The notes under the pieces: model-generated
What the model was told of the DNA's origin: nothing
The model's input: the letters and a program-made list of their open reading frames with translations, nothing else
Databases searched by the model: none
Assembly: GCF_029689945.1 (NCBI RefSeq)
Contig: NZ_CP121451.1
Location: forward strand, 2,170,001-2,234,000
DNA: 64,000 bases
Direction: 5' to 3'
From: Paenibacillus amylolyticus
GTDB taxonomy: Bacteria; Bacillota; Bacilli; Paenibacillales; Paenibacillaceae
Translations under genes and position numbers: made by a program
Shown: positions 1 to 64,000 of the stretch, piece by piece
How positions within the stretch are numbered: position 1 is the first letter of the stretch
Layout of the letters: the number at the start of each line of letters is the position of its first letter

Positions 1-1
1 T

Positions 2-37
2 TTTACTTTGCCAGCAGGAGGGGACCAACATGTATAA
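2..37 (+). CDS. Possible C-terminal tail of an upstream gene
   Basis: The frame beginning at base 2 is open from the window edge and stops at 35-37, ending in the residues FTLPAGGDQHV. Sensor kinases commonly end in a TFTLP-like strand of the ATPase domain. A YesM-type kinase is the usual partner just upstream of a YesN-type regulator such as the next gene, which this tail would overlap by a few bases. Only 11 residues are visible, so this is an inference. Confidence 0.25.
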   Translation, partial: FTLPAGGDQHV

Positions 38-1629
38 AGTGTTTTTGGTAGATGATGAACCGAGCATACGTGAGGGACTGACCACCATTATCGATTGGGA
101 AAAATATGGATTCCAGGTCATTGCTACAGCGGCAAGCGGGCGTGAGGCCATCTCCCGGTTTGAGGAATTGGAGCCTGATCTGACGATTATTGATATTCGC
201 ATGCCCGGCATGACCGGGCTGGACGTGATTGAAGAAGTGCGCCGGAATCATCCGGATTCGCACTTTTTGATATTGAGCGGTTATGCGGATTTTGATTATG
301 CCAAGAAAGCCATCAGTTTTGGTGTGGATGGTTACCTGCTCAAACCGGTGGATGAAGAAGAGATTATTGGTGAGCTGGAGCGGATTGCCACGATTTTGAA
401 CCGTGAACGGGAGACAACGGCCCGTCAAGCTGGGGAGGATACCGTCTATAGGGAACATCAGATTGAAGCTTTGCTCTTTGACAGTCTCGAGGGCGCGGGC
501 AGCATGGAAGAAGATAGCCTGGGGCTGCACTGGCCTCACTATCAGATTGTACTGCTTGAGGTGCATGCGGCCCCCGACCTGCAACGGGGAAGTGTAATGA
601 AACGCAAACTGATTGAAGCATATGACCAGAAAGACCGAGGCATCGTATTCTCGTTCCATTCCGGTCTGGGGCTGTTGATCAAGGAAACAATCACATCCGA
701 GTCATCTGCCAGAAATCTGTATGATGAGCTGGAAGGACTGCTGGGAGAATGGAACGTTCACATGTATGGTGCTGCAGGTGAACCCGTACATGCCACTTCT
801 GAAATTGTGCGGTCTTACACGCAGGCGAATCGTATCCTCGGTGAACGCTTCTTGTTCACGGAGCAACGCATCATGCTGTGGACTGAAGGTCGTGAAGGCG
901 AGGGCGTCGGTAAGTTAGAAGTTGAAGCTGAGGGCGGAGCACCACATGAGCCAGTTGAGGACGAACTTGCGGACAAGCTGTATTATGCGTTAGACATTCG
1001 CAGCAGTGAGTCAGTCATGCGGGTACTGGGGAGATGGAAGAGCGGCTGGTCCCGTATCACCGAACAGAGCAAGCGATCAAAACGGCCTTCTCTCAGGTAT
1101 TCTCCCTGGCGTTCAACAAGCTTGCAGCGACGAATCAACATATGCACTCCATCATGCAGGAGCATTCGGTTCTGATTAATGAAGTCTATCATCAATTGAC
1201 GATGTCTGATCTCAAAGACATGGCAGCGGAACATTTGAATCGACTTATTCAACGTATGGGTGGGGAAGCAAGGATACTGTATTGAAACAGATGATTGAAT
1301 TTATTCAGCGTAACCCTGGCGAAAATCTCAAGCTGGAGGTCCTTGCTGAAGTGTTTAACTATAACAGCAGTTACTTGGGTAAGTTGTTCAAGAATCATAC
1401 TGGAGAGTATTTCAATGCATTCCTGGACAAGGTTCGTATGGAAAAGGCCAAGGAATTGCTGGATGAAGGACTGAAGGTCCATCAGGTCGCGGCGAGAGTG
1501 GGGTATGCGAATGTGGACTACTTCCACGGTAAGTTCAAGAAATATGTAGGTGAATCTCCTTCCGCTTACAAACAGGCCAGAACCCAATCCTCGCCCAAAG
1601 GGACGGATGCGTTTACCAACGAGGAATAA
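30..1629 (+). CDS. YesN-type response regulator, receiver + AraC HTH (two frame breaks)
   Basis: This is the cytoplasmic DNA-binding half of a two-component system, likely controlling the adjoining sugar-uptake genes. Residues 1-120 form a CheY-like receiver with the acidic VDDE pair, the phospho-acceptor Asp in IIDIRMPG and Lys in LLKPVD. The C-terminal 100 residues form an AraC/XylS double helix-turn-helix (YLGKLFKNHTGEYF, then VGYANVDYFHGKFKKYVG). AGGAGGGG precedes the ATG. The reading frame breaks twice. At the G run 1028-1031 one extra G gives VLGEMEERLVPYH. At the G run 1262-1265 one extra G gives MGGGSKDTVLKQMIEF. Repaired length is about 533 residues, normal for YesN regulators. The family assignment is firm; the inducer is unknown. 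Confidence 0.9.
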
Positions 1630-1664
1630 TTAAGGAGTGCTGGGCTTTGCCCTTGTCTATTATA

Positions 1665-1678
1665 TAAAACGTTTTCTT
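1665..1678. promoter_or_regulatory. AAAACGTTTT palindromic operator-like site
   Basis: The palindrome AAAACGTTTT sits in the 175-base gap between the response regulator and the GH2 gene, in the context ATAAAACGTTTTCT. The same asymmetric context recurs in four more gaps of this locus. CG-centred palindromes like this are typical of LacI-family or CcpA binding sites. The identity of the regulator is inferred. Confidence 0.5.
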
Positions 1679-1804
1679 TATCTCTGCTAAATGTACAGAT
1701 TCATTATATTGTCCATGCACTTCCCATGATAAGCAATGGTCACGGAATGCTTCACATCTTAGACTGGACTTACAAGAATCCAGAGGAAGGGATGGCTATA
1801 CGTT

Positions 1805-4714
1805 ATGAAGCTGACTGATATAAGTGCTGTTCGTCATACATTGAACTTCAATGGAACATGGCAGTTTCGTTTGGATCCGGCGTCCGATGAACTCGTTGAA
1901 CAAGAGATAATACCGCCTTCACAGTGTGAAAATTCATCATGGGAGACCATTCAGATTCCCGGTTCATGGGAAGAGCAAGGATATGGAGATGAGCCTGAAT
2001 ACGAAAGGCTCGACACCTGGACCAAGGTTCGCGAGTATGAAGGCTCGGCCTGGTATGTTCAGGATGTTCAGATTCCATCAGACGATCCCGGATGCCACTA
2101 TGTATTCAGATTGGAAGGTGTCCGATGGACAACGAATCTCTGGATCAATGGAAAGTACGCCGGGCAGCGGGATAGTTTGGTGAATCAACAGAAGTGGGAT
2201 GTTACTTCTCTGGTGAAGCAGGGAGAAGTGAATCGGGTGGAGATTCACGTGAATAATACGATGAAACTCCCGCTGGCGGGTAGCCATATTCATTCACTGC
2301 ATACGGCCACAGCCTGGGTGGAGTTACCGGTGGCGTGTATCTGGACATTCTGCCCCCCGCCGATTAGAGACGTTACGGATACAACCTGATGCTGCAACTG
2401 GAATACTTCTGATTGATTATAGTGTAAGCGTTCCCGCTGATGATCCGGCCGCCAGATCAATGCAATTGCATGTGGATATCCAGCATCCAGACGGCACATG
2501 GCTTGATCGATATAGTTGTCATGTGAATCTGGGTGTTCAAGCCCATGTCGATGCAAGCTCAGAAGGGTTAAATGAAAGCAACGCTTTAATCGATCAGATA
2601 CGATTGGAACTTGGGACAGGGAAGTCCATTGCAAGATGGTCGGATGAAACTCCTGAATTATATAAGGCAGTAATCCGTCTGCATCACGGTGAACAGGAAC
2701 TGGATCGGCTGGAGCAATCCTTTGGTGTACGCTCGTTTGCAGCAAACGGGAAGCAGCTTGAATTGAATGGCATACCAGTATACCTGCGGGGATATGTTGA
2801 TTGCTGTATCTTTCCACTGACGGGTTATCCTGTGTGGGATAAGGAGCATTATCTTCAGCAGTTTCGAACTGCCAGATCCTACGGCTTCAACCATGTCCGG
2901 TTGCATGGGTGGAGTGCGCCTGAGCCTTTCTGGGACGCGGCTGATGAAGCTGGCATGCTGGTGCAGGCAGAACTTCCACATTGGTCTCGATTCTTTGAGC
3001 AATCGAATCAGTCTGCGCCAACTAAGGTATTGTCGTATCTGACACAAGAACTGGATGGGTTGCTCCAGTCGCTGCACAGACATCCTTCATTCGTCATGTT
3101 CTCCATGGGGAATGAACTTATTGGTGCCAATGGCCATCCTGAACTCAATGCCTTGGTATCGAGGGCAAGGGAAATGGACCCGACCCGTTTATATACGGAC
3201 AATACAGGTTTTGGACAGCTTCCGCCGCAAGGTAGGGAAGCGGATTATTATATCCAGTCGTTGAACTGGCATCCCCCGTTGAAATCGGCATATTCTGCTG
3301 TACCTGATACCACGCTGGATTATCATGCAGTCACCCGGCTTGCAGAGCATCCCGTTATTGGGCACGAACATGCCCAATACACAATGTATGTGCGGCCTCA
3401 AGAGCGAGCCAAGTATACCGGCGTATTGCGCCCTAGTTGGTTAAGGCCGATCGAAGAATCGTTGACAAACAAAGGCATGATTGCGGATCTGGAGCATTTT
3501 CAACAAGTCAGTGGTACCCATCTGGTCCGTTCCCTCAAAGAAGCCATGGAGCGGATTCGGCGAACACCGGATGCTGCGGGCGTACAACTGCTGGACATTC
3601 GCGATTTTCCAGGGCAGGGACATGCTACGACAGGCATTCTGGACGTATTTTGGGATGACAAAGGCATTACAACACCTGAGGAATTCATGCAGTTAAACTC
3701 CGATGTGGTGCTTTTGTTAAGCTGCAAGGAGCGTACATTCTACGCCGGAGAACCTATTCATGTCGATGTACGCATCTCTCACTACGGTAAAGATCCGCTT
3801 GAGGCCCAGTTTATACAGTGGAGGTTAATAAGCGATGATGTGATACTTACTGAAGGACAGTGGAAGACCCCAGATATTCCATGTGGGTCCGTCAAGTCAC
3901 TGGGAAGCATTGTCGCTACAGCACCCCAGGCAGGAGCAGCAGCATTTCGCATTGAAGCGGAGCTGCGGTCCGTCGATTCGGAGAGGCATGTAGCCAATGT
4001 ATGGCATGGCTGGTCGTTTCCTGTATATCAGTCTCATCCGAGTGCGAATCGCTTCTGGAATACCGTGACAGAGTTGCAGCCCTTCCTGGGTGAAGCGCAT
4101 CATGATTGCGTAGATCACATCGATGGATTCCGGTTGGTGAAAAATCGGAAGATTGACTTGGTTATCGTTCGGTCGTTAACACCCAATGTGGTTGATTATG
4201 TGGTCAACGGGGGAATGTTTGGCTACAGCCAACCGCAGAAGGGTTATATGATTCAGTGGAGACCAAGTATCTGCCTGTATTCTGGAATTACCTGATGTTT
4301 GCTACACAGCCTGGTGCAACAATGGGCATGTATCTGAGAGATCAGTTAGCACTCTTAGGCTCCTTCCCGCATGATGGGGCTTCAGATTGGCATTGGTATC
4401 ACTTGGTGAACGGTACGCCAGCCATATGTTTGGATACGTTGCCCGGGGTGGAACCGCTGATCGAAGTGGTGGATCATTTTCATCGGGCCAAACGGCTCGC
4501 TTATGCTTTTGAGGCAAACATAGGGAAGGGCAAGATTCTGGTATCCTCACTTCCATTTGCTAATCTGGCGTTAATGAAGCGTCCGGAAGTTGCCTACTTG
4601 TTTCAGCAGATACTTGCGTATCTGAATGGGGATCAATTCCGTCCAGCAACCTCCATATCGGTAGCTCAATTGCTCGGGATCGTGAAACTGCAGACCATTC
4701 AATTTACATTGTAA
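1805..4714 (+). CDS. Glycoside hydrolase family 2 (beta-galactosidase/glucuronidase-like; three frame breaks)
   Basis: This is a predicted exo-acting beta-glycosidase. The N-terminal jelly-roll sugar-binding domain (NFNGTWQFRLDP, GSWEEQGYGDEPEY, WINGKYAG) is followed by an immunoglobulin-like domain and a TIM barrel. The barrel has RLHGWSAPEPFWDAADEAG, the acid/base region SMGNEL and a candidate nucleophile Glu in VIGHEHAQY. No signal peptide is seen, so it probably acts inside the cell on imported oligosaccharides. The frame breaks at G run 2316-2318 (repair gives TAWGGVTGGVYLDIL), at C run 2353-2358 (repair gives LPPRRLETLRIQPDA) and at G run 4209-4213 (repair gives VNGGNVWLQPTAEG). Repaired length is about 970 residues. 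Exact substrate cannot be read from sequence. Confidence 0.85.
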
Positions 4715-4718
4715 TCAT

Positions 4719-4741
4719 AGGGACCCGCAAGGGTCTCTTTT
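4719..4741 (+). terminator. Intrinsic terminator after the GH2 gene
   Basis: An 8-bp stem (AGGGACCC and GGGTCTCT, one G-T pair) with a GCAA tetraloop is followed by TTT, five bases after the GH2 stop codon. Confidence 0.6.
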
Positions 4742-4772
4742 GCATGTTATTCAGTTGAAGTAAACGATTACT

Positions 4773-4786
4773 ATAAAACGTTTTCG
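4773..4786. promoter_or_regulatory. AAAACGTTTT palindromic operator-like site
   Basis: TATAAAACGTTTTCG lies downstream of the GH2 terminator and about 210 bases before the first permease gene. It has the same context as the other copies in the locus. The gap 4742-4991 is AT-rich and otherwise holds only the cre-like site at 4936 and the permease ribosome binding site. Confidence 0.5.
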
Positions 4787-4935
4787 TTATAAACCATTTA
4801 AACTTATATTTTCCTTTATATTGATTTTATTGTTTATAAAAGTAGAATTTATCACTGATTTTAACGAATTAATGACGGATTATACATGCCTATATCTAAT
4901 TTTTATATGATTTTCTCTAAAATCCAGATGGTATT

Positions 4936-4950
4936 TTGAAAACGCTCTAT
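4936..4950. promoter_or_regulatory. cre-like CcpA site before the permease genes
   Basis: TTGAAAACGCTCTAT matches the Bacillus cre consensus WTGNAANCGNWNNCW at all fixed positions but one (A in place of the second C). It lies 41 bases upstream of the permease start and would place sugar import under catabolite control. Confidence 0.5.
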
Positions 4951-4991
4951 CGAGTATGATTATTTTATAAAACAGAGGAGGGGGAACGGAG

Positions 4992-5974
4992 ATGGAAACG
5001 CTAACAAAAAAATCCGCTTCCGCGAAAAGAAGCAGTGACCCCAAACCGCCTTTAAAGAATCGGCGGAACGGAATTTGGGACAGAATGAAACAGCAGAAAT
5101 ATCTCTATCTCATGTCATTGCCATTCGTAGCTTGGGTTTTCGTATTTAACTATCTGCCACTATGGGGATGGACGATGGCTTTCCAAAATTATAAACCTGC
5201 CAGATCGTTTGGAGATCAGGAGTGGGTTGGTTTTAAACACTTTGTAGAGCTGTTCAGCGATGATCGTTTCTATCTGGTACTTCGGAATACGCTTGCAATG
5301 AGCTTGATGGGACTGGTTGTCGGTTTTATCGTACCGATATTCTTCGCTATTCTCTTGAATGAAATGAGAGGCATGTTCTTCAAGCGTGCCGTGCAAACGG
5401 TATCATATCTGCCTCACTTTGTATCCTGGGTCGTTGTTGCCGGATCATTACGAAGATGCTTTCTACGGATGGCGGTATTATCAATGATATTTTGGTAGGC
5501 CTGAACATTATAGACCAGCCGATCCAGTTCATGGCCAAGGGCAACCTGTTCTGGTACATTGTAACCGCTTCAGATATGTGGAAAGAAACCGGCTGGAATG
5601 CCATCATCTATCTCGCAGCAATTACAGGTATTGACCAAGAGCTGTATGAAGCTTCCCGTGTAGATGGAGCGAACCGCTGGAGACAGATGTGGCACATCAC
5701 GCTGCCTGGCATACGGACCACGATTTCCGTACTTTTCATCATGTCCATTGGACATCTTATCAGTATCGGTTTCGAGAAGCAGTTCTTGCTCGGCAACAGT
5801 CTGGTCACAGACTACTCGGAAGTCCTTGATCTATACGCGCTCAATTATGGTTTGAATATGGGACGATTCTCATATGGTACAGCCATAGGTATCTTCAACT
5901 CCGTTGTCAGTATCATCCTTCTGTTTACTGCGAACGGCTTGTTCAAAAAATTCACCAAAGAAAGCATCATGTAG
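4992..5974 (+). CDS. LplB/YtfB-type sugar ABC transporter permease (one frame break)
   Basis: This is an inner-membrane permease of a carbohydrate ABC importer, one of two partners forming the translocation channel. After a basic N-terminus it has six hydrophobic segments (for example YLYLMSLPFVAWVFVFNYLP). It carries the EAA loop that contacts the ATPase (YEASRVDGANRWRQMWHITLPGI). AGGAGGGGG precedes the ATG. The frame breaks near 5444. Restoring one A gives VVVAGIITKMLSTDGGIIND, and the repaired protein is about 327 residues, normal for LplB. It is followed 15 bases later by its partner permease. No ATPase gene is present, as is usual for this class, which shares an MsmX-type ATPase encoded elsewhere. 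Confidence 0.9.
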
Positions 5975-5989
5975 GGAGGGGACGACATT

Positions 5990-6892
5990 ATGGCGAACAA
6001 AGCATTCAATGCTACTCGGGGCGATAAACTGTTCGATATATTCAACATCCTCGCGATGACCATGGTGCTGATCGTAACACTATATCCATTCCTAAACGTA
6101 CTGGCCATCTCACTTAATAACTCAACGGATACAGTACGCGGCGGGATTTACTTGTGGCCACGCGAATTCACATTACAGAACTACAAAACGATCTTCCAAT
6201 ATGATGGATTGTTACAAGGTTTGCAGATCTCCATTCTGCGTACACTTGTAGGTACTGTGCTCGGATTGATCAGTTCCTCCATGATCGCCTTTACACTGAG
6301 CAGACCAGACTTCGGACTTCGTAAATTTGTTTCCACAACGCTTGCGCTCACGATGTATTTCTCCGGTGGTCTGATTCCGGTATACATTCTGATGCGTGAC
6401 CTGAACCTGATCGGTACATTCTGGGTATATGTATTGCCAGGCATGATCAGTGCATTTAACGTTTTCATTATCCGTTCATTCATTGATGGTCTGCCGTATG
6501 CATTGCAGGAATCCGCAAAGCTGGATGGTGCGAACGACTTTACGATCTATTACAGAATCATCCTGCCATTGTGTAAACCGGTGCTTGCAACCATCGCATT
6601 GTTCCTGGCCGTGGGTCAATGGAATGCATGGTTTGATACGTACCTGTACAATGGTTCAAAGGCACATCTGACCACACTCCAATATGAGCTGATGAAAGTA
6701 CTTCAAAGTACACAGCAAGGCTCAGGCGCTGGACGGAATGCCAATGACATGGCACAGCAAATGACACAGATTTCACCTGAGTCGATCAAAATGGCGATTA
6801 CGATCGTTGTAACAGTTCCAATCCTGATTGTATATCCGTTCCTTCAGAAGTATTTTGTTGGCGGTATGACACTGGGCGCAGTAAAAGCATAA
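5990..6892 (+). CDS. YtcP-type sugar ABC transporter permease
   Basis: This is the second membrane subunit of the same carbohydrate importer. The 300-residue protein is intact, has six predicted membrane spans and an EAA loop (LQESAKLDGANDFTIYYRIILPL). It ends in the family-typical KYFVGGMTLGAVKA. GGGAGGGG precedes the ATG. It is co-directional with, and closely spaced after, the LplB-type gene, and is followed by three solute-binding protein genes that presumably feed this channel. Confidence 0.93.
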   Translation: MANKAFNATRGDKLFDIFNILAMTMVLIVTLYPFLNVLAISLNNSTDTVRGGIYLWPREFTLQNYKTIFQYDGLLQGLQISILRTLVGTVLGLISSSMIAFTLSRPDFGLRKFVSTTLALTMYFSGGLIPVYILMRDLNLIGTFWVYVLPGMISAFNVFIIRSFIDGLPYALQESAKLDGANDFTIYYRIILPLCKPVLATIALFLAVGQWNAWFDTYLYNGSKAHLTTLQYELMKVLQSTQQGSGAGRNANDMAQQMTQISPESIKMAITIVVTVPILIVYPFLQKYFVGGMTLGAVKA

Positions 6893-6954
6893 GCAAGCTT
6901 GTACAGGTTGCCACATAGAGCGGCCGTACATCTAAATGAAGCATCAGGATACCC

Positions 6955-6981
6955 GAAGCGCAGCCATATGGTCTGCGCTTC
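6955..6981 (+). other. Intergenic hairpin between permease and binding-protein genes
   Basis: Perfect 9-bp arms GAAGCGCAG and CTGCGCTTC flank a 9-base loop, and there is no T run. Such hairpins between permease and binding-protein cistrons often stabilise or partially terminate the message, giving more binding protein than permease. The role here is inferred. Confidence 0.5.
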
Positions 6982-7075
6982 ACCGTATAGGGCTGCGGTG
7001 TGGTATGCATGAAGCTATAGACAGGGACAAAAAGTCCCGGATAAGACAGACATATGAAACGGGAGGATTACCATT

Positions 7076-8763
7076 ATGGCAAGTTCCAAAATGAAGATTG
7101 CACTGGCTCCAGTGCTTGCGATGTCATTGCTCGCAGGTTGTGGCGGTGGAAGCGGCAGTGATACGTCCTTTAAAGATACAAGTTCAGAGACTACTCCACT
7201 TACATTTGATTTCTTTAGTGTGGATCCCAGTCCGAACTGGAATGGGATGAAGGATGAAGTGGGTAAAGTCATTACAGAAAAAACAGGCGTAACGCTTAAC
7301 GGTGAATTTGCCGTTAGTGGTGGTCAGGATAAAATCTCCTTAATGGCAGCGAGCGGAGACTATCCGGATATCGTGTCACCCAAAGGAGAACTTAGCAAAC
7401 TGGTGGATGCCGGGGCAATGCTTGATCTAACGGAACTGATTGATCAATATGCTCCCAATCTGAAGAAGCTATATGGTAATTACATGGACCGGTTGAAATA
7501 CAGTAATGAGGATCAGGCTATTTATGTGCTGCCGACGTATTATGCAGTAGACCAGAAGTACTTTGATGCAGGTGGCGGATTTGGTATTCAGCACCGTGTA
7601 CTGAAAGAACTCGGATACCCGGAAGTGCGTACACTTCAGGATTACGAGAATGTATTGAAAGCTTACAAAGAGAAACACCCAACGATTGATGGTCAGCCAA
7701 CCATCCCGTTAACGCTGGATGCGGATGATTGGAGAATCATGATTACCGTTACGAATCCGGCCTTCCAGGCAACAGGCGCACCGGACGACGGTGAGTACTA
7801 TATCGATCCAGAGACGTATGAAGCACGTCTGCACTACAAACGTCCAGAGGAAAAGGAGTACTTCCGCTGGTTGAACCATATGTACAATGAGGGACTGCTT
7901 GATCAGGACAGCTTTATCCAGAAAACTGATCAATACAAATCCAAAATTGCAAGTGGGCGTGTTCTTGGTGTCATTGACCAGGATTGGGGATATTCCGATG
8001 CAGAAAATGCATTGAAATCCGCGGGCAAGTCTGAAGCAACCTATTCTCACTTCCCGGTGACCCTGTCCGAAGATATCAAGGACCAAACCTTCCAGGATCC
8101 TGGTTTTGTATCCGGTTGGGGTGTAGGAATCACAACGACGAATCCGGATCCGGTTCGTACGATCAAATTCTTCGATTACCTGGCTTCTGATGAGGGGCAA
8201 GTTCTGATGAACTGGGGAATTGAAGGTAAACAGTATGAAGTGAAGGACGGCAAACGTGTCATTCCTGCCGACATTCAAGACCAGAAGACCAATAATGCAG
8301 CCGTATTCCAGAAAGAAACGGGTGTAGGACTGTATACCAATATCTCTGGTCACTATGGAGACGGTGTGAAGGACTCAACAGATAATTACTATACTACGAA
8401 TTTCCCTGAACAGATTGTGGCGGCATATTCCGATGCAGAGAAAGAAACACTCAAAGCTTACGGCGCTACAACGTGGAAAGATCTGTTCCCTAATGAAGAT
8501 GAGTTCCCAATCAAACCATGGGGCAAGCTTACAATCTGCCAACACCAGGTGACTCTAACTATAACGTGATCTTCAAGAAAACACAGGATATTATCCGAAA
8601 ACGTATCCCGGAAGCCATTCTGAGTACTCCTGAACAATTCGATGTGATCTATGACGGCATGATTGCAGAAGTGAACCAGGCAGGCGCTGAGGATATGGAG
8701 AAACAATATACAGAGCTCGTACAAAACCGTGTTCAATTGTGGAGCGGTGAAGAGGCTAAGTAA
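7076..8763 (+). CDS. LplA-type sugar-binding lipoprotein 1 (one frame break)
   Basis: This is the extracellular solute-binding component of the carbohydrate importer, tethered by a lipid anchor. The signal peptide ends in the lipobox LLAGC at about residue 22. The rest matches LplA-like proteins and the two paralogs downstream (MAASGDYPDIVSPKGELSKL, TIDGQPTIPLTL, KIASGRVLGVID). The frame breaks at G run 8520-8523. One extra G gives KPWGQAYNLPTPGDSNYNV. The repaired length of about 562 residues matches the paralogs (566 and 565). By eye it is the most divergent of the three. It follows the permeases without an obvious promoter, so it is probably part of their transcript. Confidence 0.92.
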
Positions 8764-8791
8764 GCTTGAGTATAGTCAGATTTTAACCGAA

Positions 8792-8817
8792 AAAGAACCC
8801 GGATCACCGGGTTCTTT
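8792..8817 (+). terminator. Terminator after binding protein 1
   Basis: AAAGAACCCGG and CCGGGTTCTTT form an 11-bp stem with a four-base loop. The T tract is contained in the 3' arm, and the stem lies 28 bases after the stop codon. Confidence 0.85.
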
Positions 8818-8826
8818 CTTATGCCT

Positions 8827-8850
8827 AAAACGTTTTCTAAAAAACGTTTT
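8827..8850. promoter_or_regulatory. Tandem AAAACGTTTT operator-like sites
   Basis: Two copies of AAAACGTTTT (8827-8836 and 8841-8850) have centres 14 bp apart and lie just upstream of the -35 element at 8870. The position suggests an operator for binding protein 2. Confidence 0.55.
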
Positions 8851-8869
8851 CAATTTTAAAAATTCACTA

Positions 8870-8919
8870 TTGACAAGGGATAAAGTAGATATTATTATTC
8901 AATTATGAAAGCACTTACA
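8870..8919 (+). promoter_or_regulatory. Sigma-A promoter with overlapping cre-like site
   Basis: TTGACA (8870-8875), a 17-base spacer and TATTAT (8893-8898) form a near-consensus promoter. TGAAAGCACTTACA (8906-8919), at the expected start point, is cre-like with CG replaced by CA. The arrangement recurs before binding protein 3 and the GH95 gene. The leader to the next ATG is about 230 bases. A further partial cre match, GGAAAACGCTTC, is at 9017. Confidence 0.7.
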
Positions 8920-9138
8920 TCTGCTTGTACATCGTGTGATATTCACCTGAAACTCAAAGTGAACACGTACTGAATGGCAGAAGAAATAAAGGAAGAGAAG
9001 AACCATTTTGTTTTTCGGAAAACGCTTCAAATGTTATAAAAACAAGAAAATGCCATTCGTTTTATCTGGTCACGGTATGTGCAGGTCAGCCTGTTATACA
9101 AATATACAGCTTCATTATATCCATAAGGGGGATTACAC

Positions 9139-10839
9139 ATGAAGGGCAAAACACCAAAAACATTCGCAATGCTTCTGTTAGCCAGTGCTCTTGCAATTAC
9201 AGCGGGATGCGGTAATGGAGGAGGATCTAACGCTTCAGAAAAGCCGGTTGATACCGGAGATACAACCAGTCCAATAACCTTTACATTCTTTGGTGCAGAC
9301 GCGAGTCCAAACTGGAATAACATGAAGGATGCTGTCGGTCAAGAGATTACTAAGGCAACGGGAGTTACAATTGAAGCTGAGTATGATGTGAATAATGGTG
9401 GTGACCAAAAGATTCCTTTGATGGCTGCCAGTGGTGATTACCCTGATATTATCTATCCTAAAGGCAACTTGTCTAAGCTTGTGGATGCAGGCGCGATGCT
9501 GGACTTGACTGATCTGATTGAGGAGCATGCTCCCAATTTGAAAAAAATCTATGGTGATCAGATGAACCGTCTGAAATATAGTTTGGAAGATCAAGCGATC
9601 TATACGATTCCAACCAACATGGGTGTGGACAATGTCGCTTTTGACGCAACAGGCGGATTCGAAATTCAACAAAGAGTATTGAAAGAACTCGGATATCCTG
9701 AAGTAAAAACACTTGAGGACTATGAGAACGTACTGAGAACGTATTATGAAAAACATCCAACGATTGATGGTCAGCCGACGATCCCGTTAACATTAAATGC
9801 AGATGACTGGAAGATCATGATCACGGTAACGAACCCGGCGTTCCAAGCTACGGGTGGACCGGATGATGGTGAGTATTATATCAATCCTGAAACCTATGAA
9901 GCGGTTCTGCACTACAAACGTCCTGAAGAAAAGGAATATTTCCGTTGGTTGAACAAAATGTATAATGAAGGACTGCTGGACAAAGATACATTTGTTCAAA
10001 AGGATGACCAATATAAATCCAAAATCGCGAGTGGTCGAGTACTTGGTCTGATTGACCAAGAGTGGAACTACGGTGAGGCGGAGAACGCTTTGAAATCTTC
10101 TAATGGTGGCGATAAAACATATGCCCACTTCTCCGTGTCTCTGAACAAGGATATTGTGGATCATACGTTCCAACCGACAGGATTTGACGGTTATGGTATC
10201 GGAATCACGACTTCGGCCAAAGATCCGGTACGTATCATCAAATTCATGGATTGGCTTGCATCTGATGAAGGTCAGGTTCTGAGAAACTGGGGTGTTGAAG
10301 GTCAACACTACCAAGTGGAGAATGGCAAACGTACAATTCCAGCAGATGTACAAGATCGCAAAACCAATGACAACTCTGCCTTCACGAAAGAATCTGGCGT
10401 AGGGATGTATAACATCTTTAGTGCCAGATACGGTGATGGTGTGAAAGATGCCACAGATAACTACTATACAACGAACTTCCCTGAACAGATCCAAGCAGGC
10501 TACACAGCAGCAGAGAAGGAGACGCTGAAGGCGTATGGTATTACAACATGGAAAGATTTCTATCCTTCCGAAGAGGATCTGAAGCTGAAGGATTGGGGCG
10601 CAGCATATAACATGCCTGTACCTTCCGATACGGATTACAACGTAACGTTCCAGAAAACACAAGATATCGTACGTAAACGTATTCCTGAGGCGATCCTTGC
10701 CAAACCTGAGAACTTCGACAGTGTATATGATGGACTTCTGGCTGAACTCGATAAAGCGGGTGCAGTGGAGATGGAGAAACAATACACTATTTGGATCAAG
10801 GAACGTGTATCTCTCTGGACTGGAAAAGATGTGAAATAA
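9139..10839 (+). CDS. LplA-type sugar-binding lipoprotein 2
   Basis: This is an intact 566-residue extracellular sugar-binding lipoprotein with lipobox ITAGC around residue 23 and a Gly/Ser-rich linker. It shares long identical stretches with binding protein 3 (for example DLIEEHAPNLKKIYG and IGITTSAKDPVRIIKFMDW). By eye it is closer to that copy than to binding protein 1. AAGGGGG precedes the ATG. It has its own promoter and its own terminator, so the three paralogs can be expressed independently although only one permease pair is encoded here. Confidence 0.93.
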   Translation: MKGKTPKTFAMLLLASALAITAGCGNGGGSNASEKPVDTGDTTSPITFTFFGADASPNWNNMKDAVGQEITKATGVTIEAEYDVNNGGDQKIPLMAASGDYPDIIYPKGNLSKLVDAGAMLDLTDLIEEHAPNLKKIYGDQMNRLKYSLEDQAIYTIPTNMGVDNVAFDATGGFEIQQRVLKELGYPEVKTLEDYENVLRTYYEKHPTIDGQPTIPLTLNADDWKIMITVTNPAFQATGGPDDGEYYINPETYEAVLHYKRPEEKEYFRWLNKMYNEGLLDKDTFVQKDDQYKSKIASGRVLGLIDQEWNYGEAENALKSSNGGDKTYAHFSVSLNKDIVDHTFQPTGFDGYGIGITTSAKDPVRIIKFMDWLASDEGQVLRNWGVEGQHYQVENGKRTIPADVQDRKTNDNSAFTKESGVGMYNIFSARYGDGVKDATDNYYTTNFPEQIQAGYTAAEKETLKAYGITTWKDFYPSEEDLKLKDWGAAYNMPVPSDTDYNVTFQKTQDIVRKRIPEAILAKPENFDSVYDGLLAELDKAGAVEMEKQYTIWIKERVSLWTGKDVK

Positions 10840-10879
10840 GATTGAAAACCAAGCATGAAAATCCATGGTTTTCATTGCG

Positions 10880-10908
10880 AAAAAAGCCCTTGAGAAAGGG
10901 CTTTTTTT
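10880..10908 (+). terminator. Terminator after binding protein 2
   Basis: AAAAGCCCTT and AAGGGCTTTT form the stem, and the T tract continues to 10908. It ends four bases before the -35 of the next promoter. Confidence 0.88.
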
Positions 10909-10912
10909 ATTG

Positions 10913-10961
10913 TTGACGTATGGTGTCGAATAGCCTATAATCTATCGTGTAAGCACTTTCA
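10913..10961 (+). promoter_or_regulatory. Sigma-A promoter with cre-like site for binding protein 3
   Basis: TTGACG (10913-10918), a 17-base spacer and TATAAT (10936-10941) are followed at 10948-10961 by TGTAAGCACTTTCA. That site is one base from the strong cre form at the central CG. A second half-match, AGTAAGCGTTTTAT, is at 10961-10974. Confidence 0.75.
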
Positions 10962-10983
10962 GTAAGCGTTTTATAGTAGTTTT

Positions 10984-10997
10984 CGAAAACGTTTTAT
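10984..10997. promoter_or_regulatory. AAAACGTTTT palindromic operator-like site
   Basis: CGAAAACGTTTTATG lies about 45 bases after the -10 of the binding protein 3 promoter. It is the shared ATAAAACGTTTTCG motif in reverse orientation. Confidence 0.5.
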
Positions 10998-11162
10998 GTA
11001 TGTTGAAAGAAGAAATCTCAAAATGAGTGATGCAGACTGTTGGACTCGAACAATCTGGTTTTTAAGCCCGTATCGTAAGCGTATTCAAACAAGTGGTATC
11101 CTCAGGCAAAAAAAGCCTGTTATACAGATAAAACCTTCATAAATAATAGGGGGAACTAGACA

Positions 11163-12860
11163 ATGAGAGGCAAAATGAAAGGCAATACACCCAAGACGTT
11201 TGCAATGTTGATGCTCGCAAGTGCAATGTTGGTTACAGCTGGCTGTGGGAATTCGGGATCGAAAGAGACTACAGAATCCAGCGGTACCGAACCGATAACA
11301 GTAACGTTCTTCGGAGCGGATGCAAGTCCAACCTGGAACAAGATGCAAGATGCCGTTGGTAAAAAGATCACGGAGCAAACAGGCGTTACAATTGAAGCTG
11401 AATATGATGTAAACGATGGTGGTAACCAGAAGATTGCATTGATGGCTGCCAGTGGCGACTTTCCTGATATGATCTACCCTAAAGGTAACTTGTCCAAACT
11501 TGTGGATGCAGGCGCGATGCTTGATCTCACCGATCTGATTGAAGAGCATGCTCCCAATTTGAAAAAAATCTATGGGGAACAGATGAACCGTTTGAAATAC
11601 AGTCTCGAAGATCAAGCCATCTATACCATTCCAACCAATATGGGTGTCGATAACGTTACATTTGACGCTACAGGTGGATTTGAAATTCAGCAAAGAGTAT
11701 TGAAAGAGCTGGGGTACCCTGAAGTGAAGACACTTGAGGATTACGAGAACGTACTGAGAGCTTATTACGAAAAACATCCAACGATTGATGGTCAGCCAAC
11801 CATTCCTCTGACATTAAATGCAGATGACTGGAAGATCATGATTACGGTGACGAACCCTGCCTTCCAGGCGACAGGTGCACCGGATGATGGTGAATATTAC
11901 ATTGACCCTGAAACATATGAAGCTAAGCTGCACTACAAACGTCCAGAGGAAAGAGAACATTTCCGCTGGTTGAACAAAATGTACAATGAAGGCCTACTGG
12001 ACAAAGATGCATTTGTTCAAAAGGATGACCAATATAAGTCCAAAATTGCCAGTGGCCGTGTCCTGGGTCTGATTGACCAAGAGTGGAACTACCAAGAAGC
12101 AGAGAATGCGCTCAAATCATCGGGCAAGGATGATGCCACATATGCTCACTTCTCTGTATCACTTAACGATGAAATTGTGGATCACACATTCCAGCCTGCA
12201 GGATTTGACGGTTACGGCATCGGGATTACAACTTCGGCCAAAGATCCAGTGCGTATCATCAAATTCATGGATTGGCTTGCTTCCGATGAAGGACAAGTTC
12301 TGAGAAACTGGGGTATTGAAGGCGAACACTATAACGTAGAAGATGGAAAACGTGTAATTCCAGATGAAGTTCAAGATCGTAAAACAAATGACAACTCCAA
12401 TTTCAGTAAGGAAACAGGAATTGGGATGTATAACATATTTAGCGCAAGATACGGTGATGGTGTAAAAGATTCTACGGACAACTACTACACAACGAATTTC
12501 CCAGAGCAGATCGTAGCTGGTTACACAGCTGCCGAGAAAGAAACACTGAAAGCTTATGGAATCACGACATGGAAAGAGTTCTATCCGTCTGAAGAAGATC
12601 TGCCTGTTAAGGATTGGGGCGCGGCGTATAACATGTCCGTACCTTCCGGTACAGACTATGAGGTAACCTTCCAGAAAACGCAGGATATTATCCGTAAACG
12701 GATTCCGGAAGCTGTTCTGACTACACCAGCCAACTTTGATGCAACATATGATGCTTTACTGGCTGATTTGGACAAAGCGGGTGCAGTTGAAATGGAGAAA
12801 CAATTTACGGTTTGGGTTAAGGAACGTGTCTCCCTGTGGACAGGAAAAGATGTGAAATAA
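11163..12860 (+). CDS. LplA-type sugar-binding lipoprotein 3
   Basis: This is an intact 565-residue sugar-binding lipoprotein with lipobox VTAGC near residue 27, the third tandem paralog. An alternative start at 11175 (MKGNTPK) aligns with the start of paralog 2, but AGGGGG at 11149 is better spaced for 11163. A conserved C-terminal stretch (QKTQDIIRKRIPEAVL, LWTGKDVK) is shared with the other copies. It lies between its own promoter and terminator. Recent tandem duplication is the simplest origin. Confidence 0.93.
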   Translation: MRGKMKGNTPKTFAMLMLASAMLVTAGCGNSGSKETTESSGTEPITVTFFGADASPTWNKMQDAVGKKITEQTGVTIEAEYDVNDGGNQKIALMAASGDFPDMIYPKGNLSKLVDAGAMLDLTDLIEEHAPNLKKIYGEQMNRLKYSLEDQAIYTIPTNMGVDNVTFDATGGFEIQQRVLKELGYPEVKTLEDYENVLRAYYEKHPTIDGQPTIPLTLNADDWKIMITVTNPAFQATGAPDDGEYYIDPETYEAKLHYKRPEEREHFRWLNKMYNEGLLDKDAFVQKDDQYKSKIASGRVLGLIDQEWNYQEAENALKSSGKDDATYAHFSVSLNDEIVDHTFQPAGFDGYGIGITTSAKDPVRIIKFMDWLASDEGQVLRNWGIEGEHYNVEDGKRVIPDEVQDRKTNDNSNFSKETGIGMYNIFSARYGDGVKDSTDNYYTTNFPEQIVAGYTAAEKETLKAYGITTWKEFYPSEEDLPVKDWGAAYNMSVPSGTDYEVTFQKTQDIIRKRIPEAVLTTPANFDATYDALLADLDKAGAVEMEKQFTVWVKERVSLWTGKDVK

Positions 12861-12893
12861 TATGGATTGTCTGCAATCCATGGTTAAACAAGG

Positions 12894-12916
12894 AAGGCCC
12901 TGCGAAGGGCCTTTTT
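12894..12916 (+). terminator. Terminator after binding protein 3
   Basis: AAGGCCCT and AGGGCCTT with a GCGA loop are followed by TTTT. Confidence 0.85.
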
Positions 12917-12944
12917 TGATGTGGTTGATGTGTGATGAATTGCA

Positions 12945-13009
12945 TTGACGCAAATTGGGAAATCACATATAATTTCCTTATTGTAAGCACTTACCGAAAA
13001 CGTTTTATA
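12945..13009 (+). promoter_or_regulatory. Promoter, cre-like site and AAAACGTTTT site for the GH95 gene
   Basis: TTGACG (12945-12950), a 17-base spacer and TATAAT (12968-12973) are followed by the cre-like TGTAAGCACTTACC (12982-12995) and by CGAAAACGTTTTATA centred on 12997-13006. The order promoter, cre, palindrome is the same as before binding protein 3. Confidence 0.75.
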
Positions 13010-13062
13010 ATATAGAGAAAATCTTAAGCATTCCAAAGCCGATTGATGAACAGGAGCCAATC

Positions 13063-15447
13063 ATGTCCCAACACAACAAGCAAACTAAAATGAACCGTCT
13101 GTGGTATCGACAACCGGCAAAACGCTGGGAAGAAGCACTGCCCATTGGAAACGGCCGTCTTGGCGGCATGGTATATGGCGGCGCAGCGAATGAACGAATA
13201 CAGCTTAATGAAGATACGTTATGGTCAGGGTTTCCCCGGGATACGATTCAATACAGCAGTCAACGGTATCTGAAGCAGACGCGTGAGTTGATTATGTCTG
13301 AACAATATGGTGAAGCTGAGGATTTGTTGAACCGTGAAATGCTAGGCCGTGATGTGGAGGCCTACCAGCCGATGGGTCATTTTCTGTTGCAGCAAGAGGG
13401 TCTGGATGATCTTTCGTATGATGCATATGAGCGTGAGCTTGATCTGGACTCGGGTATTGCGACCACGACGTACTCATGGGAAGGGACTCGTTATGTACGT
13501 GAAGTGTATGCCAGTGCTTCAGATGATCTGATGGTCTGCACATTGACTGCTGATGGGAAGGGCGCTGTGAATGTAAGTGTTACTCTGGACAGTCCTCATC
13601 CTTATCGCATGGAGACTTCAGGAGATGCATTAACCATGTTCAGTCGGTGCCCCAGTCATGTGGAGTCCAATTATTTCAGGGATCACCCGGAATCCGTTCT
13701 CTATGAAGAGGATCGGGGAACTGCTTATGCTGTGCGTTTGGCAGTTACGGCAACAGGCGAGCAGGCAAAGGTCTCCAATCTGGAAGGCAAGTTACATATT
13801 CAGGGTGCTGATCAGGTTGTTTTCTATCTGGCAGCAGCTACGTCCTTTGAGAGTTACAATGTGTTGCCTGTGAAGGATCATCTTGTATTGGAAGAGGAAT
13901 GCGTGGATGTGATCTCCAAGGCGATCACACATGGTGCGGAAGTGCTTCGGGAACAACATGTACAAGATCATCGTGCATTGTTTAACAGAGTATCTATTGA
14001 TTTGGGTGTATCGGCTAACGCTGAGTTGCCGACGGATGAGCGGCTGCAGGCCTATCAGGCTGGGGAACAAGATCCTGGACTGGAGGCCATATATTTTCAA
14101 TATGGAAGATATCTGTTAATGGCCAGTTCGCGTCCGGGCAGTCAGCCTGCCAATCTGCAGGGAATCTGGAACCATCAGGTTGAACCGCCATGGCATAGTG
14201 ATTACACCATCAACATCAACACGGAGATGAATTACTGGCCTGCAGAAGTCTGCAATCTCAGTGAATGTCATGAGCCGCTATTTGATATGCTGACCGATCT
14301 CAGTGATACAGGACGCAGAACGGCGCGGATTCTGTACGGAGCCCGTGGATGGACTGCCCATCATAACGTGGATATCTGGAGGACCACTACGCCGACAGGT
14401 GGAGATGCAAGCTGGGCTTTCTGGCCGATGGGCGGAGTATGGCTTACCTCTCATCTATGGGAGCATTATCAATTTACCGGTGATCAGCGTTTTCTTGAGG
14501 AACGTGCCTACCCCATCATGAAAGAAGCGGCACTGTTCTGTCTCGACTGGCTGGTGGAAGGGCCTGATGGTTATCTGGTTACGATTCCATCCACCTCACC
14601 AGAGAACAAGTTTCTCACTGATACGGGAGAGGCGCGGAGTATATCGATGGCTTCAACCATGGATATGAGCTTGATTCGTGAGTTGTTCAGCCGCTGTATT
14701 AAAGCGGCGAAGCAACTGAATATAGATGAGTCACTGGCAAGTGAGTGGCATGAGGCTCTAGAGAAGCTTTATCCATTCCGAATTGGAAGTGAAGGACAAT
14801 TGTTGGAGTGGTTTAAGGATTTTGCTGAATCCGAGCCAGGGCATCGTCACGTCTCTCACCTGTATGGACTGTATCCCGGGGAGCAGATCAATCGAGTACA
14901 CACGCCGGAACTCGTGGAAGCAGCACGAATATCGCTTGAACGTCGTATCTCACAAGGTGGCGGGCATACAGGATGGAGCTGTGCTTGGTTGATCAATCTG
15001 TATGCACGACTGCTGGATAGCAGCCAGGCACATCAGTTTGTACGCACATTGCTCGCCCGATCCACACATCCGAATCTGTTTGATGACCATCCACCATTCC
15101 AGATCGATGGTAACTTTGGAGGCACAGCCGGAATCGCCGAGATGTTAGTGCAGAGTCACTTGAACGAACTGCATTTACTTCCGGCACTGCCGGATGTCTG
15201 GACTCAAGGCCGTGTGGAAGGACTTCGTGCAAGAGGTGGTTATACGGTGGGCATGACGTGGACAGACAACAAGCTTGCATCAGCGGTCATCCAGGCAGAC
15301 CGAAATGACTCGCTGACTCTTCGCAGTGCTTATCCGCTACGAGGAGTGGACGGACTTGAACAAGCGAAGGCAGAGCTTACGCCTCAGGGCGATTATGTAA
15401 TTCATTTAACGATGACCGCAGGACAGACGATCCGCGTGTCACAATGA
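13063..15447 (+). CDS. GH95 alpha-L-fucosidase
   Basis: This is a predicted inverting alpha-L-fucosidase (or alpha-L-galactosidase) removing terminal fucose from oligosaccharides. The 794-residue protein has the family N-terminus ([20 protein letters not shown], then NEDTLWSG). It has the catalytic-loop Asn/Glu cluster ([14 protein letters not shown]), a Glu region at STSPENKF and the conserved Asp in [16 protein letters not shown]. No signal peptide is present, so it should act on imported glycans. GGAGCC precedes the ATG weakly. It is followed 16 bases later by the GH1 gene, with which it probably forms an operon. Confidence 0.92.
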
Positions 15448-15463
15448 GACGGAGGAGTAAACC

Positions 15464-16825
15464 ATGACGATTTTTAGATTTCCGCAAGATTTTCGCTGGG
15501 GTACAGCAACAGCTTCCTATCAAGTCGAAGGAGCCGCACAGGAAGGCGGGCGAGGGGTATCCATTTGGGATACGTTTGCTCGCACCCCTGGCAAAGTATA
15601 TAACGGAGACAATGGTGATGTCGCGTGTGACAGTTACCACCGGTACGAGGAAGATATCGAACTGATGAAGAAACTCGGGATTAATACATACCGGTTCTCC
15701 ATTGCTTGGCCGCGTATTATTCCTGATGGGGATGGTGAGATCAATCGGGAAGGACTGGATTTCTACCATCGTTTCGTGGATGCGTTGCTGGAGGCTGGCA
15801 TTGAACCGTTTCTCACGCTGTACCACTGGGATCTGCCACAGACGCTGGAGGATGACGGTGGTTGGAGCAACCGCAGAACAGTTGATGCTTTTGTAAAATA
15901 TGCCGAAGTGATCTTCAAAGAATTCTCAGGTAAAATAAACTTCTGGCTGACATTCAATGAACCATGGTGTATCGCGTTCCTCTCGAACCTTCTCGGGATT
16001 CATGCGCCAGGAAACAAAGACCTGCAAACGTCAATCAATGTTGCTCATGGCTTGTTGGTTGCTCACGGTAAAGCGGTCCAATCCTTCCGTCGCATGGGTA
16101 TAACGGGACAGATCGGTATTGCTCCGAACGTCTGCTGGGCTGAGCCGTACAGCAAATCTCCTGAGGACCAGGCTGCGTGTGACCGATCGATCGCGCTCAA
16201 TACCGATTGGTTCCTTGATCCAATCTACAAAGGCACGTATCCGCAGTTTATGGTGGATTGGTTTGCGGAAGCCGGTGCTACTGTACCTATTCAGGAAGGT
16301 GACATGGAGATCATCTCGCAACCGATCGATCTGCTCGGCATTAACTATTACACGATGGGAATTAATCGTTTCAATCCGGAAGCGGGTGTTCTCCAATCGG
16401 AAGAAGTGGATATGGGCTTGACCAAGTCGGATATCGGCTGGCCAGTGGAATCACGCGGGTTATATGAATTCATGCATTACTTGCAAAAGTACGGCAATGT
16501 GGATGTATACATCACGGAGAATGGTGCTTGCATCAATGATGGTCTGGATAATGGCAAAATTAATGATCATCGCCGAATTGCCTATTATGAACAGCATTTG
16601 GCTCAAATTCACCGCATCATTAATGACGGCATTAACCTGAAAGGGTACATGGCGTGGTCATTAATGGACAATTTTGAATGGGCAGAAGGCTACCGTATGC
16701 GCTTCGGTCTCGTTCATGTGGACTATCGTTCACTTGTGAGAACGCCGAAGGAGAGCTATTACTGGTATCAGAATGTCATTAAGAATAATTGGCTGGAAAC
16801 CCGTAACGAGCATAATCCCCAATAG
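15464..16825 (+). CDS. GH1 family beta-glucosidase/beta-galactosidase
   Basis: This is a predicted retaining intracellular beta-glycosidase of 453 residues. It starts with FPQDFRWGTATASYQVEGA and carries the acid/base Glu in TFNEPWC and the nucleophile Glu in ITENGACIND. It has the C-terminal aglycone-site signature SLMDNFEWAEGY. Its length and motifs are canonical for BglA/BglB-type enzymes. ACGGAGGAG lies before the ATG. It probably completes hydrolysis of the oligosaccharide trimmed by the GH2 and GH95 enzymes. The sugar specificity is not decided by these motifs. Confidence 0.95.
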   Translation: MTIFRFPQDFRWGTATASYQVEGAAQEGGRGVSIWDTFARTPGKVYNGDNGDVACDSYHRYEEDIELMKKLGINTYRFSIAWPRIIPDGDGEINREGLDFYHRFVDALLEAGIEPFLTLYHWDLPQTLEDDGGWSNRRTVDAFVKYAEVIFKEFSGKINFWLTFNEPWCIAFLSNLLGIHAPGNKDLQTSINVAHGLLVAHGKAVQSFRRMGITGQIGIAPNVCWAEPYSKSPEDQAACDRSIALNTDWFLDPIYKGTYPQFMVDWFAEAGATVPIQEGDMEIISQPIDLLGINYYTMGINRFNPEAGVLQSEEVDMGLTKSDIGWPVESRGLYEFMHYLQKYGNVDVYITENGACINDGLDNGKINDHRRIAYYEQHLAQIHRIINDGINLKGYMAWSLMDNFEWAEGYRMRFGLVHVDYRSLVRTPKESYYWYQNVIKNNWLETRNEHNPQ

Positions 16826-16896
16826 ATGTATTCGTGTTATTAAGAGAGAACAGGTTCAGGTCCTCATTAGGATATAGATATCTTATAAATGAAGAG

Positions 16897-16938
16897 AAAG
16901 ACGGTAGCATTAGCGTATACCAATGCACCGTCTTTTTT
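16897..16938 (+). terminator. Terminator closing the glycosidase operon
   Basis: AAAGACGGT and ACCGTCTTT form the outer stem. GCATT and AATGC form an inner stem. A T run follows. The rest of the 364-base gap to the next gene holds only a promoter-like stretch near 17114. Confidence 0.8.
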
Positions 16939-17113
16939 ATTTTTTTGCAATTGAAAATGAGTAGTTCATAAAGGTTTCATCAGGTCAAGGGTCTTTTCTG
17001 TTATGAAGAGACGGTTTTTGGGTTATAAGAAGTAAGGAAGAACTCGATAATACTTTGTCAACGGGTAATTCGAAAATAAAGTGTCCAAATTGCGAAAGAA
17101 ATTTGAACATTTG

Positions 17114-17166
17114 TTGACTAAAATTCATACTGATGTGGTATATTGGTATAAGGAAAGCACTTACAA
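17114..17166 (+). promoter_or_regulatory. Possible promoter and cre-like site before the small membrane protein
   Basis: TTGACT (17114) and TATATT (17139) are 19 bases apart, longer than ideal. GGAAAGCACTTACAA at 17152-17166 shares the AAGCACTTAC core of the three cre-like sites in the sugar locus. Confidence 0.4.
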
Positions 17167-17189
17167 AAAGGGAAAAGGAAGTGTTTACT

Positions 17190-17453
17190 ATGGCATCGAA
17201 GACAGCAATGGTCAGCCAATTGGAGCGCAAAGACAAAAATATGCGGCGCGCCGTCTTGACGATGACAGTTCTGGCATGGATCGCACTCATTACGGGAGTG
17301 GTCATGTGTCTGATCAATTTGAATGAATTTAATGACCGTAATCTTGGTTTGATGGTTGGTATTGGATTCCTTGTAGGTAGTGTGTTTATTTACGTTATTG
17401 CCAAAGCGATTGGCCTTGTTCATACACGCCGGGAAGACGAAGGCGCTGATTGA
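17190..17453 (+). CDS. Small two-span membrane protein, unknown function
   Basis: This is an 87-residue protein starting at the ATG preceded by AAAAGGAAGTG. The longer reading from 17133 lacks a good ribosome binding site. A basic N-terminal stretch (LERKDKNMRRAV) is followed by two hydrophobic segments (VLTMTVLAWIALITGVVMC and LMVGIGFLVGSVFIYVIA) and a charged tail (HTRREDEGAD). I do not recognise a family. It is monocistronic between two terminators, upstream of the quinol oxidase operon. Confidence 0.75.
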   Translation: MASKTAMVSQLERKDKNMRRAVLTMTVLAWIALITGVVMCLINLNEFNDRNLGLMVGIGFLVGSVFIYVIAKAIGLVHTRREDEGAD

Positions 17454-17512
17454 TTATAATCCTGCGTGAATTCGTTCATAATAAGACTGGATAAGTTCCC
17501 GGAATCCAGTCA

Positions 17513-17569
17513 ATAAAGCCCTTTGCGGATACGTTGACATTGTTCAACGGGCCTGCAAAGGGTTTTATT
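17513..17569 (+). terminator. Terminator after the small membrane protein gene
   Basis: AAAGCCCTTTGC pairs with GCAAAGGGTTTT around a smaller GTTGA/TCAAC hairpin, with TTTTATTTT downstream. Confidence 0.75.
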
Positions 17570-17727
17570 TTGTGACTTGATGTGTAAAGATTACGAAGTA
17601 CAAATATCAAGCACGCAAGCGATTTGTGAGAAAAAATTCACACATTTAAGGTGTAAAATCGACAAATTTGTTAACAAGAACAAAAAAGTTGTTCATTTCT
17701 GATATCTTTAGTAGGAAGAGAGTAGTA

Positions 17728-17745
17728 TACTGATTTTTCAGTATG
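17728..17745. promoter_or_regulatory. Inverted repeat overlapping a possible -10 of the quinol oxidase operon
   Basis: ATACTGA and TCAGTAT are 7-bp arms around TTTT. The left arm overlaps TATACT (17726-17731), a possible -10 element. No convincing -35 is visible. It could be an operator or a leader hairpin 26 bases before the first ATG. Confidence 0.35.
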
Positions 17746-17771
17746 AGCGAATTTAAGGAGAGGGGATCAAA

Positions 17772-18746
17772 ATGAACAAGAAACCTAGGTCGCTAATCCG
17801 GATTATCATTCCGGTTGTCCTGACGTTGGTTACAATTGCATTGATTGTCTGGCCAATGCTGGCAGGCGGGCAGTACGTTGTTCTGGATCCGAAGGGGCCA
17901 ATTGGCGCTTCGCAGAGAGATTTGATTGTCATCTCGACAATTTTGTGTGCTGTCATCATTGTGCCAGTACTCATTTTGTCTGCCGTAATCGTATGGCGTT
18001 ACCGCGACAAGCCGGATAACAAAGCTGCTTATGAGCCTAACTGGTCTCATAGTACGAAGGCGGAGGCAATCTGGTGGACGGTTCCAATTATCATTATTGG
18101 AATACTTGCAATTGTAACGATTCGTTACACGTATGATCTGGAGCCTTCGAAGCCGCTGGCTCATGAGAAGGAACCAATCACCATCCAAGTTTCTTCACTG
18201 GACTGGAAATGGCTGTTTATGTATCCGGAGCAAGGGATTGCAACGGTCAACACGCTGAATATTCCGGCAGACCGGCCCGTGAAATTTGAACTCACTGCGG
18301 ATTCACCAATGAACTCATTCTGGATTCCGCAACTCGGAGGACAGATTTATACGATGTCGGGTATGGCGATGACCTTGTATCTGCAGGCAGATCATGAAGG
18401 CAAGTACTGGGGTTCAGGCGCCAACTTCACAGGCGAGCATTTCGGAGAAATGCGTTTTGATGTGAATGCTACATCGGACGAAGATTTTGACAAATGGGTA
18501 GCTGAAGTGAAACAGAATTCTCAGGAATTGACTACAGAAGGTTACAAAGCGCTGGCTGAACCAGGAACGAGCAATGTTGCTTATTATTCTGCGTTCCCAG
18601 AAGGATTGTTCCAAAATATCGTGACCAAGTATGTTGTAGATGGTCAAAGTGCTCACAGTAAGCATGGAAGTTCAAGTGAAGCTTCTGGAGCCGTTCAAAG
18701 TTCAACCGATGTGTCCAAACAAGATGAGGACAAGAGTGCTAACTAA
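17772..18746 (+). CDS. cyoA: Cytochrome quinol oxidase subunit II (CyoA/QoxA)
   Basis: This is the membrane-anchored quinol-binding subunit of a heme-copper terminal oxidase. After an N-terminal membrane segment comes VVLDPKGPIGASQRDL, the family start. Two spans and a periplasm-facing cupredoxin domain follow (DWKWLFMYPEQGIATVN, NSFWIPQLGGQIYTMSGM). The copper-A cysteines of cytochrome c oxidases are absent from the loop GANFTGEHFGEM, which marks a quinol rather than a cytochrome c oxidase. The usual lipobox Cys before the mature start is not present (the segment reads PMLAGGQYVVLDP). The C-terminus is Ser/Gln-rich and hydrophilic. It is the first gene of a four-gene operon. Confidence 0.93.
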   Translation: MNKKPRSLIRIIIPVVLTLVTIALIVWPMLAGGQYVVLDPKGPIGASQRDLIVISTILCAVIIVPVLILSAVIVWRYRDKPDNKAAYEPNWSHSTKAEAIWWTVPIIIIGILAIVTIRYTYDLEPSKPLAHEKEPITIQVSSLDWKWLFMYPEQGIATVNTLNIPADRPVKFELTADSPMNSFWIPQLGGQIYTMSGMAMTLYLQADHEGKYWGSGANFTGEHFGEMRFDVNATSDEDFDKWVAEVKQNSQELTTEGYKALAEPGTSNVAYYSAFPEGLFQNIVTKYVVDGQSAHSKHGSSSEASGAVQSSTDVSKQDEDKSAN

Positions 18747-18767
18747 AGATTCGAAAGGAGGCCCCCA

Positions 18768-20737
18768 ATGTTAGAGAGACTTAAAGAGTTTGCATCGGAG
18801 TTTTTCGTAACTGGCGACCCGCTGATCTATGGAGCAGACGTGGCCATCGGTATTACGATGATTACGATCGTAACGGTGCTGACTTATTTCAAAAAATGGG
18901 GCTGGCTCTGGCGTAACTGGTTAACTACCGTCGATCATAAAAAGATCGGTATTATGTATATCATTGCTTCTATTATCATGTTGTTCCGTGGTGGTGTAGA
19001 TGCATTGATGATGCGTCTGCAGCTGGCTATGCCTAACATGGATTTCTTACATCCTGAGCATTATAATCAGGTCTTTACAACTCACGGCACGATCATGATC
19101 CTGTTCATGGCGATGCCATTTATGTTTGGTTTATTTAACGTTATCGTGCCATTACAGATCGGAGCAAGGGACGTTGCCTTCCCGTTTCTGAACGCACTCA
19201 GCTTCTGGTTATTCTTCCTGGGAGCAATGCTGTTTAACCTGTCCTTCGTTATCGGTGGTTCACCGGATGCGGGATGGCTGAGTTATCCGCCTCTATCGGA
19301 GCTGTCACACAGTCCGGGGGTCGGACAAAACTTCTATATATGGGGTATACAGATATCGGGTATCGGTTCCCTGGCTACCGGTATCAACTTCTTGGTTACC
19401 ATCATTAAAATGCGTGCGCCAGGCATGAGATGGATGAAAATGCCGATGTTCACATGGTCGGTATTCTCCACTTGTATCATTATCTTGTTTGCTTTCCCGA
19501 TCCTGACTGTGACACTTGCATTGTTATTCCTCGACAGGTTTGCCGGGCGCATTTCTTCACACTTGATTTGGGCGGTAACCCAATGATGTATATCAACTTG
19601 ATCTGGATGTGGGGTCACCCTGAGGTATACATTGTCGTCTTGCCGGCATTCGGTGTGTTCTCCGAGATTGTAAGTACCTTCTCGCGGAAAAAACTGTTTG
19701 GTTACAAGTCAATGGTATTTGCAATGTTAATTATCAGCTTCCTGTCCTTCTTTACATGGGCGCATCACTTCTTCACGATGGGTTCGGGAGCGGACGTGAA
19801 TGCATTCTTCGCCGTAACTACGATGTTGATTGCTATTCCAACAGGGGTTAAGATATTTAACTGGCTGTTTACCATGTATCGAGGAAGGATTCGCATGGCG
19901 ACTCCGATGATGTGGACACTTGCCTTTATCCCGTGCTTTATTGTCGGGGGTATGACAGGCGTTCTGTTATCCGTTGCTCCTGCTGACTTCCAGTTCCACA
20001 ACAGTTACTTCCTGATTGCCCACTTCCACCAAGTATTGATCGGTGGCGTTGTCTTCGGATACTTCGCTGGTCTGTATTATTGGTGGCCTAAAATGTTCGG
20101 TTTCCAACTTGAAGAGAAACTGGGCAAATGGGCATTCTGGACTTGGAATATTGGTTTCTATGTCTGCTTCATGCCGCAGTACGCTGTCGGTCTGATGGGT
20201 ATGACACGTCGTCTGAGCACTTACGGCTGGGATACTGGCTGGTGGGAACTTAACTTCGTATCCACAATCGGGGCATTCCTGATGGGTGTCGGATTCTTGT
20301 TCCAAGTTGCACAAATTGCAGACGGTATTCGCAAATACAAAACACTTAAAGCTTCCGGCGATCCATGGGATGGTCGTACGCTCGAGTGGTCGATTCCTTC
20401 ACCAGCTCCAGAGTACAACTTCGCTGTTACACCGCGCGGAGATGATATTGATGAGTGGTGGGAAGAGAAAGAACGTCGTGCGAAAGGCATTCATCCGCCT
20501 GAGCCTGTATATGAACCAATTCATATGCCGAAGAATTCTTCGATTCCGTTCATTATGTCTGTCTTCTGGTTTGTAGCCGGCTTTGGCTTCGTATTCGGTT
20601 GGCTGTGGATGGCGATTCTCGGACTTGCTGGCGTAGGCATCTGTATGATCGCCCGTTCATTCTCTTACGATACGGATTATTACATTCCGGTCGACGAAAT
20701 CAAGCGTACCGAAGCGTCGTTAAGGGGGTCGGTATAG
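18768..20737 (+). CDS. cyoB: Cytochrome quinol oxidase subunit I (CyoB/QoxB; one frame break)
   Basis: This is the catalytic subunit carrying the low-spin heme and the heme/CuB oxygen-reduction centre and pumping protons. Visible ligands are His in FTTHGTIMILFMA, the His-Tyr pair in WMWGHPEVYIVVLP, the His pair in WAHHFFTMG and the heme ligands in FLIAHFHQVLIGG. The frame breaks at G run 19545-19547. One extra G gives DRFAGAHFFTLDLGGNPMM. Repaired length is about 656 residues, normal for QoxB/CyoB. Such a gene is unlikely to be a genuine pseudogene between intact partners. The stop codon abuts the start of subunit III. Confidence 0.93.
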
Positions 20738-21358
20738 ATGGCTCAAGCAGCCGCTAAGCACGGTGAGAATCATGCACATGGTCATGACCATGGCCACCAT
20801 GATCCACAGGAAATGAAAATTCTCGGATTCTGGTTCTTCCTGATTTCCGACGTTATCCTGTTCTCCGTATTGTTCGCAACCTTCATTGTGTTGCGTGACA
20901 ATACGGCGGGCGGACCGATTCTGTCCGAACTGATCAAAATGCCTGGTGTTATCGCCGAGACATTTATCTTGCTCACAAGTTCATTTACGAGCGGACTTGC
21001 CGTTCTAGCAATGAACCAGGGTAAAGTGAAACAGTTGATTAACTGGCTGATTGTGACAGCTGTTCTGGGTGCAAGCTTTATCGCCCTGGAGGTTTACGAG
21101 TTTATTGAGATGGTTCACGAAGGCTTTAGTTACACGACGAGTGCTGCATCTGGAGCATTCTTCACCCTCGTGGGTACTCACGGACTTCACGTATCGCTTG
21201 GTCTGATCTGGATGATCGGACTCATGTTCCAACTGAAAAAACGTGGGATTACCGACGTTACTCGCGGTAAGATCAACGTGATCAGCTTGTACTGGCACTT
21301 CTTGGACGTCGTATGGATCTTCCTCCTGTCGATCGTCTATCTCATGGGGGTGATGTAA
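20738..21358 (+). CDS. cyoC: Cytochrome quinol oxidase subunit III (CyoC/QoxC)
   Basis: This is an intact 206-residue integral membrane subunit with five predicted spans. It begins with a His-rich segment (HGENHAHGHDHGHHDP). Family features are LGFWFFLISDVILFSVLFA and FTLVGTHGLHVSLGLIWM. The ATG directly follows the subunit I stop, which indicates translational coupling. The enriched N-terminal histidines are shared with the next subunit. Confidence 0.93.
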   Translation: MAQAAAKHGENHAHGHDHGHHDPQEMKILGFWFFLISDVILFSVLFATFIVLRDNTAGGPILSELIKMPGVIAETFILLTSSFTSGLAVLAMNQGKVKQLINWLIVTAVLGASFIALEVYEFIEMVHEGFSYTTSAASGAFFTLVGTHGLHVSLGLIWMIGLMFQLKKRGITDVTRGKINVISLYWHFLDVVWIFLLSIVYLMGVM

Positions 21359-21359
21359 G

Positions 21360-21689
21360 ATGGCAGAGCACAACTCACATGATTCCCACGGCCATGAACA
21401 ACATGGCTCACTGAAGTCTTATGTCATCGGCTTCATTCTGTCCGTCGTACTGACAATCATTCCACTTGTGGTGGTTCTGAACGACATGATGGGCAAAACA
21501 GGAACACTTATTGTGATTCTTGGTACAGCAGCACTTCAGTTTGTGGTTCAACTCTTCTTCTTCATGCATATCCGTGAAACAGAGAAACCACGCTGGAATG
21601 TAATGGCCCTTATATTCGGATTACTGATTATGATGACCATCGTGATTGGTTCGATCTGGATCATGCTTAACAACGCTGTTGCACATTAA
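21360..21689 (+). CDS. cyoD: Cytochrome quinol oxidase subunit IV (CyoD/QoxD)
   Basis: This is a 109-residue small subunit with three membrane spans after a His-rich start (HNSHDSHGHEQHGS). It contains LIVILGTAALQFVVQLFFFM and HIRETEKPRWN, typical of QoxD. It starts two bases after the subunit III stop and is followed by a strong terminator, closing the operon. Confidence 0.92.
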   Translation: MAEHNSHDSHGHEQHGSLKSYVIGFILSVVLTIIPLVVVLNDMMGKTGTLIVILGTAALQFVVQLFFFMHIRETEKPRWNVMALIFGLLIMMTIVIGSIWIMLNNAVAH

Positions 21690-21703
21690 TAGTTAAATCA
21701 AAG

Positions 21704-21748
21704 AAGATCTCCCTGGTCTGTGTTACAGACTGTGGAGATCTTTTTTTT
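21704..21748 (+). terminator. Terminator of the quinol oxidase operon
   Basis: AAGATCTCC and GGAGATCTT enclose an inner GTCTGT/ACAGAC stem, followed by a run of eight T. Confidence 0.92.
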
Positions 21749-21828
21749 GCTCTAATTTAAGAAATAAACATCGTTAGTGATTAATAATATGAATGATTTT
21801 AAAAATAAAGGTACACAAAAGATACAAA

Positions 21829-21854
21829 ATGAACTAAAATGAACTTATATGAAC
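21829..21854 (+). promoter_or_regulatory. Three ATGAAC direct repeats at exact 10-bp spacing before kduI
   Basis: ATGAAC occurs at 21829, 21839 and 21849, one helical turn apart, 54 bases before the kduI ATG. Phased direct repeats suggest cooperative binding of a regulator on one DNA face. The DeoR-family regulator encoded downstream is a candidate, but this is inference. Confidence 0.5.
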
Positions 21855-21907
21855 ATGACTAAACTTCAATCCCAACCAATTTAAATGACGAAAGGAATGG
21901 ATTAATA

Positions 21908-22747
21908 ATGGAAAATCGTTATGCTGCACATCCCAATGAAGTGAAAACGTATGATACTTCTCGCCTGCGTGAGGAATTTCTGATGGAGCAACTGTTTGCA
22001 ACCGATGAATTGGTAACGGTGTATTCTCATGTGGATCGTTATATTGTGGGAACGGCAGTACCTGAGAGCAAGGATATTACCCTTGAAGTGAATCTGAAGG
22101 ATATCGGAACGAACTTTTTCCTGGAGCGTCGTGAAATCGGTATCATTAATGTGGGTGGTCACGGAACGGTAACAGCGGACGGACAAGGTTATGAGATTGG
22201 AGCGAAGGAATGTCTTTACATCGGCAGAGGTGTGAAGGAAGTTGTGTTCACGAGCAGTGACAAGGCTCAACCTGCCCAATTCTATTTTGTATCCACACCG
22301 GCTCATCATACCTATCCAACAGTAAAAGCAACACAAGAACAAGCTCAGCCGAATCATCTGGGCAGCATCGAAACTTCCAATGAGCGTACGATCTATCGTT
22401 ACATTCACCAAGGAGAAGGTGGAATTCAGAGTTGTCAGTTGGTAATGGGCATTACCGAACTCGACAAGGGGAACATGTGGAACACCATGCCTGCACATAC
22501 CCATAACCGTCGTTCCGAAGTATACTTGTACTGGAATCTGCCTGAGGATGGCGTTGTGTTCCATATGATGGGTGAGCCGGACGAAACGCGGCATCTGGTT
22601 GTACGCGACCGTCAGGCGATCATCTCCCCAAGCTGGTCCATTCACAGTGGTGTGGGTACGAGCAATTACACCTTCTGTTGGGCGATGGCTGGTGAGAACC
22701 AGACGTTCGAAGATATGGACGGCGTAGCGATGAAAGACTTGAAATAA
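21908..22747 (+). CDS. kduI: 5-dehydro-4-deoxy-D-glucuronate isomerase (KduI)
   Basis: It isomerises 5-keto-4-deoxyuronate (from unsaturated uronates of pectin or glycosaminoglycans) to 3-deoxy-D-glycero-2,5-hexodiulosonate in the cytoplasm. The intact 279-residue protein begins with the family N-terminus (ENRYAAHPNEVKTYDTSRLR). It carries the metal-binding cupin segment MPAHTHNRRSEVYLYWNLPE and ends in FCWAMAGENQTFEDMD. GAAAGGAATGG precedes the ATG. The product is the substrate of the kduD-encoded dehydrogenase downstream. Confidence 0.96.
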   Translation: MENRYAAHPNEVKTYDTSRLREEFLMEQLFATDELVTVYSHVDRYIVGTAVPESKDITLEVNLKDIGTNFFLERREIGIINVGGHGTVTADGQGYEIGAKECLYIGRGVKEVVFTSSDKAQPAQFYFVSTPAHHTYPTVKATQEQAQPNHLGSIETSNERTIYRYIHQGEGGIQSCQLVMGITELDKGNMWNTMPAHTHNRRSEVYLYWNLPEDGVVFHMMGEPDETRHLVVRDRQAIISPSWSIHSGVGTSNYTFCWAMAGENQTFEDMDGVAMKDLK

Positions 22748-22790
22748 TAAATTAAAGATGTCTGAGTTAATTTGACAGAGTAGAGACTAT

Positions 22791-22958
22791 AACGGAGGGG
22801 ACAGAAAGGACCTGAAGAAGCGAAGCTTAAAGCTTTCTGGTAAGAAAGCTGCTTCGGAAGCATAGGCTCGGCTTTATCACCAAATTTCTCCCATTAAATA
22901 AGGAATTAAAGAAAATTTGGGGATAAGAGTGATCGAAAGGTTTTCTGTACCCGAAGTG
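22791..22958 (+). repeat. Interspersed hairpin repeat, copy 1 (divergent)
   Basis: It shares the segments AACGGAG, CAGAAAGGACC, GAAGCGAAGC, TTTCTCCC, GCGATC-like and TTTTCTG with the copies at 36073 and 36329. It contains an extra local hairpin (AGCTTTCT/AGAAAGCT, flanked by CGAAGC/GCTTCG). Its main stem is CCAAATTTCT with AGAAAATTTGG. Where the other copies have G-U and G-C pairs, this copy has A-U pairs, so pairing is kept while sequence changes. It lies between kduI and the DeoR regulator gene. Confidence 0.7.
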
Positions 22959-23013
22959 TACACGTGTGAAACTGTTATTCATTTAACTCAGGTATTATAG
23001 GAAGTTGATTAGG

Positions 23014-23772
23014 ATGAATTCATTGAAAAGACATGAAAAAATTATGGAGGCTCTGCTGGAGCGCCAGGAAGTAACCGTCAGTGATCTGAGTGAGTTGTTG
23101 CAGGTGACTGGGAAAACAGTGCGAGAGGATCTCGACAAGTTGGAGAGCATGGGACTGCTCGTACGTGTCCATGGTGGTGCTATGCTGGCTCAGAATGACC
23201 AATATGGCATCTTGAATAGCCGTGGAGTTACCGAGAAGCATCATGCGGAGAAAATGGAGATTGCAGAACGTGCTCTGGCTTACATTCGGCCTGGAGATAT
23301 CGTTGCTCTGGATGGTGGCAGCACCACGCTGGAGATGGCCAAACGTCTCGATAATCAGCCACTGACGGTCGTGACCAACGACTTGTTCATTATTGCCGAG
23401 CTTACCAAGAAGGAGCAAGTGCGACTGGTTGTGCCTGGCGGGGCTCGTGTACGGAATATGCTGGTGGGGGATGATACAGCTGCCTTTATCTCCGGTCTTA
23501 ACATTCATAAAGCCTTTATATCCACGACAGCCCTCCATCCGGAATTTGGATTATCCATATACACGGGAGATCTGGTTCCTTTGAAAAGAGCAATGATATC
23601 TGCCTCGCAGCAGGTATACGGCGTGGTGGATCATTATAAGTTTGGACAATTTGCACTGCGAACTTTCGCCCAGTGTTCGGAGCTGGACTATATTATCAGT
23701 GATAAACGTTTGGATGAAGAGACAGCTGCCTTATACGAGCAGAGCGGTGTCACAGTGGATTATCAAAGTTAA
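23014..23772 (+). CDS. DeoR/GlpR-family transcriptional regulator
   Basis: This is a sugar-phosphate-responsive repressor of 252 residues. An N-terminal winged helix-turn-helix (EVTVSDLSELLQVTGKTVRE DLDKLE, residues about 18-43) is followed by the DeoR C-terminal effector domain (VALDGGSTTLEMAK, NDLFIIAEL, FISTTALHPEFGLS). The ATG at 23014 is preferred over an upstream TTG at 23005 because AGGAAG ends nine bases before it. It lies within the kdu group, which it probably controls. Confidence 0.88.
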   Translation: MNSLKRHEKIMEALLERQEVTVSDLSELLQVTGKTVREDLDKLESMGLLVRVHGGAMLAQNDQYGILNSRGVTEKHHAEKMEIAERALAYIRPGDIVALDGGSTTLEMAKRLDNQPLTVVTNDLFIIAELTKKEQVRLVVPGGARVRNMLVGDDTAAFISGLNIHKAFISTTALHPEFGLSIYTGDLVPLKRAMISASQQVYGVVDHYKFGQFALRTFAQCSELDYIISDKRLDEETAALYEQSGVTVDYQS

Positions 23773-23850
23773 CCTCATTCAGGATTCATGGGATTAAAGA
23801 ACGGACAGATCGATGGATTGCATATCATAACCATGCGGAGGGAATCATTC

Positions 23851-24603
23851 ATGAACCCATTTGATTTAAGCGGACAAGTTGCACTGGTGACAGGTACCTC
23901 TGGAGGACTTGGACAAGGGATGGCCATTGGATTGGCAGAAGCAGGGGCTGATGTGGTGCTGGTTTCTTATTCCAGACCTGCCGAAACGGCAAGTGCGATT
24001 GAAGCACTCGGACGCAAAGCTTATGTGATTGAAGCGGATTTAAGTCGTGAAGATGAGTTGCCGGCTGTGTTCGAACAGGCACTTGCGTTCCAGGGCAGAA
24101 TTGACATTCTCGTCAATAATGCCGGAATCATTCGCCGCACACCTGCGGCTGATCATGCAGGGAAGGACTGGCACGATGTAATCGGTCTCAACCTGAACAC
24201 GGTATTTTTCCTGAGCCAATTGGCTGGCAGACATATGATTGAACGCGGAAGCGGCAAGATCATTAATATAGCATCCATGTTGTCCTATCAAGGTGGAATT
24301 AATGTACCTGGTTATACAGCCAGTAAACATGGTGTTGCGGGTTTAACCAAAGCACTCGCCAATGAATGGGCGGGCAAGGGAATCCAGATTAACGGTATCG
24401 CACCTGGATATATGGAAACCGATAATACTACCCAGATCCGTGCGGACGAGAATCGTTATCGGGATATTACAGCCCGTATTCCTGCGGGACGCTGGGGTAC
24501 TCCTGAAGATCTGAAAGGCCCGGTTGTCTTTCTGGCATCCGCAGCTTCGGATTATCTGAATGGTCATGTGCTGAATGTCGATGGCGGCTGGATGGCACGT
24601 TAA
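23851..24603 (+). CDS. kduD: 2-dehydro-3-deoxy-D-gluconate 5-dehydrogenase (KduD, SDR family)
   Basis: It reduces the KduI product to 2-keto-3-deoxygluconate with NAD(P)H. The 250-residue short-chain dehydrogenase has the Rossmann motif TGTSGGLGQG, NNAG at about residue 90, catalytic Ser in NIASMLSYQGG and YTASK. The C-terminus LNVDGGWMAR is typical of KduD. The start at 23851 has GGAGGG eight bases upstream. The longer reading from 23788 adds 21 residues unlike SDR proteins. Confidence 0.93.
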   Translation: MNPFDLSGQVALVTGTSGGLGQGMAIGLAEAGADVVLVSYSRPAETASAIEALGRKAYVIEADLSREDELPAVFEQALAFQGRIDILVNNAGIIRRTPAADHAGKDWHDVIGLNLNTVFFLSQLAGRHMIERGSGKIINIASMLSYQGGINVPGYTASKHGVAGLTKALANEWAGKGIQINGIAPGYMETDNTTQIRADENRYRDITARIPAGRWGTPEDLKGPVVFLASAASDYLNGHVLNVDGGWMAR

Positions 24604-24640
24604 TCGCTTGATGATCGGATTAGCATAAGGAGGCAGTGAG

Positions 24641-25485
24641 ATGAAACTTGGTATTCTCGCACATACATTTGGCAAACAGCCTACAGCACAGCTGGCGCAG
24701 ACGATTGCAGATAACGGATTTAATGCTGTACAGCTGGCGCTTGCCAAAGCGTTATCCGATGTGGACTCATCGAATGGCAAGCTGAGTCCAGGGCTTGCTA
24801 ATGAGATTGGAGATCAATTTGCACAGCGCGGAGTGAAGATTGCGGTACTGGGCTGTTATATTAATCCGATTGACCCTGATCCCATAAGCCGGCGGGCGGA
24901 CATTGATCGATTCAAGGAGCATCTGCGTTATGCCCGGGATTTTGGGTGCAGTATGGTAGCAACGGAGACCGGAAGCTTGGACACCTATCAGAGTACACAT
25001 CCGGATGGATATGAAAAAAGGCGTGGAGTGTGCTGAAAGAAACAGTGGAGGAGTTAACTGAGGAAGCGGAGAAGTGGGGTGTGCATGCGGCGATTGAGCC
25101 TGTGTCCACACATACGCTTCATACCCATGAACATATGACCCGTTTGTTTGAAGAGATTCCTTCATCCAATCTGGGGATGCTGTTCGATCCGTGTAATCTG
25201 ATCAAATATCCACATGCAGCAGATCAAGGGGCTTTCCTGCGCGAGGTGATGGAATCGCTGTATCAGCGTATGATTGTGATTCATGCGAAGGATGTAGCCT
25301 TCGATGCACAGGGTGAGAAATTCAATCCGGTACCTGGGGCAGGCATACTGGATTACCCGTTATTTTTTGAATTGCTAAAAACGTATAAGCCACATATTGA
25401 TATTTCACTTGAAGGTGTAACAGCAGAGGAAGCTGTGCCTGCGGCCAAACATTTGCGTGAAGTATGGAATGCAGTTCGGGTCTAA
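24641..25485 (+). CDS. Sugar phosphate isomerase/epimerase, xylose-isomerase-like TIM barrel (one frame break)
   Basis: This is a predicted cytoplasmic metal-dependent isomerase or epimerase of about 281 residues, the last gene of the kdu group. Features are LGILAHTFGKQPTAQLAQTI at the start, VATETGSLDT, AIEPVSTHTLHTHEHM, MLFDPCNLIKYPHAADQG and VIHAKDVAF. The Glu, Asp and His metal ligands are in place. The frame breaks at the A run 25014-25019. A seventh A gives GYEKKAWSVLKETVEELTEE. AAGGAGGC precedes the ATG. Which sugar it acts on is unknown. Confidence 0.87.
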
Positions 25486-25532
25486 CTACTAAACCTTGGA
25501 TCAGGTATGGCATACCGAAGCCAAAGTAGCTG

Positions 25533-25562
25533 AAAAACCTTTGCGAGGGCAAAGGTTTTTTT
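25533..25562 (+). terminator. Terminator of the kdu group
   Basis: AAAACCTTTGC and GCAAAGGTTTT with a short loop, followed by T residues. Confidence 0.88.
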
Positions 25563-25675
25563 GGTACAGATATCGATAAAATACATATTTAATTTTTCTC
25601 ATCGGAACAATCGGAAATAACTCTTTTCAAATGCGACATCTTGTGAGAGAATATGGAAAACATACGCCATCATGA

Positions 25676-27034
<1,359 letters not shown>

Positions 27035-27106
27035 AGGGTATGGGGTGGATGTGAAACATTCACTTAAGCGATAGGCTATACAATGGTCAAACGCCAATCA
27101 ATAGAT

Positions 27107-27144
27107 GCAAAAAGCCGTTGTCCTCATGGACAGCGGCTTTTTGC
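27107..27144 (+). terminator. Terminator after metY
   Basis: A long stem (GCAAAAAGCCG to CGGCTTTTTGC, continuing TTGTCC/GGACAG) with loop TCAT. Confidence 0.85.
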
Positions 27145-27188
27145 CTATGTAAACGAGCATTTCGGAGTAACTGTTCGAAAAATACCCA

Positions 27189-27217
27189 TTTACAAATGCG
27201 GATCACAGGCATATACT
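27189..27217 (+). promoter_or_regulatory. Sigma-A promoter for the metal ATPase leader
   Basis: TTTACA (27189-27194), a 17-base spacer and TATACT (27212-27217). The transcript would have a leader of about 230 bases before the ATPase ATG, containing the Fur-like box and the hairpin listed next. Confidence 0.55.
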
Positions 27218-27262
27218 GATTAAAAGTTGTATTGGGTAAAAATAATTGCACAAGTACAAAAA

Positions 27263-27277
27263 TGATTATCATTCTCA
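27263..27277 (+). promoter_or_regulatory. Fur/PerR-family box
   Basis: TGATTATCATTCTCA matches the 7-1-7 Fur consensus TGATAATNATTATCA at 12 of 14 defined positions. It lies about 190 bases before the P1B-4 ATPase gene and downstream of the predicted start point. Fur-like regulation fits an iron exporter, though PerR or Zur could use a related box. Confidence 0.55.
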
Positions 27278-27309
27278 TTCAAGAATGATTGCAAAATCAT
27301 TCACCAAAC

Positions 27310-27340
27310 CATGCTGCTGCGGGATTCCCGCAGCAGCATG
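27310..27340 (+). terminator. Perfect 14-bp hairpin in the metal ATPase leader (attenuator or small-RNA terminator candidate)
   Basis: CATGCTGCTGCGGG and CCCGCAGCAGCATG are perfect arms around ATT, followed after TGCCA by five T residues. It sits between the Fur-like box and the ATPase start, so it could end a small RNA or act as an attenuator. The rest of the gap 27341-27456 shows nothing clear except the ribosome binding site AAAGGAA. Confidence 0.55.
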
Positions 27341-27456
27341 TGCCATTTTTAGGGCATTAACAATGGCTCTCATTCTCAATACAACATCATTTATAAAGCG
27401 GAATTTGAGCATATTCACTTTCCGTAAACCTACCATTCGAAAGGAACGTGATTTAT

Positions 27457-29406
27457 ATGCAAGCGATACATCGAACTCTCCACAGACAGAACCAAACAGA
27501 ACAACGCTCATCCCAAACACCCGGTCCCAATCGGGGCAAGAAGCCTGATTTTCGAGCCATGGTGCAGAATAAAGAGATGCAATCGGCATTGGGCAGCGGG
27601 TTGTTGATGCTGATTGCCTGGGGAACTGCGCCTTATTTTGGTACCTTATCCATCATGCTCTACATTGTGGCGTATGCCGTAGGCGGTTGGACCAAAGCGA
27701 AGGAAGGCATCGAGACACTGGTCAAGGACCGTGATCTGGACGTAAACCTGCTGATGATTGCCGCATCCCTTGGAGCAGCAACCATCGGTTACTGGAATGA
27801 AGGCGCTATGCTGATCTTTATTTTCGCACTCAGTGGTGCATTGGAAAGTTATGCGACAGAGCGAAGCCATAAGGATATCTCATCTTTACTGGCGCTGAAG
27901 CCAGAAACTGCATTGCGGATTGAGGACGGACAGATGAATCTTGTGGCTATTGATGATCTGCAGCCGGGTGACTTGCTGTTGGTGAAACCGGGAGAGCTCA
28001 TCCCAGCAGATGGTGTCGTATACCGGGGAAGTTCTTTTATCAATCAGTCATCCATCACTGGAGAATCCCTGCCTGTAGACAAAGTTGCGGGTGATGAAGT
28101 CTATGCAGGTACGGTAAACGGGGAGGGCGCATTATACGTAGAGGTCACCAAATCGGCGGAAGGGTCCTTGTTCGGCAAAATCATTAAACTGGTGGAGGAA
28201 GCGCAGGCAGAAGTGCCGGATTCCCAGCGTTTTATGGAGCGGTTCGAAGGAATATATGCACGAATTGTTGTAGGAGTGACTTTACTCGTGATTGCAGGAA
28301 CTCCACTGCTGCTTGGCTGGACATGGAATGAGGCATTCTATAAAGCAATGGTATTTCTGGTTGTTGCTTCGCCTTGTGCACTGGTGTCTTCGATCATGCC
28401 TGTCATATTGTCCGCGATGTCCAGCAGCGCCCGCCGTGGCATTCTCTTCAAGGGAGGGGCCCACATGGAGAATATGGCTCGCACGCAGGTTGTGGCTTTT
28501 GACAAAACAGGTACATTGACCATGGGCACCCCGCAAGTCACCGATATTATAACGGCTGAACATGTAGATCGCGCCGAGCTGTTAGCTGCGGTAGCAGCGA
28601 TTGAGAACATCTCCATGCACCCCTTGGCTCGTGCCATCGTAGATCAGGCGAACAAGGAGAACATTACACTTCAGGAAGCGGAGCACGTACAGGCGCTAAC
28701 AGGCTGGGGTATTGAAGGAACGGTAAATGATGTGGTCTGGCGTATTGGCAAAACAAATGGAATGGATTCGATGCAGTCTTCTGAATGGAATGATGTGCGC
28801 TCCCGTCTTGAGGGGGAGGGGAAAACCGTATCTGTTGTTATGGCGGATGGTCAATTGGTCGGGCTGATCGCCATGCGGGATACGGTACGGCCTCAGGCAG
28901 CCGCAGCAGTGAGAAAGCTTGAAGCGATGGGTGTCAAAGTGGCGATGTTAACAGGCGATCGAGCCAGATCCGCTTCTGTGATTGCACATGAAACAGGCGT
29001 AAGTATGGTCTATGCAGACTTGCTGCCGGAAGATAAAGTGAAGCAGGTACAAACGCTCCGCAAACAGTATGGTCCTGTGCTGATGGTAGGGGATGGGGTT
29101 AATGATGCACCTGCACTTGCGGCGGCAACGGTCGGTATGGGGATGGGATTGTCCGGCAGTGGAACTGCACTGGAGGTTGCTGATGCGGTACTGATGAACG
29201 ACAACATTGCAGAGATCGCTTGGGTGATTGGGCAGGCACGCCGAGCACAGCGTACAGTGAAACAGAATATGTGTTTTGCCATCACCGTTATTCTGGCTTT
29301 AATCGCGGGTAACTTCCTCCAGGACGTGGCATTGCCGCTAGGTGTGGTAGGTCATGAAGGCAGTACAATTCTGGTTATTCTGAATGGACTTAGGTTGCTA
29401 CGGTGA
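27457..29406 (+). CDS. P1B-4-type heavy-metal-transporting ATPase (PfeT/CadA-like)
   Basis: This is a membrane pump moving a divalent metal, most likely exporting Fe(II), Co or Zn. The 649-residue protein has the actuator motif TGESLPVD, the phosphorylation motif FDKTGTLTMG (Asp349), TGDRARSA and MVGDGVNDAPAL. TM4 carries SPC (Cys307) instead of CPC, and TM6 carries HEGST (from His633). Both are hallmarks of the P1B-4 group that includes Bacillus PfeT. The N-terminus is short and His-containing (HRTLHRQNQTEQ) and has no heavy-metal-associated domain. The ATG at 27457 follows AAAGGAACGTG. The Fur-like box upstream supports iron, an inference. Confidence 0.9.
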   Translation: MQAIHRTLHRQNQTEQRSSQTPGPNRGKKPDFRAMVQNKEMQSALGSGLLMLIAWGTAPYFGTLSIMLYIVAYAVGGWTKAKEGIETLVKDRDLDVNLLMIAASLGAATIGYWNEGAMLIFIFALSGALESYATERSHKDISSLLALKPETALRIEDGQMNLVAIDDLQPGDLLLVKPGELIPADGVVYRGSSFINQSSITGESLPVDKVAGDEVYAGTVNGEGALYVEVTKSAEGSLFGKIIKLVEEAQAEVPDSQRFMERFEGIYARIVVGVTLLVIAGTPLLLGWTWNEAFYKAMVFLVVASPCALVSSIMPVILSAMSSSARRGILFKGGAHMENMARTQVVAFDKTGTLTMGTPQVTDIITAEHVDRAELLAAVAAIENISMHPLARAIVDQANKENITLQEAEHVQALTGWGIEGTVNDVVWRIGKTNGMDSMQSSEWNDVRSRLEGEGKTVSVVMADGQLVGLIAMRDTVRPQAAAAVRKLEAMGVKVAMLTGDRARSASVIAHETGVSMVYADLLPEDKVKQVQTLRKQYGPVLMVGDGVNDAPALAAATVGMGMGLSGSGTALEVADAVLMNDNIAEIAWVIGQARRAQRTVKQNMCFAITVILALIAGNFLQDVALPLGVVGHEGSTILVILNGLRLLR

Positions 29407-29547
29407 TCTGATTCGGAGAGGAAAATGGTTCATTGGTTTCGCAAGGGTATGCGGCTGTTTGAACGGCTCACGTTTGAACCTTGGATCAGCGGGTAATGAT
29501 TCGAAGAGAAAGTTGCAATCATTCGAGGATAAAGGGAGCTGTGAAAT

Positions 29548-30357
29548 ATGGGACGTTATGTACAAGTGGAACCGAATGTAAAAATATATGTTGAAGATAT
29601 TGGTGAAGGCACCCCGGTTGTCTTTTTGCACGGCTGGCCTGTTAATTATAAAATGTTTGAATACCAATTGAATGTGCTTCCGAACCATGGCATTCGTGCC
29701 ATCGCGATAGATTTTAGAGGATATGGCTTATCGGATAAGCCTTCCACAGGATATGATTATGATCGCATGGCTGACGATGTTCGTGCCGTTATTGATGATC
29801 TGGAGCTGAAGGACGCGGTACTCGCAGGGTTCTCCATGGGTGGAGCAATTGCAGTACATTACATGGCTCGCCATAAGGGACATGGTGTCTCCAAGCTGGC
29901 CTTGTTATCTGCGGCAGCCCCTGTGTTCACACAGCGGGAAGGTTATCCGTATGGATTGACTCCAGAGGAACTGAACGAACAGATCATTGAGCCGATCTTC
30001 GCAGATCGTCCGAAGTTGCTGGAGACGTTTGGCGGCATGTTCTTTGCGAAGAAACACAGCCAGCCATTCATGGATTGGTTCCATGCGCTTGGCATGGAGG
30101 CTTCATCCTATGGTACCATTCGCAGTGCAATTGCGTTGCGGGATGAGGACTTGCGAGGTGAGCTGAGTTCAATCCAGGTGCCGACAGCCATTTTGCACGG
30201 GAAAAAGGATGAGATCTGTCCGTTCGAATTCGCGGAGGAGATGCATAAGGGCATCGCTTCGTCTCAATTGATTGCTTTTGAAGAGAGTGGCCATGGTGCA
30301 TTCTATGATGAATTGGAAAAATTCAATTCGGAACTGATTCGATTCATCCAATCCTGA
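29548..30357 (+). CDS. Alpha/beta hydrolase (non-heme chloroperoxidase/esterase-like)
   Basis: This is a 269-residue cytoplasmic alpha/beta-fold hydrolase. It has an oxyanion-hole motif VFLHGWPVN, nucleophile Ser in GFSMGGAI (about residue 96), Asp in HGKKDEICP and His in EESGHGAF. The sequence style (DFRGYGLSDKP) is that of the chloroperoxidase/arylesterase branch. AAAGGGAGC precedes the ATG. It stands alone between the ATPase and a bidirectional terminator. Substrate unknown. Confidence 0.88.
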   Translation: MGRYVQVEPNVKIYVEDIGEGTPVVFLHGWPVNYKMFEYQLNVLPNHGIRAIAIDFRGYGLSDKPSTGYDYDRMADDVRAVIDDLELKDAVLAGFSMGGAIAVHYMARHKGHGVSKLALLSAAAPVFTQREGYPYGLTPEELNEQIIEPIFADRPKLLETFGGMFFAKKHSQPFMDWFHALGMEASSYGTIRSAIALRDEDLRGELSSIQVPTAILHGKKDEICPFEFAEEMHKGIASSQLIAFEESGHGAFYDELEKFNSELIRFIQS

Positions 30358-30426
30358 TCAGGGTAGGGCGTAAGGACTCTGACAGGCAATCCCATTAATT
30401 TCATGGAATCTTCATTTGTGGCTAAA

Positions 30427-30470
30427 AAAAGAACCCGGTCGACAGTTTAGGCTGTCCGCTCGGGTTCTTT
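30427..30470. terminator. Bidirectional terminator between hydrolase and ZIP genes
   Basis: AAAGAACCCG and CGGGTTCTTT arms with an inner GACAG/CTGTC stem separate two convergent genes. A and T tracts are on both sides. Confidence 0.85.
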
Positions 30471-30481
30471 ATGTTCTGCAA

Positions 30482-31213
30482 TCAGAACACTTCGGTCAAA
30501 CCAATCATCGTGATGAGTCCGAGTAAAAATGAGATGGTCGCTACACGTGCATTGCCGTCACCGTGACTCTCGGGAATGAGTTCCTTATAGACAATGAACA
30601 TCATCGCACCTGCTGCAAATGCCAGACCATAAGGGACAAGGCCGGATACGAGACTGCTTAATGTGTAACCAATCATCGCTGTAATAATTTCTACTGCTCC
30701 GGTGAGGGTGGCAATGCCCAGTGCTTTGAAGCGGCCAATATTCTGGTTCACTAGAAAGAGGGCGACCAGGAATCCCTCCGGCGCATTCTGCAATCCGATG
30801 GAGAAGGCAATGAGATTGCCCAAATTCTCATCCGAGCTTGCATAGCTGACGCCAACCGATAACCCTTCGGGCAGGTTATGCATGGTGATGGCTGCAATAA
30901 TCATGAAGGCTTTGGCTTCAATTTTGAAAGGCATTTTCTCGGGATTCTCCAGATCGACGTGTGGAATCTTCATCTCCAGCACGAGTAGCACCAGGCTACC
31001 AAGCATAATACCAAATGCGAGTACAAAGAGATTCGATTGGCCAAGCGCTTCGGGAATGAGATTATACACCGAGGCCGAGGTCATAATACCTGCGGCGTAG
31101 GCCAGCAAGATATCACGCAGACGGTGCGATATTTTTCGCATAAATAGAATGGGTACGGCTCCCAAGCCGGTAGACATGGCTGATATAATACTGCCAATGA
31201 GTGCATCGTTCAT
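30482..31213 (-). CDS. ZIP family metal transporter
   Basis: This is an integral membrane transporter of divalent metals (Zn, Fe, Mn), 243 residues with about eight predicted spans. The two metal-site helices are visible as MHNLPEGLSVG and QNAPEGFLVAL. A short acidic loop contains HVDLENPEKMPF. The ATG at 31213 is chosen because AGGAGGG lies 11 bases upstream. The longer reading from 31270 includes 19 polar residues unlike the family. A PerR-like box lies 90 bases upstream. Confidence 0.9.
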   Translation of the reverse strand: MNDALIGSIISAMSTGLGAVPILFMRKISHRLRDILLAYAAGIMTSASVYNLIPEALGQSNLFVLAFGIMLGSLVLLVLEMKIPHVDLENPEKMPFKIEAKAFMIIAAITMHNLPEGLSVGVSYASSDENLGNLIAFSIGLQNAPEGFLVALFLVNQNIGRFKALGIATLTGAVEIITAMIGYTLSSLVSGLVPYGLAFAAGAMMFIVYKELIPESHGDGNARVATISFLLGLITMIGLTEVF

Positions 31214-31302
31214 GCTTCCATTTTCCCTCCTGATGAAGACTTCTTCATAATCGCTGCCGAGCATTGACACCGTACATAAAAGAGATCATAATGAACAACA
31301 GA

Positions 31303-31317
31303 TTAGAATGATTATAA
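31303..31317. promoter_or_regulatory. PerR-like box upstream of the ZIP gene
   Basis: TTAGAATGATTATAA matches the PerR consensus TTATAATNATTATAA at 13 of 14 defined positions. It lies in the 256-base divergent region between the ZIP gene and trxB. Regulation by PerR or Fur is inferred from the match alone. Confidence 0.55.
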
Positions 31318-31469
31318 ATTAGAATTCCGTTTCTGCATAGGGCATTTGTCGTTACGCGGGCAGGTCTTGTGGACATGATGTGGGCTTTTCGTTCTAGTGT
31401 ATGCAAAAGCAACAGCTTTTGATGCCGGAGGGACTAACCTTTTTGCAGAACCCGGGGGAGGAACTATAC

Positions 31470-32410
31470 ATGTACAAATCAATTATTATTGGAACAGGCC
31501 CTGCAGGGCTGACAGCAGCAATCTATCTGGCACGTGCCAACTTGAACCCACTCGTTATTGAAGGACCACAACCGGGTGGTCAACTGACAACAACGACAGA
31601 AGTGGAGAACTTCCCAGGTTTCCCTGATGGCATCATGGGTCCTGAACTGATGGACAACATGCGTAAACAAGCTGAGCGCTTCGGTGCAGAATTCCGTACA
31701 GGCTGGGTGAACAACATCGACATGAGCGAGCGTCCGTTCAAGATTCAAGTTGAAGGTATGGGGAACTCGTATCCGAAACATTGATCCTGTCTACAGGTGC
31801 ATCTGCTAAATACCTGGGTATCCCTGGTGAAGAAACGAATGTGGGTCGCGGTGTCAGCACATGTGCAACATGTGATGGATTCTTCTTCCGTAACAAAGAG
31901 ATCATCGTTATCGGCGGTGGTGACTCTGCTCTGGAGGAAGCAAGCTTCCTGTCCCGTTTCGGTTCCAAAGTAACGCTGGTACACCGTCGTGAAGAACTGC
32001 GTGGTTCCAAAATCATGCAGGATCGTGCACGCAGTAACGAAAAAGTAGAAATGGCTTTGAACCGTACACCACTTGAAGTTCTTGCTGGCGACAATGGCGT
32101 AACCGGATTGAAAGTGTTGAACAACGAAACCGGTGAAGAAGAAGTGATTCCGGCAAGCGGCGTATTCGTAGCCATCGGTCACACACCAAACACCGGATTC
32201 CTTGGGGGACAGATCACTACCGACGAACACGGTTATATCCTGACTACACCAGGTACATCCGAGACAAACATCCCAGGCGTATTCGCATGTGGTGACGTTC
32301 AGGATACACGTTACAAACAAGCGATTACAGCTGCAGGTAGCGGATGTATGGCTGCCATGGATACAGAGAAATACATTGAAAGCTTGGAACACAGCGCGGT
32401 TGTTCTGTAA
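31470..32410 (+). CDS. trxB: Thioredoxin reductase TrxB (one frame break)
   Basis: This NADPH-dependent flavoenzyme reduces thioredoxin. Motifs are the FAD fold [15 protein letters not shown], the redox pair [11 protein letters not shown], the NADPH fold [12 protein letters not shown] and the C-terminal FACGDVQD. The frame breaks at G run 31760-31763. One extra G gives [18 protein letters not shown]. Repaired length is about 313 residues, standard for bacterial TrxB. Because TrxB is normally essential, the break is probably an error in the sequence. The ATG at 31470 has GGGGGAGGAAC upstream. It is followed by an NrdH-like redoxin gene. Confidence 0.95.
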
Positions 32411-32473
32411 TAGAATAAGCTGTTTTCAACCAAACTATAGATTAATATAAAAACCATATGAGGTGAATTAAAC

Positions 32474-32704
32474 ATGGAAAACGTAATTGTATATACATCA
32501 ACGAACTGCCCGAACTGCAAATCCGTAAAAGCGTTCCTGGCTGACAAAGGGATCTCTTATGAAGAGCGCAACATTGAAACTAGCGATGAGTTTGCACAAC
32601 AAGTATGGGACATGGGTGTACGTGCCGTGCCATTGACTGTTATTGGTGAACACCGCATTCTGGGTATGAACAAAACCCAATTCGCCAAAGTATTGGACGC
32701 TTAA
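32474..32704 (+). CDS. NrdH/glutaredoxin-like redoxin
   Basis: This is a 76-residue thioredoxin-fold redox protein with the active-site CPNC (Cys12 and Cys15), the cis-Pro loop RAVPLTVIGE and the glutaredoxin-like GISYEERNIE. NrdH proteins pass electrons from thioredoxin reductase to ribonucleotide reductase, which suits its position 63 bases after trxB. GAGGTG precedes the ATG. Confidence 0.88.
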   Translation: MENVIVYTSTNCPNCKSVKAFLADKGISYEERNIETSDEFAQQVWDMGVRAVPLTVIGEHRILGMNKTQFAKVLDA

Positions 32705-32794
32705 TTTACGCTGCTCATTTGGAACATGATGTGTTGAAGAACGTTTCAATTCATATGCAATTCCGGTTTTCGCGAGCCGTTAGGATATAGAAAG

Positions 32795-32821
32795 AACCGT
32801 ACCCGGAAGGGTACGGTTTTT
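32795..32821 (+). terminator. Terminator after the redoxin gene
   Basis: AACCGTACCC and GGGTACGGTT with a GAA-type loop, followed by T residues. Confidence 0.88.
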
Positions 32822-32841
32822 GTGCAAATACAGAATATGAT

Positions 32842-33051
32842 CTAGAAAAAAATACTCATGAAAGTCTGAAATACAATATACACCAGCAATCCTGACAGCA
32901 TGTACATGAACCCAGCCTTCTTTTTGCTCTGAAACAATCGGAGTATGCCAAGGCTGAATAGGGGCGCAAGCACAATCAGGAACAGAAGGACGGTGACAAA
33001 TACTGGCGCCGAGATATCTGAAGTATCCACGTAGGTCACGCTTCTTTTCAC
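32842..33051 (-). CDS. Small two-span membrane protein, unknown function
   Basis: This is a 69-residue open frame starting at GTG. It has a short polar N-terminus (KRSVTYVDTSDIS), a hydrophobic segment (PVFVTVLLFLIVLAPLFSLG), a basic loop (RLFQSKKKAG) and a second hydrophobic segment. The basic inter-span loop suggests real membrane topology. The ribosome binding site is poor, so the start is uncertain. It is convergent with the redoxin terminator. No family recognised. Confidence 0.5.
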   Translation of the reverse strand: MKRSVTYVDTSDISAPVFVTVLLFLIVLAPLFSLGILRLFQSKKKAGFMYMLSGLLVYIVFQTFMSIFF

Positions 33052-33186
33052 TCCGTTTCGTTATCGGAATTAACACAGCCTTATTCACATAGCCATGACA
33101 AAAATCACATAACCCCATTATACATCTGGATTTCTTTAACAAAAAGGGAGGAAATGGGGCAAAATGATGTCAATTTTCATCTGTTA

Positions 33187-34353
33187 TTAGACGGAAACGC
33201 GAATTTTACCTAGAAACTGGGAAATTGCAGAGTAAGCGGCACCAACACGAGTGGAACGGCTGCCCAGCGCTGCCCATTCAATCTGCAAACTGCGACGGTG
33301 ATAAGGTAATGTACGTTCCTCGACAACCTGTTTTAACGCGGTTTCAATCCAGGGGCCTGCTTTAGAGAGCGGCCCGCCAATGATAATACGCTCCGGGTTG
33401 AAACTGTTAACAATATTCGTAATGCCAATCCCCAGTTTGCGTCCAATCGTGTCGTATAATTCCTGAACTGTCTTGTGACCTTGCTCTGCATACTGAATCA
33501 GTTCCTGTGTGGTATGAGCAGGTAATTTTAACTGAAGCTCCGGGTGTTCATAGGCTTTTTCCGATGCGTATAATTCCCAACAACCGCGATTACCACAGGA
33601 GCAGGGCAGACCTTCCGCTTCAATGGACATATGGCCTGTTTCCCCTGCGTAGCCCCATGCGCCTTTGTATAATTCACCATCCACCATGATGCCTGAACCA
33701 ATCCCCATGCCAGCACTGATGTAGATCATGTGGCGGACACCGATGCCGGCACCAAAATTCAACTCTCCATGAGCACCAGCATTCGCTTCATTATCGATGG
33801 TTACAGGCAGATCAAATTCCTCTTCAAGCATGGAGCGCAGCGCTACCTTCTCCCACCCCAAGTTGGGTGCAAACAGGACCGTTCCTGCCTCATCGACCAT
33901 GCCGGGTACTCCGATACCGATACCTATGACACCGTGAGGGGAAGCAGGAGCTGCTTCAATGAGCTGTTTTGCTGCCAATTTCAATTGCTCCAGTACAGAG
34001 GATACGTCATGATGCTCCAAGGTCACTGCGTATTCTGTAATGATATGTCCTTCCAGATCTGTAAGCACGCCTTTTAGATGGGTCACACTGAGTTCCAGGC
34101 CGACTGCATAGCCTGATGTGCCTCGAAACAGCAGCATGAGTGGTTTGCGTCCGCCACTGGATTCCCCAGGGCCAATCTCCTGCACCAGATCATCACTGAT
34201 CAGATCGGCAACCAGGTTGGATACCGTTGCTTTGTTCAGCCCCGTAACCTCGGACACTCGCGCGCGAGATAGAGGGGCATGGCGACGGATCGTATCCAGA
34301 ACGATCGATTTGTTTATTTTTTTGACCAGCATCTGGTCTCCGGTAATTTTCAT
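33187..34353 (-). CDS. xylR: ROK-family xylose repressor XylR
   Basis: This is a repressor of xylose genes released by xylose. The 388-residue protein starts with a MarR-like helix-turn-helix (PLSRARVSEVTGLNKATVSN). It continues into a ROK domain with sugar-binding segments (IGIGVPGMVDEAG, IYISAGMGIGSGI, YAGETGHMSIEAEG) and the zinc motif LPCSCGNRGCWE. It is divergent from xylA, and an operator palindrome lies between them. The size and arrangement match Bacillus XylR. Confidence 0.93.
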   Translation of the reverse strand: MKITGDQMLVKKINKSIVLDTIRRHAPLSRARVSEVTGLNKATVSNLVADLISDDLVQEIGPGESSGGRKPLMLLFRGTSGYAVGLELSVTHLKGVLTDLEGHIITEYAVTLEHHDVSSVLEQLKLAAKQLIEAAPASPHGVIGIGIGVPGMVDEAGTVLFAPNLGWEKVALRSMLEEEFDLPVTIDNEANAGAHGELNFGAGIGVRHMIYISAGMGIGSGIMVDGELYKGAWGYAGETGHMSIEAEGLPCSCGNRGCWELYASEKAYEHPELQLKLPAHTTQELIQYAEQGHKTVQELYDTIGRKLGIGITNIVNSFNPERIIIGGPLSKAGPWIETALKQVVEERTLPYHRRSLQIEWAALGSRSTRVGAAYSAISQFLGKIRVSV

Positions 34354-34459
34354 ATGGTTAAGGCACTCCTATTCTTCTGATAAAAGGGAACTGACCCACA
34401 TCCGAAACAAGTTATTCGACTATTATAGCGTAAACAAACGTGTAAAAAACAATTTTATT

Positions 34460-34488
34460 TTACTTTGTTTAACCAATAGACAAAGTAA
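34460..34488. promoter_or_regulatory. XylR operator
   Basis: TTACTTTGT (34460-34468) and ACAAAGTAA (34480-34488) are perfect 9-bp arms separated by 11 bases. The size and composition resemble the Bacillus xylO palindrome. It sits between divergent xylR and xylA. The possible xylA promoter elements TAGACA (34477) and TAGGAT (34500) overlap it. Confidence 0.75.
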
Positions 34489-34509
34489 TTGCGATGTGAT
34501 AGGATAACG

Positions 34510-34524
34510 TTGTAAACGATTTCT
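34510..34524. promoter_or_regulatory. cre site upstream of xylA
   Basis: TTGTAAACGATTTCT matches the cre consensus WTGNAANCGNWNNCW at every defined position. Its place between promoter and xylA ATG fits a CcpA roadblock. Confidence 0.75.
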
Positions 34525-34551
34525 TAAAACTATTGAGGAGGCATTTTACAC

Positions 34552-35868
34552 ATGGCCTATTTTGAATCCGTTAATAAAATTTCATTCGAAGGTAAAGATT
34601 CCAAGAATCCTTTTGCTTTTAAACATTATAATCCGGAAGAAGTGGTAGCCGGCAAATCGATGGAAGAACATTTCCGTTTCGGCATGGCATACTGGCATAC
34701 ATTAACTGCAGGCGGCAGTGACCCGTTCGGTGCGGAGACAGCTGTTCGTTCTTGGGATAAATACTCGGGTCTGGACCTCGCGAAAGTACGCGTGGAAGCG
34801 GCATTTGAATTTTTGGAAAAAATGAATCTCCCGTTCTTCTGTTTCCACGATGTGGACATTGCACCAGAAGGCAACAACCTGCGTGAGTTCTACAGCAACA
34901 TCGACACAATTGTTGATCTGATTGAAGACCACATGAAATCCAGTGGCAAAAAACTGCTCTGGAACACGGCGAACATGTTCTCGAACCCACGTTTCATGTT
35001 TGGTGCAGCTTCCACGTGTAATGCAGACGTATATGCTCATGCGGCAGCACAAATCAAGAAAGGTCTGGAAGTGGGTAAACGTCTTGGCGCTGAAAACTAT
35101 GTATTCTGGGGCGGTCGTGAAGGTTACGACACATTGCTGAACACAGACATGCAACTGGAGCAAGACAACATTGCCCGCATGTTCCACATGGCTGTAGACT
35201 ACGCGAAGGAAATTGGCTTCGACGCACAATTCCTGATCGAGCCTAAACCAAAAGAGCCAACGAAACACCAATATGACTATGATGCAGCAACTTCCATTGC
35301 GTTCTTGCAAAAATACGGTTTGGATAAACACTTCAAACTCAACCTGGAAGCAAACCACGCTACACTGGCTGGTCACACATTCGATCACGAAATCCGTGTT
35401 GCTCGTACCAACGGTATGCTCGGTTCCCTCGATGCGAACCAAGGCGATATGCTGATCGGTTGGGATACGGATGAGTTCCCGGTGGATATGTACGATGCGA
35501 CATTGACCATGTATGAAGTATTGAAAAACGGCGGTATCGGCCGTGGCGGTGTGAACTTTGACGCGAAAGTACGTCGTGGTTCCTTCGAAGCAGACGATCT
35601 GTTCCTGGCACACATCGCAGGTATGGATACGTATGCGAAAGGTCTGAAAGTAGCAGCAAAACTGATTGAAGATCGCGTATTCGATGACTTCATCGAAAAA
35701 CGTTACAGCAGCTTCAGCGAAGGCATTGGTGCAGAAGTGGTTGCAGGTAAAGCAACACTGGCTTCCCTTGCAGAGTATGCACTGAACAATGAAAGCCCAC
35801 GCAAAAACCAATCCGGACGTCAGGAATTGCTGAGAGCACAGCTCAACCAGTACATCCTGGCTGACTAA
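34552..35868 (+). CDS. xylA: Xylose isomerase XylA
   Basis: It converts D-xylose to D-xylulose using two divalent metals. The intact 438-residue protein shows the catalytic His region [12 protein letters not shown], the metal-ligand regions [17 protein letters not shown] and [12 protein letters not shown], and [16 protein letters not shown]. Length and motifs are those of class II enzymes from Firmicutes. TGAGGAGGC precedes the ATG. It is followed by a 658-base gap before xylB instead of the usual tight linkage. Confidence 0.97.
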
Positions 35869-35881
35869 TAGCAGGTTAGGC

Positions 35882-35948
35882 AGGCTGGATGCAAGTCGAC
35901 CACCGATGGTTACACATAGTGGTTGGACATGAGTATCCAAGCCAGCCT
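35882..35948 (+). other. Structured element after xylA
   Basis: AGGCTGG and CCAGCCT pair over 67 bases, and an inner arm ACCAC/GTGGT lies between them. There is no T run. It sits between the xylA stop and the terminator at 36000 and may protect the 3' end of the message. Function unknown. Confidence 0.4.
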
Positions 35949-35999
35949 ATGCACAAGATTAGCTTGTACCACGGAACGCCTGAACAAGCATGACATTCG

Positions 36000-36040
36000 G
36001 ACCGTCCCGACTTTCCCCTGGGAAGGCGGGGCGGTTTTTA
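36000..36040 (+). terminator. Terminator after xylA
   Basis: A GC-rich stem (ACCGTCCCG with CGGGGCGGT, one bulge, extended by TTTCCC/GGGAAG) is followed by TTTT. This implies that xylB has its own promoter. Confidence 0.75.
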
Positions 36041-36072
36041 AATTTTTGATATAAATGGTTGTCTAAGATGGT

Positions 36073-36210
36073 GCATGCAGAACAGAGTGAGCAGAAAGGA
36101 CCCGAGGAAGCAGAGCGGTCGCATTTATCCCCGGATTTCTCCCTTAGCAAAGGGATTAAAAGAAATCTGGGGGTAACGGCGATCCAAGGGTTTTCTGATT
36201 ACGAAGTGGC
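36073..36210 (+). repeat. Interspersed hairpin repeat, copy 2
   Basis: This 138-base unit is nearly identical to copy 3, which starts 256 bases later. It runs from GCATGCAGAAC to ACGAAGTGGC. The central near-palindrome pairs TTATCCCC with GGGGGTAA, GATTTCT with AGAAATC, and CCCTT with AAGGG. Confidence 0.85.
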
Positions 36211-36328
36211 CACATGAGCATCAGGGGTTTCATTTATAACCAATGACGAATCAAGGTCATTGGATCAATTTATTTGCTACAGAAACGAGTACGTTTTACT
36301 CGTTTCATATCCATGTGTCCAGGATCAT

Positions 36329-36466
36329 GCATGCAGAACGGAGTGAGCAGAAAGGACCCGAGGAAGCGAAGCGTTCGCATTTATCCCCGGATTTCTCCCT
36401 TGTCAAAGGGATTAAAAGAAATCTGGGGGTAACGGCGATCCAAGGGTTTTCTGATCACGAAGTGGC
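36329..36466 (+). repeat. Interspersed hairpin repeat, copy 3
   Basis: It has the same 138-base length as copy 2 with only a handful of substitutions by eye. It ends 60 bases before xylB, so the hairpin could affect xylB expression. TATAAT at 36495-36500 is a possible -10 for xylB between this repeat and the gene. Confidence 0.85.
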
Positions 36467-36526
36467 TTTCATGCGTGTTTGGATCTTTCGTGGATATAAT
36501 TTGTGATAAACGAGAGGAGTTAACCC

Positions 36527-38018
36527 ATGAGTTACGTAATTGGTGTCGATTTAGGAACGAGCGCAGTCAAAACCGTGCTGGTCAATCGTGAAGGGAAAGT
36601 GGCATTTGAAGCATCCGAGGCGTACCCGTTGTACCAGCCCAAGGCTGGATACAGTGAACAAAATCCCGAAGATTGGGTAGAGCAGACCATTGTTTCCCTG
36701 CGCAAATTGCTCGAAGTGTCTAGCGTGCAGCCTTCCGAAATCGAGGGCTTGAGCTTCTCGGGCCAGATGCATGGACTGGTCCTGGTGGATGCTGATGGCA
36801 AACCGCTGCGGAATGCAATCCTGTGGAACGATACACGCACAACGGCGCAGTGCCGCCGGATCGAAAAAGTACTGGATGGCAAGCTGTTAAGCATTGCCCG
36901 GAACCGTGCACTTGAAGGCTTTACCTTGCCAAAAATTCTGTGGGTTCAGGAGAACGAGCCTGAATTGTTGCAGCAAGCATCCTTGTTCCTGTTGCCGAAA
37001 GACTACGTGCGTTATCGCCTGACAGGGGATTACGCCATGGACTATTCCGATGCAGCGGGCACCTTGCTGCTGGACGTTGCAGGCAAGCAGTGGAGCAATG
37101 AGATTGCAGAAGCATTCGAGCTGCCGATCTCCCTATGTCCACGTCTTGTGGAATCGTTTGAGGAAGTGGGCACCTTGTTGCCAGAGATTGCAGATCAAAC
37201 GGGTCTGGCGACTGCGACGAAAGTATATGCAGGCGGTGCAGACAATGCGTGCGGTGCGATTGGCGCAGGCATTCTGAGTGAAGGACAGACGATGTGCAGC
37301 ATCGGAACGTCCGGGTAGTGCTTTCCTACGAAGAGCGCAAAGATCTCGATTTCGAAGGCAAAGTCCACTTTTTCAATCACGGGGAGAAAGATGCTTTCTA
37401 TATTATGGGGGTAACGCTTGCCGCAGGATACAGCCTGTCCTGGTTCAAGGATACGTTTGCCGCGGACAAATCATTTGATGTGCTTTTGCAGGGCATCGAT
37501 CAGATTCCGGCAGGCAGCAACGGATTGTTGTTCACACCTTATATCGTTGGGGAGCGTACACCTCATCCGGATGCGAATATCCGTGGCAGCTTCATCGGTA
37601 TGGATGCGGGACACAAGCTGGAGCACTTTGGACGTGCGGTGATGGAGGGCATTACCTTCTCGCTGCGCGAGTCCATCGATATTCTGCGCGGCGCAGGCAA
37701 AACCGTCAATGAAGTTATCTCCATTGGGGGCGGTGCCAAAAATGAAGCCTGGCTGCAAATGCAGGCGGATGTCTTTAACGCCACGATTGTGAAGCTGGAG
37801 AGCGAACAGGGTCCTGCGATGGGGCAGCGATGCTGGCGGCTTATGGCTGTGGCTGGTTCCCGTCCTTGCAGGAATGTGCAGCGGCGTTTATTCGTCCAGC
37901 GAAGTCCTACGAGCCTAACCCGGAAACGGTTGCTGTCTATGATGGACTGTTTGCACTGTACCAGGAAGTTTATGGACAGACACGTAGTCTCAATGATCGT
38001 TTGGCTGAATACCGTTAA
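36527..38018 (+). CDS. xylB: Xylulokinase XylB (two frame breaks)
   Basis: It phosphorylates D-xylulose to xylulose 5-phosphate for the pentose phosphate pathway. This FGGY-family kinase starts with the ATP-binding GVDLGTSAVKTVLV. It has SGQMHGLVLVD and ILWNDTRT for substrate binding and ISIGGGAKNEAWLQMQADVF near the C-terminus. The frame breaks at G run 37313-37315 (repair gives GTSGVVLSYEERK) and at G run 37821-37824 (repair gives AMGAAMLAAYGCGWF). Repaired length is about 497 residues, standard for XylB. GAGAGGAG precedes the ATG. Confidence 0.93.
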
Positions 38019-38056
38019 TTCATTTACTTTATTATATGAACTTTGTGATTACATTC

Positions 38057-38087
38057 AAAGCATCCGCGAACGCGGGTGCTTTTTTGT
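38057..38087 (+). terminator. Terminator after xylB
   Basis: AAAGCATCCGCG and CGCGGGTGCTTT with a two-base loop (one T-G pair), followed by T residues. Confidence 0.85.
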
Positions 38088-38239
38088 CGTTCATCAAGAC
38101 TAACTCCATGAAAGGTTTCCTTGGCCTGCATATCCGCATTCCGGCTCTGCATAGATTGAGAATAGAGGATTGTGATCTGTCCAGACATGGGGTGTCCGAG
38201 GATTGGAATAGGTAGAAGCTGGAGCATGGGGGTGAAGCT

Positions 38240-38956
38240 TTGAATGAACATAAGGAGTATGCAAGACCACATATCACCTTGTCGATGATTGTTCGTAATG
38301 AAGAGAATCGTTATCTCAAGCAGGCTTTGGAGACACATCGCCCCTGGATTGATCGGGCGGTAATCATTGATGACGGAAGCACGGATGGAACGGTTGCGAT
38401 GTGTCGGGAACTTCTGGACGGTATCCCACTCGTCTTGGTGGAGAACGCCGCTTCACGTTTTGCAGACGAGGTGAGTCTAAGGAAACAACAATGGGAAGAG
38501 ACCGTGGCGACCGATCCGGAGTGGATTTTGAATCTGGATGCGGATGAGATTCTAACCAGTGACTTTGGGGTGTTACGGGATCTGCTGCTTGGTGGCAATG
38601 AAGATGTGATCTATCTCAGATTGTTTGACATGTGGAGTGAGACGCATTACCGGGAAGATGAGTTCTGGCAGGCCCATGCCTATTATCGGCCATTTCTGAT
38701 TCGGTATCACCCGGGAGTGAGTTACGAGTGGAAAGAAACACCCCAGCATTGTGGGCGTTTTCCGTTAACGATCCAGCACTGGTCTTATGGATGTCATGCT
38801 CCTCGGGTGAAACATTATGGCTGGGCGCGTGAAGAAGACCGCATCCGCAAATATGATCGCTATCAAGCACTGGACCCTGAAGCAAGATACGGCTGGAAGG
38901 AACAGTACGAATCGATATTGGATCAAGAGCCGCGACTGCTGGAATGGCTCGAATAA
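38240..38956 (+). CDS. Glycosyltransferase family 2 protein
   Basis: This is a 238-residue GT-A-fold glycosyltransferase. It has the start SMIVRNEENRYLKQAL, the nucleotide-binding IIDDGSTDGT and the DXD-type motif NLDADE. The C-terminal HWSYG and RYQALDPEARYG regions are typical of small GT2 enzymes in Paenibacillus. The acceptor is unknown. The start at 38240 has GGGGGTGAAGC upstream. It is followed 10 bases later by a larger two-domain glycosyltransferase gene, suggesting an operon. Confidence 0.85.
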   Translation: MNEHKEYARPHITLSMIVRNEENRYLKQALETHRPWIDRAVIIDDGSTDGTVAMCRELLDGIPLVLVENAASRFADEVSLRKQQWEETVATDPEWILNLDADEILTSDFGVLRDLLLGGNEDVIYLRLFDMWSETHYREDEFWQAHAYYRPFLIRYHPGVSYEWKETPQHCGRFPLTIQHWSYGCHAPRVKHYGWAREEDRIRKYDRYQALDPEARYGWKEQYESILDQEPRLLEWLE

Positions 38957-38966
38957 GGAGAGGAGA

Positions 38967-41131
38967 GTGAACGCGTTGAAGAAAGACCCGTTAGACTTAT
39001 CGCAAGAAGATTCCAAACCTCAAATAGAGTCGAATTCCGAAGAAAATGAGAAACAGCAAGAGAAGCAACATCAAACCCAACATGAAATCAAACACCAAGT
39101 CCAACATCCAAACGAGAAAGAGAGCAAGAGCAATCATACACCGTCCAGACGTTCTGCCACATCGCAGGAAACCCGCCAATCGGAAAAGCAGGAAGCACTT
39201 GATCAGCAAAGAGTACTGATTGCCAGCCCGGTTCGCCAGACAACGCCGGTGCTCCGTGAATTTCTGGATTCTCTGCATGCACTGGAGCGGACAACGGTGA
39301 AGACGGACTATCTGTTTGTAGATGATAACGTGGAAGAGGCCGCATCGAATATATTGCGTGAATTTGTGCTTCAGCATGAGGGAACGGTTATTCAAGCAGA
39401 TGAACAGGGCAGCGGAAATCCTGACAACAAAGGGGTGTACACCAAGGATGAGGGAGGACACTATTGGCAGGGTGAGCAGATTTGGCGTGTAGCCGGTTTG
39501 AAAAATCGCATATTGCAATATGCACGCGACAAGGACTACGATGCGGTCTTCCTGATTGATTCTGACTTGGTGCTGCATCCACGGACGCTGGAGCAACTTG
39601 TATCGAGTGGCAAGGATATTGTATCCAATATCTTTTGGACCCGCTGGCAGCCGGATGCCAGGGAAATGCCACAGGTATGGCTGCAAGATGAGTATGCCTT
39701 GTATCGCAGGGGTGGCAAAACATTGGACGGAACCGAGGTGGAGGATGAGGGCACACAAACGACTGCTTTCCTGAATCAGCTGCGGATTCCGGGTTGTTAT
39801 GAAGTTGGAGGGCTGGGGGCGTGTACCCTTATTCGCAAAAATGTGCTGGCAGCAGGCGTTTCCTATGACCAGATTCCGAATGTATCCTTCTGGGGCGAAG
39901 ATCGTCATTTCTGCATCCGTGCTCAGGCACTGGGTTTTTGTTTGTTCGTCGATACTCATTACCCCGCGTACCACATCTATCGTTTGTCTGAGCTGCCGGG
40001 GTATCTGCCTTTAACCGCAGGGCCAGACGTGGCGAAGAGACGATCAGTATTACCCTGTGTATGATTGTGAAAAATGAAGAAGCTTCCCTTGCCAGATGTC
40101 TGGACTCGGTCAACGGCATTGCCGATGAGATTGTCATCGTTGATACCGGTTCAACGGATCGTACCCGTCAGATTGCTGCCAGATATACGGATCGTATCGT
40201 TGATTTTGAATGGGTGGATGATTTTGCAGCAGCACGTAACTTTGCCTTCGATCAGGCGAAGAGCGAATATATTCTGTGGCTGGATGCCGATGATGTGTTT
40301 GAACCCGAAGATCGGGCGAAACTGATCGCCTTGAAATGTTCGCTGGACCCGGAAGTTGATAGTGTCACGATGGATTACCATCTGTCTTTCACAGCAGATG
40401 GCAAGGTTGCCTACAGCCTGCGCCGGAATCGCCTGGTGCGTCGGGATCGGCAATTTCGCTGGATTGGCGCGGTGCATGAGTATTTGGCCGTGGCGGGCAA
40501 TCTGCTGCATAGTGATATCGCGGTTACCCACAAAAAAGATAAGGAGTATACCGATCGGAATCTGCGAATCTATCGCAAGAGGGAACAGGCCGGAGAAGAA
40601 TTTGGGCCGCGCGATCTGTACTATTTCGGTAATGAACTGAAAGACCATGGACAGCATGAGGATGCGGTAAAGTATTATGAAAAGTTTCTGGATACCGGGC
40701 TGGGCTGGGTGGAAGATCAGATTGCTGCCTGCCAGAAGATTGCGGATTGCGAAGCTGCACTTGAACGTCCTGAACGGGAAGTGACTGCGTTGTTCCGATC
40801 ATTTGCTTATGATTTGCCAAGAGCTGAGATCTGCTGTCGATTGGGTGGTTATTTTGCCGACCGCGAAGATTACCGTAAAGCCCTGTTCTGGTACGAAGAG
40901 GCGACTCGTGCTGTGCGTCCTGATGATCCTATGGTGGTGCTGAATGAAGCAGCCTGGACCTGGATGCCGCATCTGCAACTCTGTGTCTGTTATGACCGGA
41001 TGGGTAACCGTGCCAAGGCACGGGAACATAATGATATCGCACTTGCCTATCATCCAACACATCCGAGCATATTATATAACGATCGTTACTTTAAAGAGCT
41101 GGAGAAGGATAACGTATTGGAAAATGCTTAG
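38967..41131 (+). CDS. Two-domain glycosyltransferase: Anp1-like + GT2 + helical repeats (one frame break)
   Basis: The start is GTG at 38967 after AAGGAGAGGAGA (TTG at 38976 is an alternative). Residues 1-85 are Gln/Glu/Lys-rich and low-complexity. Residues about 90-345 resemble Anp1-like glycosyltransferases (VLIASPVRQTTPVLREFL, FLIDSDLVLHP, WGEDRHFCIRAQALG). Then comes a GT2 domain (LCMIVKNEEASLARCLDSV, VDTGSTDRT, WLDADD) and TPR-like helices. The two parts lie in different frames. Restoring one G at 40020-40022 joins them through LTAGARRGEETISITLCM. The second frame has no start codon with a ribosome binding site, so one fused protein of about 721 residues is more likely than two. Acceptor unknown. 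Confidence 0.75.
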
Positions 41132-41154
41132 TATCTCAGCAGCAATGCAATAAG

Positions 41155-41213
41155 GCCTCTTTCGTGGAATTGAATGGGTGAATCAGTCCCATGTCCATGG
41201 AGAGGTTTTTTTT
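41155..41213 (+). terminator. Terminator after the glycosyltransferase genes
   Basis: CCTCT and AGAGG close a stem extended by TGGA/TCCA and an inner GGG/CCC pair. A run of eight T follows. Confidence 0.65.
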
Positions 41214-41386
41214 ACGTTGAAATGCAATCAATTCACCAGTATCTCTTGAATTCGGATTCACTTCAGAAATGGATTAATGTATTTCATCCAGGGGAGGATA
41301 TGCTTTACAATAATGAATAACGGAAAAGCGGTGAACATGATTACCTGTCTTCGGCTGCCGAATTGATGAAGCAAGGGGAATTGGAT

Positions 41387-42082
41387 ATGAATCTGACGGA
41401 AGTATTATTAGAATCGAGGCTGGTCGCGATTGTGCGCGGTATTAGCCGTGAAGCGGCAGTAACAGCTGGACAAGGCATGACAAGGGGTGGAATCCGATTG
41501 ATGGAAGTCACACTGAACACACCTGGAGCACATGATATTATTGCAGACTGGCGGGAGCGGCATGAAGGAAAGGCTTATGTTGGAGCGGGTACAGTACTCA
41601 ATGTGCAGATGGCGAAGGAAGCGGTCGCTGCAGGCGCACAATTTCTGGTGTCTCCCAATGTCGATCTGTCTGTCATTGAATATGCTGTAGAACATGGTGT
41701 CGAGATCTGGCCTGGAGCCATGACACCCACGGAAATTGTCGCTGCCCATGAAGCAGGAGCAAGAGTTGTGAAGCTGTTTCCAATGGCAAGTCTGGGCATT
41801 CCGTATCTGCGGGAGATCAAAGCTCCACTGAACCACATCCCATTGCTGGCAACAGGTGGTGCCACATTGGAGAATATTGCTGATTATTACGCAGCAGGCG
41901 CAGCTGCAGTGGGTCTGGGAAGTGCACTTTTACCACGAGAAGCCCTTGTCGCAGGAGATCATGAGCAGATTGCAGCATGTGCTCAGAGATTTGTGGAAGC
42001 AGCTGAAATCCTAGGCTCGGCTCCAGTGTCAGATGAGGAATATGTATATTTGGGTATATATATGAGGGTGCCATCCGCTTAA
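41387..42082 (+). CDS. Bifunctional KDPG/4-hydroxy-2-oxoglutarate aldolase (Eda/KdgA)
   Basis: It cleaves 2-keto-3-deoxy-6-phosphogluconate to pyruvate and glyceraldehyde 3-phosphate. The 231-residue class I aldolase shows LVAIVRGISREAAV, the catalytic Glu in MEVTLNTPGA, GAGTVLN, the Schiff-base Lys in ARVVKLFPMA and ATGGAT. The ATG at 41387 follows AAGGGGAATTGG. The reading from 41363 is longer but has no ribosome binding site. It completes the route from kduI/kduD, 16 kb away, once a KDG kinase acts; that kinase is not in the window. Confidence 0.93.
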   Translation: MNLTEVLLESRLVAIVRGISREAAVTAGQGMTRGGIRLMEVTLNTPGAHDIIADWRERHEGKAYVGAGTVLNVQMAKEAVAAGAQFLVSPNVDLSVIEYAVEHGVEIWPGAMTPTEIVAAHEAGARVVKLFPMASLGIPYLREIKAPLNHIPLLATGGATLENIADYYAAGAAAVGLGSALLPREALVAGDHEQIAACAQRFVEAAEILGSAPVSDEEYVYLGIYMRVPSA

Positions 42083-42187
42083 TTGTTGGATCAATCGTTA
42101 TCATAAAAAGCCACGTCATTTAACGTGTCGTTCATTCTATTGTTATATGATGGATGTATGCCAGAATTCGGAGAGGAGAGATGCCCT

Positions 42188-43114
42188 GTGAAAGCTAAAA
42201 CAATGATAGGCGGCATGCTCGCCGTAGCCGCAGTAACGGCAGGTGGATTATGGAAGGCGGCGGTAAAGAGCCAGACGCCCAAGAAAATCCCCATCACCCT
42301 GACACCTCCAATGCCATTTGAGGACGTGACCTTTGACAGTGGGGGAGGTCGGGTGCATGGCTGGTTCATTCCGGCCAGAGCCGACATTCCGAAACCATGG
42401 CCGCTGGTTATTATTGCACATGGCTGGGGCTCCAATCGCTCCCGAGTTCTTCGTTATGCAAGGCCAATCTGGGAAGCGGGATATGCCTTGTTTATGTATG
42501 ATGTCCGCAGTCATGGGGCCAGTGATCCGGTTCGGGCTGCATCTGCCTATCTGTTCCGGGATGACCTGCTCGCAGCGTTGCAATATACGACTGCACGACC
42601 AGAGATTGATGCAGATGCCATCGGAGTGCTTGGACATTCATTGGGTGGACTGGGTACGATTCTTGCTGTGACAGAAGGAATTCCTGTATCCGCAGTGATC
42701 ACGGATTCCATGCCCTCGCAATTTGAGGTTATCGTCAGTTCGGAGCTAAGACGTCGTCGTCTGCCTTTGTTTCCACTGGCCCAGTTAATTCCGAGAATCT
42801 GGTTCTGGCGACTGGGTGAATCTCTGAAATCCTATCGACAGCGTGATCCGGTGATGATGCTGAATGAACGGCGCAGGGGCATGCAACTGCCGATGCTGAT
42901 GGTGCACTCCAAGGGAGATAATTTTATTCCTCCGAGTGAGCTTGAATATTTTATGTCCAAAGCCGATCCACCTGTGGAACATCTATGGGTCAACAGCGGA
43001 GGTCACAGCTGTTCCGAGGAAGATCCCGCCTTCTGGGATACCGTTATTCCATTTTTGAAAACCCATGTCCAAGGTCAGGCGAAGTCGAACGATTCGTCTA
43101 TAATAAGTAGTTAA
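42188..43114 (+). CDS. Membrane-anchored alpha/beta hydrolase
   Basis: This is a 308-residue alpha/beta hydrolase starting at GTG after GGAGAGGAGAG. The N-terminal hydrophobic stretch (MIGGMLAVAAVTAGGLWKAA) looks like a signal anchor. The hydrolase core has IIAHGWGSNRSR, DVRSHGASD, the nucleophile Ser in LGHSLGGLG, Asp in HSKGDNFIP and His in SGGHSCSEED. It resembles YqkD-type hydrolases. Upstream codons to 42125 lie in frame but lack a ribosome binding site. Substrate unknown. Confidence 0.85.
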   Translation: MKAKTMIGGMLAVAAVTAGGLWKAAVKSQTPKKIPITLTPPMPFEDVTFDSGGGRVHGWFIPARADIPKPWPLVIIAHGWGSNRSRVLRYARPIWEAGYALFMYDVRSHGASDPVRAASAYLFRDDLLAALQYTTARPEIDADAIGVLGHSLGGLGTILAVTEGIPVSAVITDSMPSQFEVIVSSELRRRRLPLFPLAQLIPRIWFWRLGESLKSYRQRDPVMMLNERRRGMQLPMLMVHSKGDNFIPPSELEYFMSKADPPVEHLWVNSGGHSCSEEDPAFWDTVIPFLKTHVQGQAKSNDSSIISS

Positions 43115-43155
43115 CAGGGGAAATACAGCCTACATAAGCATGCAGGCTAAACGGG

Positions 43156-43183
43156 AAAACGCCAACGTGGTTGGCGTTTTTTT
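43156..43183 (+). terminator. Terminator after the alpha/beta hydrolase gene
   Basis: Perfect 11-bp arms AAAACGCCAAC and GTTGGCGTTTT with loop GTG, followed by TTT. Confidence 0.92.
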
Positions 43184-43340
43184 GCTTTTATGAGCAATAT
43201 GCAGAAATTCACATTTGTAAAATTGCCCGGAAAACGACGATTAAAAAGGAAGCTTATGGTATCATAGAATAGACTGGCAATATTCATGCGAGGTTATTTG
43301 TTATGCTTCTTTGTATGAAATTGAAGGGAGAGGTCCAGAT

Positions 43341-45733
43341 TTGAGTTTGAATTGGAAGTTTAATGTACGCATCAAAATGTTCGCCACCAAAGCAACAACT
43401 GCAGCGATGGCAACACTGCTGCTTGCTTCGCAAACACCAGGTTTTGCAGGCAGTGCATCAGCCGCGCAAGCAGAGCAGGTGAACGAAGCGACAACGGGGA
43501 AAACGATCAACTAGACGCAACCAGCAATGACGTGCCGGAGGGAGCGAAAATCTCATCCAGGCAAGCCAGCGAGAATATACTTAAATTATTTCCATTGTTA
43601 AAAAAAGCAACGATCTCATCTGCACGATTCGATTCAACTAATTCCTATCCACCGCCAGACTACAAGGCATGGGAGATTGGATTCCAGATTACACAAGGCA
43701 ATCATACATCAGGATTTAGTGCAACTGTACATGCAGGCACAGGGGAAGTGTTAAGTGTACATTTGCCATCGGATATTATGGATAAACATGTCTCGGAATC
43801 GGATGTGAAGCTAACCAAAGCTGAGGCCGAAGAAAAGGCCGTGGCATTGTTGTACCAAGCAATTCCGGGTCTTAAGGACAAGGAATATGCTCCACTTGGA
43901 GATGTGTATTCTTCGATCGAACAACAGTCATTGTTTGGCAGAACAGAGTATCGATATGCTTACCAGTTAAAGCATGACGGGTTGTTATCTGATGCAGAGA
44001 CCGTCTACATCAATGTGGACGAAAGTGGTTTGGTAACAGGGTACTCGCGAGGGACTACCGCAGCCAAGTATCCTTCATCGAAACCGGGAGCTTCAGAAGA
44101 GAAGGCCAGACAGCAGTTTGAAGAACAGTTCGATGTGGAACTGGCTTATATCTCCAAAGATCGTCTGTCTTCCAAACAGGGTCAGCAGTACTACCTTGGA
44201 TATACACCGAAAGAGATCAGTATCGTTCCAATTGAAGCCAATACATTGGAACGGATTAATACATTAACAGGTAAAGCTGTAGATGAGAACTCTTTACAGC
44301 AGGATACGAAGTTGAAAGGCGATGTGACTCCTTTTGTCCCGGCCACGGGTACGCGATTAAATGTTCAGCAGGCCGCCAATCGGGTTGCAACGAACTTTGA
44401 TATTCCCAAGGGTTATAAGCTGGAACATAGCCAGTTGAGCAAGGGAAATTACTGGGGTCCGAACAATCAGGTATGGAGTCTGAGCTGGAGCGATCGAAGT
44501 GCCAATATGTCCTATATGTTTATGCGGGATATCTCAGCACAGGTCGATGCAGTTACTGGACAGATCTACAGCTATACGATGATGCAACGAATGGGACAGG
44601 AGTTGGAACAGGAGAAGCCGGCTGTAGAGAAGGAAGGAAGCACCGTAACGCGGAAGCAGGCAGAGAAACTCGCGATGAATACGGTCATTGCGTTAGTTCC
44701 AGATGCAACGGAGCAGTTCCGACTTGCCAACGTTATTGAGGTAGACGATGCACGTACATTTATGTTCCAGCGTTATCTGAACGGAATTCTGGTCAAGGAT
44801 GATACCGCACAAGTGCAGGTGCTGAACAACGGTACGATTAACGAGTTCTATACGCGTATTGCGGCAACGCCTGAACAACTGCCGGCAGATGTTAAGCCAG
44901 CCATCAGTTATGAAGAGGCCAAGGCAATCTATCTGGAGGAGTTCAAGCTGATTCTGGCGTATTCTCGTTACGGTGGATGGGGTATGAATAGCGGTGAAGT
45001 CATCCCGGTGGGAGTTAAGCTAGCTTATATGCCTACACGTGATGAGAATTCAATCTATGGCAACTATGAAGCGCTGGATGCGAACACAGGAAAGTGGACG
45101 CCTTTATATGGAGACACCAGCTCTGCAACCAAGGCTGAACCTACGGATATCTTGGGTCATGTAGCCGAAGCAGCTCTCCGCAGTATGACACAGCACGGTG
45201 TATTGCTTGCCGATGAGCAGGGACGTGTATTCCCGGATCGTGTGATTACTCGTGGAGATTGGTTTAACTATCTGGCAAGAGCGATTAATCCAAATATGGA
45301 TCTGTACTACAGTGGGGACGGAGAAGACAAGCTATACGCTGATGTGACGCCTGATAGTCCGTATTATAAGGCAATCAAGGTGTTAATCGATCAACGCTGG
45401 CTTGCCGGAGCGGACCCTGAACAGAATCTGAATCCGCAGGAAGAGATGACACGTGAAGAATTGGCCGTGCTGCTTGTGCGTATATTACGCTATGAGAAGC
45501 TGGCCGGATTCTACACGTTGCCATCCGACCTTCCCAATATCGCGGATGCCAGTGCCATCTCGAGTAAAGGGGCTGTTTCCCTGAGTTTGAAGCTGGGATT
45601 GCTTCCTTCGATTGAAGGGCGATTCATGCCTGCTCGCAAAGTGACCGTAGCTGAAGCGTCACAGGTATTGGAACGGCTGGCGAAGCTTCAAGGCAAGACA
45701 GATACGTTTATGAGCGGTAATCGTCTGTATTAG
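43341..45733 (+). CDS. Secreted YcdB/YcdC-domain protein with SLH domains (one frame break)
   Basis: This is a predicted cell-envelope protein. The start is TTG at 43341, seven bases after GGGAGAGG. A signal peptide follows (FATKATTAAMATLLLASQ, cleavage near ASAAQA). The middle contains repeated PepSY/YcdB-like modules (TKAEAEEKAVALLYQ, TRKQAEKLAMNTV, ISYEEAKAIYLEEF). The C-terminal 200 residues contain S-layer homology modules (FPDRVITRGDWFNYLARAI, LNPQEEMTREELAVLLVRIL, FMPARKVTVAEASQVLERL) that bind cell-wall polymers. The frame breaks at G run 43496-43499. One extra G gives ATTGENDQLDATSNDVPEG. Repaired length is about 797 residues. Its function beyond wall attachment is unknown. Confidence 0.85.
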
Positions 45734-45804
45734 ACGAGATATCACTCATATTATGCCCGTGTGAATCATAGGCTGAAGATAACGGGTTTATTGAACTGAA
45801 GACA

Positions 45805-45832
45805 GAGAGACCTTCCATAGAAGGTCTCTTTT
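45805..45832 (+). terminator. Terminator after the SLH protein gene
   Basis: AGAGACCTT and AAGGTCTCT with a six-base loop, followed by TTT. Confidence 0.88.
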
Positions 45833-45921
45833 AATTTGCTTTGACAAAACTAGAATGACGTCAGAGCCTTTTGTGATACAATAGGGCGTGAGAACTTTGC
45901 AAAGAAGGGTGGGTTCCTTTC

Positions 45922-47049
45922 ATGGGTAAGAACGGGAAACGAATTATCACCATACTGCTGGCAGGCTGTCTGATTGCCGTTGCGTTACCACGTACGGTTG
46001 ATCTGGATCAATTGTATGCTGCATCAGGAACATCGGATATATCCACGGCAACGGATTTGCGCCAGACCTTGCTTACCGCAATGTCACAGCGGACGGAGGA
46101 ACTTGTTTTTACATACAAAGGCAATGTGAAGGGCCTCAAAAAACAATTACAAACCTCCATCGATGAGGCAATGAAGAGTGACCCCTATATCCAATATACC
46201 GTTAAAAGTTATGCATTTAATTATAAAGGCTCCAATGTATCCGCCGAAGTACATGTGACGCTCTCCTACCGGGAGACCAAGGAACAGACCGACTATGTGA
46301 ATCGCAAAGTCACGAACGTGTTGAAAGAAATCATCAAACCCGGCATGACGGATCATGAGAAGGTCAAGGTCATCCATGATTGGATTGTGCTTAATCTTTC
46401 CTACGATACTTCGCTCAAGAAATATACTGCCTACGACGGGCTTGTTACAGGCAGTACCGTCTGTCAGGGATACTCCTTGCTGGCTTATCGGATGCTGGAG
46501 CGAGTCGGTATTGATAACCGGATTGTGGAAGGTACAGCAGGGGGACAGCTTCATGCCTGGAATATCGTGAACCTGGATGGCAAGTGGTATCACATGGACA
46601 CCACCTGGGATGATCCTACCCCTGATCGCAAAGGTAAGGTAAGTCACAGCTATTATTTGCTGAGTGATGATGAGATGGCACGTGACCATATCTGGACAGG
46701 CAAAAGCAAGTACCCCGCTGCGCCGGCCCCATATCGGGAAGCTCTATTGAAGCTGGTGAAAGCGGGAGATAGCAAACAGGCGGCTTATCAGAAGCTGTAT
46801 CATGCGCTGGACTATTCCCTGTATGATGAACAGGATGCGGTTAAAGGCCATGCTGCGCTGAAGACCAAGGTTCAAAGTACACTGAAGGAAGGCGGAACCT
46901 CGCTCACATTCAGGTACAAGGGTACGGAGGCCGGATTGATTGAAGATTTGCAGGGGTTGTACCAGCTTGGCATGAAATCGATATCCTATTATGTGTCCAA
47001 GATGGAAGGTACTACGGACCTGCGAGTCAAAATTAACTGGACGTTATAA
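45922..47049 (+). CDS. Secreted transglutaminase-like protein
   Basis: This is a 375-residue exported protein with a signal peptide (RIITILLAGCLIAVALP). The transglutaminase/protease-like core has the catalytic triad Cys in STVCQGYSLLAYRM, His in GGQLHAWNIV and Asp in YHMDTTWDDP. Similar 75-residue modules before and after the core (EELVFTYKGNVKGL and TSLTFRYKGTEAGL) look like an internal duplication. AGAAGGGTGGG precedes the ATG. A role in surface-protein crosslinking or peptide cleavage is possible but not shown. Confidence 0.85.
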   Translation: MGKNGKRIITILLAGCLIAVALPRTVDLDQLYAASGTSDISTATDLRQTLLTAMSQRTEELVFTYKGNVKGLKKQLQTSIDEAMKSDPYIQYTVKSYAFNYKGSNVSAEVHVTLSYRETKEQTDYVNRKVTNVLKEIIKPGMTDHEKVKVIHDWIVLNLSYDTSLKKYTAYDGLVTGSTVCQGYSLLAYRMLERVGIDNRIVEGTAGGQLHAWNIVNLDGKWYHMDTTWDDPTPDRKGKVSHSYYLLSDDEMARDHIWTGKSKYPAAPAPYREALLKLVKAGDSKQAAYQKLYHALDYSLYDEQDAVKGHAALKTKVQSTLKEGGTSLTFRYKGTEAGLIEDLQGLYQLGMKSISYYVSKMEGTTDLRVKINWTL

Positions 47050-47062
47050 TCATCGTTATAGC

Positions 47063-47094
47063 AGGATGCTCCGCTTGAGGAGTGTCCTTTTTTT
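47063..47094 (+). terminator. Terminator after the transglutaminase gene
   Basis: AGGATGCTCC and GGAGTGTCCT with a six-base loop and seven T residues. Confidence 0.85.
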
Positions 47095-47212
47095 GCGTTC
47101 AATTCGGGATCAAGGCCGAGGGTTTATGCGTTGTCTATTTTTTGTATATGTCGCTTTGCTATTCTAATCTTCGGCGTATGCCAACACTACGTACGAGGAG
47201 GATGTGCAAAAA

Positions 47213-50200
47213 ATGAGGAAAAAAGTGAGCATAGTGATCATTGCTTTATTGCTGGTCACGCAAATGATGCAGGGTTGGATATTTACACCAACGATGCATG
47301 CTCAGGATGAATTAACTAATTTGCCAGCCAGTGCAATGAGTGATACAGCGGTAGAAGATGGTTCGGCAGGTTCGGGAGAAGTGACAGAAGATCCTGCCAT
47401 TCCGGAAGAAGATGAGGATGTCAGTACTCCGGAAGATCAGGATGCCAGTACTCCAGAAGATCAGGAGGAAAATACGATGCATCTGCTTGGTGCAGCTGCA
47501 GGTCCGGTCATTACAGATCAGTTGATTACCAGTGTGCAGATGTACAATCAGGCACCGCAAGACAATGGAAATGGAACGATTGAAATCAGAGGCGATAAAA
47601 TTGAGGATATTCGTCCACGCATTCAGGATGAGGTGGCTGTTGTCTTTACATGGGGACTTGCAAATGACACCCACAACTACAGCGATGGTTCCACGTACAC
47701 CTTCCATTTGCCCGATAAATTCATCATAGGATCACAGCTTAAAGGCGATCTGGATGGCGGTGTTGGGGAGTATGTGGTGAATCCAGATGGCACAATCATG
47801 TTTACCTTTAATGAACTGATTGAGCATGCGCAGCTGGAAGGCAACTTCTATGTGTGGATTAAGTTCGATGAGAGCAAGATGGACGATGGCTTGAAACAAC
47901 AGATAGATTTTAGTTCCGTGGGACAGGGCATCATTGATGTGCATTTTGCCAACACAGCCATAGATAAGTTGAAGAAATCGGGAAGCGCGAACAAAAACAA
48001 CTTCAACTCAGATGAAATTAAGTGGACCGTAGACTTTAACCAGGGTGAGAAGGCATTGAAAAATGCGGTCCTTACAGATACTTTTCCAGCAAATCTGGAA
48101 CTCAAGGGAAATATCGAAATTCGTGAATTGGAAGTGCAATTGAATGGATCTGTAAAAGAAGGTCCGGTAGTTCAAACGGAACCACAGTTTCCCATTCAAT
48201 TGGGAGACACCGATAAGGCCTATCGTGTAACCTATACAACGAGTGTTAAAGCACCAACGACTGCTCCGTTCACCAATGTGGAGTACCAAAACCAGGTGGC
48301 GCTTACAACGGATCAAAGCGAGCATAACGAGACGGATATTGGCCGAGTTCGTGTGAGTTTTAACGAGCCTTTGAACAAGTCAGGCCAAGATAGTGCGTAT
48401 GATCCGGTGACACAGACGATCACATGGAAAGTGCAATATAACTACAATCAGCAGGAAATCATGCAAGCGAATGCATGGATTGAAGACCGTTTTGATACAG
48501 CCAAACAGCAACTAATCAACAATTCCGTCAACGTGTACCAAGTGGACATTAATGCAAGCGGAGCGGCTTCGAATCGGACGTTAATCAATGCAAATGAGTA
48601 CACACTTGAAGCGCTGAATACAGGATTTGATGACGGCTTCAGATTGCATTTTAAGAACGACATTAACAAGGCCTATGAGATCGAATATGCTACACAATCC
48701 ATTCATCGTGTTTATACGAATGACACCGTTACGAACACAGTGAACATGTATGATGGCACTTCAAAAACAGGCCGGAAAGACATTCAGGAAGTCATTTTTG
48801 CAAAAAGTGTAAAAAGTGAAAACTTCAATACCAAAGAAATCGAGTGGCAGCTGGTTCTGAACCGTGATTTGCAGGACATGACGGATATCGTCATAACCGA
48901 CAATTACGAAGGCAGACACATGAAACTGATTCCGGGTAGTCTTAAGATTAGTGGTGTTAACAAGGACGACTTTGAACTGATTCCAGACCCGGCTGATCCA
49001 ACGTATGAAAAAGGATTCTCCGTTCGTCTGAAGGACGGCGTTACCATTAACACGCAACATGTCATTACCTATACAACGAGCTTTGACCCGACGGCAGGTA
49101 TGCCAACCGATAATGAATATCGCAACTCGGCCAAGATCGATTGGGAAGAGTCCAATGTAGCACAAACAGCGATTACCAAATCGGCTATGGTCAAACCACA
49201 GGAGTACACCATTCAAAATGGTAACAAGAAGGGTGAATACAGCGCCAAAGACAAAACGATCACCTGGACCATTGATGTAAACTACAACTTGTTCGATATT
49301 CAGGAAGCCATCCTCAAGGATGCTTACACGGGTAACCAATCTTTTGTAGACGGTTCATTGAAGGTTCATGAGCTGGTGTTGCAGGGAGAAATAATGTTAC
49401 CGCAATCGGTGGCGAGGTTGCACTGACAGATGGACAATTCCAACTGAACGCGGACGGTAAAGGTTTTGTATTGGATCTGGGTAACATCGGCAAAGCAGCT
49501 TATCGCATTCAGTATCAAACGAGCCTGGATGGACCTTACTCCGTGGAAGGCACGTATGCCAACCAAGCTGTACTAACCGACGGTGAGGGCGGTGAAGAGC
49601 GCTTTAACAGATCAGCGAGCGTCACGCCAGCACACGGTGGTGTGTATGTACAAAAAACAGGTCAACAGATCGGTACAACGGATAAAGCATCATGGACGGT
49701 AAATATCAATCCAAGTCAATCTTATGTTCCAGCGGGTACTCCATTAACAGATACCTTGTCGGAGAACCAAATTTTATTGGCCGATTCATTGAAATTATAT
49801 GCAACGAACCTGCCTGCCAACAATTCAGGCAATGTATCCAACAAAGCTGGACTGGTTGATCCGGCGGATTATGAATTGATCGTGGAAGGCAATACATTTA
49901 CCCTCACATTCAATAAAGATATCCATACGGCATTCATTCTGGAATATCAGTCCTATATTAATGCCGATCATGGCGCTCGAATTGAGAATAAAGTTGAATT
50001 CGCAGGTCAGTCTTCCTCAGTGGTAGGCGAAGGCAATCAGGTGGGTATCAAAGTTTCATTGGCTGGAGCGGGTGGAGGAGCCTCCACAGGTCTGGGCAAG
50101 ATTAGAATTCACAAAGTCAGTGATACAGGACTTCCACTGGAAGGTGCCATCTTCGCAATATATAATGCGTCTGGAACTACGCTCCTGGAAACATTGAAAC

Positions 50201-51758
50201 CAACGGATGAGAACGGAGTAGTCGAAAGCTCCAGAAACTATCGCTTGAACAATCTGACGAACGGTGTACCTTATAAGTTAAAAGAATTGTCTGCACCGGC
50301 AGGATACTTGATTGATCCCGAGTATGGTTCTGCCTCAGGTCAAACGATTGAATTCAAGGATGCAGATATCGCCTTTGAAGTTGAGAATAAAAAGATTCGT
50401 CAAGGCTTCGAATTAACCAAGGTAGATGCGGTGGACTCCTCCAAGAAACTCCAGGGTGCAACGTTTGAACTGTACTTGAACAATGGCGCAACCCGAGAGA
50501 AATTAGACGAGTTAACGACAGGGGAAGATGGGAAAATCGCCAAGGGGATCTCTTGCCTGGAGATTATGAATTGGTCGAAGTTGTGGCACCCGAGTTTTAT
50601 CAGTTGGATGCTACCCCGATCCCGTTCACCATTGCAGAGAATCAGACTCAGATTATTACACTGACGAAGTCGAATGCAAGGGGTACGGGTGGTAAACTTG
50701 TCGTTACCAAAGTCAATGCCAAGGATCAGTCCGTATTAAGTGGAATTGAATTCGAATTGCGTGATGGTTCCAATGCAATCATGGATACAAAAGTAACGGA
50801 TCTGAACGGGGTCATTGAATTTGATGGATTAACCTATGGTCCATATACATTAGTAGAGACCAAGGCAGAGGGCTTTGTTATAGAACAGCCGGAGACGCTG
50901 GTATCTATTATCCAACCTGAAACTCAATTGACCATTGAGAATAAAGAAAATAATCGTTCCGTGAAATTGATAAAATATAATGCGGGACGAACTCAACATT
51001 TACAAGGTGCAGTGTTTGAATTACGGGCTCAGACTGCATTGATGGATGCAAACGGGAATTGGGAGTTCCGGAAGGTAACAGGTCTGGATGAAGCTGCACT
51101 GACAACCAATCAACAAGGTGAAATTATACTTGAAGACCTGGATATCAATCAATATCAGTTGGTTGAAATAAAAGCACCTAACGGATATGTCTTAGACACA
51201 ACACCCATACCATTTGAAATTACGAATACACAAACCGAAGCCGTAGTTGTTGAAAAAACGAATCAGGCTATTCCGGTATCGGGCGGTGGATCAAGTGGAC
51301 CTTATAATCCGGGAACACCTAATACAGGTGTAACTCCAGATCCGGAGAAACCAGTAACACCGGGACCGGAAACACCAGGAACGTCTGTCCCAGGCACAGT
51401 GGTTACCGAACCTACTGAACCTGAAGACGGAACCGATATTCCAACAGATGAAGATAACGGAGTAGCTCCTCCTTCACCTGGCGTCTCCAACGGTGACGAC
51501 ACTGCACCTCCAATTGGGGATACAGATGCACCAGATGGGGATAGTGCATTGGCACCCCCTGCTGGAACGGATACAGATGGATCACTTGCAAATGGCAATG
51601 CTGTATCACAGCAGACCGGAAGCTCTGCATCACAGGGCATGCTGCCGAAGACAGGCGAAGAGAGCACATTGGCTTTCACGGTTACAGGCATGATGCTGAT
51701 GGCATTGGGCAGTCTGGGATACGTCTACTTCCGACGTAGGCAACTGCTTCAGCGCTAG
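47213..51758 (+). CDS. Giant LPXTG cell-wall-anchored adhesin with collagen-binding-like and Cna-B domains (two frame breaks)
   Basis: This is a surface protein covalently attached by sortase, about 1515 residues once repaired. A signal peptide (VSIVIIALLLVTQMMQGW) precedes an acidic linker with TPEDQ repeats. Many MSCRAMM-like beta domains follow (KWTVDFNQGEKALKNAVLTD, ITWKVQYNYNQQEI). From about residue 960 four SpaA/Cna-B modules occur (GLPLEGAIFAIYN, KLQGATFELYL, VLSGIEFELRDG, HLQGAVFELRA). A Pro/Gly-rich wall-spanning region leads to LPKTGEE, a hydrophobic helix and RRRQLLQR. The frame breaks at A run 49389-49391 (repair gives LQGENNVTAIGGEVAL) and at G run 50544-50547 (repair gives IAKGDLLPGDYELVE). 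The ATG at 47213 is 11 bases after AGGAGG. A sortase gene converges on it. Confidence 0.9.
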
Positions 51759-51793
51759 ATCACAGCAGGTCATGCACGAAAAGATATTCACAT

Positions 51794-51860
51794 AAAAACA
51801 CCCTCTAGCTTTCACACGTGACCCAGAGTCACGGTGGAATATACTAGAGGGTGTTTTTTA
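51794..51860. terminator. Bidirectional terminator between adhesin and sortase genes
   Basis: AAACACCCTCTAG and CTAGAGGGTGTTT arms enclose a 35-base loop with a smaller GTGAC/GTCAC stem. A and T tracts lie on the outer sides, suiting two convergent genes. Confidence 0.85.
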
Positions 51861-51891
51861 TTAGTTTATTTCTGCTGAGCCTGAGGGAAGA

Positions 51892-52531
51892 TCAGAATCC
51901 GGCAACCTCCGGATTCACCTCAACAGCTCTTACAATTAGCCGATGTGTTGGATTGATGAGTGGATCACAGGTAATTAAGGTAAGGACCTGCCCTAGTCCG
52001 GGATCTTCCAGCACAGATAAGTCATTAGGCTCCACAACGGATATTTGATCTACCTTATATTGAATGATCGTTCGATCTGCCAAGGTGACTTCCATTGAAT
52101 CGCCAATCTGTAATTCTCCCAGACGATTGAACAGTCGTCCTTTTTGTGGGAGCGATGGGCGGCTATGGCGGCGTTACCTTTATTCCCAATCTTAGTGGTT
52201 TCGACAAGATGGGTTGCAGCTACCTTCATGTTGTTCTCCGTTGCACCCTCCAAAATCGGTAAGCGGACATCAATCTTGTCAATGGAGAGTACCCCAACAT
52301 ATCCGAAGATTCGCCTTGCACTATATCTGTATTGTCAGTAGTTGGCTCGGCGGAAGCTGTATCCTGTATGCCTTGTTCGAAGGCGTGATTCAGCTTGGAC
52401 AAGCCGTCTTGCAATTGCTCCAGATCGTTCATCACACGGGTTTGCTGCCAGTCATAATATGTGTCCCGCAGGAAAGGAAAGCTGATGATCAGCATGCCCA
52501 GCAGAATGAGCAGGATAGAGAATTTTTTCAT
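51892..52531 (-). CDS. Sortase, class D-like (two frame breaks)
   Basis: This is a membrane-anchored transpeptidase that attaches LPXTG proteins to peptidoglycan. The N-terminal anchor is FSILLILLGMLIISFPFL. The catalytic residues are His in AAHRSHKKGRLF, Cys in LTLITCDP and Arg in HRLIVRAVEV. Substrate-side strands read IDVRLPILEGATENNM. The frame breaks near 52303-52305 (repair gives ESSGYVGVLSIDK) and near 52139-52140 (repair gives HKKGRLFNRLGEL). Repaired length is about 213 residues, normal for class D sortases. It converges on the LPXTG protein gene, its likely substrate. Confidence 0.9.
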
Positions 52532-52672
52532 TATGCATCAACTCCCGTTGTCCAAGAAAAATAGTATACCTTTCTCTATTTTACTTACCGACCTATACAA
52601 AATATGGACAGGAGACGAAAGGACAAGGTCGTACAGGAATGTTGGAAGGTGGGGGCTATCACAAAAAAATAT

Positions 52673-52721
52673 CCCCGTATCGCTACAGTAGGAAAACTGC
52701 AACGCCACGGGGAGTTTTTTT
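52673..52721 (-). terminator. Terminator of the lysine-type permease gene
   Basis: Read on the - strand, CCCCGT and ACGGGG close a stem followed by ATATTTTTTT, about 95 bases after the permease stop codon. Confidence 0.55.
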
Positions 52722-52745
52722 AATATTTTTATTATAAAGTGAATC

Positions 52746-52797
52746 AAAAAATCTGGGGATAACAGCGATCGGAAGGTTATTCTGTCATCGAAGTGGC
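52746..52797 (+). repeat. Interspersed hairpin repeat, copy 4 (right part only)
   Basis: It matches the right half of the family (AAATCTGGGG, TAAC, GCGATC, GAAGTGGC) but lacks the left half, so the central hairpin cannot form. It lies just after the permease gene, which is on the opposite strand. Confidence 0.6.
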
Positions 52798-52816
52798 AAA
52801 TGTAAATATGGTCTCG

Positions 52817-54297
52817 TTAGTGCTTATCAGCTGGTGCATCGGTAGGTGTGAAATCACATTCCTTCAGTGGCACCACTTTGGTCTTTTTGATCCATTTGTA
52901 ACCGAGCCACAACACCAGGAACAGGGGTAAGCTCAGGTAGGCAACGATGGCTCCACTCCAGTCGATCGTGTCACCTGTAAATGCCTGATAGTTCTGCCCA
53001 ATGATTACGATAATACACAGAACAAAAGCAAAGATCGGCCCAAACGGGAACCAACGTGCACGGTAAGGGAGATCGTTCAAGTCCCTGCCTTGTGCGACGT
53101 ATGCACGACGGAAGCGATAGTGACTGATCGCGATGCCCAGCCAAGTGATAAATCCGCACATACCGGATGCATTCAGCAACCAGGTATAGACAATGCCATC
53201 GCCGAAAAGGGAGGCAAGAAATGCCAGCATGCCAACGGCTGTTGTCACCAGCAAGGCATTCATCGGAATGCCTTTTTTGTTCAGCTTGCCGAGGAAACGG
53301 GGAGCCTTACCATCTCGGGCAAGGGCGTAGAGAACCCGGCTTGAAGCATACATACCTGAGTTACCAGCAGAGAGCACGGAAGTTAGAATAACCGCGTTCA
53401 TGACGGAAGCCGCAATGGCGAGTCCTGCTTTTTCAAACACCAGTGTGAACGGGCTGACACCGATATTTTCCAGATCTCCTTTGAGCAGATTCGGATGAGT
53501 ATACGGGATGATCAGACTGATCACAGTAATCGCCAAAATGTAAAAAATCAGAATACGCCAAAATACCTGACGAATGGCACGAGGCACATTTTCACGCGGA
53601 TTTTCGCTCTCGCCAGCGGCTACCCCGATCAGTTCGGTACCCTGGAATGAGAATCCGCAGCCATGAACACACCTAACACGGCGAAGAATCCGCCATGGAT
53701 GGGTGCATCACCGATGGTGAAGTTGCTGAAACCAACGGCTTCTCCACCCATAATCCCGAAGATCATGAGCACACCAACGGCCAGGAAGATAATTACGGTA
53801 GCTACCTTGATAATGGCGAACCAGTATTCGGATTCCCCGTAGCCTTTGACAGACAGGACGTTCAAGGCAAAGATCAGTACGAGGAAAAGTAAGCTCCATA
53901 ACATGGATGAACTGTCGGGGAACCAGTATTTAATAAGGACTGTAGCGGCAGCAAGCTCTGCTGCAATGGTTACCGCCCAGTTGTACCAGAAGTTCCAGCC
54001 CATCGCGAACCCGAGCGCAGGATCGACAAAACGTGCGGCATACGTATTAAATGAACCGGAGTCCGGCATAAAGGTAGCAAGCTCACCAAGGCTGGTCATG
54101 AGGAAATAGACCATGATGCCAACGGCCGCATAGGCAATTAATGCTCCACCAGGGCCTGCGGTTGAGATGGCGGTACCACTTGCGAGAAACAGCCCGGTAC
54201 CAATTGAGCCACCGAGGGCGATCATCGTCATATGGCGAGCGCGTAAGCCTTTTTTCAGAGAAGGTCCAGTTGTTGCTCGGTTACTGCGGTCTTGCAT
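52817..54297 (-). CDS. lysP: AAT-family amino acid permease, probably lysine-specific (one frame break)
   Basis: This is a proton-coupled amino acid importer with 12 predicted membrane spans, about 493 residues when repaired. It starts with LKKGLRARHMTMIALGGSIG TGLF, the family signature. It has GELATFMPDSGSFNTYAARF, SVLSAGNSGMYASSRVLYAL and KGIPMNALLVTT. The frame breaks at C2 53655-53656 on the + strand. One extra base gives FMAAGFSFQGTELIGVAAGE. AGGAGTG precedes the ATG. A lysine riboswitch with terminator lies directly upstream, which makes lysine the likely substrate. The gene symbol rests on that. Confidence 0.85.
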
Positions 54298-54350
54298 GGA
54301 AACACTCCTTCATTCGATATACTGATGTTTGCGATAATTGCTTCATAAAC

Positions 54351-54382
54351 AAAAAGACCACAGGCATCAGCCTGCGGTCTTT
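54351..54382 (-). terminator. Expression-platform terminator of the lysine riboswitch
   Basis: On the - strand, AAAGACCGCAGGC and GCCTGTGGTCTTT form the stem (loop TGAT) followed by TTGTTT. It lies between the aptamer and the permease start, so lysine binding would stop transcription. Confidence 0.85.
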
Positions 54383-54454
54383 AACATTTCAATGTCCGCA
54401 CCATGTCCCAGATGATTAAGATAGCTCAACACAGAAGAATTCATACCTTTGAAT

Positions 54455-54640
54455 AAAGGAAATGTACTTCCGTGACAGTTCTGCGCCTTTCAACAGCAGC
54501 CCAGCCCACCGGACCATATAAGGAACATCCAGTGAGCTTCGGCGGGTACACCTTTCGGCTGATCTCATAAGCGGCTCCTTAGCGCCTCCTTCAGCGTACT
54601 GATCGCACCCGCGACCTCTACCTCACCATCAATGGATGAG
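54455..54640 (-). ncRNA. Lysine riboswitch (L box) aptamer
   Basis: The - strand shows the conserved L-box blocks in order: AGAGGTCGCGG, then GATCAGTAC, the GCCGAAAGGTG block, CGCCGAAGC, GGGCTGG, TGTTGAAAGGCGCAG and finally AACTGTCACGG. These correspond to the five-helix lysine aptamer, with the characteristic GCCGAAAGG and GCCGAAGC segments. It precedes a terminator and the permease gene. Confidence 0.9.
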
Positions 54641-54779
54641 GTGTATCTATTGTCTATGAAATTATGATCAACACAACTTAACACGATGTGTCCTGTTTAG
54701 TAAACAGACAATCAGTATAACGCGCATGGTTTTCCAGTGCAATAACAATTGTTGGATGTGAGGTTTGAGGGCTGCCTGT

Positions 54780-55921
54780 CTATTCCTCTTTCTTGTTGCG
54801 GCCAGCCATCTGCTGCCATACCGTTCCGGCAGCCTGTTCACCCGATTCGATTCGCTCCAGAGCCATCTTGGCTTGCAGGCTGACTTCGAATTCGGGATCA
54901 TCCGCTGCAACACGCAACGCTTGCTCTGCTTCCTCAGTTCCGACCTCATAGAGAAAACGTGCCGCACGCCAGCGTACAAGCTTACTTTTATCGGACAACG
55001 TGGCTGTCATCGCTGGCGTGGCTGCGGGTCACCGATGTCGGACAAGGTGTCACCAGCAGTACGGCGTACTGCAGGAGAACTGTCCTGAAGCGCTTCATAC
55101 AGCAGCTCCATCGCTTCCGGTGTACGAATGTCACCCAGGTATACCACGGCCAAGCGACGTATCTGCATTTTGTTATCACGCAGGGCATGGGCTACGAGAG
55201 GCAGTCTTTCGGGTGTAGGCTCCATGCCGTCCAATGCCGCATAGCGAACATTCCAGTCCTCGCTCCGCAAAGCCTCTTCAAGCTCAGCTCCATCCAATTC
55301 GCGACGGCGCTCGACGAACTCTTCGGATTTGCTACCATGCTCAATGGCTTGTTGTATAACCTGCTCCAGTCGTTCCGGAGGGTAAGCTGCTTCCAATTCC
55401 TGCTCGACTTCACGTGCGATGTCCGGTAACTCGCCATATCGAACGCCGTAATCACTCAGTTTGCGTTCTTTGATCATCGTCGCACTGGCGACTTCCGTTA
55501 CGGCTTTGACAAAGCGGTCGGACAGTGAGATTCGTTCTTCTTTGGAACCGGCTTTGACCCTGATCTGCATGGGCACGCCTCGGAAGAACTGGACGAATAC
55601 CTGTGCTTCCCCAAAGTGTTCGCCTGAACCATCTTCGGATTCAATCCAGTCGAGATCGATGCCTTGTTGTCCAAGGCGATTTTGGACTTCGCCCAGGATA
55701 ACGGACCAGTCGGCATTCCCTTTACGATCAAGTGCCACAAAGTCTGTCGTGTGGAACACACTCTTTACACCGGGAATATGAAGCATCTGGCGAATGAACG
55801 CCGGAGCGGATCGTTCGTTGTCCAGTGTATATGTTTTGCGAATTCCGTCTTCCAGACGTTCATCGAGATGCAGCATCATCGTATTTGGACTGGGTGTTGG
55901 TTCAATGGATACAATATTCAT
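54780..55921 (-). CDS. CvfC-like protein: Nfu N-terminal domain + HEAT repeats (one frame break)
   Basis: This resembles the conserved virulence factor C family of Firmicutes. Residues 1-90 form an NifU/Nfu N-terminal-like domain (PTPSPNTMMLHLDERL, GVKSVFHTTDFVALDRKG). Residues about 215-380 are HEAT-like repeats (EEALRSEDWNVRYAALDGM, LALRDNKMQIRRLAVVYLGD-type units, EALQDSSPAVRRTAGDTLSD). The frame breaks at G run 55026-55028 on the + strand. One extra base gives IGDPAATPAMTATLSDKSK, and the repaired protein is about 380 residues. GAGGTT precedes the ATG. Its biochemical role is not established. Confidence 0.82.
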
Positions 55922-56167
55922 CAGTGTAACCTCCTATAATACCAGATTCATCCTTCACTCCCCGTAAATTAAATCACACGGGTATTTCTCTATTTTACAT
56001 CAATGTGAGGAATCTGCGAAATCATCCAGAAGTGGAGTGGACGTGACTACTAACACGTAATGTGAAGAAGTACGAAATTTGTTAACACTTCTTTCATGTT
56101 CACGCACAAACATTCTTAAACGTAAGTTGGCACAATATAAGATAAGAATCAACTGGAGGTTATGTCT

Positions 56168-56586
56168 ATGGAACCCATTACCGTGCTCTCGGATGGAAAA
56201 CGTCGTATTGCATATGAGAATATTATTCAAATGTTCAGAAACTGGATTGAGGACTCAACTTCTGGTTCTGTGATAGAACACACCGGGGAAGTTGGGAAAA
56301 CTCCCGTTATTGTATTGTTGATTATCAGATAGCCGAAGAAGCGGTGTCAGCAGCAAACGCCATTCGTGCCTTTATGCCGCAGATTCCGTTACTTGTCATT
56401 ACGGATTTCCAATCTCTTATTCGGAAGCGTCACCTGCAACAGATTACAGGTACTGGAGAGTTGAAGCTGATTCTCTGGAGTGAGCAAGAACCGGATCATC
56501 TCATCAAGGATATGGAACATTGGTTGCATTCGTCGTCTGCCCATAAATCACAAATAGCCATACCGCCCATCTTATCCATGAGATAA
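56168..56586 (+). CDS. Unknown protein with a receiver-like segment (one frame break)
   Basis: This is a short gene of about 139 residues starting at ATG 56168, eight bases after GGAGG (an in-frame ATG at 56162 is an alternative). The frame breaks at C run 56303-56305. One extra C gives VGKTPRYCIVDYQIAEEAVS. The second half (CIVDYQIAEEA, PQIPLLVITDFQSLIRK, LKLILWSEQEP) looks like a degenerate response-regulator receiver fold lacking most of the acidic pocket. It sits beside the divergent two-component pair, converging on the regulator gene. No family recognised. Confidence 0.55.
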
Positions 56587-56625
56587 AAGAGGGATATGGC
56601 CAAACTTACAATCGTTACGATCGAA

Positions 56626-57324
56626 TTAGATCACGTATTTATAGCCTGTTCCCCAAACCGTCTTAATATAACGCGGGTTCTTGGGGTCAGGCTCAATTTT
56701 TTTACGCAGACTTGAGATATGAACATCAATAGTACGATCCAGATAGGCGCGTTCCGAGCCTTTGATCCGATCCATCAATTCATTACGGGTGAACACTTTA
56801 CCCGGGTTTCGGTACAATTCTTTCATGATCTCAAACTCAATATGAGTGACCTCAATTTCAATGCCATCCACAAACAGGGTTCTTCTGTACTCATTCACAT
56901 TCACATGTCCAGTAACCTCTGCCTGCTTGTCTTCTTTGACTGGTTTATCCTGATAGGAAATAATGGATCTTCGCAGCAGTGCTTTAATCCGGGCATCCAG
57001 CTCTTTCAAACTGAAAGGTTTGCACAGAAAGTCATCCGCACCATTATGCAATGCGCGAAGTCGATCATTCAGCATGGTGCTTGCCGAGATCATCAGAATG
57101 GGCACAGTGGAGTGCTGGCGAAAGGCTTCTACGAGGTCATTTCCATCCATTTCGGGAAGCATGAGATCCGTAACAACAATATCCGGCTGGAATCGTGGAA
57201 ACAGTTGAAGTGCCTCGCGGGCATGATGAACCCGTTCAGTGATGTAACCTTCCTCTTCAAGAAAGAAAGCAATCATGTCGGCCAGATTTTTCTCATCTTC
57301 TATAAGAAGTACTTTGATCGTCAT
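56626..57324 (-). CDS. OmpR/PhoB-family response regulator
   Basis: This is an intact 232-residue DNA-binding response regulator. The receiver has LLIEDEKNLADM, phospho-Asp in VVTDLMLPEMDG, Ser/Thr region LMISAST and Lys in CKPFSLKEL. A winged-helix effector domain follows (THIEFEIMKELYRNPGKVF, ERAYLDRTIDVHISSLRKKI, TVWGTGYKYVI). CAGGAGTG precedes the ATG. It is transcribed away from the histidine kinase gene starting 345 bases away, its likely partner. Confidence 0.93.
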   Translation of the reverse strand: MTIKVLLIEDEKNLADMIAFFLEEEGYITERVHHAREALQLFPRFQPDIVVTDLMLPEMDGNDLVEAFRQHSTVPILMISASTMLNDRLRALHNGADDFLCKPFSLKELDARIKALLRRSIISYQDKPVKEDKQAEVTGHVNVNEYRRTLFVDGIEIEVTHIEFEIMKELYRNPGKVFTRNELMDRIKGSERAYLDRTIDVHISSLRKKIEPDPKNPRYIKTVWGTGYKYVI

Positions 57325-57549
57325 AGAGTCACACTCCTGGTGAAAAATAATATGTTAAGAAAATACTAAAAAAACAAACTGAATTGCGAGTAAATACTGC
57401 AAATTTTTTAATGTTTCTATTCCAGAATATAGGATGTATATGTAGAGAAGATCTAGACGTTTTGAACGAACTTCAATAGTTTAGCATGGATATGGTCGGC
57501 TTGCCGATCGATCAGAATTTCCCAAAGCTACATCAACTGCTAATTACAG

Positions 57550-57555
57550 TATAAT
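57550..57555 (+). promoter_or_regulatory. Possible -10 element of the kinase gene
   Basis: TATAAT lies about 115 bases before the kinase ATG, but no good -35 is visible 17 bases upstream. The gap 57325-57668 otherwise holds a small TCGGC/GCCGA hairpin near 57496 and the short upstream frame listed next. Confidence 0.3.
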
Positions 57556-57621
57556 GGATCATAACGAGTTAAGGGGAAAAAAGTAGATTGTATCCGCTTA
57601 AGTTTATAGGGGGAACCAACG

Positions 57622-57681
57622 TTGTTGTTGAAAATAGAAGAAAAATGGATTCATGAGGGCAACTACATATGGATCGTATAA
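57622..57681 (+). other. Short upstream open frame overlapping the kinase start
   Basis: TTG at 57622 is eight bases after AGGGGG, the best ribosome binding site in the region. The frame encodes 19 residues ending at TAA 57679-57681, past the kinase ATG at 57669. It may be a translationally coupled leader peptide. Alternatively it is the true kinase N-terminus with one missing base, since the frame step equals the single-base loss seen elsewhere. Confidence 0.35.
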
Positions 57682-60515
57682 AGACCAGAAAATCGCTGGA
57701 TTGGGCAGTGTTGAAGTTGAGAATACCCTGGATTGGGACCGCCGTTCTGATTACTCTGGGATCATTAAGCACGATTTTTCCGTTAACTTTATTCTATGGT
57801 GTACAGTTTATGATTGGTAGTGCGGCAGCACTCGTTGCCTTGCGTTTGTATGGGGCCATCTATGGATTTGTTACCCTTACCGTCATCTATCTGCTGAGTA
57901 ATGTCTGTGCTGGCTTCCAGCCGCATAATTTATCTATAATGCTTGCGCACTTTATGGAATTGATCTGGATGTTTGTCTGGCAGATTCGTTGGAAGAATGG
58001 CAGCCTAATCAAGGCTAATGCTGTCTACTGGGTAGTCATGTTACTTCCCGCGATCTATGCCGGGCATTTTATGCTGAGTTTGAATATAACTGCCCTGAAG
58101 TATGAGTATATGTATATTGCCGTGATTGGTATGGTGAATGCGCTGATTGCGGGAATTGTAGTCGATTTCTGGATCACCATAGGTGAACACCAATCGAAGC
58201 GGTCGGGAACCATTCCACTCTCTAGAATCGCTTTTAAATACGTAGTCGCCTTTGTGGTATTTGTTTCTCTCGTGCTTTTATCCGCAGATAGCCGCAGACA
58301 ACTGACTCAATTGAATGATGCCATATTGCGTGATATGAAATATGCCGCGAGTGCGGTTACTCAGGATCTTGATGAAGGGTATGTTACGTCCGAGAATATG
58401 GATCAGAATATGGCGCGTTATCATCATCTGCTGGGTGTGAATGTGATTCTGCTGAATCGGGAGGATACGGTGATCGCCTCTGGTTTGAGTTCACTTCAGG
58501 CAGGCGAGTACCTGGACATGGACAGCTTCAATCTTCTGAAGTCGAGAGATAACCTTACCATGTCAAGCTCCGCAAATAACCATTACAGTGATGTATTGAA
58601 TCATTGGAAGCAAGTCTCTTTTATCTATGAAGCAGAACAGACAAGAGGTACACCTTATCGGGTATTCATTGTGACCGACTCGTCCAAGTATTACCCCCGA
58701 ATCGAATCGATTTATCTGACCACACTGCAATCCCTGTTCATTATCATTCTGGCTTCCATGATTGTAGCAGCTCCGCTCAGCAGCAAGGTCGTTAGTCCGC
58801 TGTTAAGGCTGACCAGGATGACTGGCTCTCTGCCGAGACTGCTGTTTCGAAATGGGAAGTTGGAGTGGCCAACCAGCCATGTAACCGAAGTACAGATCCT
58901 CATTGGTAATTTGCGCAAAATGGCCGATGTGCTGCTGGAACAATTCGAACAGATTCGTCACGACAAGTTAACGTTGGAGGACAGGGTCGTAGAGCGGACC
59001 AAGGAACTCAAGAACAGTGAAGAGGTCAAACGTGCCATTATTGAATCCTCTATTGATGCAATTATTGCCGTGGATTCCAATGGGATCATCGTTGAGTTTA
59101 ATCCGGAGGCTGAAAGGATGTTTGGATTGCGCCGGGAAGAAGTGATCCTGCACAAGGAAGCGCCGTCTCTTTTTCAAGGGGCAAGTTGCATGGAGATCAA
59201 GAAATTGTTGGAGCGATTCGAATATGTTGAAGGTAAAAGATTCACAATCGTAGATGAAATCTCGGGAATTCGCCGGGATGGTTCCGTCTTTCCGATAGAG
59301 TACAAAATTGTCGAGATTCAGCTTGGCAAAAATGAGACGTTATATAACCTGTTTATCAAGGATATTACGGAACGGACCAGAGCGGAAGAAGATCGTGTGC
59401 GTCATGCTCTCGCGCTGGAGAAGCTCAACTCGGAATTGTTCAATGAGAAGATTGCCATTCAGGAACAGCGGGATATCAGTGAGCAATTCATTGAATCCGT
59501 ACGGGAAGGGCTCGTGATGTCTGATCGAACAGGGACCATAACCATCGTCAACCGAAGGATAGAAGAGATGTTTGGCTTGGGTGATTTTCTGGGCAGATCT
59601 ATTGAAGATTTGGCGCAGGCGATTGATACGATGGTGTTAACGGACAACTTCAATCTGATGGAACAGACGAGAGCATTCCTGAACGGAGAAACAGCGTTTA
59701 TCGAGACCGAATTTATATTTAATAATGTGAATAAAAGTGTGTTTTCCCTGTACATGAAACAGATGGATGTCCCGGGCAAAAACCACGGTTTTCTGCTGGT
59801 GTTTCGTGACCGCACAGGAGAAGAACGGCTGGATCGGATGAAGAATGAACTGATCAGCGTGGTATCTCATGAGCTTCGAACGCCTGTGGCCACCATTATG
59901 GGTTACGTGGAATTAATGATGATGTATGACCTTCCGGCAGCCCAGCAGCAGGAATTCATGCAGACCATCGCTTCGGAGGGCAATCGGCTAAGCAGTTTGC
60001 TTGATGATGTGCTTGATATACAGCGTCTTGATAACGAAGGCATGGCTTACCATATGACATATGTACCATTAATTGAGTTGGTAGAAGGCGTTGCCGAACA
60101 GTGGAATATGAAGTCCGCCCAACGTATCTATGTGCATACGTTCAATGGAGACTTTTTTGCTTATGCGGATCAGAACAGGATGGCTCAGGTTCTGCATAAT
60201 CTGGTGGGCAATGCAGTCAAGTATTCTCCGGGAGCAGATCGTATTGATATTACATTATGGGAAGAAGAGGAATGGTTATGTCTTGATGTGCGTGATTACG
60301 GAATAGGGATTGCGGAGCAAGAGAAGGACATGTTATTCAACAAATTCTATCGAGTGGATAATTCGGATCATCGACAAATTGGTGGAACAGGAATCGGATT
60401 GTACATTTCCCGTAAAATTGTAGAGGATCACAAAGGAACGCTGACCTTTATATCTGCACCGGGTAAGGGGAGTACGTTCAAGGTTCGACTGCCCAAGCAG
60501 GACGTATTGGTTTAA
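57669..60515 (+). CDS. Multi-domain sensor histidine kinase
   Basis: This is a 948-residue membrane sensor kinase. Residues 15-180 carry about six hydrophobic spans. Another span near residue 200 is followed by an extracellular sensor region (to about 345) and a further span (LQSLFIIILASMIVAAPL) leading into a HAMP-like linker and coiled coil. Two PAS domains follow (RAIIESSIDAIIAVDSNGII and FIESVREGLVMSDRTGTI). Then come HisKA with the phospho-acceptor His in SVVSHELRTP (about residue 735) and HATPase motifs (NLVGNAVKYS, DYGIGIAEQE, GGTGIGLYIS). It is divergent from the OmpR-family regulator. The signal is unknown. Confidence 0.93.
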   Translation: MDRIKTRKSLDWAVLKLRIPWIGTAVLITLGSLSTIFPLTLFYGVQFMIGSAAALVALRLYGAIYGFVTLTVIYLLSNVCAGFQPHNLSIMLAHFMELIWMFVWQIRWKNGSLIKANAVYWVVMLLPAIYAGHFMLSLNITALKYEYMYIAVIGMVNALIAGIVVDFWITIGEHQSKRSGTIPLSRIAFKYVVAFVVFVSLVLLSADSRRQLTQLNDAILRDMKYAASAVTQDLDEGYVTSENMDQNMARYHHLLGVNVILLNREDTVIASGLSSLQAGEYLDMDSFNLLKSRDNLTMSSSANNHYSDVLNHWKQVSFIYEAEQTRGTPYRVFIVTDSSKYYPRIESIYLTTLQSLFIIILASMIVAAPLSSKVVSPLLRLTRMTGSLPRLLFRNGKLEWPTSHVTEVQILIGNLRKMADVLLEQFEQIRHDKLTLEDRVVERTKELKNSEEVKRAIIESSIDAIIAVDSNGIIVEFNPEAERMFGLRREEVILHKEAPSLFQGASCMEIKKLLERFEYVEGKRFTIVDEISGIRRDGSVFPIEYKIVEIQLGKNETLYNLFIKDITERTRAEEDRVRHALALEKLNSELFNEKIAIQEQRDISEQFIESVREGLVMSDRTGTITIVNRRIEEMFGLGDFLGRSIEDLAQAIDTMVLTDNFNLMEQTRAFLNGETAFIETEFIFNNVNKSVFSLYMKQMDVPGKNHGFLLVFRDRTGEERLDRMKNELISVVSHELRTPVATIMGYVELMMMYDLPAAQQQEFMQTIASEGNRLSSLLDDVLDIQRLDNEGMAYHMTYVPLIELVEGVAEQWNMKSAQRIYVHTFNGDFFAYADQNRMAQVLHNLVGNAVKYSPGADRIDITLWEEEEWLCLDVRDYGIGIAEQEKDMLFNKFYRVDNSDHRQIGGTGIGLYISRKIVEDHKGTLTFISAPGKGSTFKVRLPKQDVLV

Positions 60516-60543
60516 ATGTAATGATGGATGAGATCTACGGATA

Positions 60544-60594
60544 GAGCCTTTGCCTTTTAAGCGCGTAAGCGTGATACGGGGAAAGGCTTTTTTT
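60544..60594 (+). terminator. Terminator after the histidine kinase gene
   Basis: AGCCTTT and AAAGGCT arms with an inner CGC/GCG hairpin and seven T residues. Confidence 0.75.
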
Positions 60595-60688
60595 GTTTTT
60601 CAATTTCCCGGATAAAAAAACAACTTCTTTTGCAAACTGTCTATAGAGCCATAATTTGCATCTCATGCAAAAGGAGGACGGAAGGAAT

Positions 60689-60793
60689 ATGTTCCGTAAA
60701 CAAGAGAAAACACTCATCATTGTCTGTCTGGTTGCAGCTGTGGTGGTACTGTATGCCGTTGTGAAAAGCATCATCCGAATCATGAGTTATTGA
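60689..60793 (+). CDS. 34-residue single-span membrane protein upstream of cydA
   Basis: ATG at 60689 follows AAGGAGGACGGAAGGA, a very strong ribosome binding region. The product is a short basic start (MFRKQEKT), one hydrophobic helix (LIIVCLVAAVVVLYAVV) and KSIIRIMSY. It ends 64 bases before cydA. Small single-helix proteins accompany many cytochrome bd oxidases, so a bd-related role is possible. It does not look like the CydS sequence found downstream, and I do not recognise the family. Confidence 0.6.
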   Translation: MFRKQEKTLIIVCLVAAVVVLYAVVKSIIRIMSY

Positions 60794-60857
60794 GATACAC
60801 GTTCAATCAGAGGAACTGCTGTTGTACATAACGATTATGTGAAAGAGGAGTGTAACC

Positions 60858-62203
60858 ATGTCATCCCTGGACCCTGTTTTGCTCAGCCGGATATTAACCG
60901 GTCTTACCCTGTTTGTACACATTGTTTTTGCCTCTATTGGTGTAGGCGTTCCACTCATGATTGCCTTGGCCGAGTGGCGAGGACTGCGAACCAATGATAT
61001 GCATTACACCTTGCTGGCACGCCGTTGGGCGCGAGGTTTTGTCATTACCGTTGCCGTTGGCGTCGTCACAGGCACCTCGATCGGATTGCAGCTTAGTCTG
61101 CTGTGGCCGATGTTTATGCGGGTAGCAGGTCAGGCCATTGCCCTGCCGCTGTTCATGGAGACGTTTGCCTTTTTTATAGAGGCGATCTTTCTTGGCATTT
61201 ACCTCTATACGTGGGATCGTTTCAAAAAGAAATATACCCATATGCTGCTGTTGATTCCGGTAGCTCTCGGCTCATCTGCGTCTGCGATTTTCATTACGAC
61301 GGTGAACTCCTTCATGAACCAGCCTCAGGGATTCACCCTGATTAACGGCATCATGAAGGACATTCATCCGATTGCTGCCATGCTGAATCCGGCGACGCCA
61401 ACCAAGGTGTCTCATGTGCTGGCTTCATCCTACACCCTGAGTGCAGGTATCCTGGCGGGGATAGCCGCCTTCAGTTTGCTGCGGGGACGGGATCATGTGT
61501 ATTACAAAAAAGCACTGAAACTCACGACAGTATCTGCGCTTGTATTTGCCATCAGTACCGTTATGATCGGCGACTCATCGGGTAAATTTCTGGCGAAATA
61601 TCAGCCGGAGAAGCTGGCGGCCGCAGAATGGCATTTCAAGACGATGAAAGAGGCACCGCTCGTGTACGGCGGCATTCTGGATGAGAACAATGAAGTGAAA
61701 TATGCGATAGAGATTCCTTATGCACTCAGCATTTTGGCGGGCAATCGTCCCGATACGGAAGTGAAAGGTCTCGAAGAATTTCCTGCGGATCTGAGGCCAC
61801 CATTGTCCATACATTATATGTTCGACCTGAAGGTCACAACCGGAGTGATTATCCTGATGATTCCTGTGTTATATGTGCTGCGGCGGTGGTTGCCAGGGCG
61901 CAAGCCATATCCCAAATGGCTGTTGCTTGGCATTGTCCTGCTGGGGCCACTGGCCATGATTGCCATCGAGCTGGGGTGGATGTTCGCCGAAGTGGGCCGG
62001 AGCCTTGGATCTTGCGCGGGTATATGAAGGTGTCGGAAGCAGCCACGACATCCACTTCTGTGGGATGGATGCTGGTGTTGTTTATTTTGCTGTATCTGAT
62101 CCTCTGTTTCTCTTGCATTCGGGTGCTCAGCAAGCTGTTCCGCAACAAGGAAGCAGAGAAGGAACTGGCATCTCTGGGGCTTGAAGGAGGGATTGTGCAT
62201 TGA
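60858..62203 (+). CDS. cydA: Cytochrome bd quinol oxidase subunit I CydA (one frame break)
   Basis: This is the heme-bearing subunit of a cytochrome bd-type quinol oxidase, an oxygen-scavenging terminal oxidase. Features are SRILTGLTLFVHIVFASIGV with the heme His, FAFFIEAIFLGIYLYTWDRF, HVLASSYTLSAGI and MFDLKVTTG. The repaired protein has about 448 residues and a short Q loop. The frame breaks at G2 61999-62000. Restoring one base gives the conserved EVGR(E/Q)PWILRGYMKV. A missing G gives GREPW and a missing C gives GRQPW. GAGGAG precedes the ATG. The stop codon overlaps the cydB start. Confidence 0.93.
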
Positions 62204-63231
62204 GCTTCGAAATTGCGGGCATTGCGATATTGTGGACGTTTTTGTTCGGTTACCTGATTGTCGCTTCGATTGATTTTGGCGCCGGGTTCTTCAGCTTTTA
62301 CAGCATACTGACCGGGCATGAGAACAAAATTCATAACATCATTCAGCGCTACCTGTCTCCCGTGTGGGAAGTGACGAATGTGTTTCTGATCTTCTTTGTG
62401 GTTGGATTGGTCGGGTTTTATCCGGACAGTGCCTTTTATTACGGGACAGCTTTGCTGGTGCCGGGTTCTCTGGCCATTGTCCTGCTTGCCATCCGGGGGT
62501 GTATTACGCCTACAATACCTATGGCAATCATGGGCAGAACAGCCGGATCTACATGGCATTGTACGGAGCGACGGGACTGCTGATTCCGGCGGTATTCTCC
62601 ACCATTTTGGCGATATCCGAAGGTGGGATCATTGAGCAGGTGGGGAACAGGTGTTTTTTCGCTGGCGTGAATTTTTGACGAATCCCTATACCTGGTCGGT
62701 TGTTTTGCTTGCACTGGTCAGTGTGCTGTACATCTCGGCGATGTTTCTTTCCTATTATGCCAAGCGGGCAGGCGATGAGCCGGCATTTGAGGTGCTTCGG
62801 GAGTATGCACTGCTGTGGAGCTTGCCCACCATTTTTGCGAGTTTTCTGGCATTTCTGCAGATTAACAAACAGAATCCCGCACATTTTGAGCAGATGGTGA
62901 ATATTTCATGGATGTTCATTGCTTCATTTATCTGTTTTGTCATTGCGGTGTCGTTGGTGTGGAAACGCAAATATCTGGGCTGGTGTTTTATCGCTGTCAT
63001 GCTTCAGTTTGCCTTCGCCTGGTATGGTTACGGACGGTCTCACCTTCCGTATATCCTGTATCCCTATATTAATATTTACGACAGCTTTACGAATCGTACC
63101 ATGGGAATTGCGCTGATTACGGCGTTCAGCCTGGGCTGCTCGTGCTCATTCCGTCGCTTGTGCTGATTATGAAGCTGTTCCTGTTCGATGCCAATTATGT
63201 GCGCGGTAATTCCGGTAAAAAGAAAGGATGA
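62200..63231 (+). CDS. cydB: Cytochrome bd quinol oxidase subunit II CydB (three frame breaks)
   Basis: This is the second membrane subunit of the bd oxidase. TTG at 62200 overlaps the cydA stop, eight bases after AGGAGG. It has about nine hydrophobic spans, starting with ILWTFLFGYLIVASIDFGAG. The frame breaks at G run 62495-62499 (repair gives AIRGVYYAYNTYGNHG), G2 62650-62651 (repair gives EQVGNRVFFRWREFLT) and G run 63133-63135 (repair gives AFSLGLLVLIPSLVLI). Repaired length is about 344 residues and it ends in NSGKKKG. Three breaks in one kilobase is the highest density in the window. Confidence 0.92.
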
Positions 63232-63325
63232 GTCTGTCCATGCTGCTGAACATGTTCTTACTCATGACGCCCTTGCTGCATTCGTTATCTACCGAGGGAG
63301 TCACGGGATTCCCGGTATAACCGGG

Positions 63326-63436
63326 TTGAGTTTTTTTGAGACATTCACCATTATGTACGCTCCCCCACTTATCATTATGGCTGCGATTGTCTTTTTGTTC
63401 ATATATCTGGCCGTATGCAAAAACCCGAAGGATTGA
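63326..63436 (+). CDS. cydS: CydS-like small subunit of cytochrome bd oxidase
   Basis: This is a tiny single-span protein of about 36 residues from TTG at 63326. Its core FTIMYAPPLIIMAAIVFLFIY resembles the Geobacillus CydS subunit, which also has a xxIMYAP start followed by one helix and lies after cydB. The start is uncertain: no ribosome binding site lies close upstream, and a CCCGGT/ACCGGG hairpin precedes the TTG. A second frame begins with ATG 63228 overlapping the cydB stop (MSLSMLLNMFLLMTPLLHSL). One lost base near 63296 would fuse it to this segment. Confidence 0.6.
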   Translation: MSFFETFTIMYAPPLIIMAAIVFLFIYLAVCKNPKD

Positions 63437-63507
63437 TTGACTGGTACGTACATTCCCGTTTGGGGTAATCTGTTGTTAAGAAATGAGGAAGGGAGGAGGG
63501 CCCTTTC

Positions 63508-64000
63508 ATGCCTAAAATCCGTTATAACAACATTGATAATGTAAGTACGGACAAAACGCTGAAGGAATTCAAGCAATGGAGGGAGCAGCGGCGCAACAAA
63601 GTGAAGGACTACTCCTACACCGTGCCCAAACACCCGCCTGAACTGGATTATCTGCATGCCAATCGGGAGGATACGAGTATTACCTGGATTGGTCACTCCA
63701 CGTTTTTCATTCAATATTATGGATTGAACATCGTGACTGATCCGGTGTGGGCCGAAAAAATGGGATTTCAACGAAGGCTCGGTGCCCCCGGCATTCCGAT
63801 TCAGGATATTCCACCATTGGATGTCATTCTGATATCCCATTCCCACTATGATCATCTGCATCTGGCTTCCCTGCGTAAGCTGATTACTGCCAAGACGTTG
63901 CTGATCGTACCCGATGGTCTGAAGCGCAAGATGATTCGCAAAGGATTCCATCGATGCCAAGAGATGAAGTGGTGGGAACATATTACACTTGGCGGAGTCA
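63508..64000 (+). CDS. Metallo-beta-lactamase-fold hydrolase, N-terminal part (runs off the window)
   Basis: This is the first 164 residues of an MBL-fold metal hydrolase of the UlaG/NAPE-PLD-like type. GGGAGGAGGG lies seven bases before the ATG. Visible features are a basic N-terminus, TSITWIGHSTFFIQYYGLNI, DPVWAEK and the metal-binding motif SHSHYDHLHL. The frame remains open to base 64000. It follows the cyd genes by about 70 bases with no clear terminator. Substrate unknown. Confidence 0.85.
   Translation, partial: MPKIRYNNIDNVSTDKTLKEFKQWREQRRNKVKDYSYTVPKHPPELDYLHANREDTSITWIGHSTFFIQYYGLNIVTDPVWAEKMGFQRRLGAPGIPIQDIPPLDVILISHSHYDHLHLASLRKLITAKTLLIVPDGLKRKMIRKGFHRCQEMKWWEHITLGGV

What the first reader, a model, noticed from the sequence alone, without database searches (positions are those of the whole stretch)
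1028..63135. About 25 single-base losses at short homopolymers split 17 genes
Every broken frame can be repaired by adding exactly one base, never by removing one. Most repairs fall in a G or C run (for example 1028-1031, 2353-2358, 4209-4213, 8520-8523, 31760-31763, 37821-37824, 62495-62499), a few in A runs (25014-25019, 49389-49391). Repaired lengths match family norms, and sugar-binding protein 1 becomes the same length as its paralogs. Normally essential trxB and conserved cyoB, cydA and cydB are affected. The pattern is best explained by systematic under-calling of run length rather than decay. Anyone using this sequence would otherwise record about 17 false pseudogenes.
Basis: partly seen in the sequence, partly recalled or inferred. 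Interest (0 to 1): 0.75.

Follow-up and report, generated by a model that had tools for sequence, protein, structure and literature searches.

The report
False gene breaks from sequencing errors
Seventeen genes in this stretch of a Paenibacillus genome look broken only because the sequencing miscounted short runs of the same letter by one; the bacterium's genes are almost certainly intact, so this is a data error and not biology.

Summary
Against three relatives collinear with the window (8-9% DNA divergence), 17 of 42 conserved genes carry 26 window-only single-base losses, with no window-only single-base gain counted in coding sequence. The relatives carry 0, 0 and 2 such losses. The 17 genes show no in-frame stop at 9,242 aligned codons and otherwise only gains of 3, 12 or 24 bases. 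The loss rate climbs with run length: G/C runs of 3, 4, 5 and 6 are one short in 2/915, 4/190, 3/29 and 2/3 cases, A/T runs of 7 in 3/14; relatives stay near zero. The losses ignore function: elsewhere in this genome rpoB, the EF-Tu gene, rplA, gltX and pheS are hit, and all 12 16S rRNA copies lack one G that all 30 relative copies examined have. The excess is about 0.4 losses per kb, roughly 2,800 genome-wide if the sampled region is typical. Platform unknown; no reads available.

The parts
30..1629 (+). AraC-type response regulator gene, frame broken twice; intact in three relatives
1784..4714 (+). glycoside hydrolase family 2 gene, frame broken three times; intact in relatives (976 aa)
4992..5974 (+). 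ABC transporter permease-like gene (matches below curated cut-offs), broken once; intact in relatives (327 aa)
7076..8763 (+). sugar-binding protein 1 gene, broken once; 562 aa in G016, paralogs 565-567 aa
18768..20737 (+). heme-copper quinol/cytochrome oxidase subunit I gene, broken once; 656 aa in relatives
24641..25485 (+). xylose isomerase-like TIM barrel gene, broken once; 281 aa in relatives
31401..32410 (+). thioredoxin reductase gene trxB, broken once; 336 aa in relatives (TIGR01292 above cut-off)
36527..38018 (+). xylulokinase gene, broken twice; 497 aa in relatives (TIGR01312 above cut-off)
38944..41131 (+). glycosyltransferase-like gene (matches below cut-offs), broken once or twice (one site at the disputed start); 721-745 aa in relatives
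43311..45733 (+). gene with YcdB/YcdC and S-layer homology domains, broken once; 805-807 aa in relatives
47204..51758 (+). LPXTG-anchored protein with collagen-binding and SpaA domains, frame broken; intact copies in three relatives
51892..52531 (-). sortase gene (sortase family above cut-off, class C model below its cut-off), frame broken; intact copies in three relatives
52820..54297 (-). amino acid permease gene, broken once; 492-498 aa in relatives
54780..55921 (-). gene with HEAT repeats and Nfu N-terminal domain, broken once; 380-381 aa in relatives
56168..56586 (+). conserved 139-aa gene without a Pfam match at E 1e-5, broken once
60858..62203 (+). cydA, cytochrome bd oxidase subunit I, broken once; 448 aa in relatives
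62200..63231 (+). cydB, cytochrome bd oxidase subunit II, broken three times; 344 aa in relatives

Best explanation
The 17 broken genes are not broken in the organism. The record is an assembly whose consensus counts short runs of one base too low, mostly by a single base and mostly in G or C runs of about 4-6 and A or T runs of about 5-7. Each such miscount inside a gene shifts the reading frame and splits the ORF. Shown: the losses are private to this record among the four genomes, are almost all one base, rise steeply with run length, hit genes regardless of need, and are seen in multi-copy rRNA genes. Inferred: that the cause is base calling and consensus in a long-read assembly with little or no polishing (6.83 Mb in 3 contigs fits). 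The platform itself is not shown.
For: 17 of 42 conserved genes with 26 single-base losses and 0 counted gains in coding; relatives 0, 0, 2 losses. No in-frame stop at 9,242 aligned codons of the 17. Over 200 kb aligned around the window, 101 private single-base losses against 12, 20 and 28, and 92 against 7, 18 and 16 in well-conserved flanks. Run-length dependence with near-zero controls. rpoB split in this genome, 1188 aa open in all three relatives. Losses in the EF-Tu gene, rplA, gltX, pheS and ispD. In the essential-gene region, where substitution divergence is only 3.6-3.8%, still 28 private losses against 3, 5 and 6, so they do not follow constraint. All 12 16S copies lack a G that 30 of 30 relative copies examined have; the 23S copies differ from one another by single bases, several in C or G runs. 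Completeness 95.84 against 99-100 in the three relatives used. Named Paenibacillus records side with the relatives: of 7 sites tested (8 private gaps lie in the shared stretch; one non-coding was left out), the window is a base short at 7 of 7 against P. xylanexedens DE0301 and 6 of 7 against P. polymyxa ISL-58, whose alignment stops before the seventh. A published long-read bacterial assembly shows the same profile: the majority of indel errors false deletions, most after runs of 4-5 (PMC12007338, passages).
Against: No reads and no second assembly of this strain were available. The same G missing from all 12 16S copies could in principle be real. 40 of the 101 losses touch only runs of 1-2 as called, though a true run would be one longer and some 20 losses are expected as natural background from the relatives' counts. 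Broken genes have slightly less third-position bias than intact ones (1763/2367 = 0.745 against 1597/1989 = 0.803); the broken set includes fast-evolving surface and sugar genes, and both values show selection. Single-base gains are also somewhat raised (26 against 13, 9 and 10), so it is not purely a loss process.
Confidence: 0.97

Rival explanations
1. Real gene decay in a lineage that lost mismatch repair and so slips in runs of one base.
For: mutS, mutL and mutS2 carry private frame losses in this record, and mutators are known to slip at runs (recalled).
Against: rpoB, the EF-Tu gene, rplA, gltX, pheS and (by a gain) rplR are broken in the same record, which by general knowledge no living cell could bear. 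Losses outnumber gains (101 to 40 over 200 kb, relatives 12-28 to 14-21). Substitutions are not much raised: private changes at single G/C bases 583 here, 309, 437 and 550 in relatives, and at single A/T bases 495 against 172, 243 and 386. The 17 genes carry no in-frame stop at aligned codons.
Confidence: 0.02
2. Programmed frameshifting or phase variation at the runs, so that the split genes are regulated and not broken.
For: The sites are mostly runs of one base, the usual place for slippage (recalled).
Against: The three relatives have uninterrupted frames in the same genes; 17 unrelated genes plus core genes and rRNA are hit. Slippery-site motifs and downstream structures were not tested.
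Confidence: 0.01

Closest known systems
Homopolymer-length errors of long-read bacterial assemblies (gene-fragmenting errors as in Kastor, PMC12007338; Polypolish, PMC8812927)
   Same: Single-base false deletions dominate, sit at runs of one base and create false pseudogenes.
   Different: Nothing essential. G/C runs fail at shorter lengths than A/T runs here; platform and chemistry of this record are unknown.
True pseudogenes
   Same: Interrupted reading frames.
   Different: No mixed lesions in the 17 genes, only a small difference in third-position bias, and essential genes are hit elsewhere in the record.

Membership tests
homopolymer-length errors of a long-read assembly | single-base losses far exceed gains and exceed those of related genomes | tested here: met
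   (26 against 0; relatives 0, 0, 2)
homopolymer-length errors of a long-read assembly | rate rises with run length | tested here: met
homopolymer-length errors of a long-read assembly | indifferent to gene function, essential genes included | tested here: met
homopolymer-length errors of a long-read assembly | multi-copy conserved RNA genes show the same losses | tested here: met
   some 23S gaps may be natural variation between copies
homopolymer-length errors of a long-read assembly | accurate reads of the strain show the longer run | not testable with these tools
   no reads held
homopolymer-length errors of a long-read assembly | record was made from long reads | not testable with these tools
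   platform not given; 6.83 Mb in 3 contigs fits
true pseudogenes by decay | mixed lesions (frame-shifting gains, stops, larger deletions) in the same genes | tested here: not met
   in the 17 genes single-base losses only, no in-frame stop at 9,242 aligned codons, gains of 3, 12 or 24 bases only
true pseudogenes by decay | relaxed selection in broken genes | tested here: inconclusive
   third-position share 0.745 broken, 0.803 intact; both far above one third
mutator lineage | essential genes remain intact | tested here: not met
   (rpoB)
programmed frameshifting | slippery site with a stimulating structure, conserved in relatives | not tested
   relatives have continuous frames; motifs and structures were not examined

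The most novel reading that the evidence does not exclude
A few of the run-length breaks, most plausibly in the surface genes (LPXTG protein, sortase), are real and phase-variable in this strain, hidden among many false ones.
Probability: 0.04. Interest if true: 0.35.

Novelty: not a real feature. Interest (0 to 1): 0.15.

Why it matters
If this record stands for its species in reference sets, as the one-genome-per-species collection searched here suggests but does not state for this record, it would feed roughly 2,800 false single-base losses (extrapolated from 200 kb) into gene counts, pseudogene surveys and even 16S comparisons. The finding is ordinary as biology and useful as a warning: broken rpoB or EF-Tu frames are a quick test for such records.

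Tried and rejected
Exact-position agreement of gaps in three pairwise alignments found only 19 losses, because differences next to a run shift the gap; the four-way alignment was used instead. The first alignment of 23S loci was useless because loci on the minus strand had not been turned, and the first 16S script stopped with an error for the same reason; both were redone. A possible link of extra A's to the motif GCAGC was tested and dropped: 1 of 362 conserved sites shows it. The 'longest ORF' gene sets contain some shadow ORFs on the wrong strand (two of the ten tested gave no family match and overlap ribosomal genes), so only genes with a family match are named, from G011's own intact copies. 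first left the sortase gene out and counted two sites upstream of the sugar-binding protein's start as coding, with the ORF common to all relatives, is the count used (26 in both by coincidence). One literature search for Paenibacillus with nanopore, frameshift, homopolymer and pseudogenes gave one paper, on banana wilt biocontrol, not opened (listing and abstract start only). For PMC12007338 I saw the abstract start and passages; for PMC8812927 only the abstract start.

Full report
What was claimed.

Setting. The window is bases 2170001-2234000 of contig 1 of a 6.83-Mb genome in 3 contigs, estimated 95.84% complete. The three relatives used here score 99-100%. These three genomes of the same genus (G011, G022, G016) are collinear with the whole window at about 90-92% identity in the main blocks. 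Named neighbours of one gene are Paenibacillus (polymyxa ISL-58, xylanexedens DE0301).

Observation. Of 46 ORFs chosen in G011, many that are whole in the relatives fall into two or three overlapping frames in the window. In the four-way alignment the window has 41 private single-base gaps against 6, 6 and 11 in the relatives; gaps of unequal length among the others (5 in the window, 4 in each relative) were left out. Of the 46 ORFs, four were set aside (three not conserved at full length, one short and variable). Of the other 42, 17 are broken by 26 private single-base gaps, with no counted private single-base insertion; the relatives show 0, 0 and 2 gaps and no insertions. One gap sits at a disputed start, so 25 or 26. 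A private insertion at 21357 lies within 3 bases of the end of an unbroken gene and was not counted, and a 5-base one lies at the end of another. The 17 genes have no in-frame stop at 9,242 aligned codons, no private gap other than the single bases, and gains of 3, 3, 12 and 24 bases only.

Why it is an artefact. First, dose and response: where three genomes agree on a run and its flanks, the window genome's run is one short in 2 of 915 G/C runs of 3, 4 of 190 of 4, 3 of 29 of 5 and 2 of 3 of 6. For A/T it is 3 of 1848, 0 of 568, 6 of 180, 5 of 72 and 3 of 14 for lengths 3 to 7. The same count in each relative gives 0 or 1 per class for runs of 2 or more. Second, indifference to function: around rpoB and the ribosomal protein genes, where substitutions are only 3.6-3.8%, the record still has 28 private single-base gaps against 3, 5 and 6. 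rpoB is split into frames of 853 and 401 aa where all three relatives have 1188 aa. Private gaps also fall in rplA, gltX, ispD and the EF-Tu gene and in pheS, mutS, mutL and mutS2. Third, rRNA: all 12 16S copies lack one G of a run present in 30 of 30 relative copies examined (37 were found; loci were made for 30). The 12 23S copies differ from one another by single-base gaps, several in C or G runs. Two of those 23S gaps occur together in the same copies and may be real variation; 41 substitution columns show that the copies do vary. Fourth, named records side with the relatives. Seven of the eight private gaps in the shared stretch were looked up (two of the seven non-coding; the eighth, non-coding, was left out). 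The window is a base short at 7 of 7 against DE0301, 6 of 7 against ISL-58 (its alignment ends before the seventh), and 4, 2 and 7 of 7 against three more distant records. Of the first two of these three, the alignments miss 2 and 5 of the sites; one site within reach showed no gap against the first.

Scale. Over 200 kb aligned of a 274-kb stretch (74 kb set aside as not of similar length in all four), 101 private single-base gaps against 12, 20 and 28 give an excess of about 0.40 per kb, or about 2,800 in the genome if the stretch is typical.

Results against a pure 'loss in runs only' account. Private single-base insertions are 26 against 13, 9 and 10 in conserved flanks. One lies in rplR, whose two frames both match ribosomal protein L18, between L6 and S5; another lies in mutS2. 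Of the 101 losses, 40 touch only runs of 1-2 as called. In non-coding DNA of the window there are 15 private gaps while relatives have 5 to 10, so a fair share there is natural. Third-position bias is slightly lower in broken than in intact genes (0.745 and 0.803).

Rivals. A mismatch-repair mutator would be suggested by the broken mutS and mutL, but the same record breaks genes without which no cell grows, and substitutions are not much raised (private changes at single G/C bases 583 here, 309, 437 and 550 in relatives; at single A/T bases 495 against 172, 243 and 386). Programmed frameshifting does not fit open frames in the relatives; slippery motifs were not tested.

Known kind. Published work on a long-read bacterial assembly describes the same profile: mostly false deletions, most after runs of four to five bases, and a conservative bias in run length (PMC12007338, passages). 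Long-read-only assemblies most commonly keep homopolymer-length errors (PMC8812927, abstract start). Which platform made this record is not known.

Verdict. Not a biological feature.

Noticed in passing
L222 and L231 (23S genes at G000:C1:393267-396313 and 2016185-2019227): Two of 12 23S rRNA copies carry a 123-nt insertion near alignment column 1219. A 181-nt stretch of L231 around it folds into one long hairpin (z -5.26), like an intervening sequence of 23S rRNA (recalled).
   Followed up: partly
L115-L126 (the 12 16S genes of G000): All 12 16S copies share the same one-base shortfall in a G run that the 30 relative copies examined carry in full; a 16S sequence taken from this record would be wrong there if the artefact reading holds.
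   Followed up: yes
54414-54628: Lysine riboswitch aptamer on the minus strand before an amino acid permease gene; it contains one of the private single-base gaps.
   Followed up: partly
   Followed up: no
G000:C1:2066385-2109557: A 43-kb segment of similar length in G022 but absent from G011 and G016, possibly a mobile or lost island; contents not read.
   Followed up: no
47204-52531: An LPXTG-anchored protein with collagen-binding and SpaA domains next to a sortase closest to class C: a pilus-like or adhesin locus; described only.
   Followed up: no
L141:15847 (G000:C1:1995847): A single-base gain in rplR (both frames match ribosomal protein L18), one of two gains seen in family-matched genes outside the window; the other is in mutS2.
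   Followed up: partly
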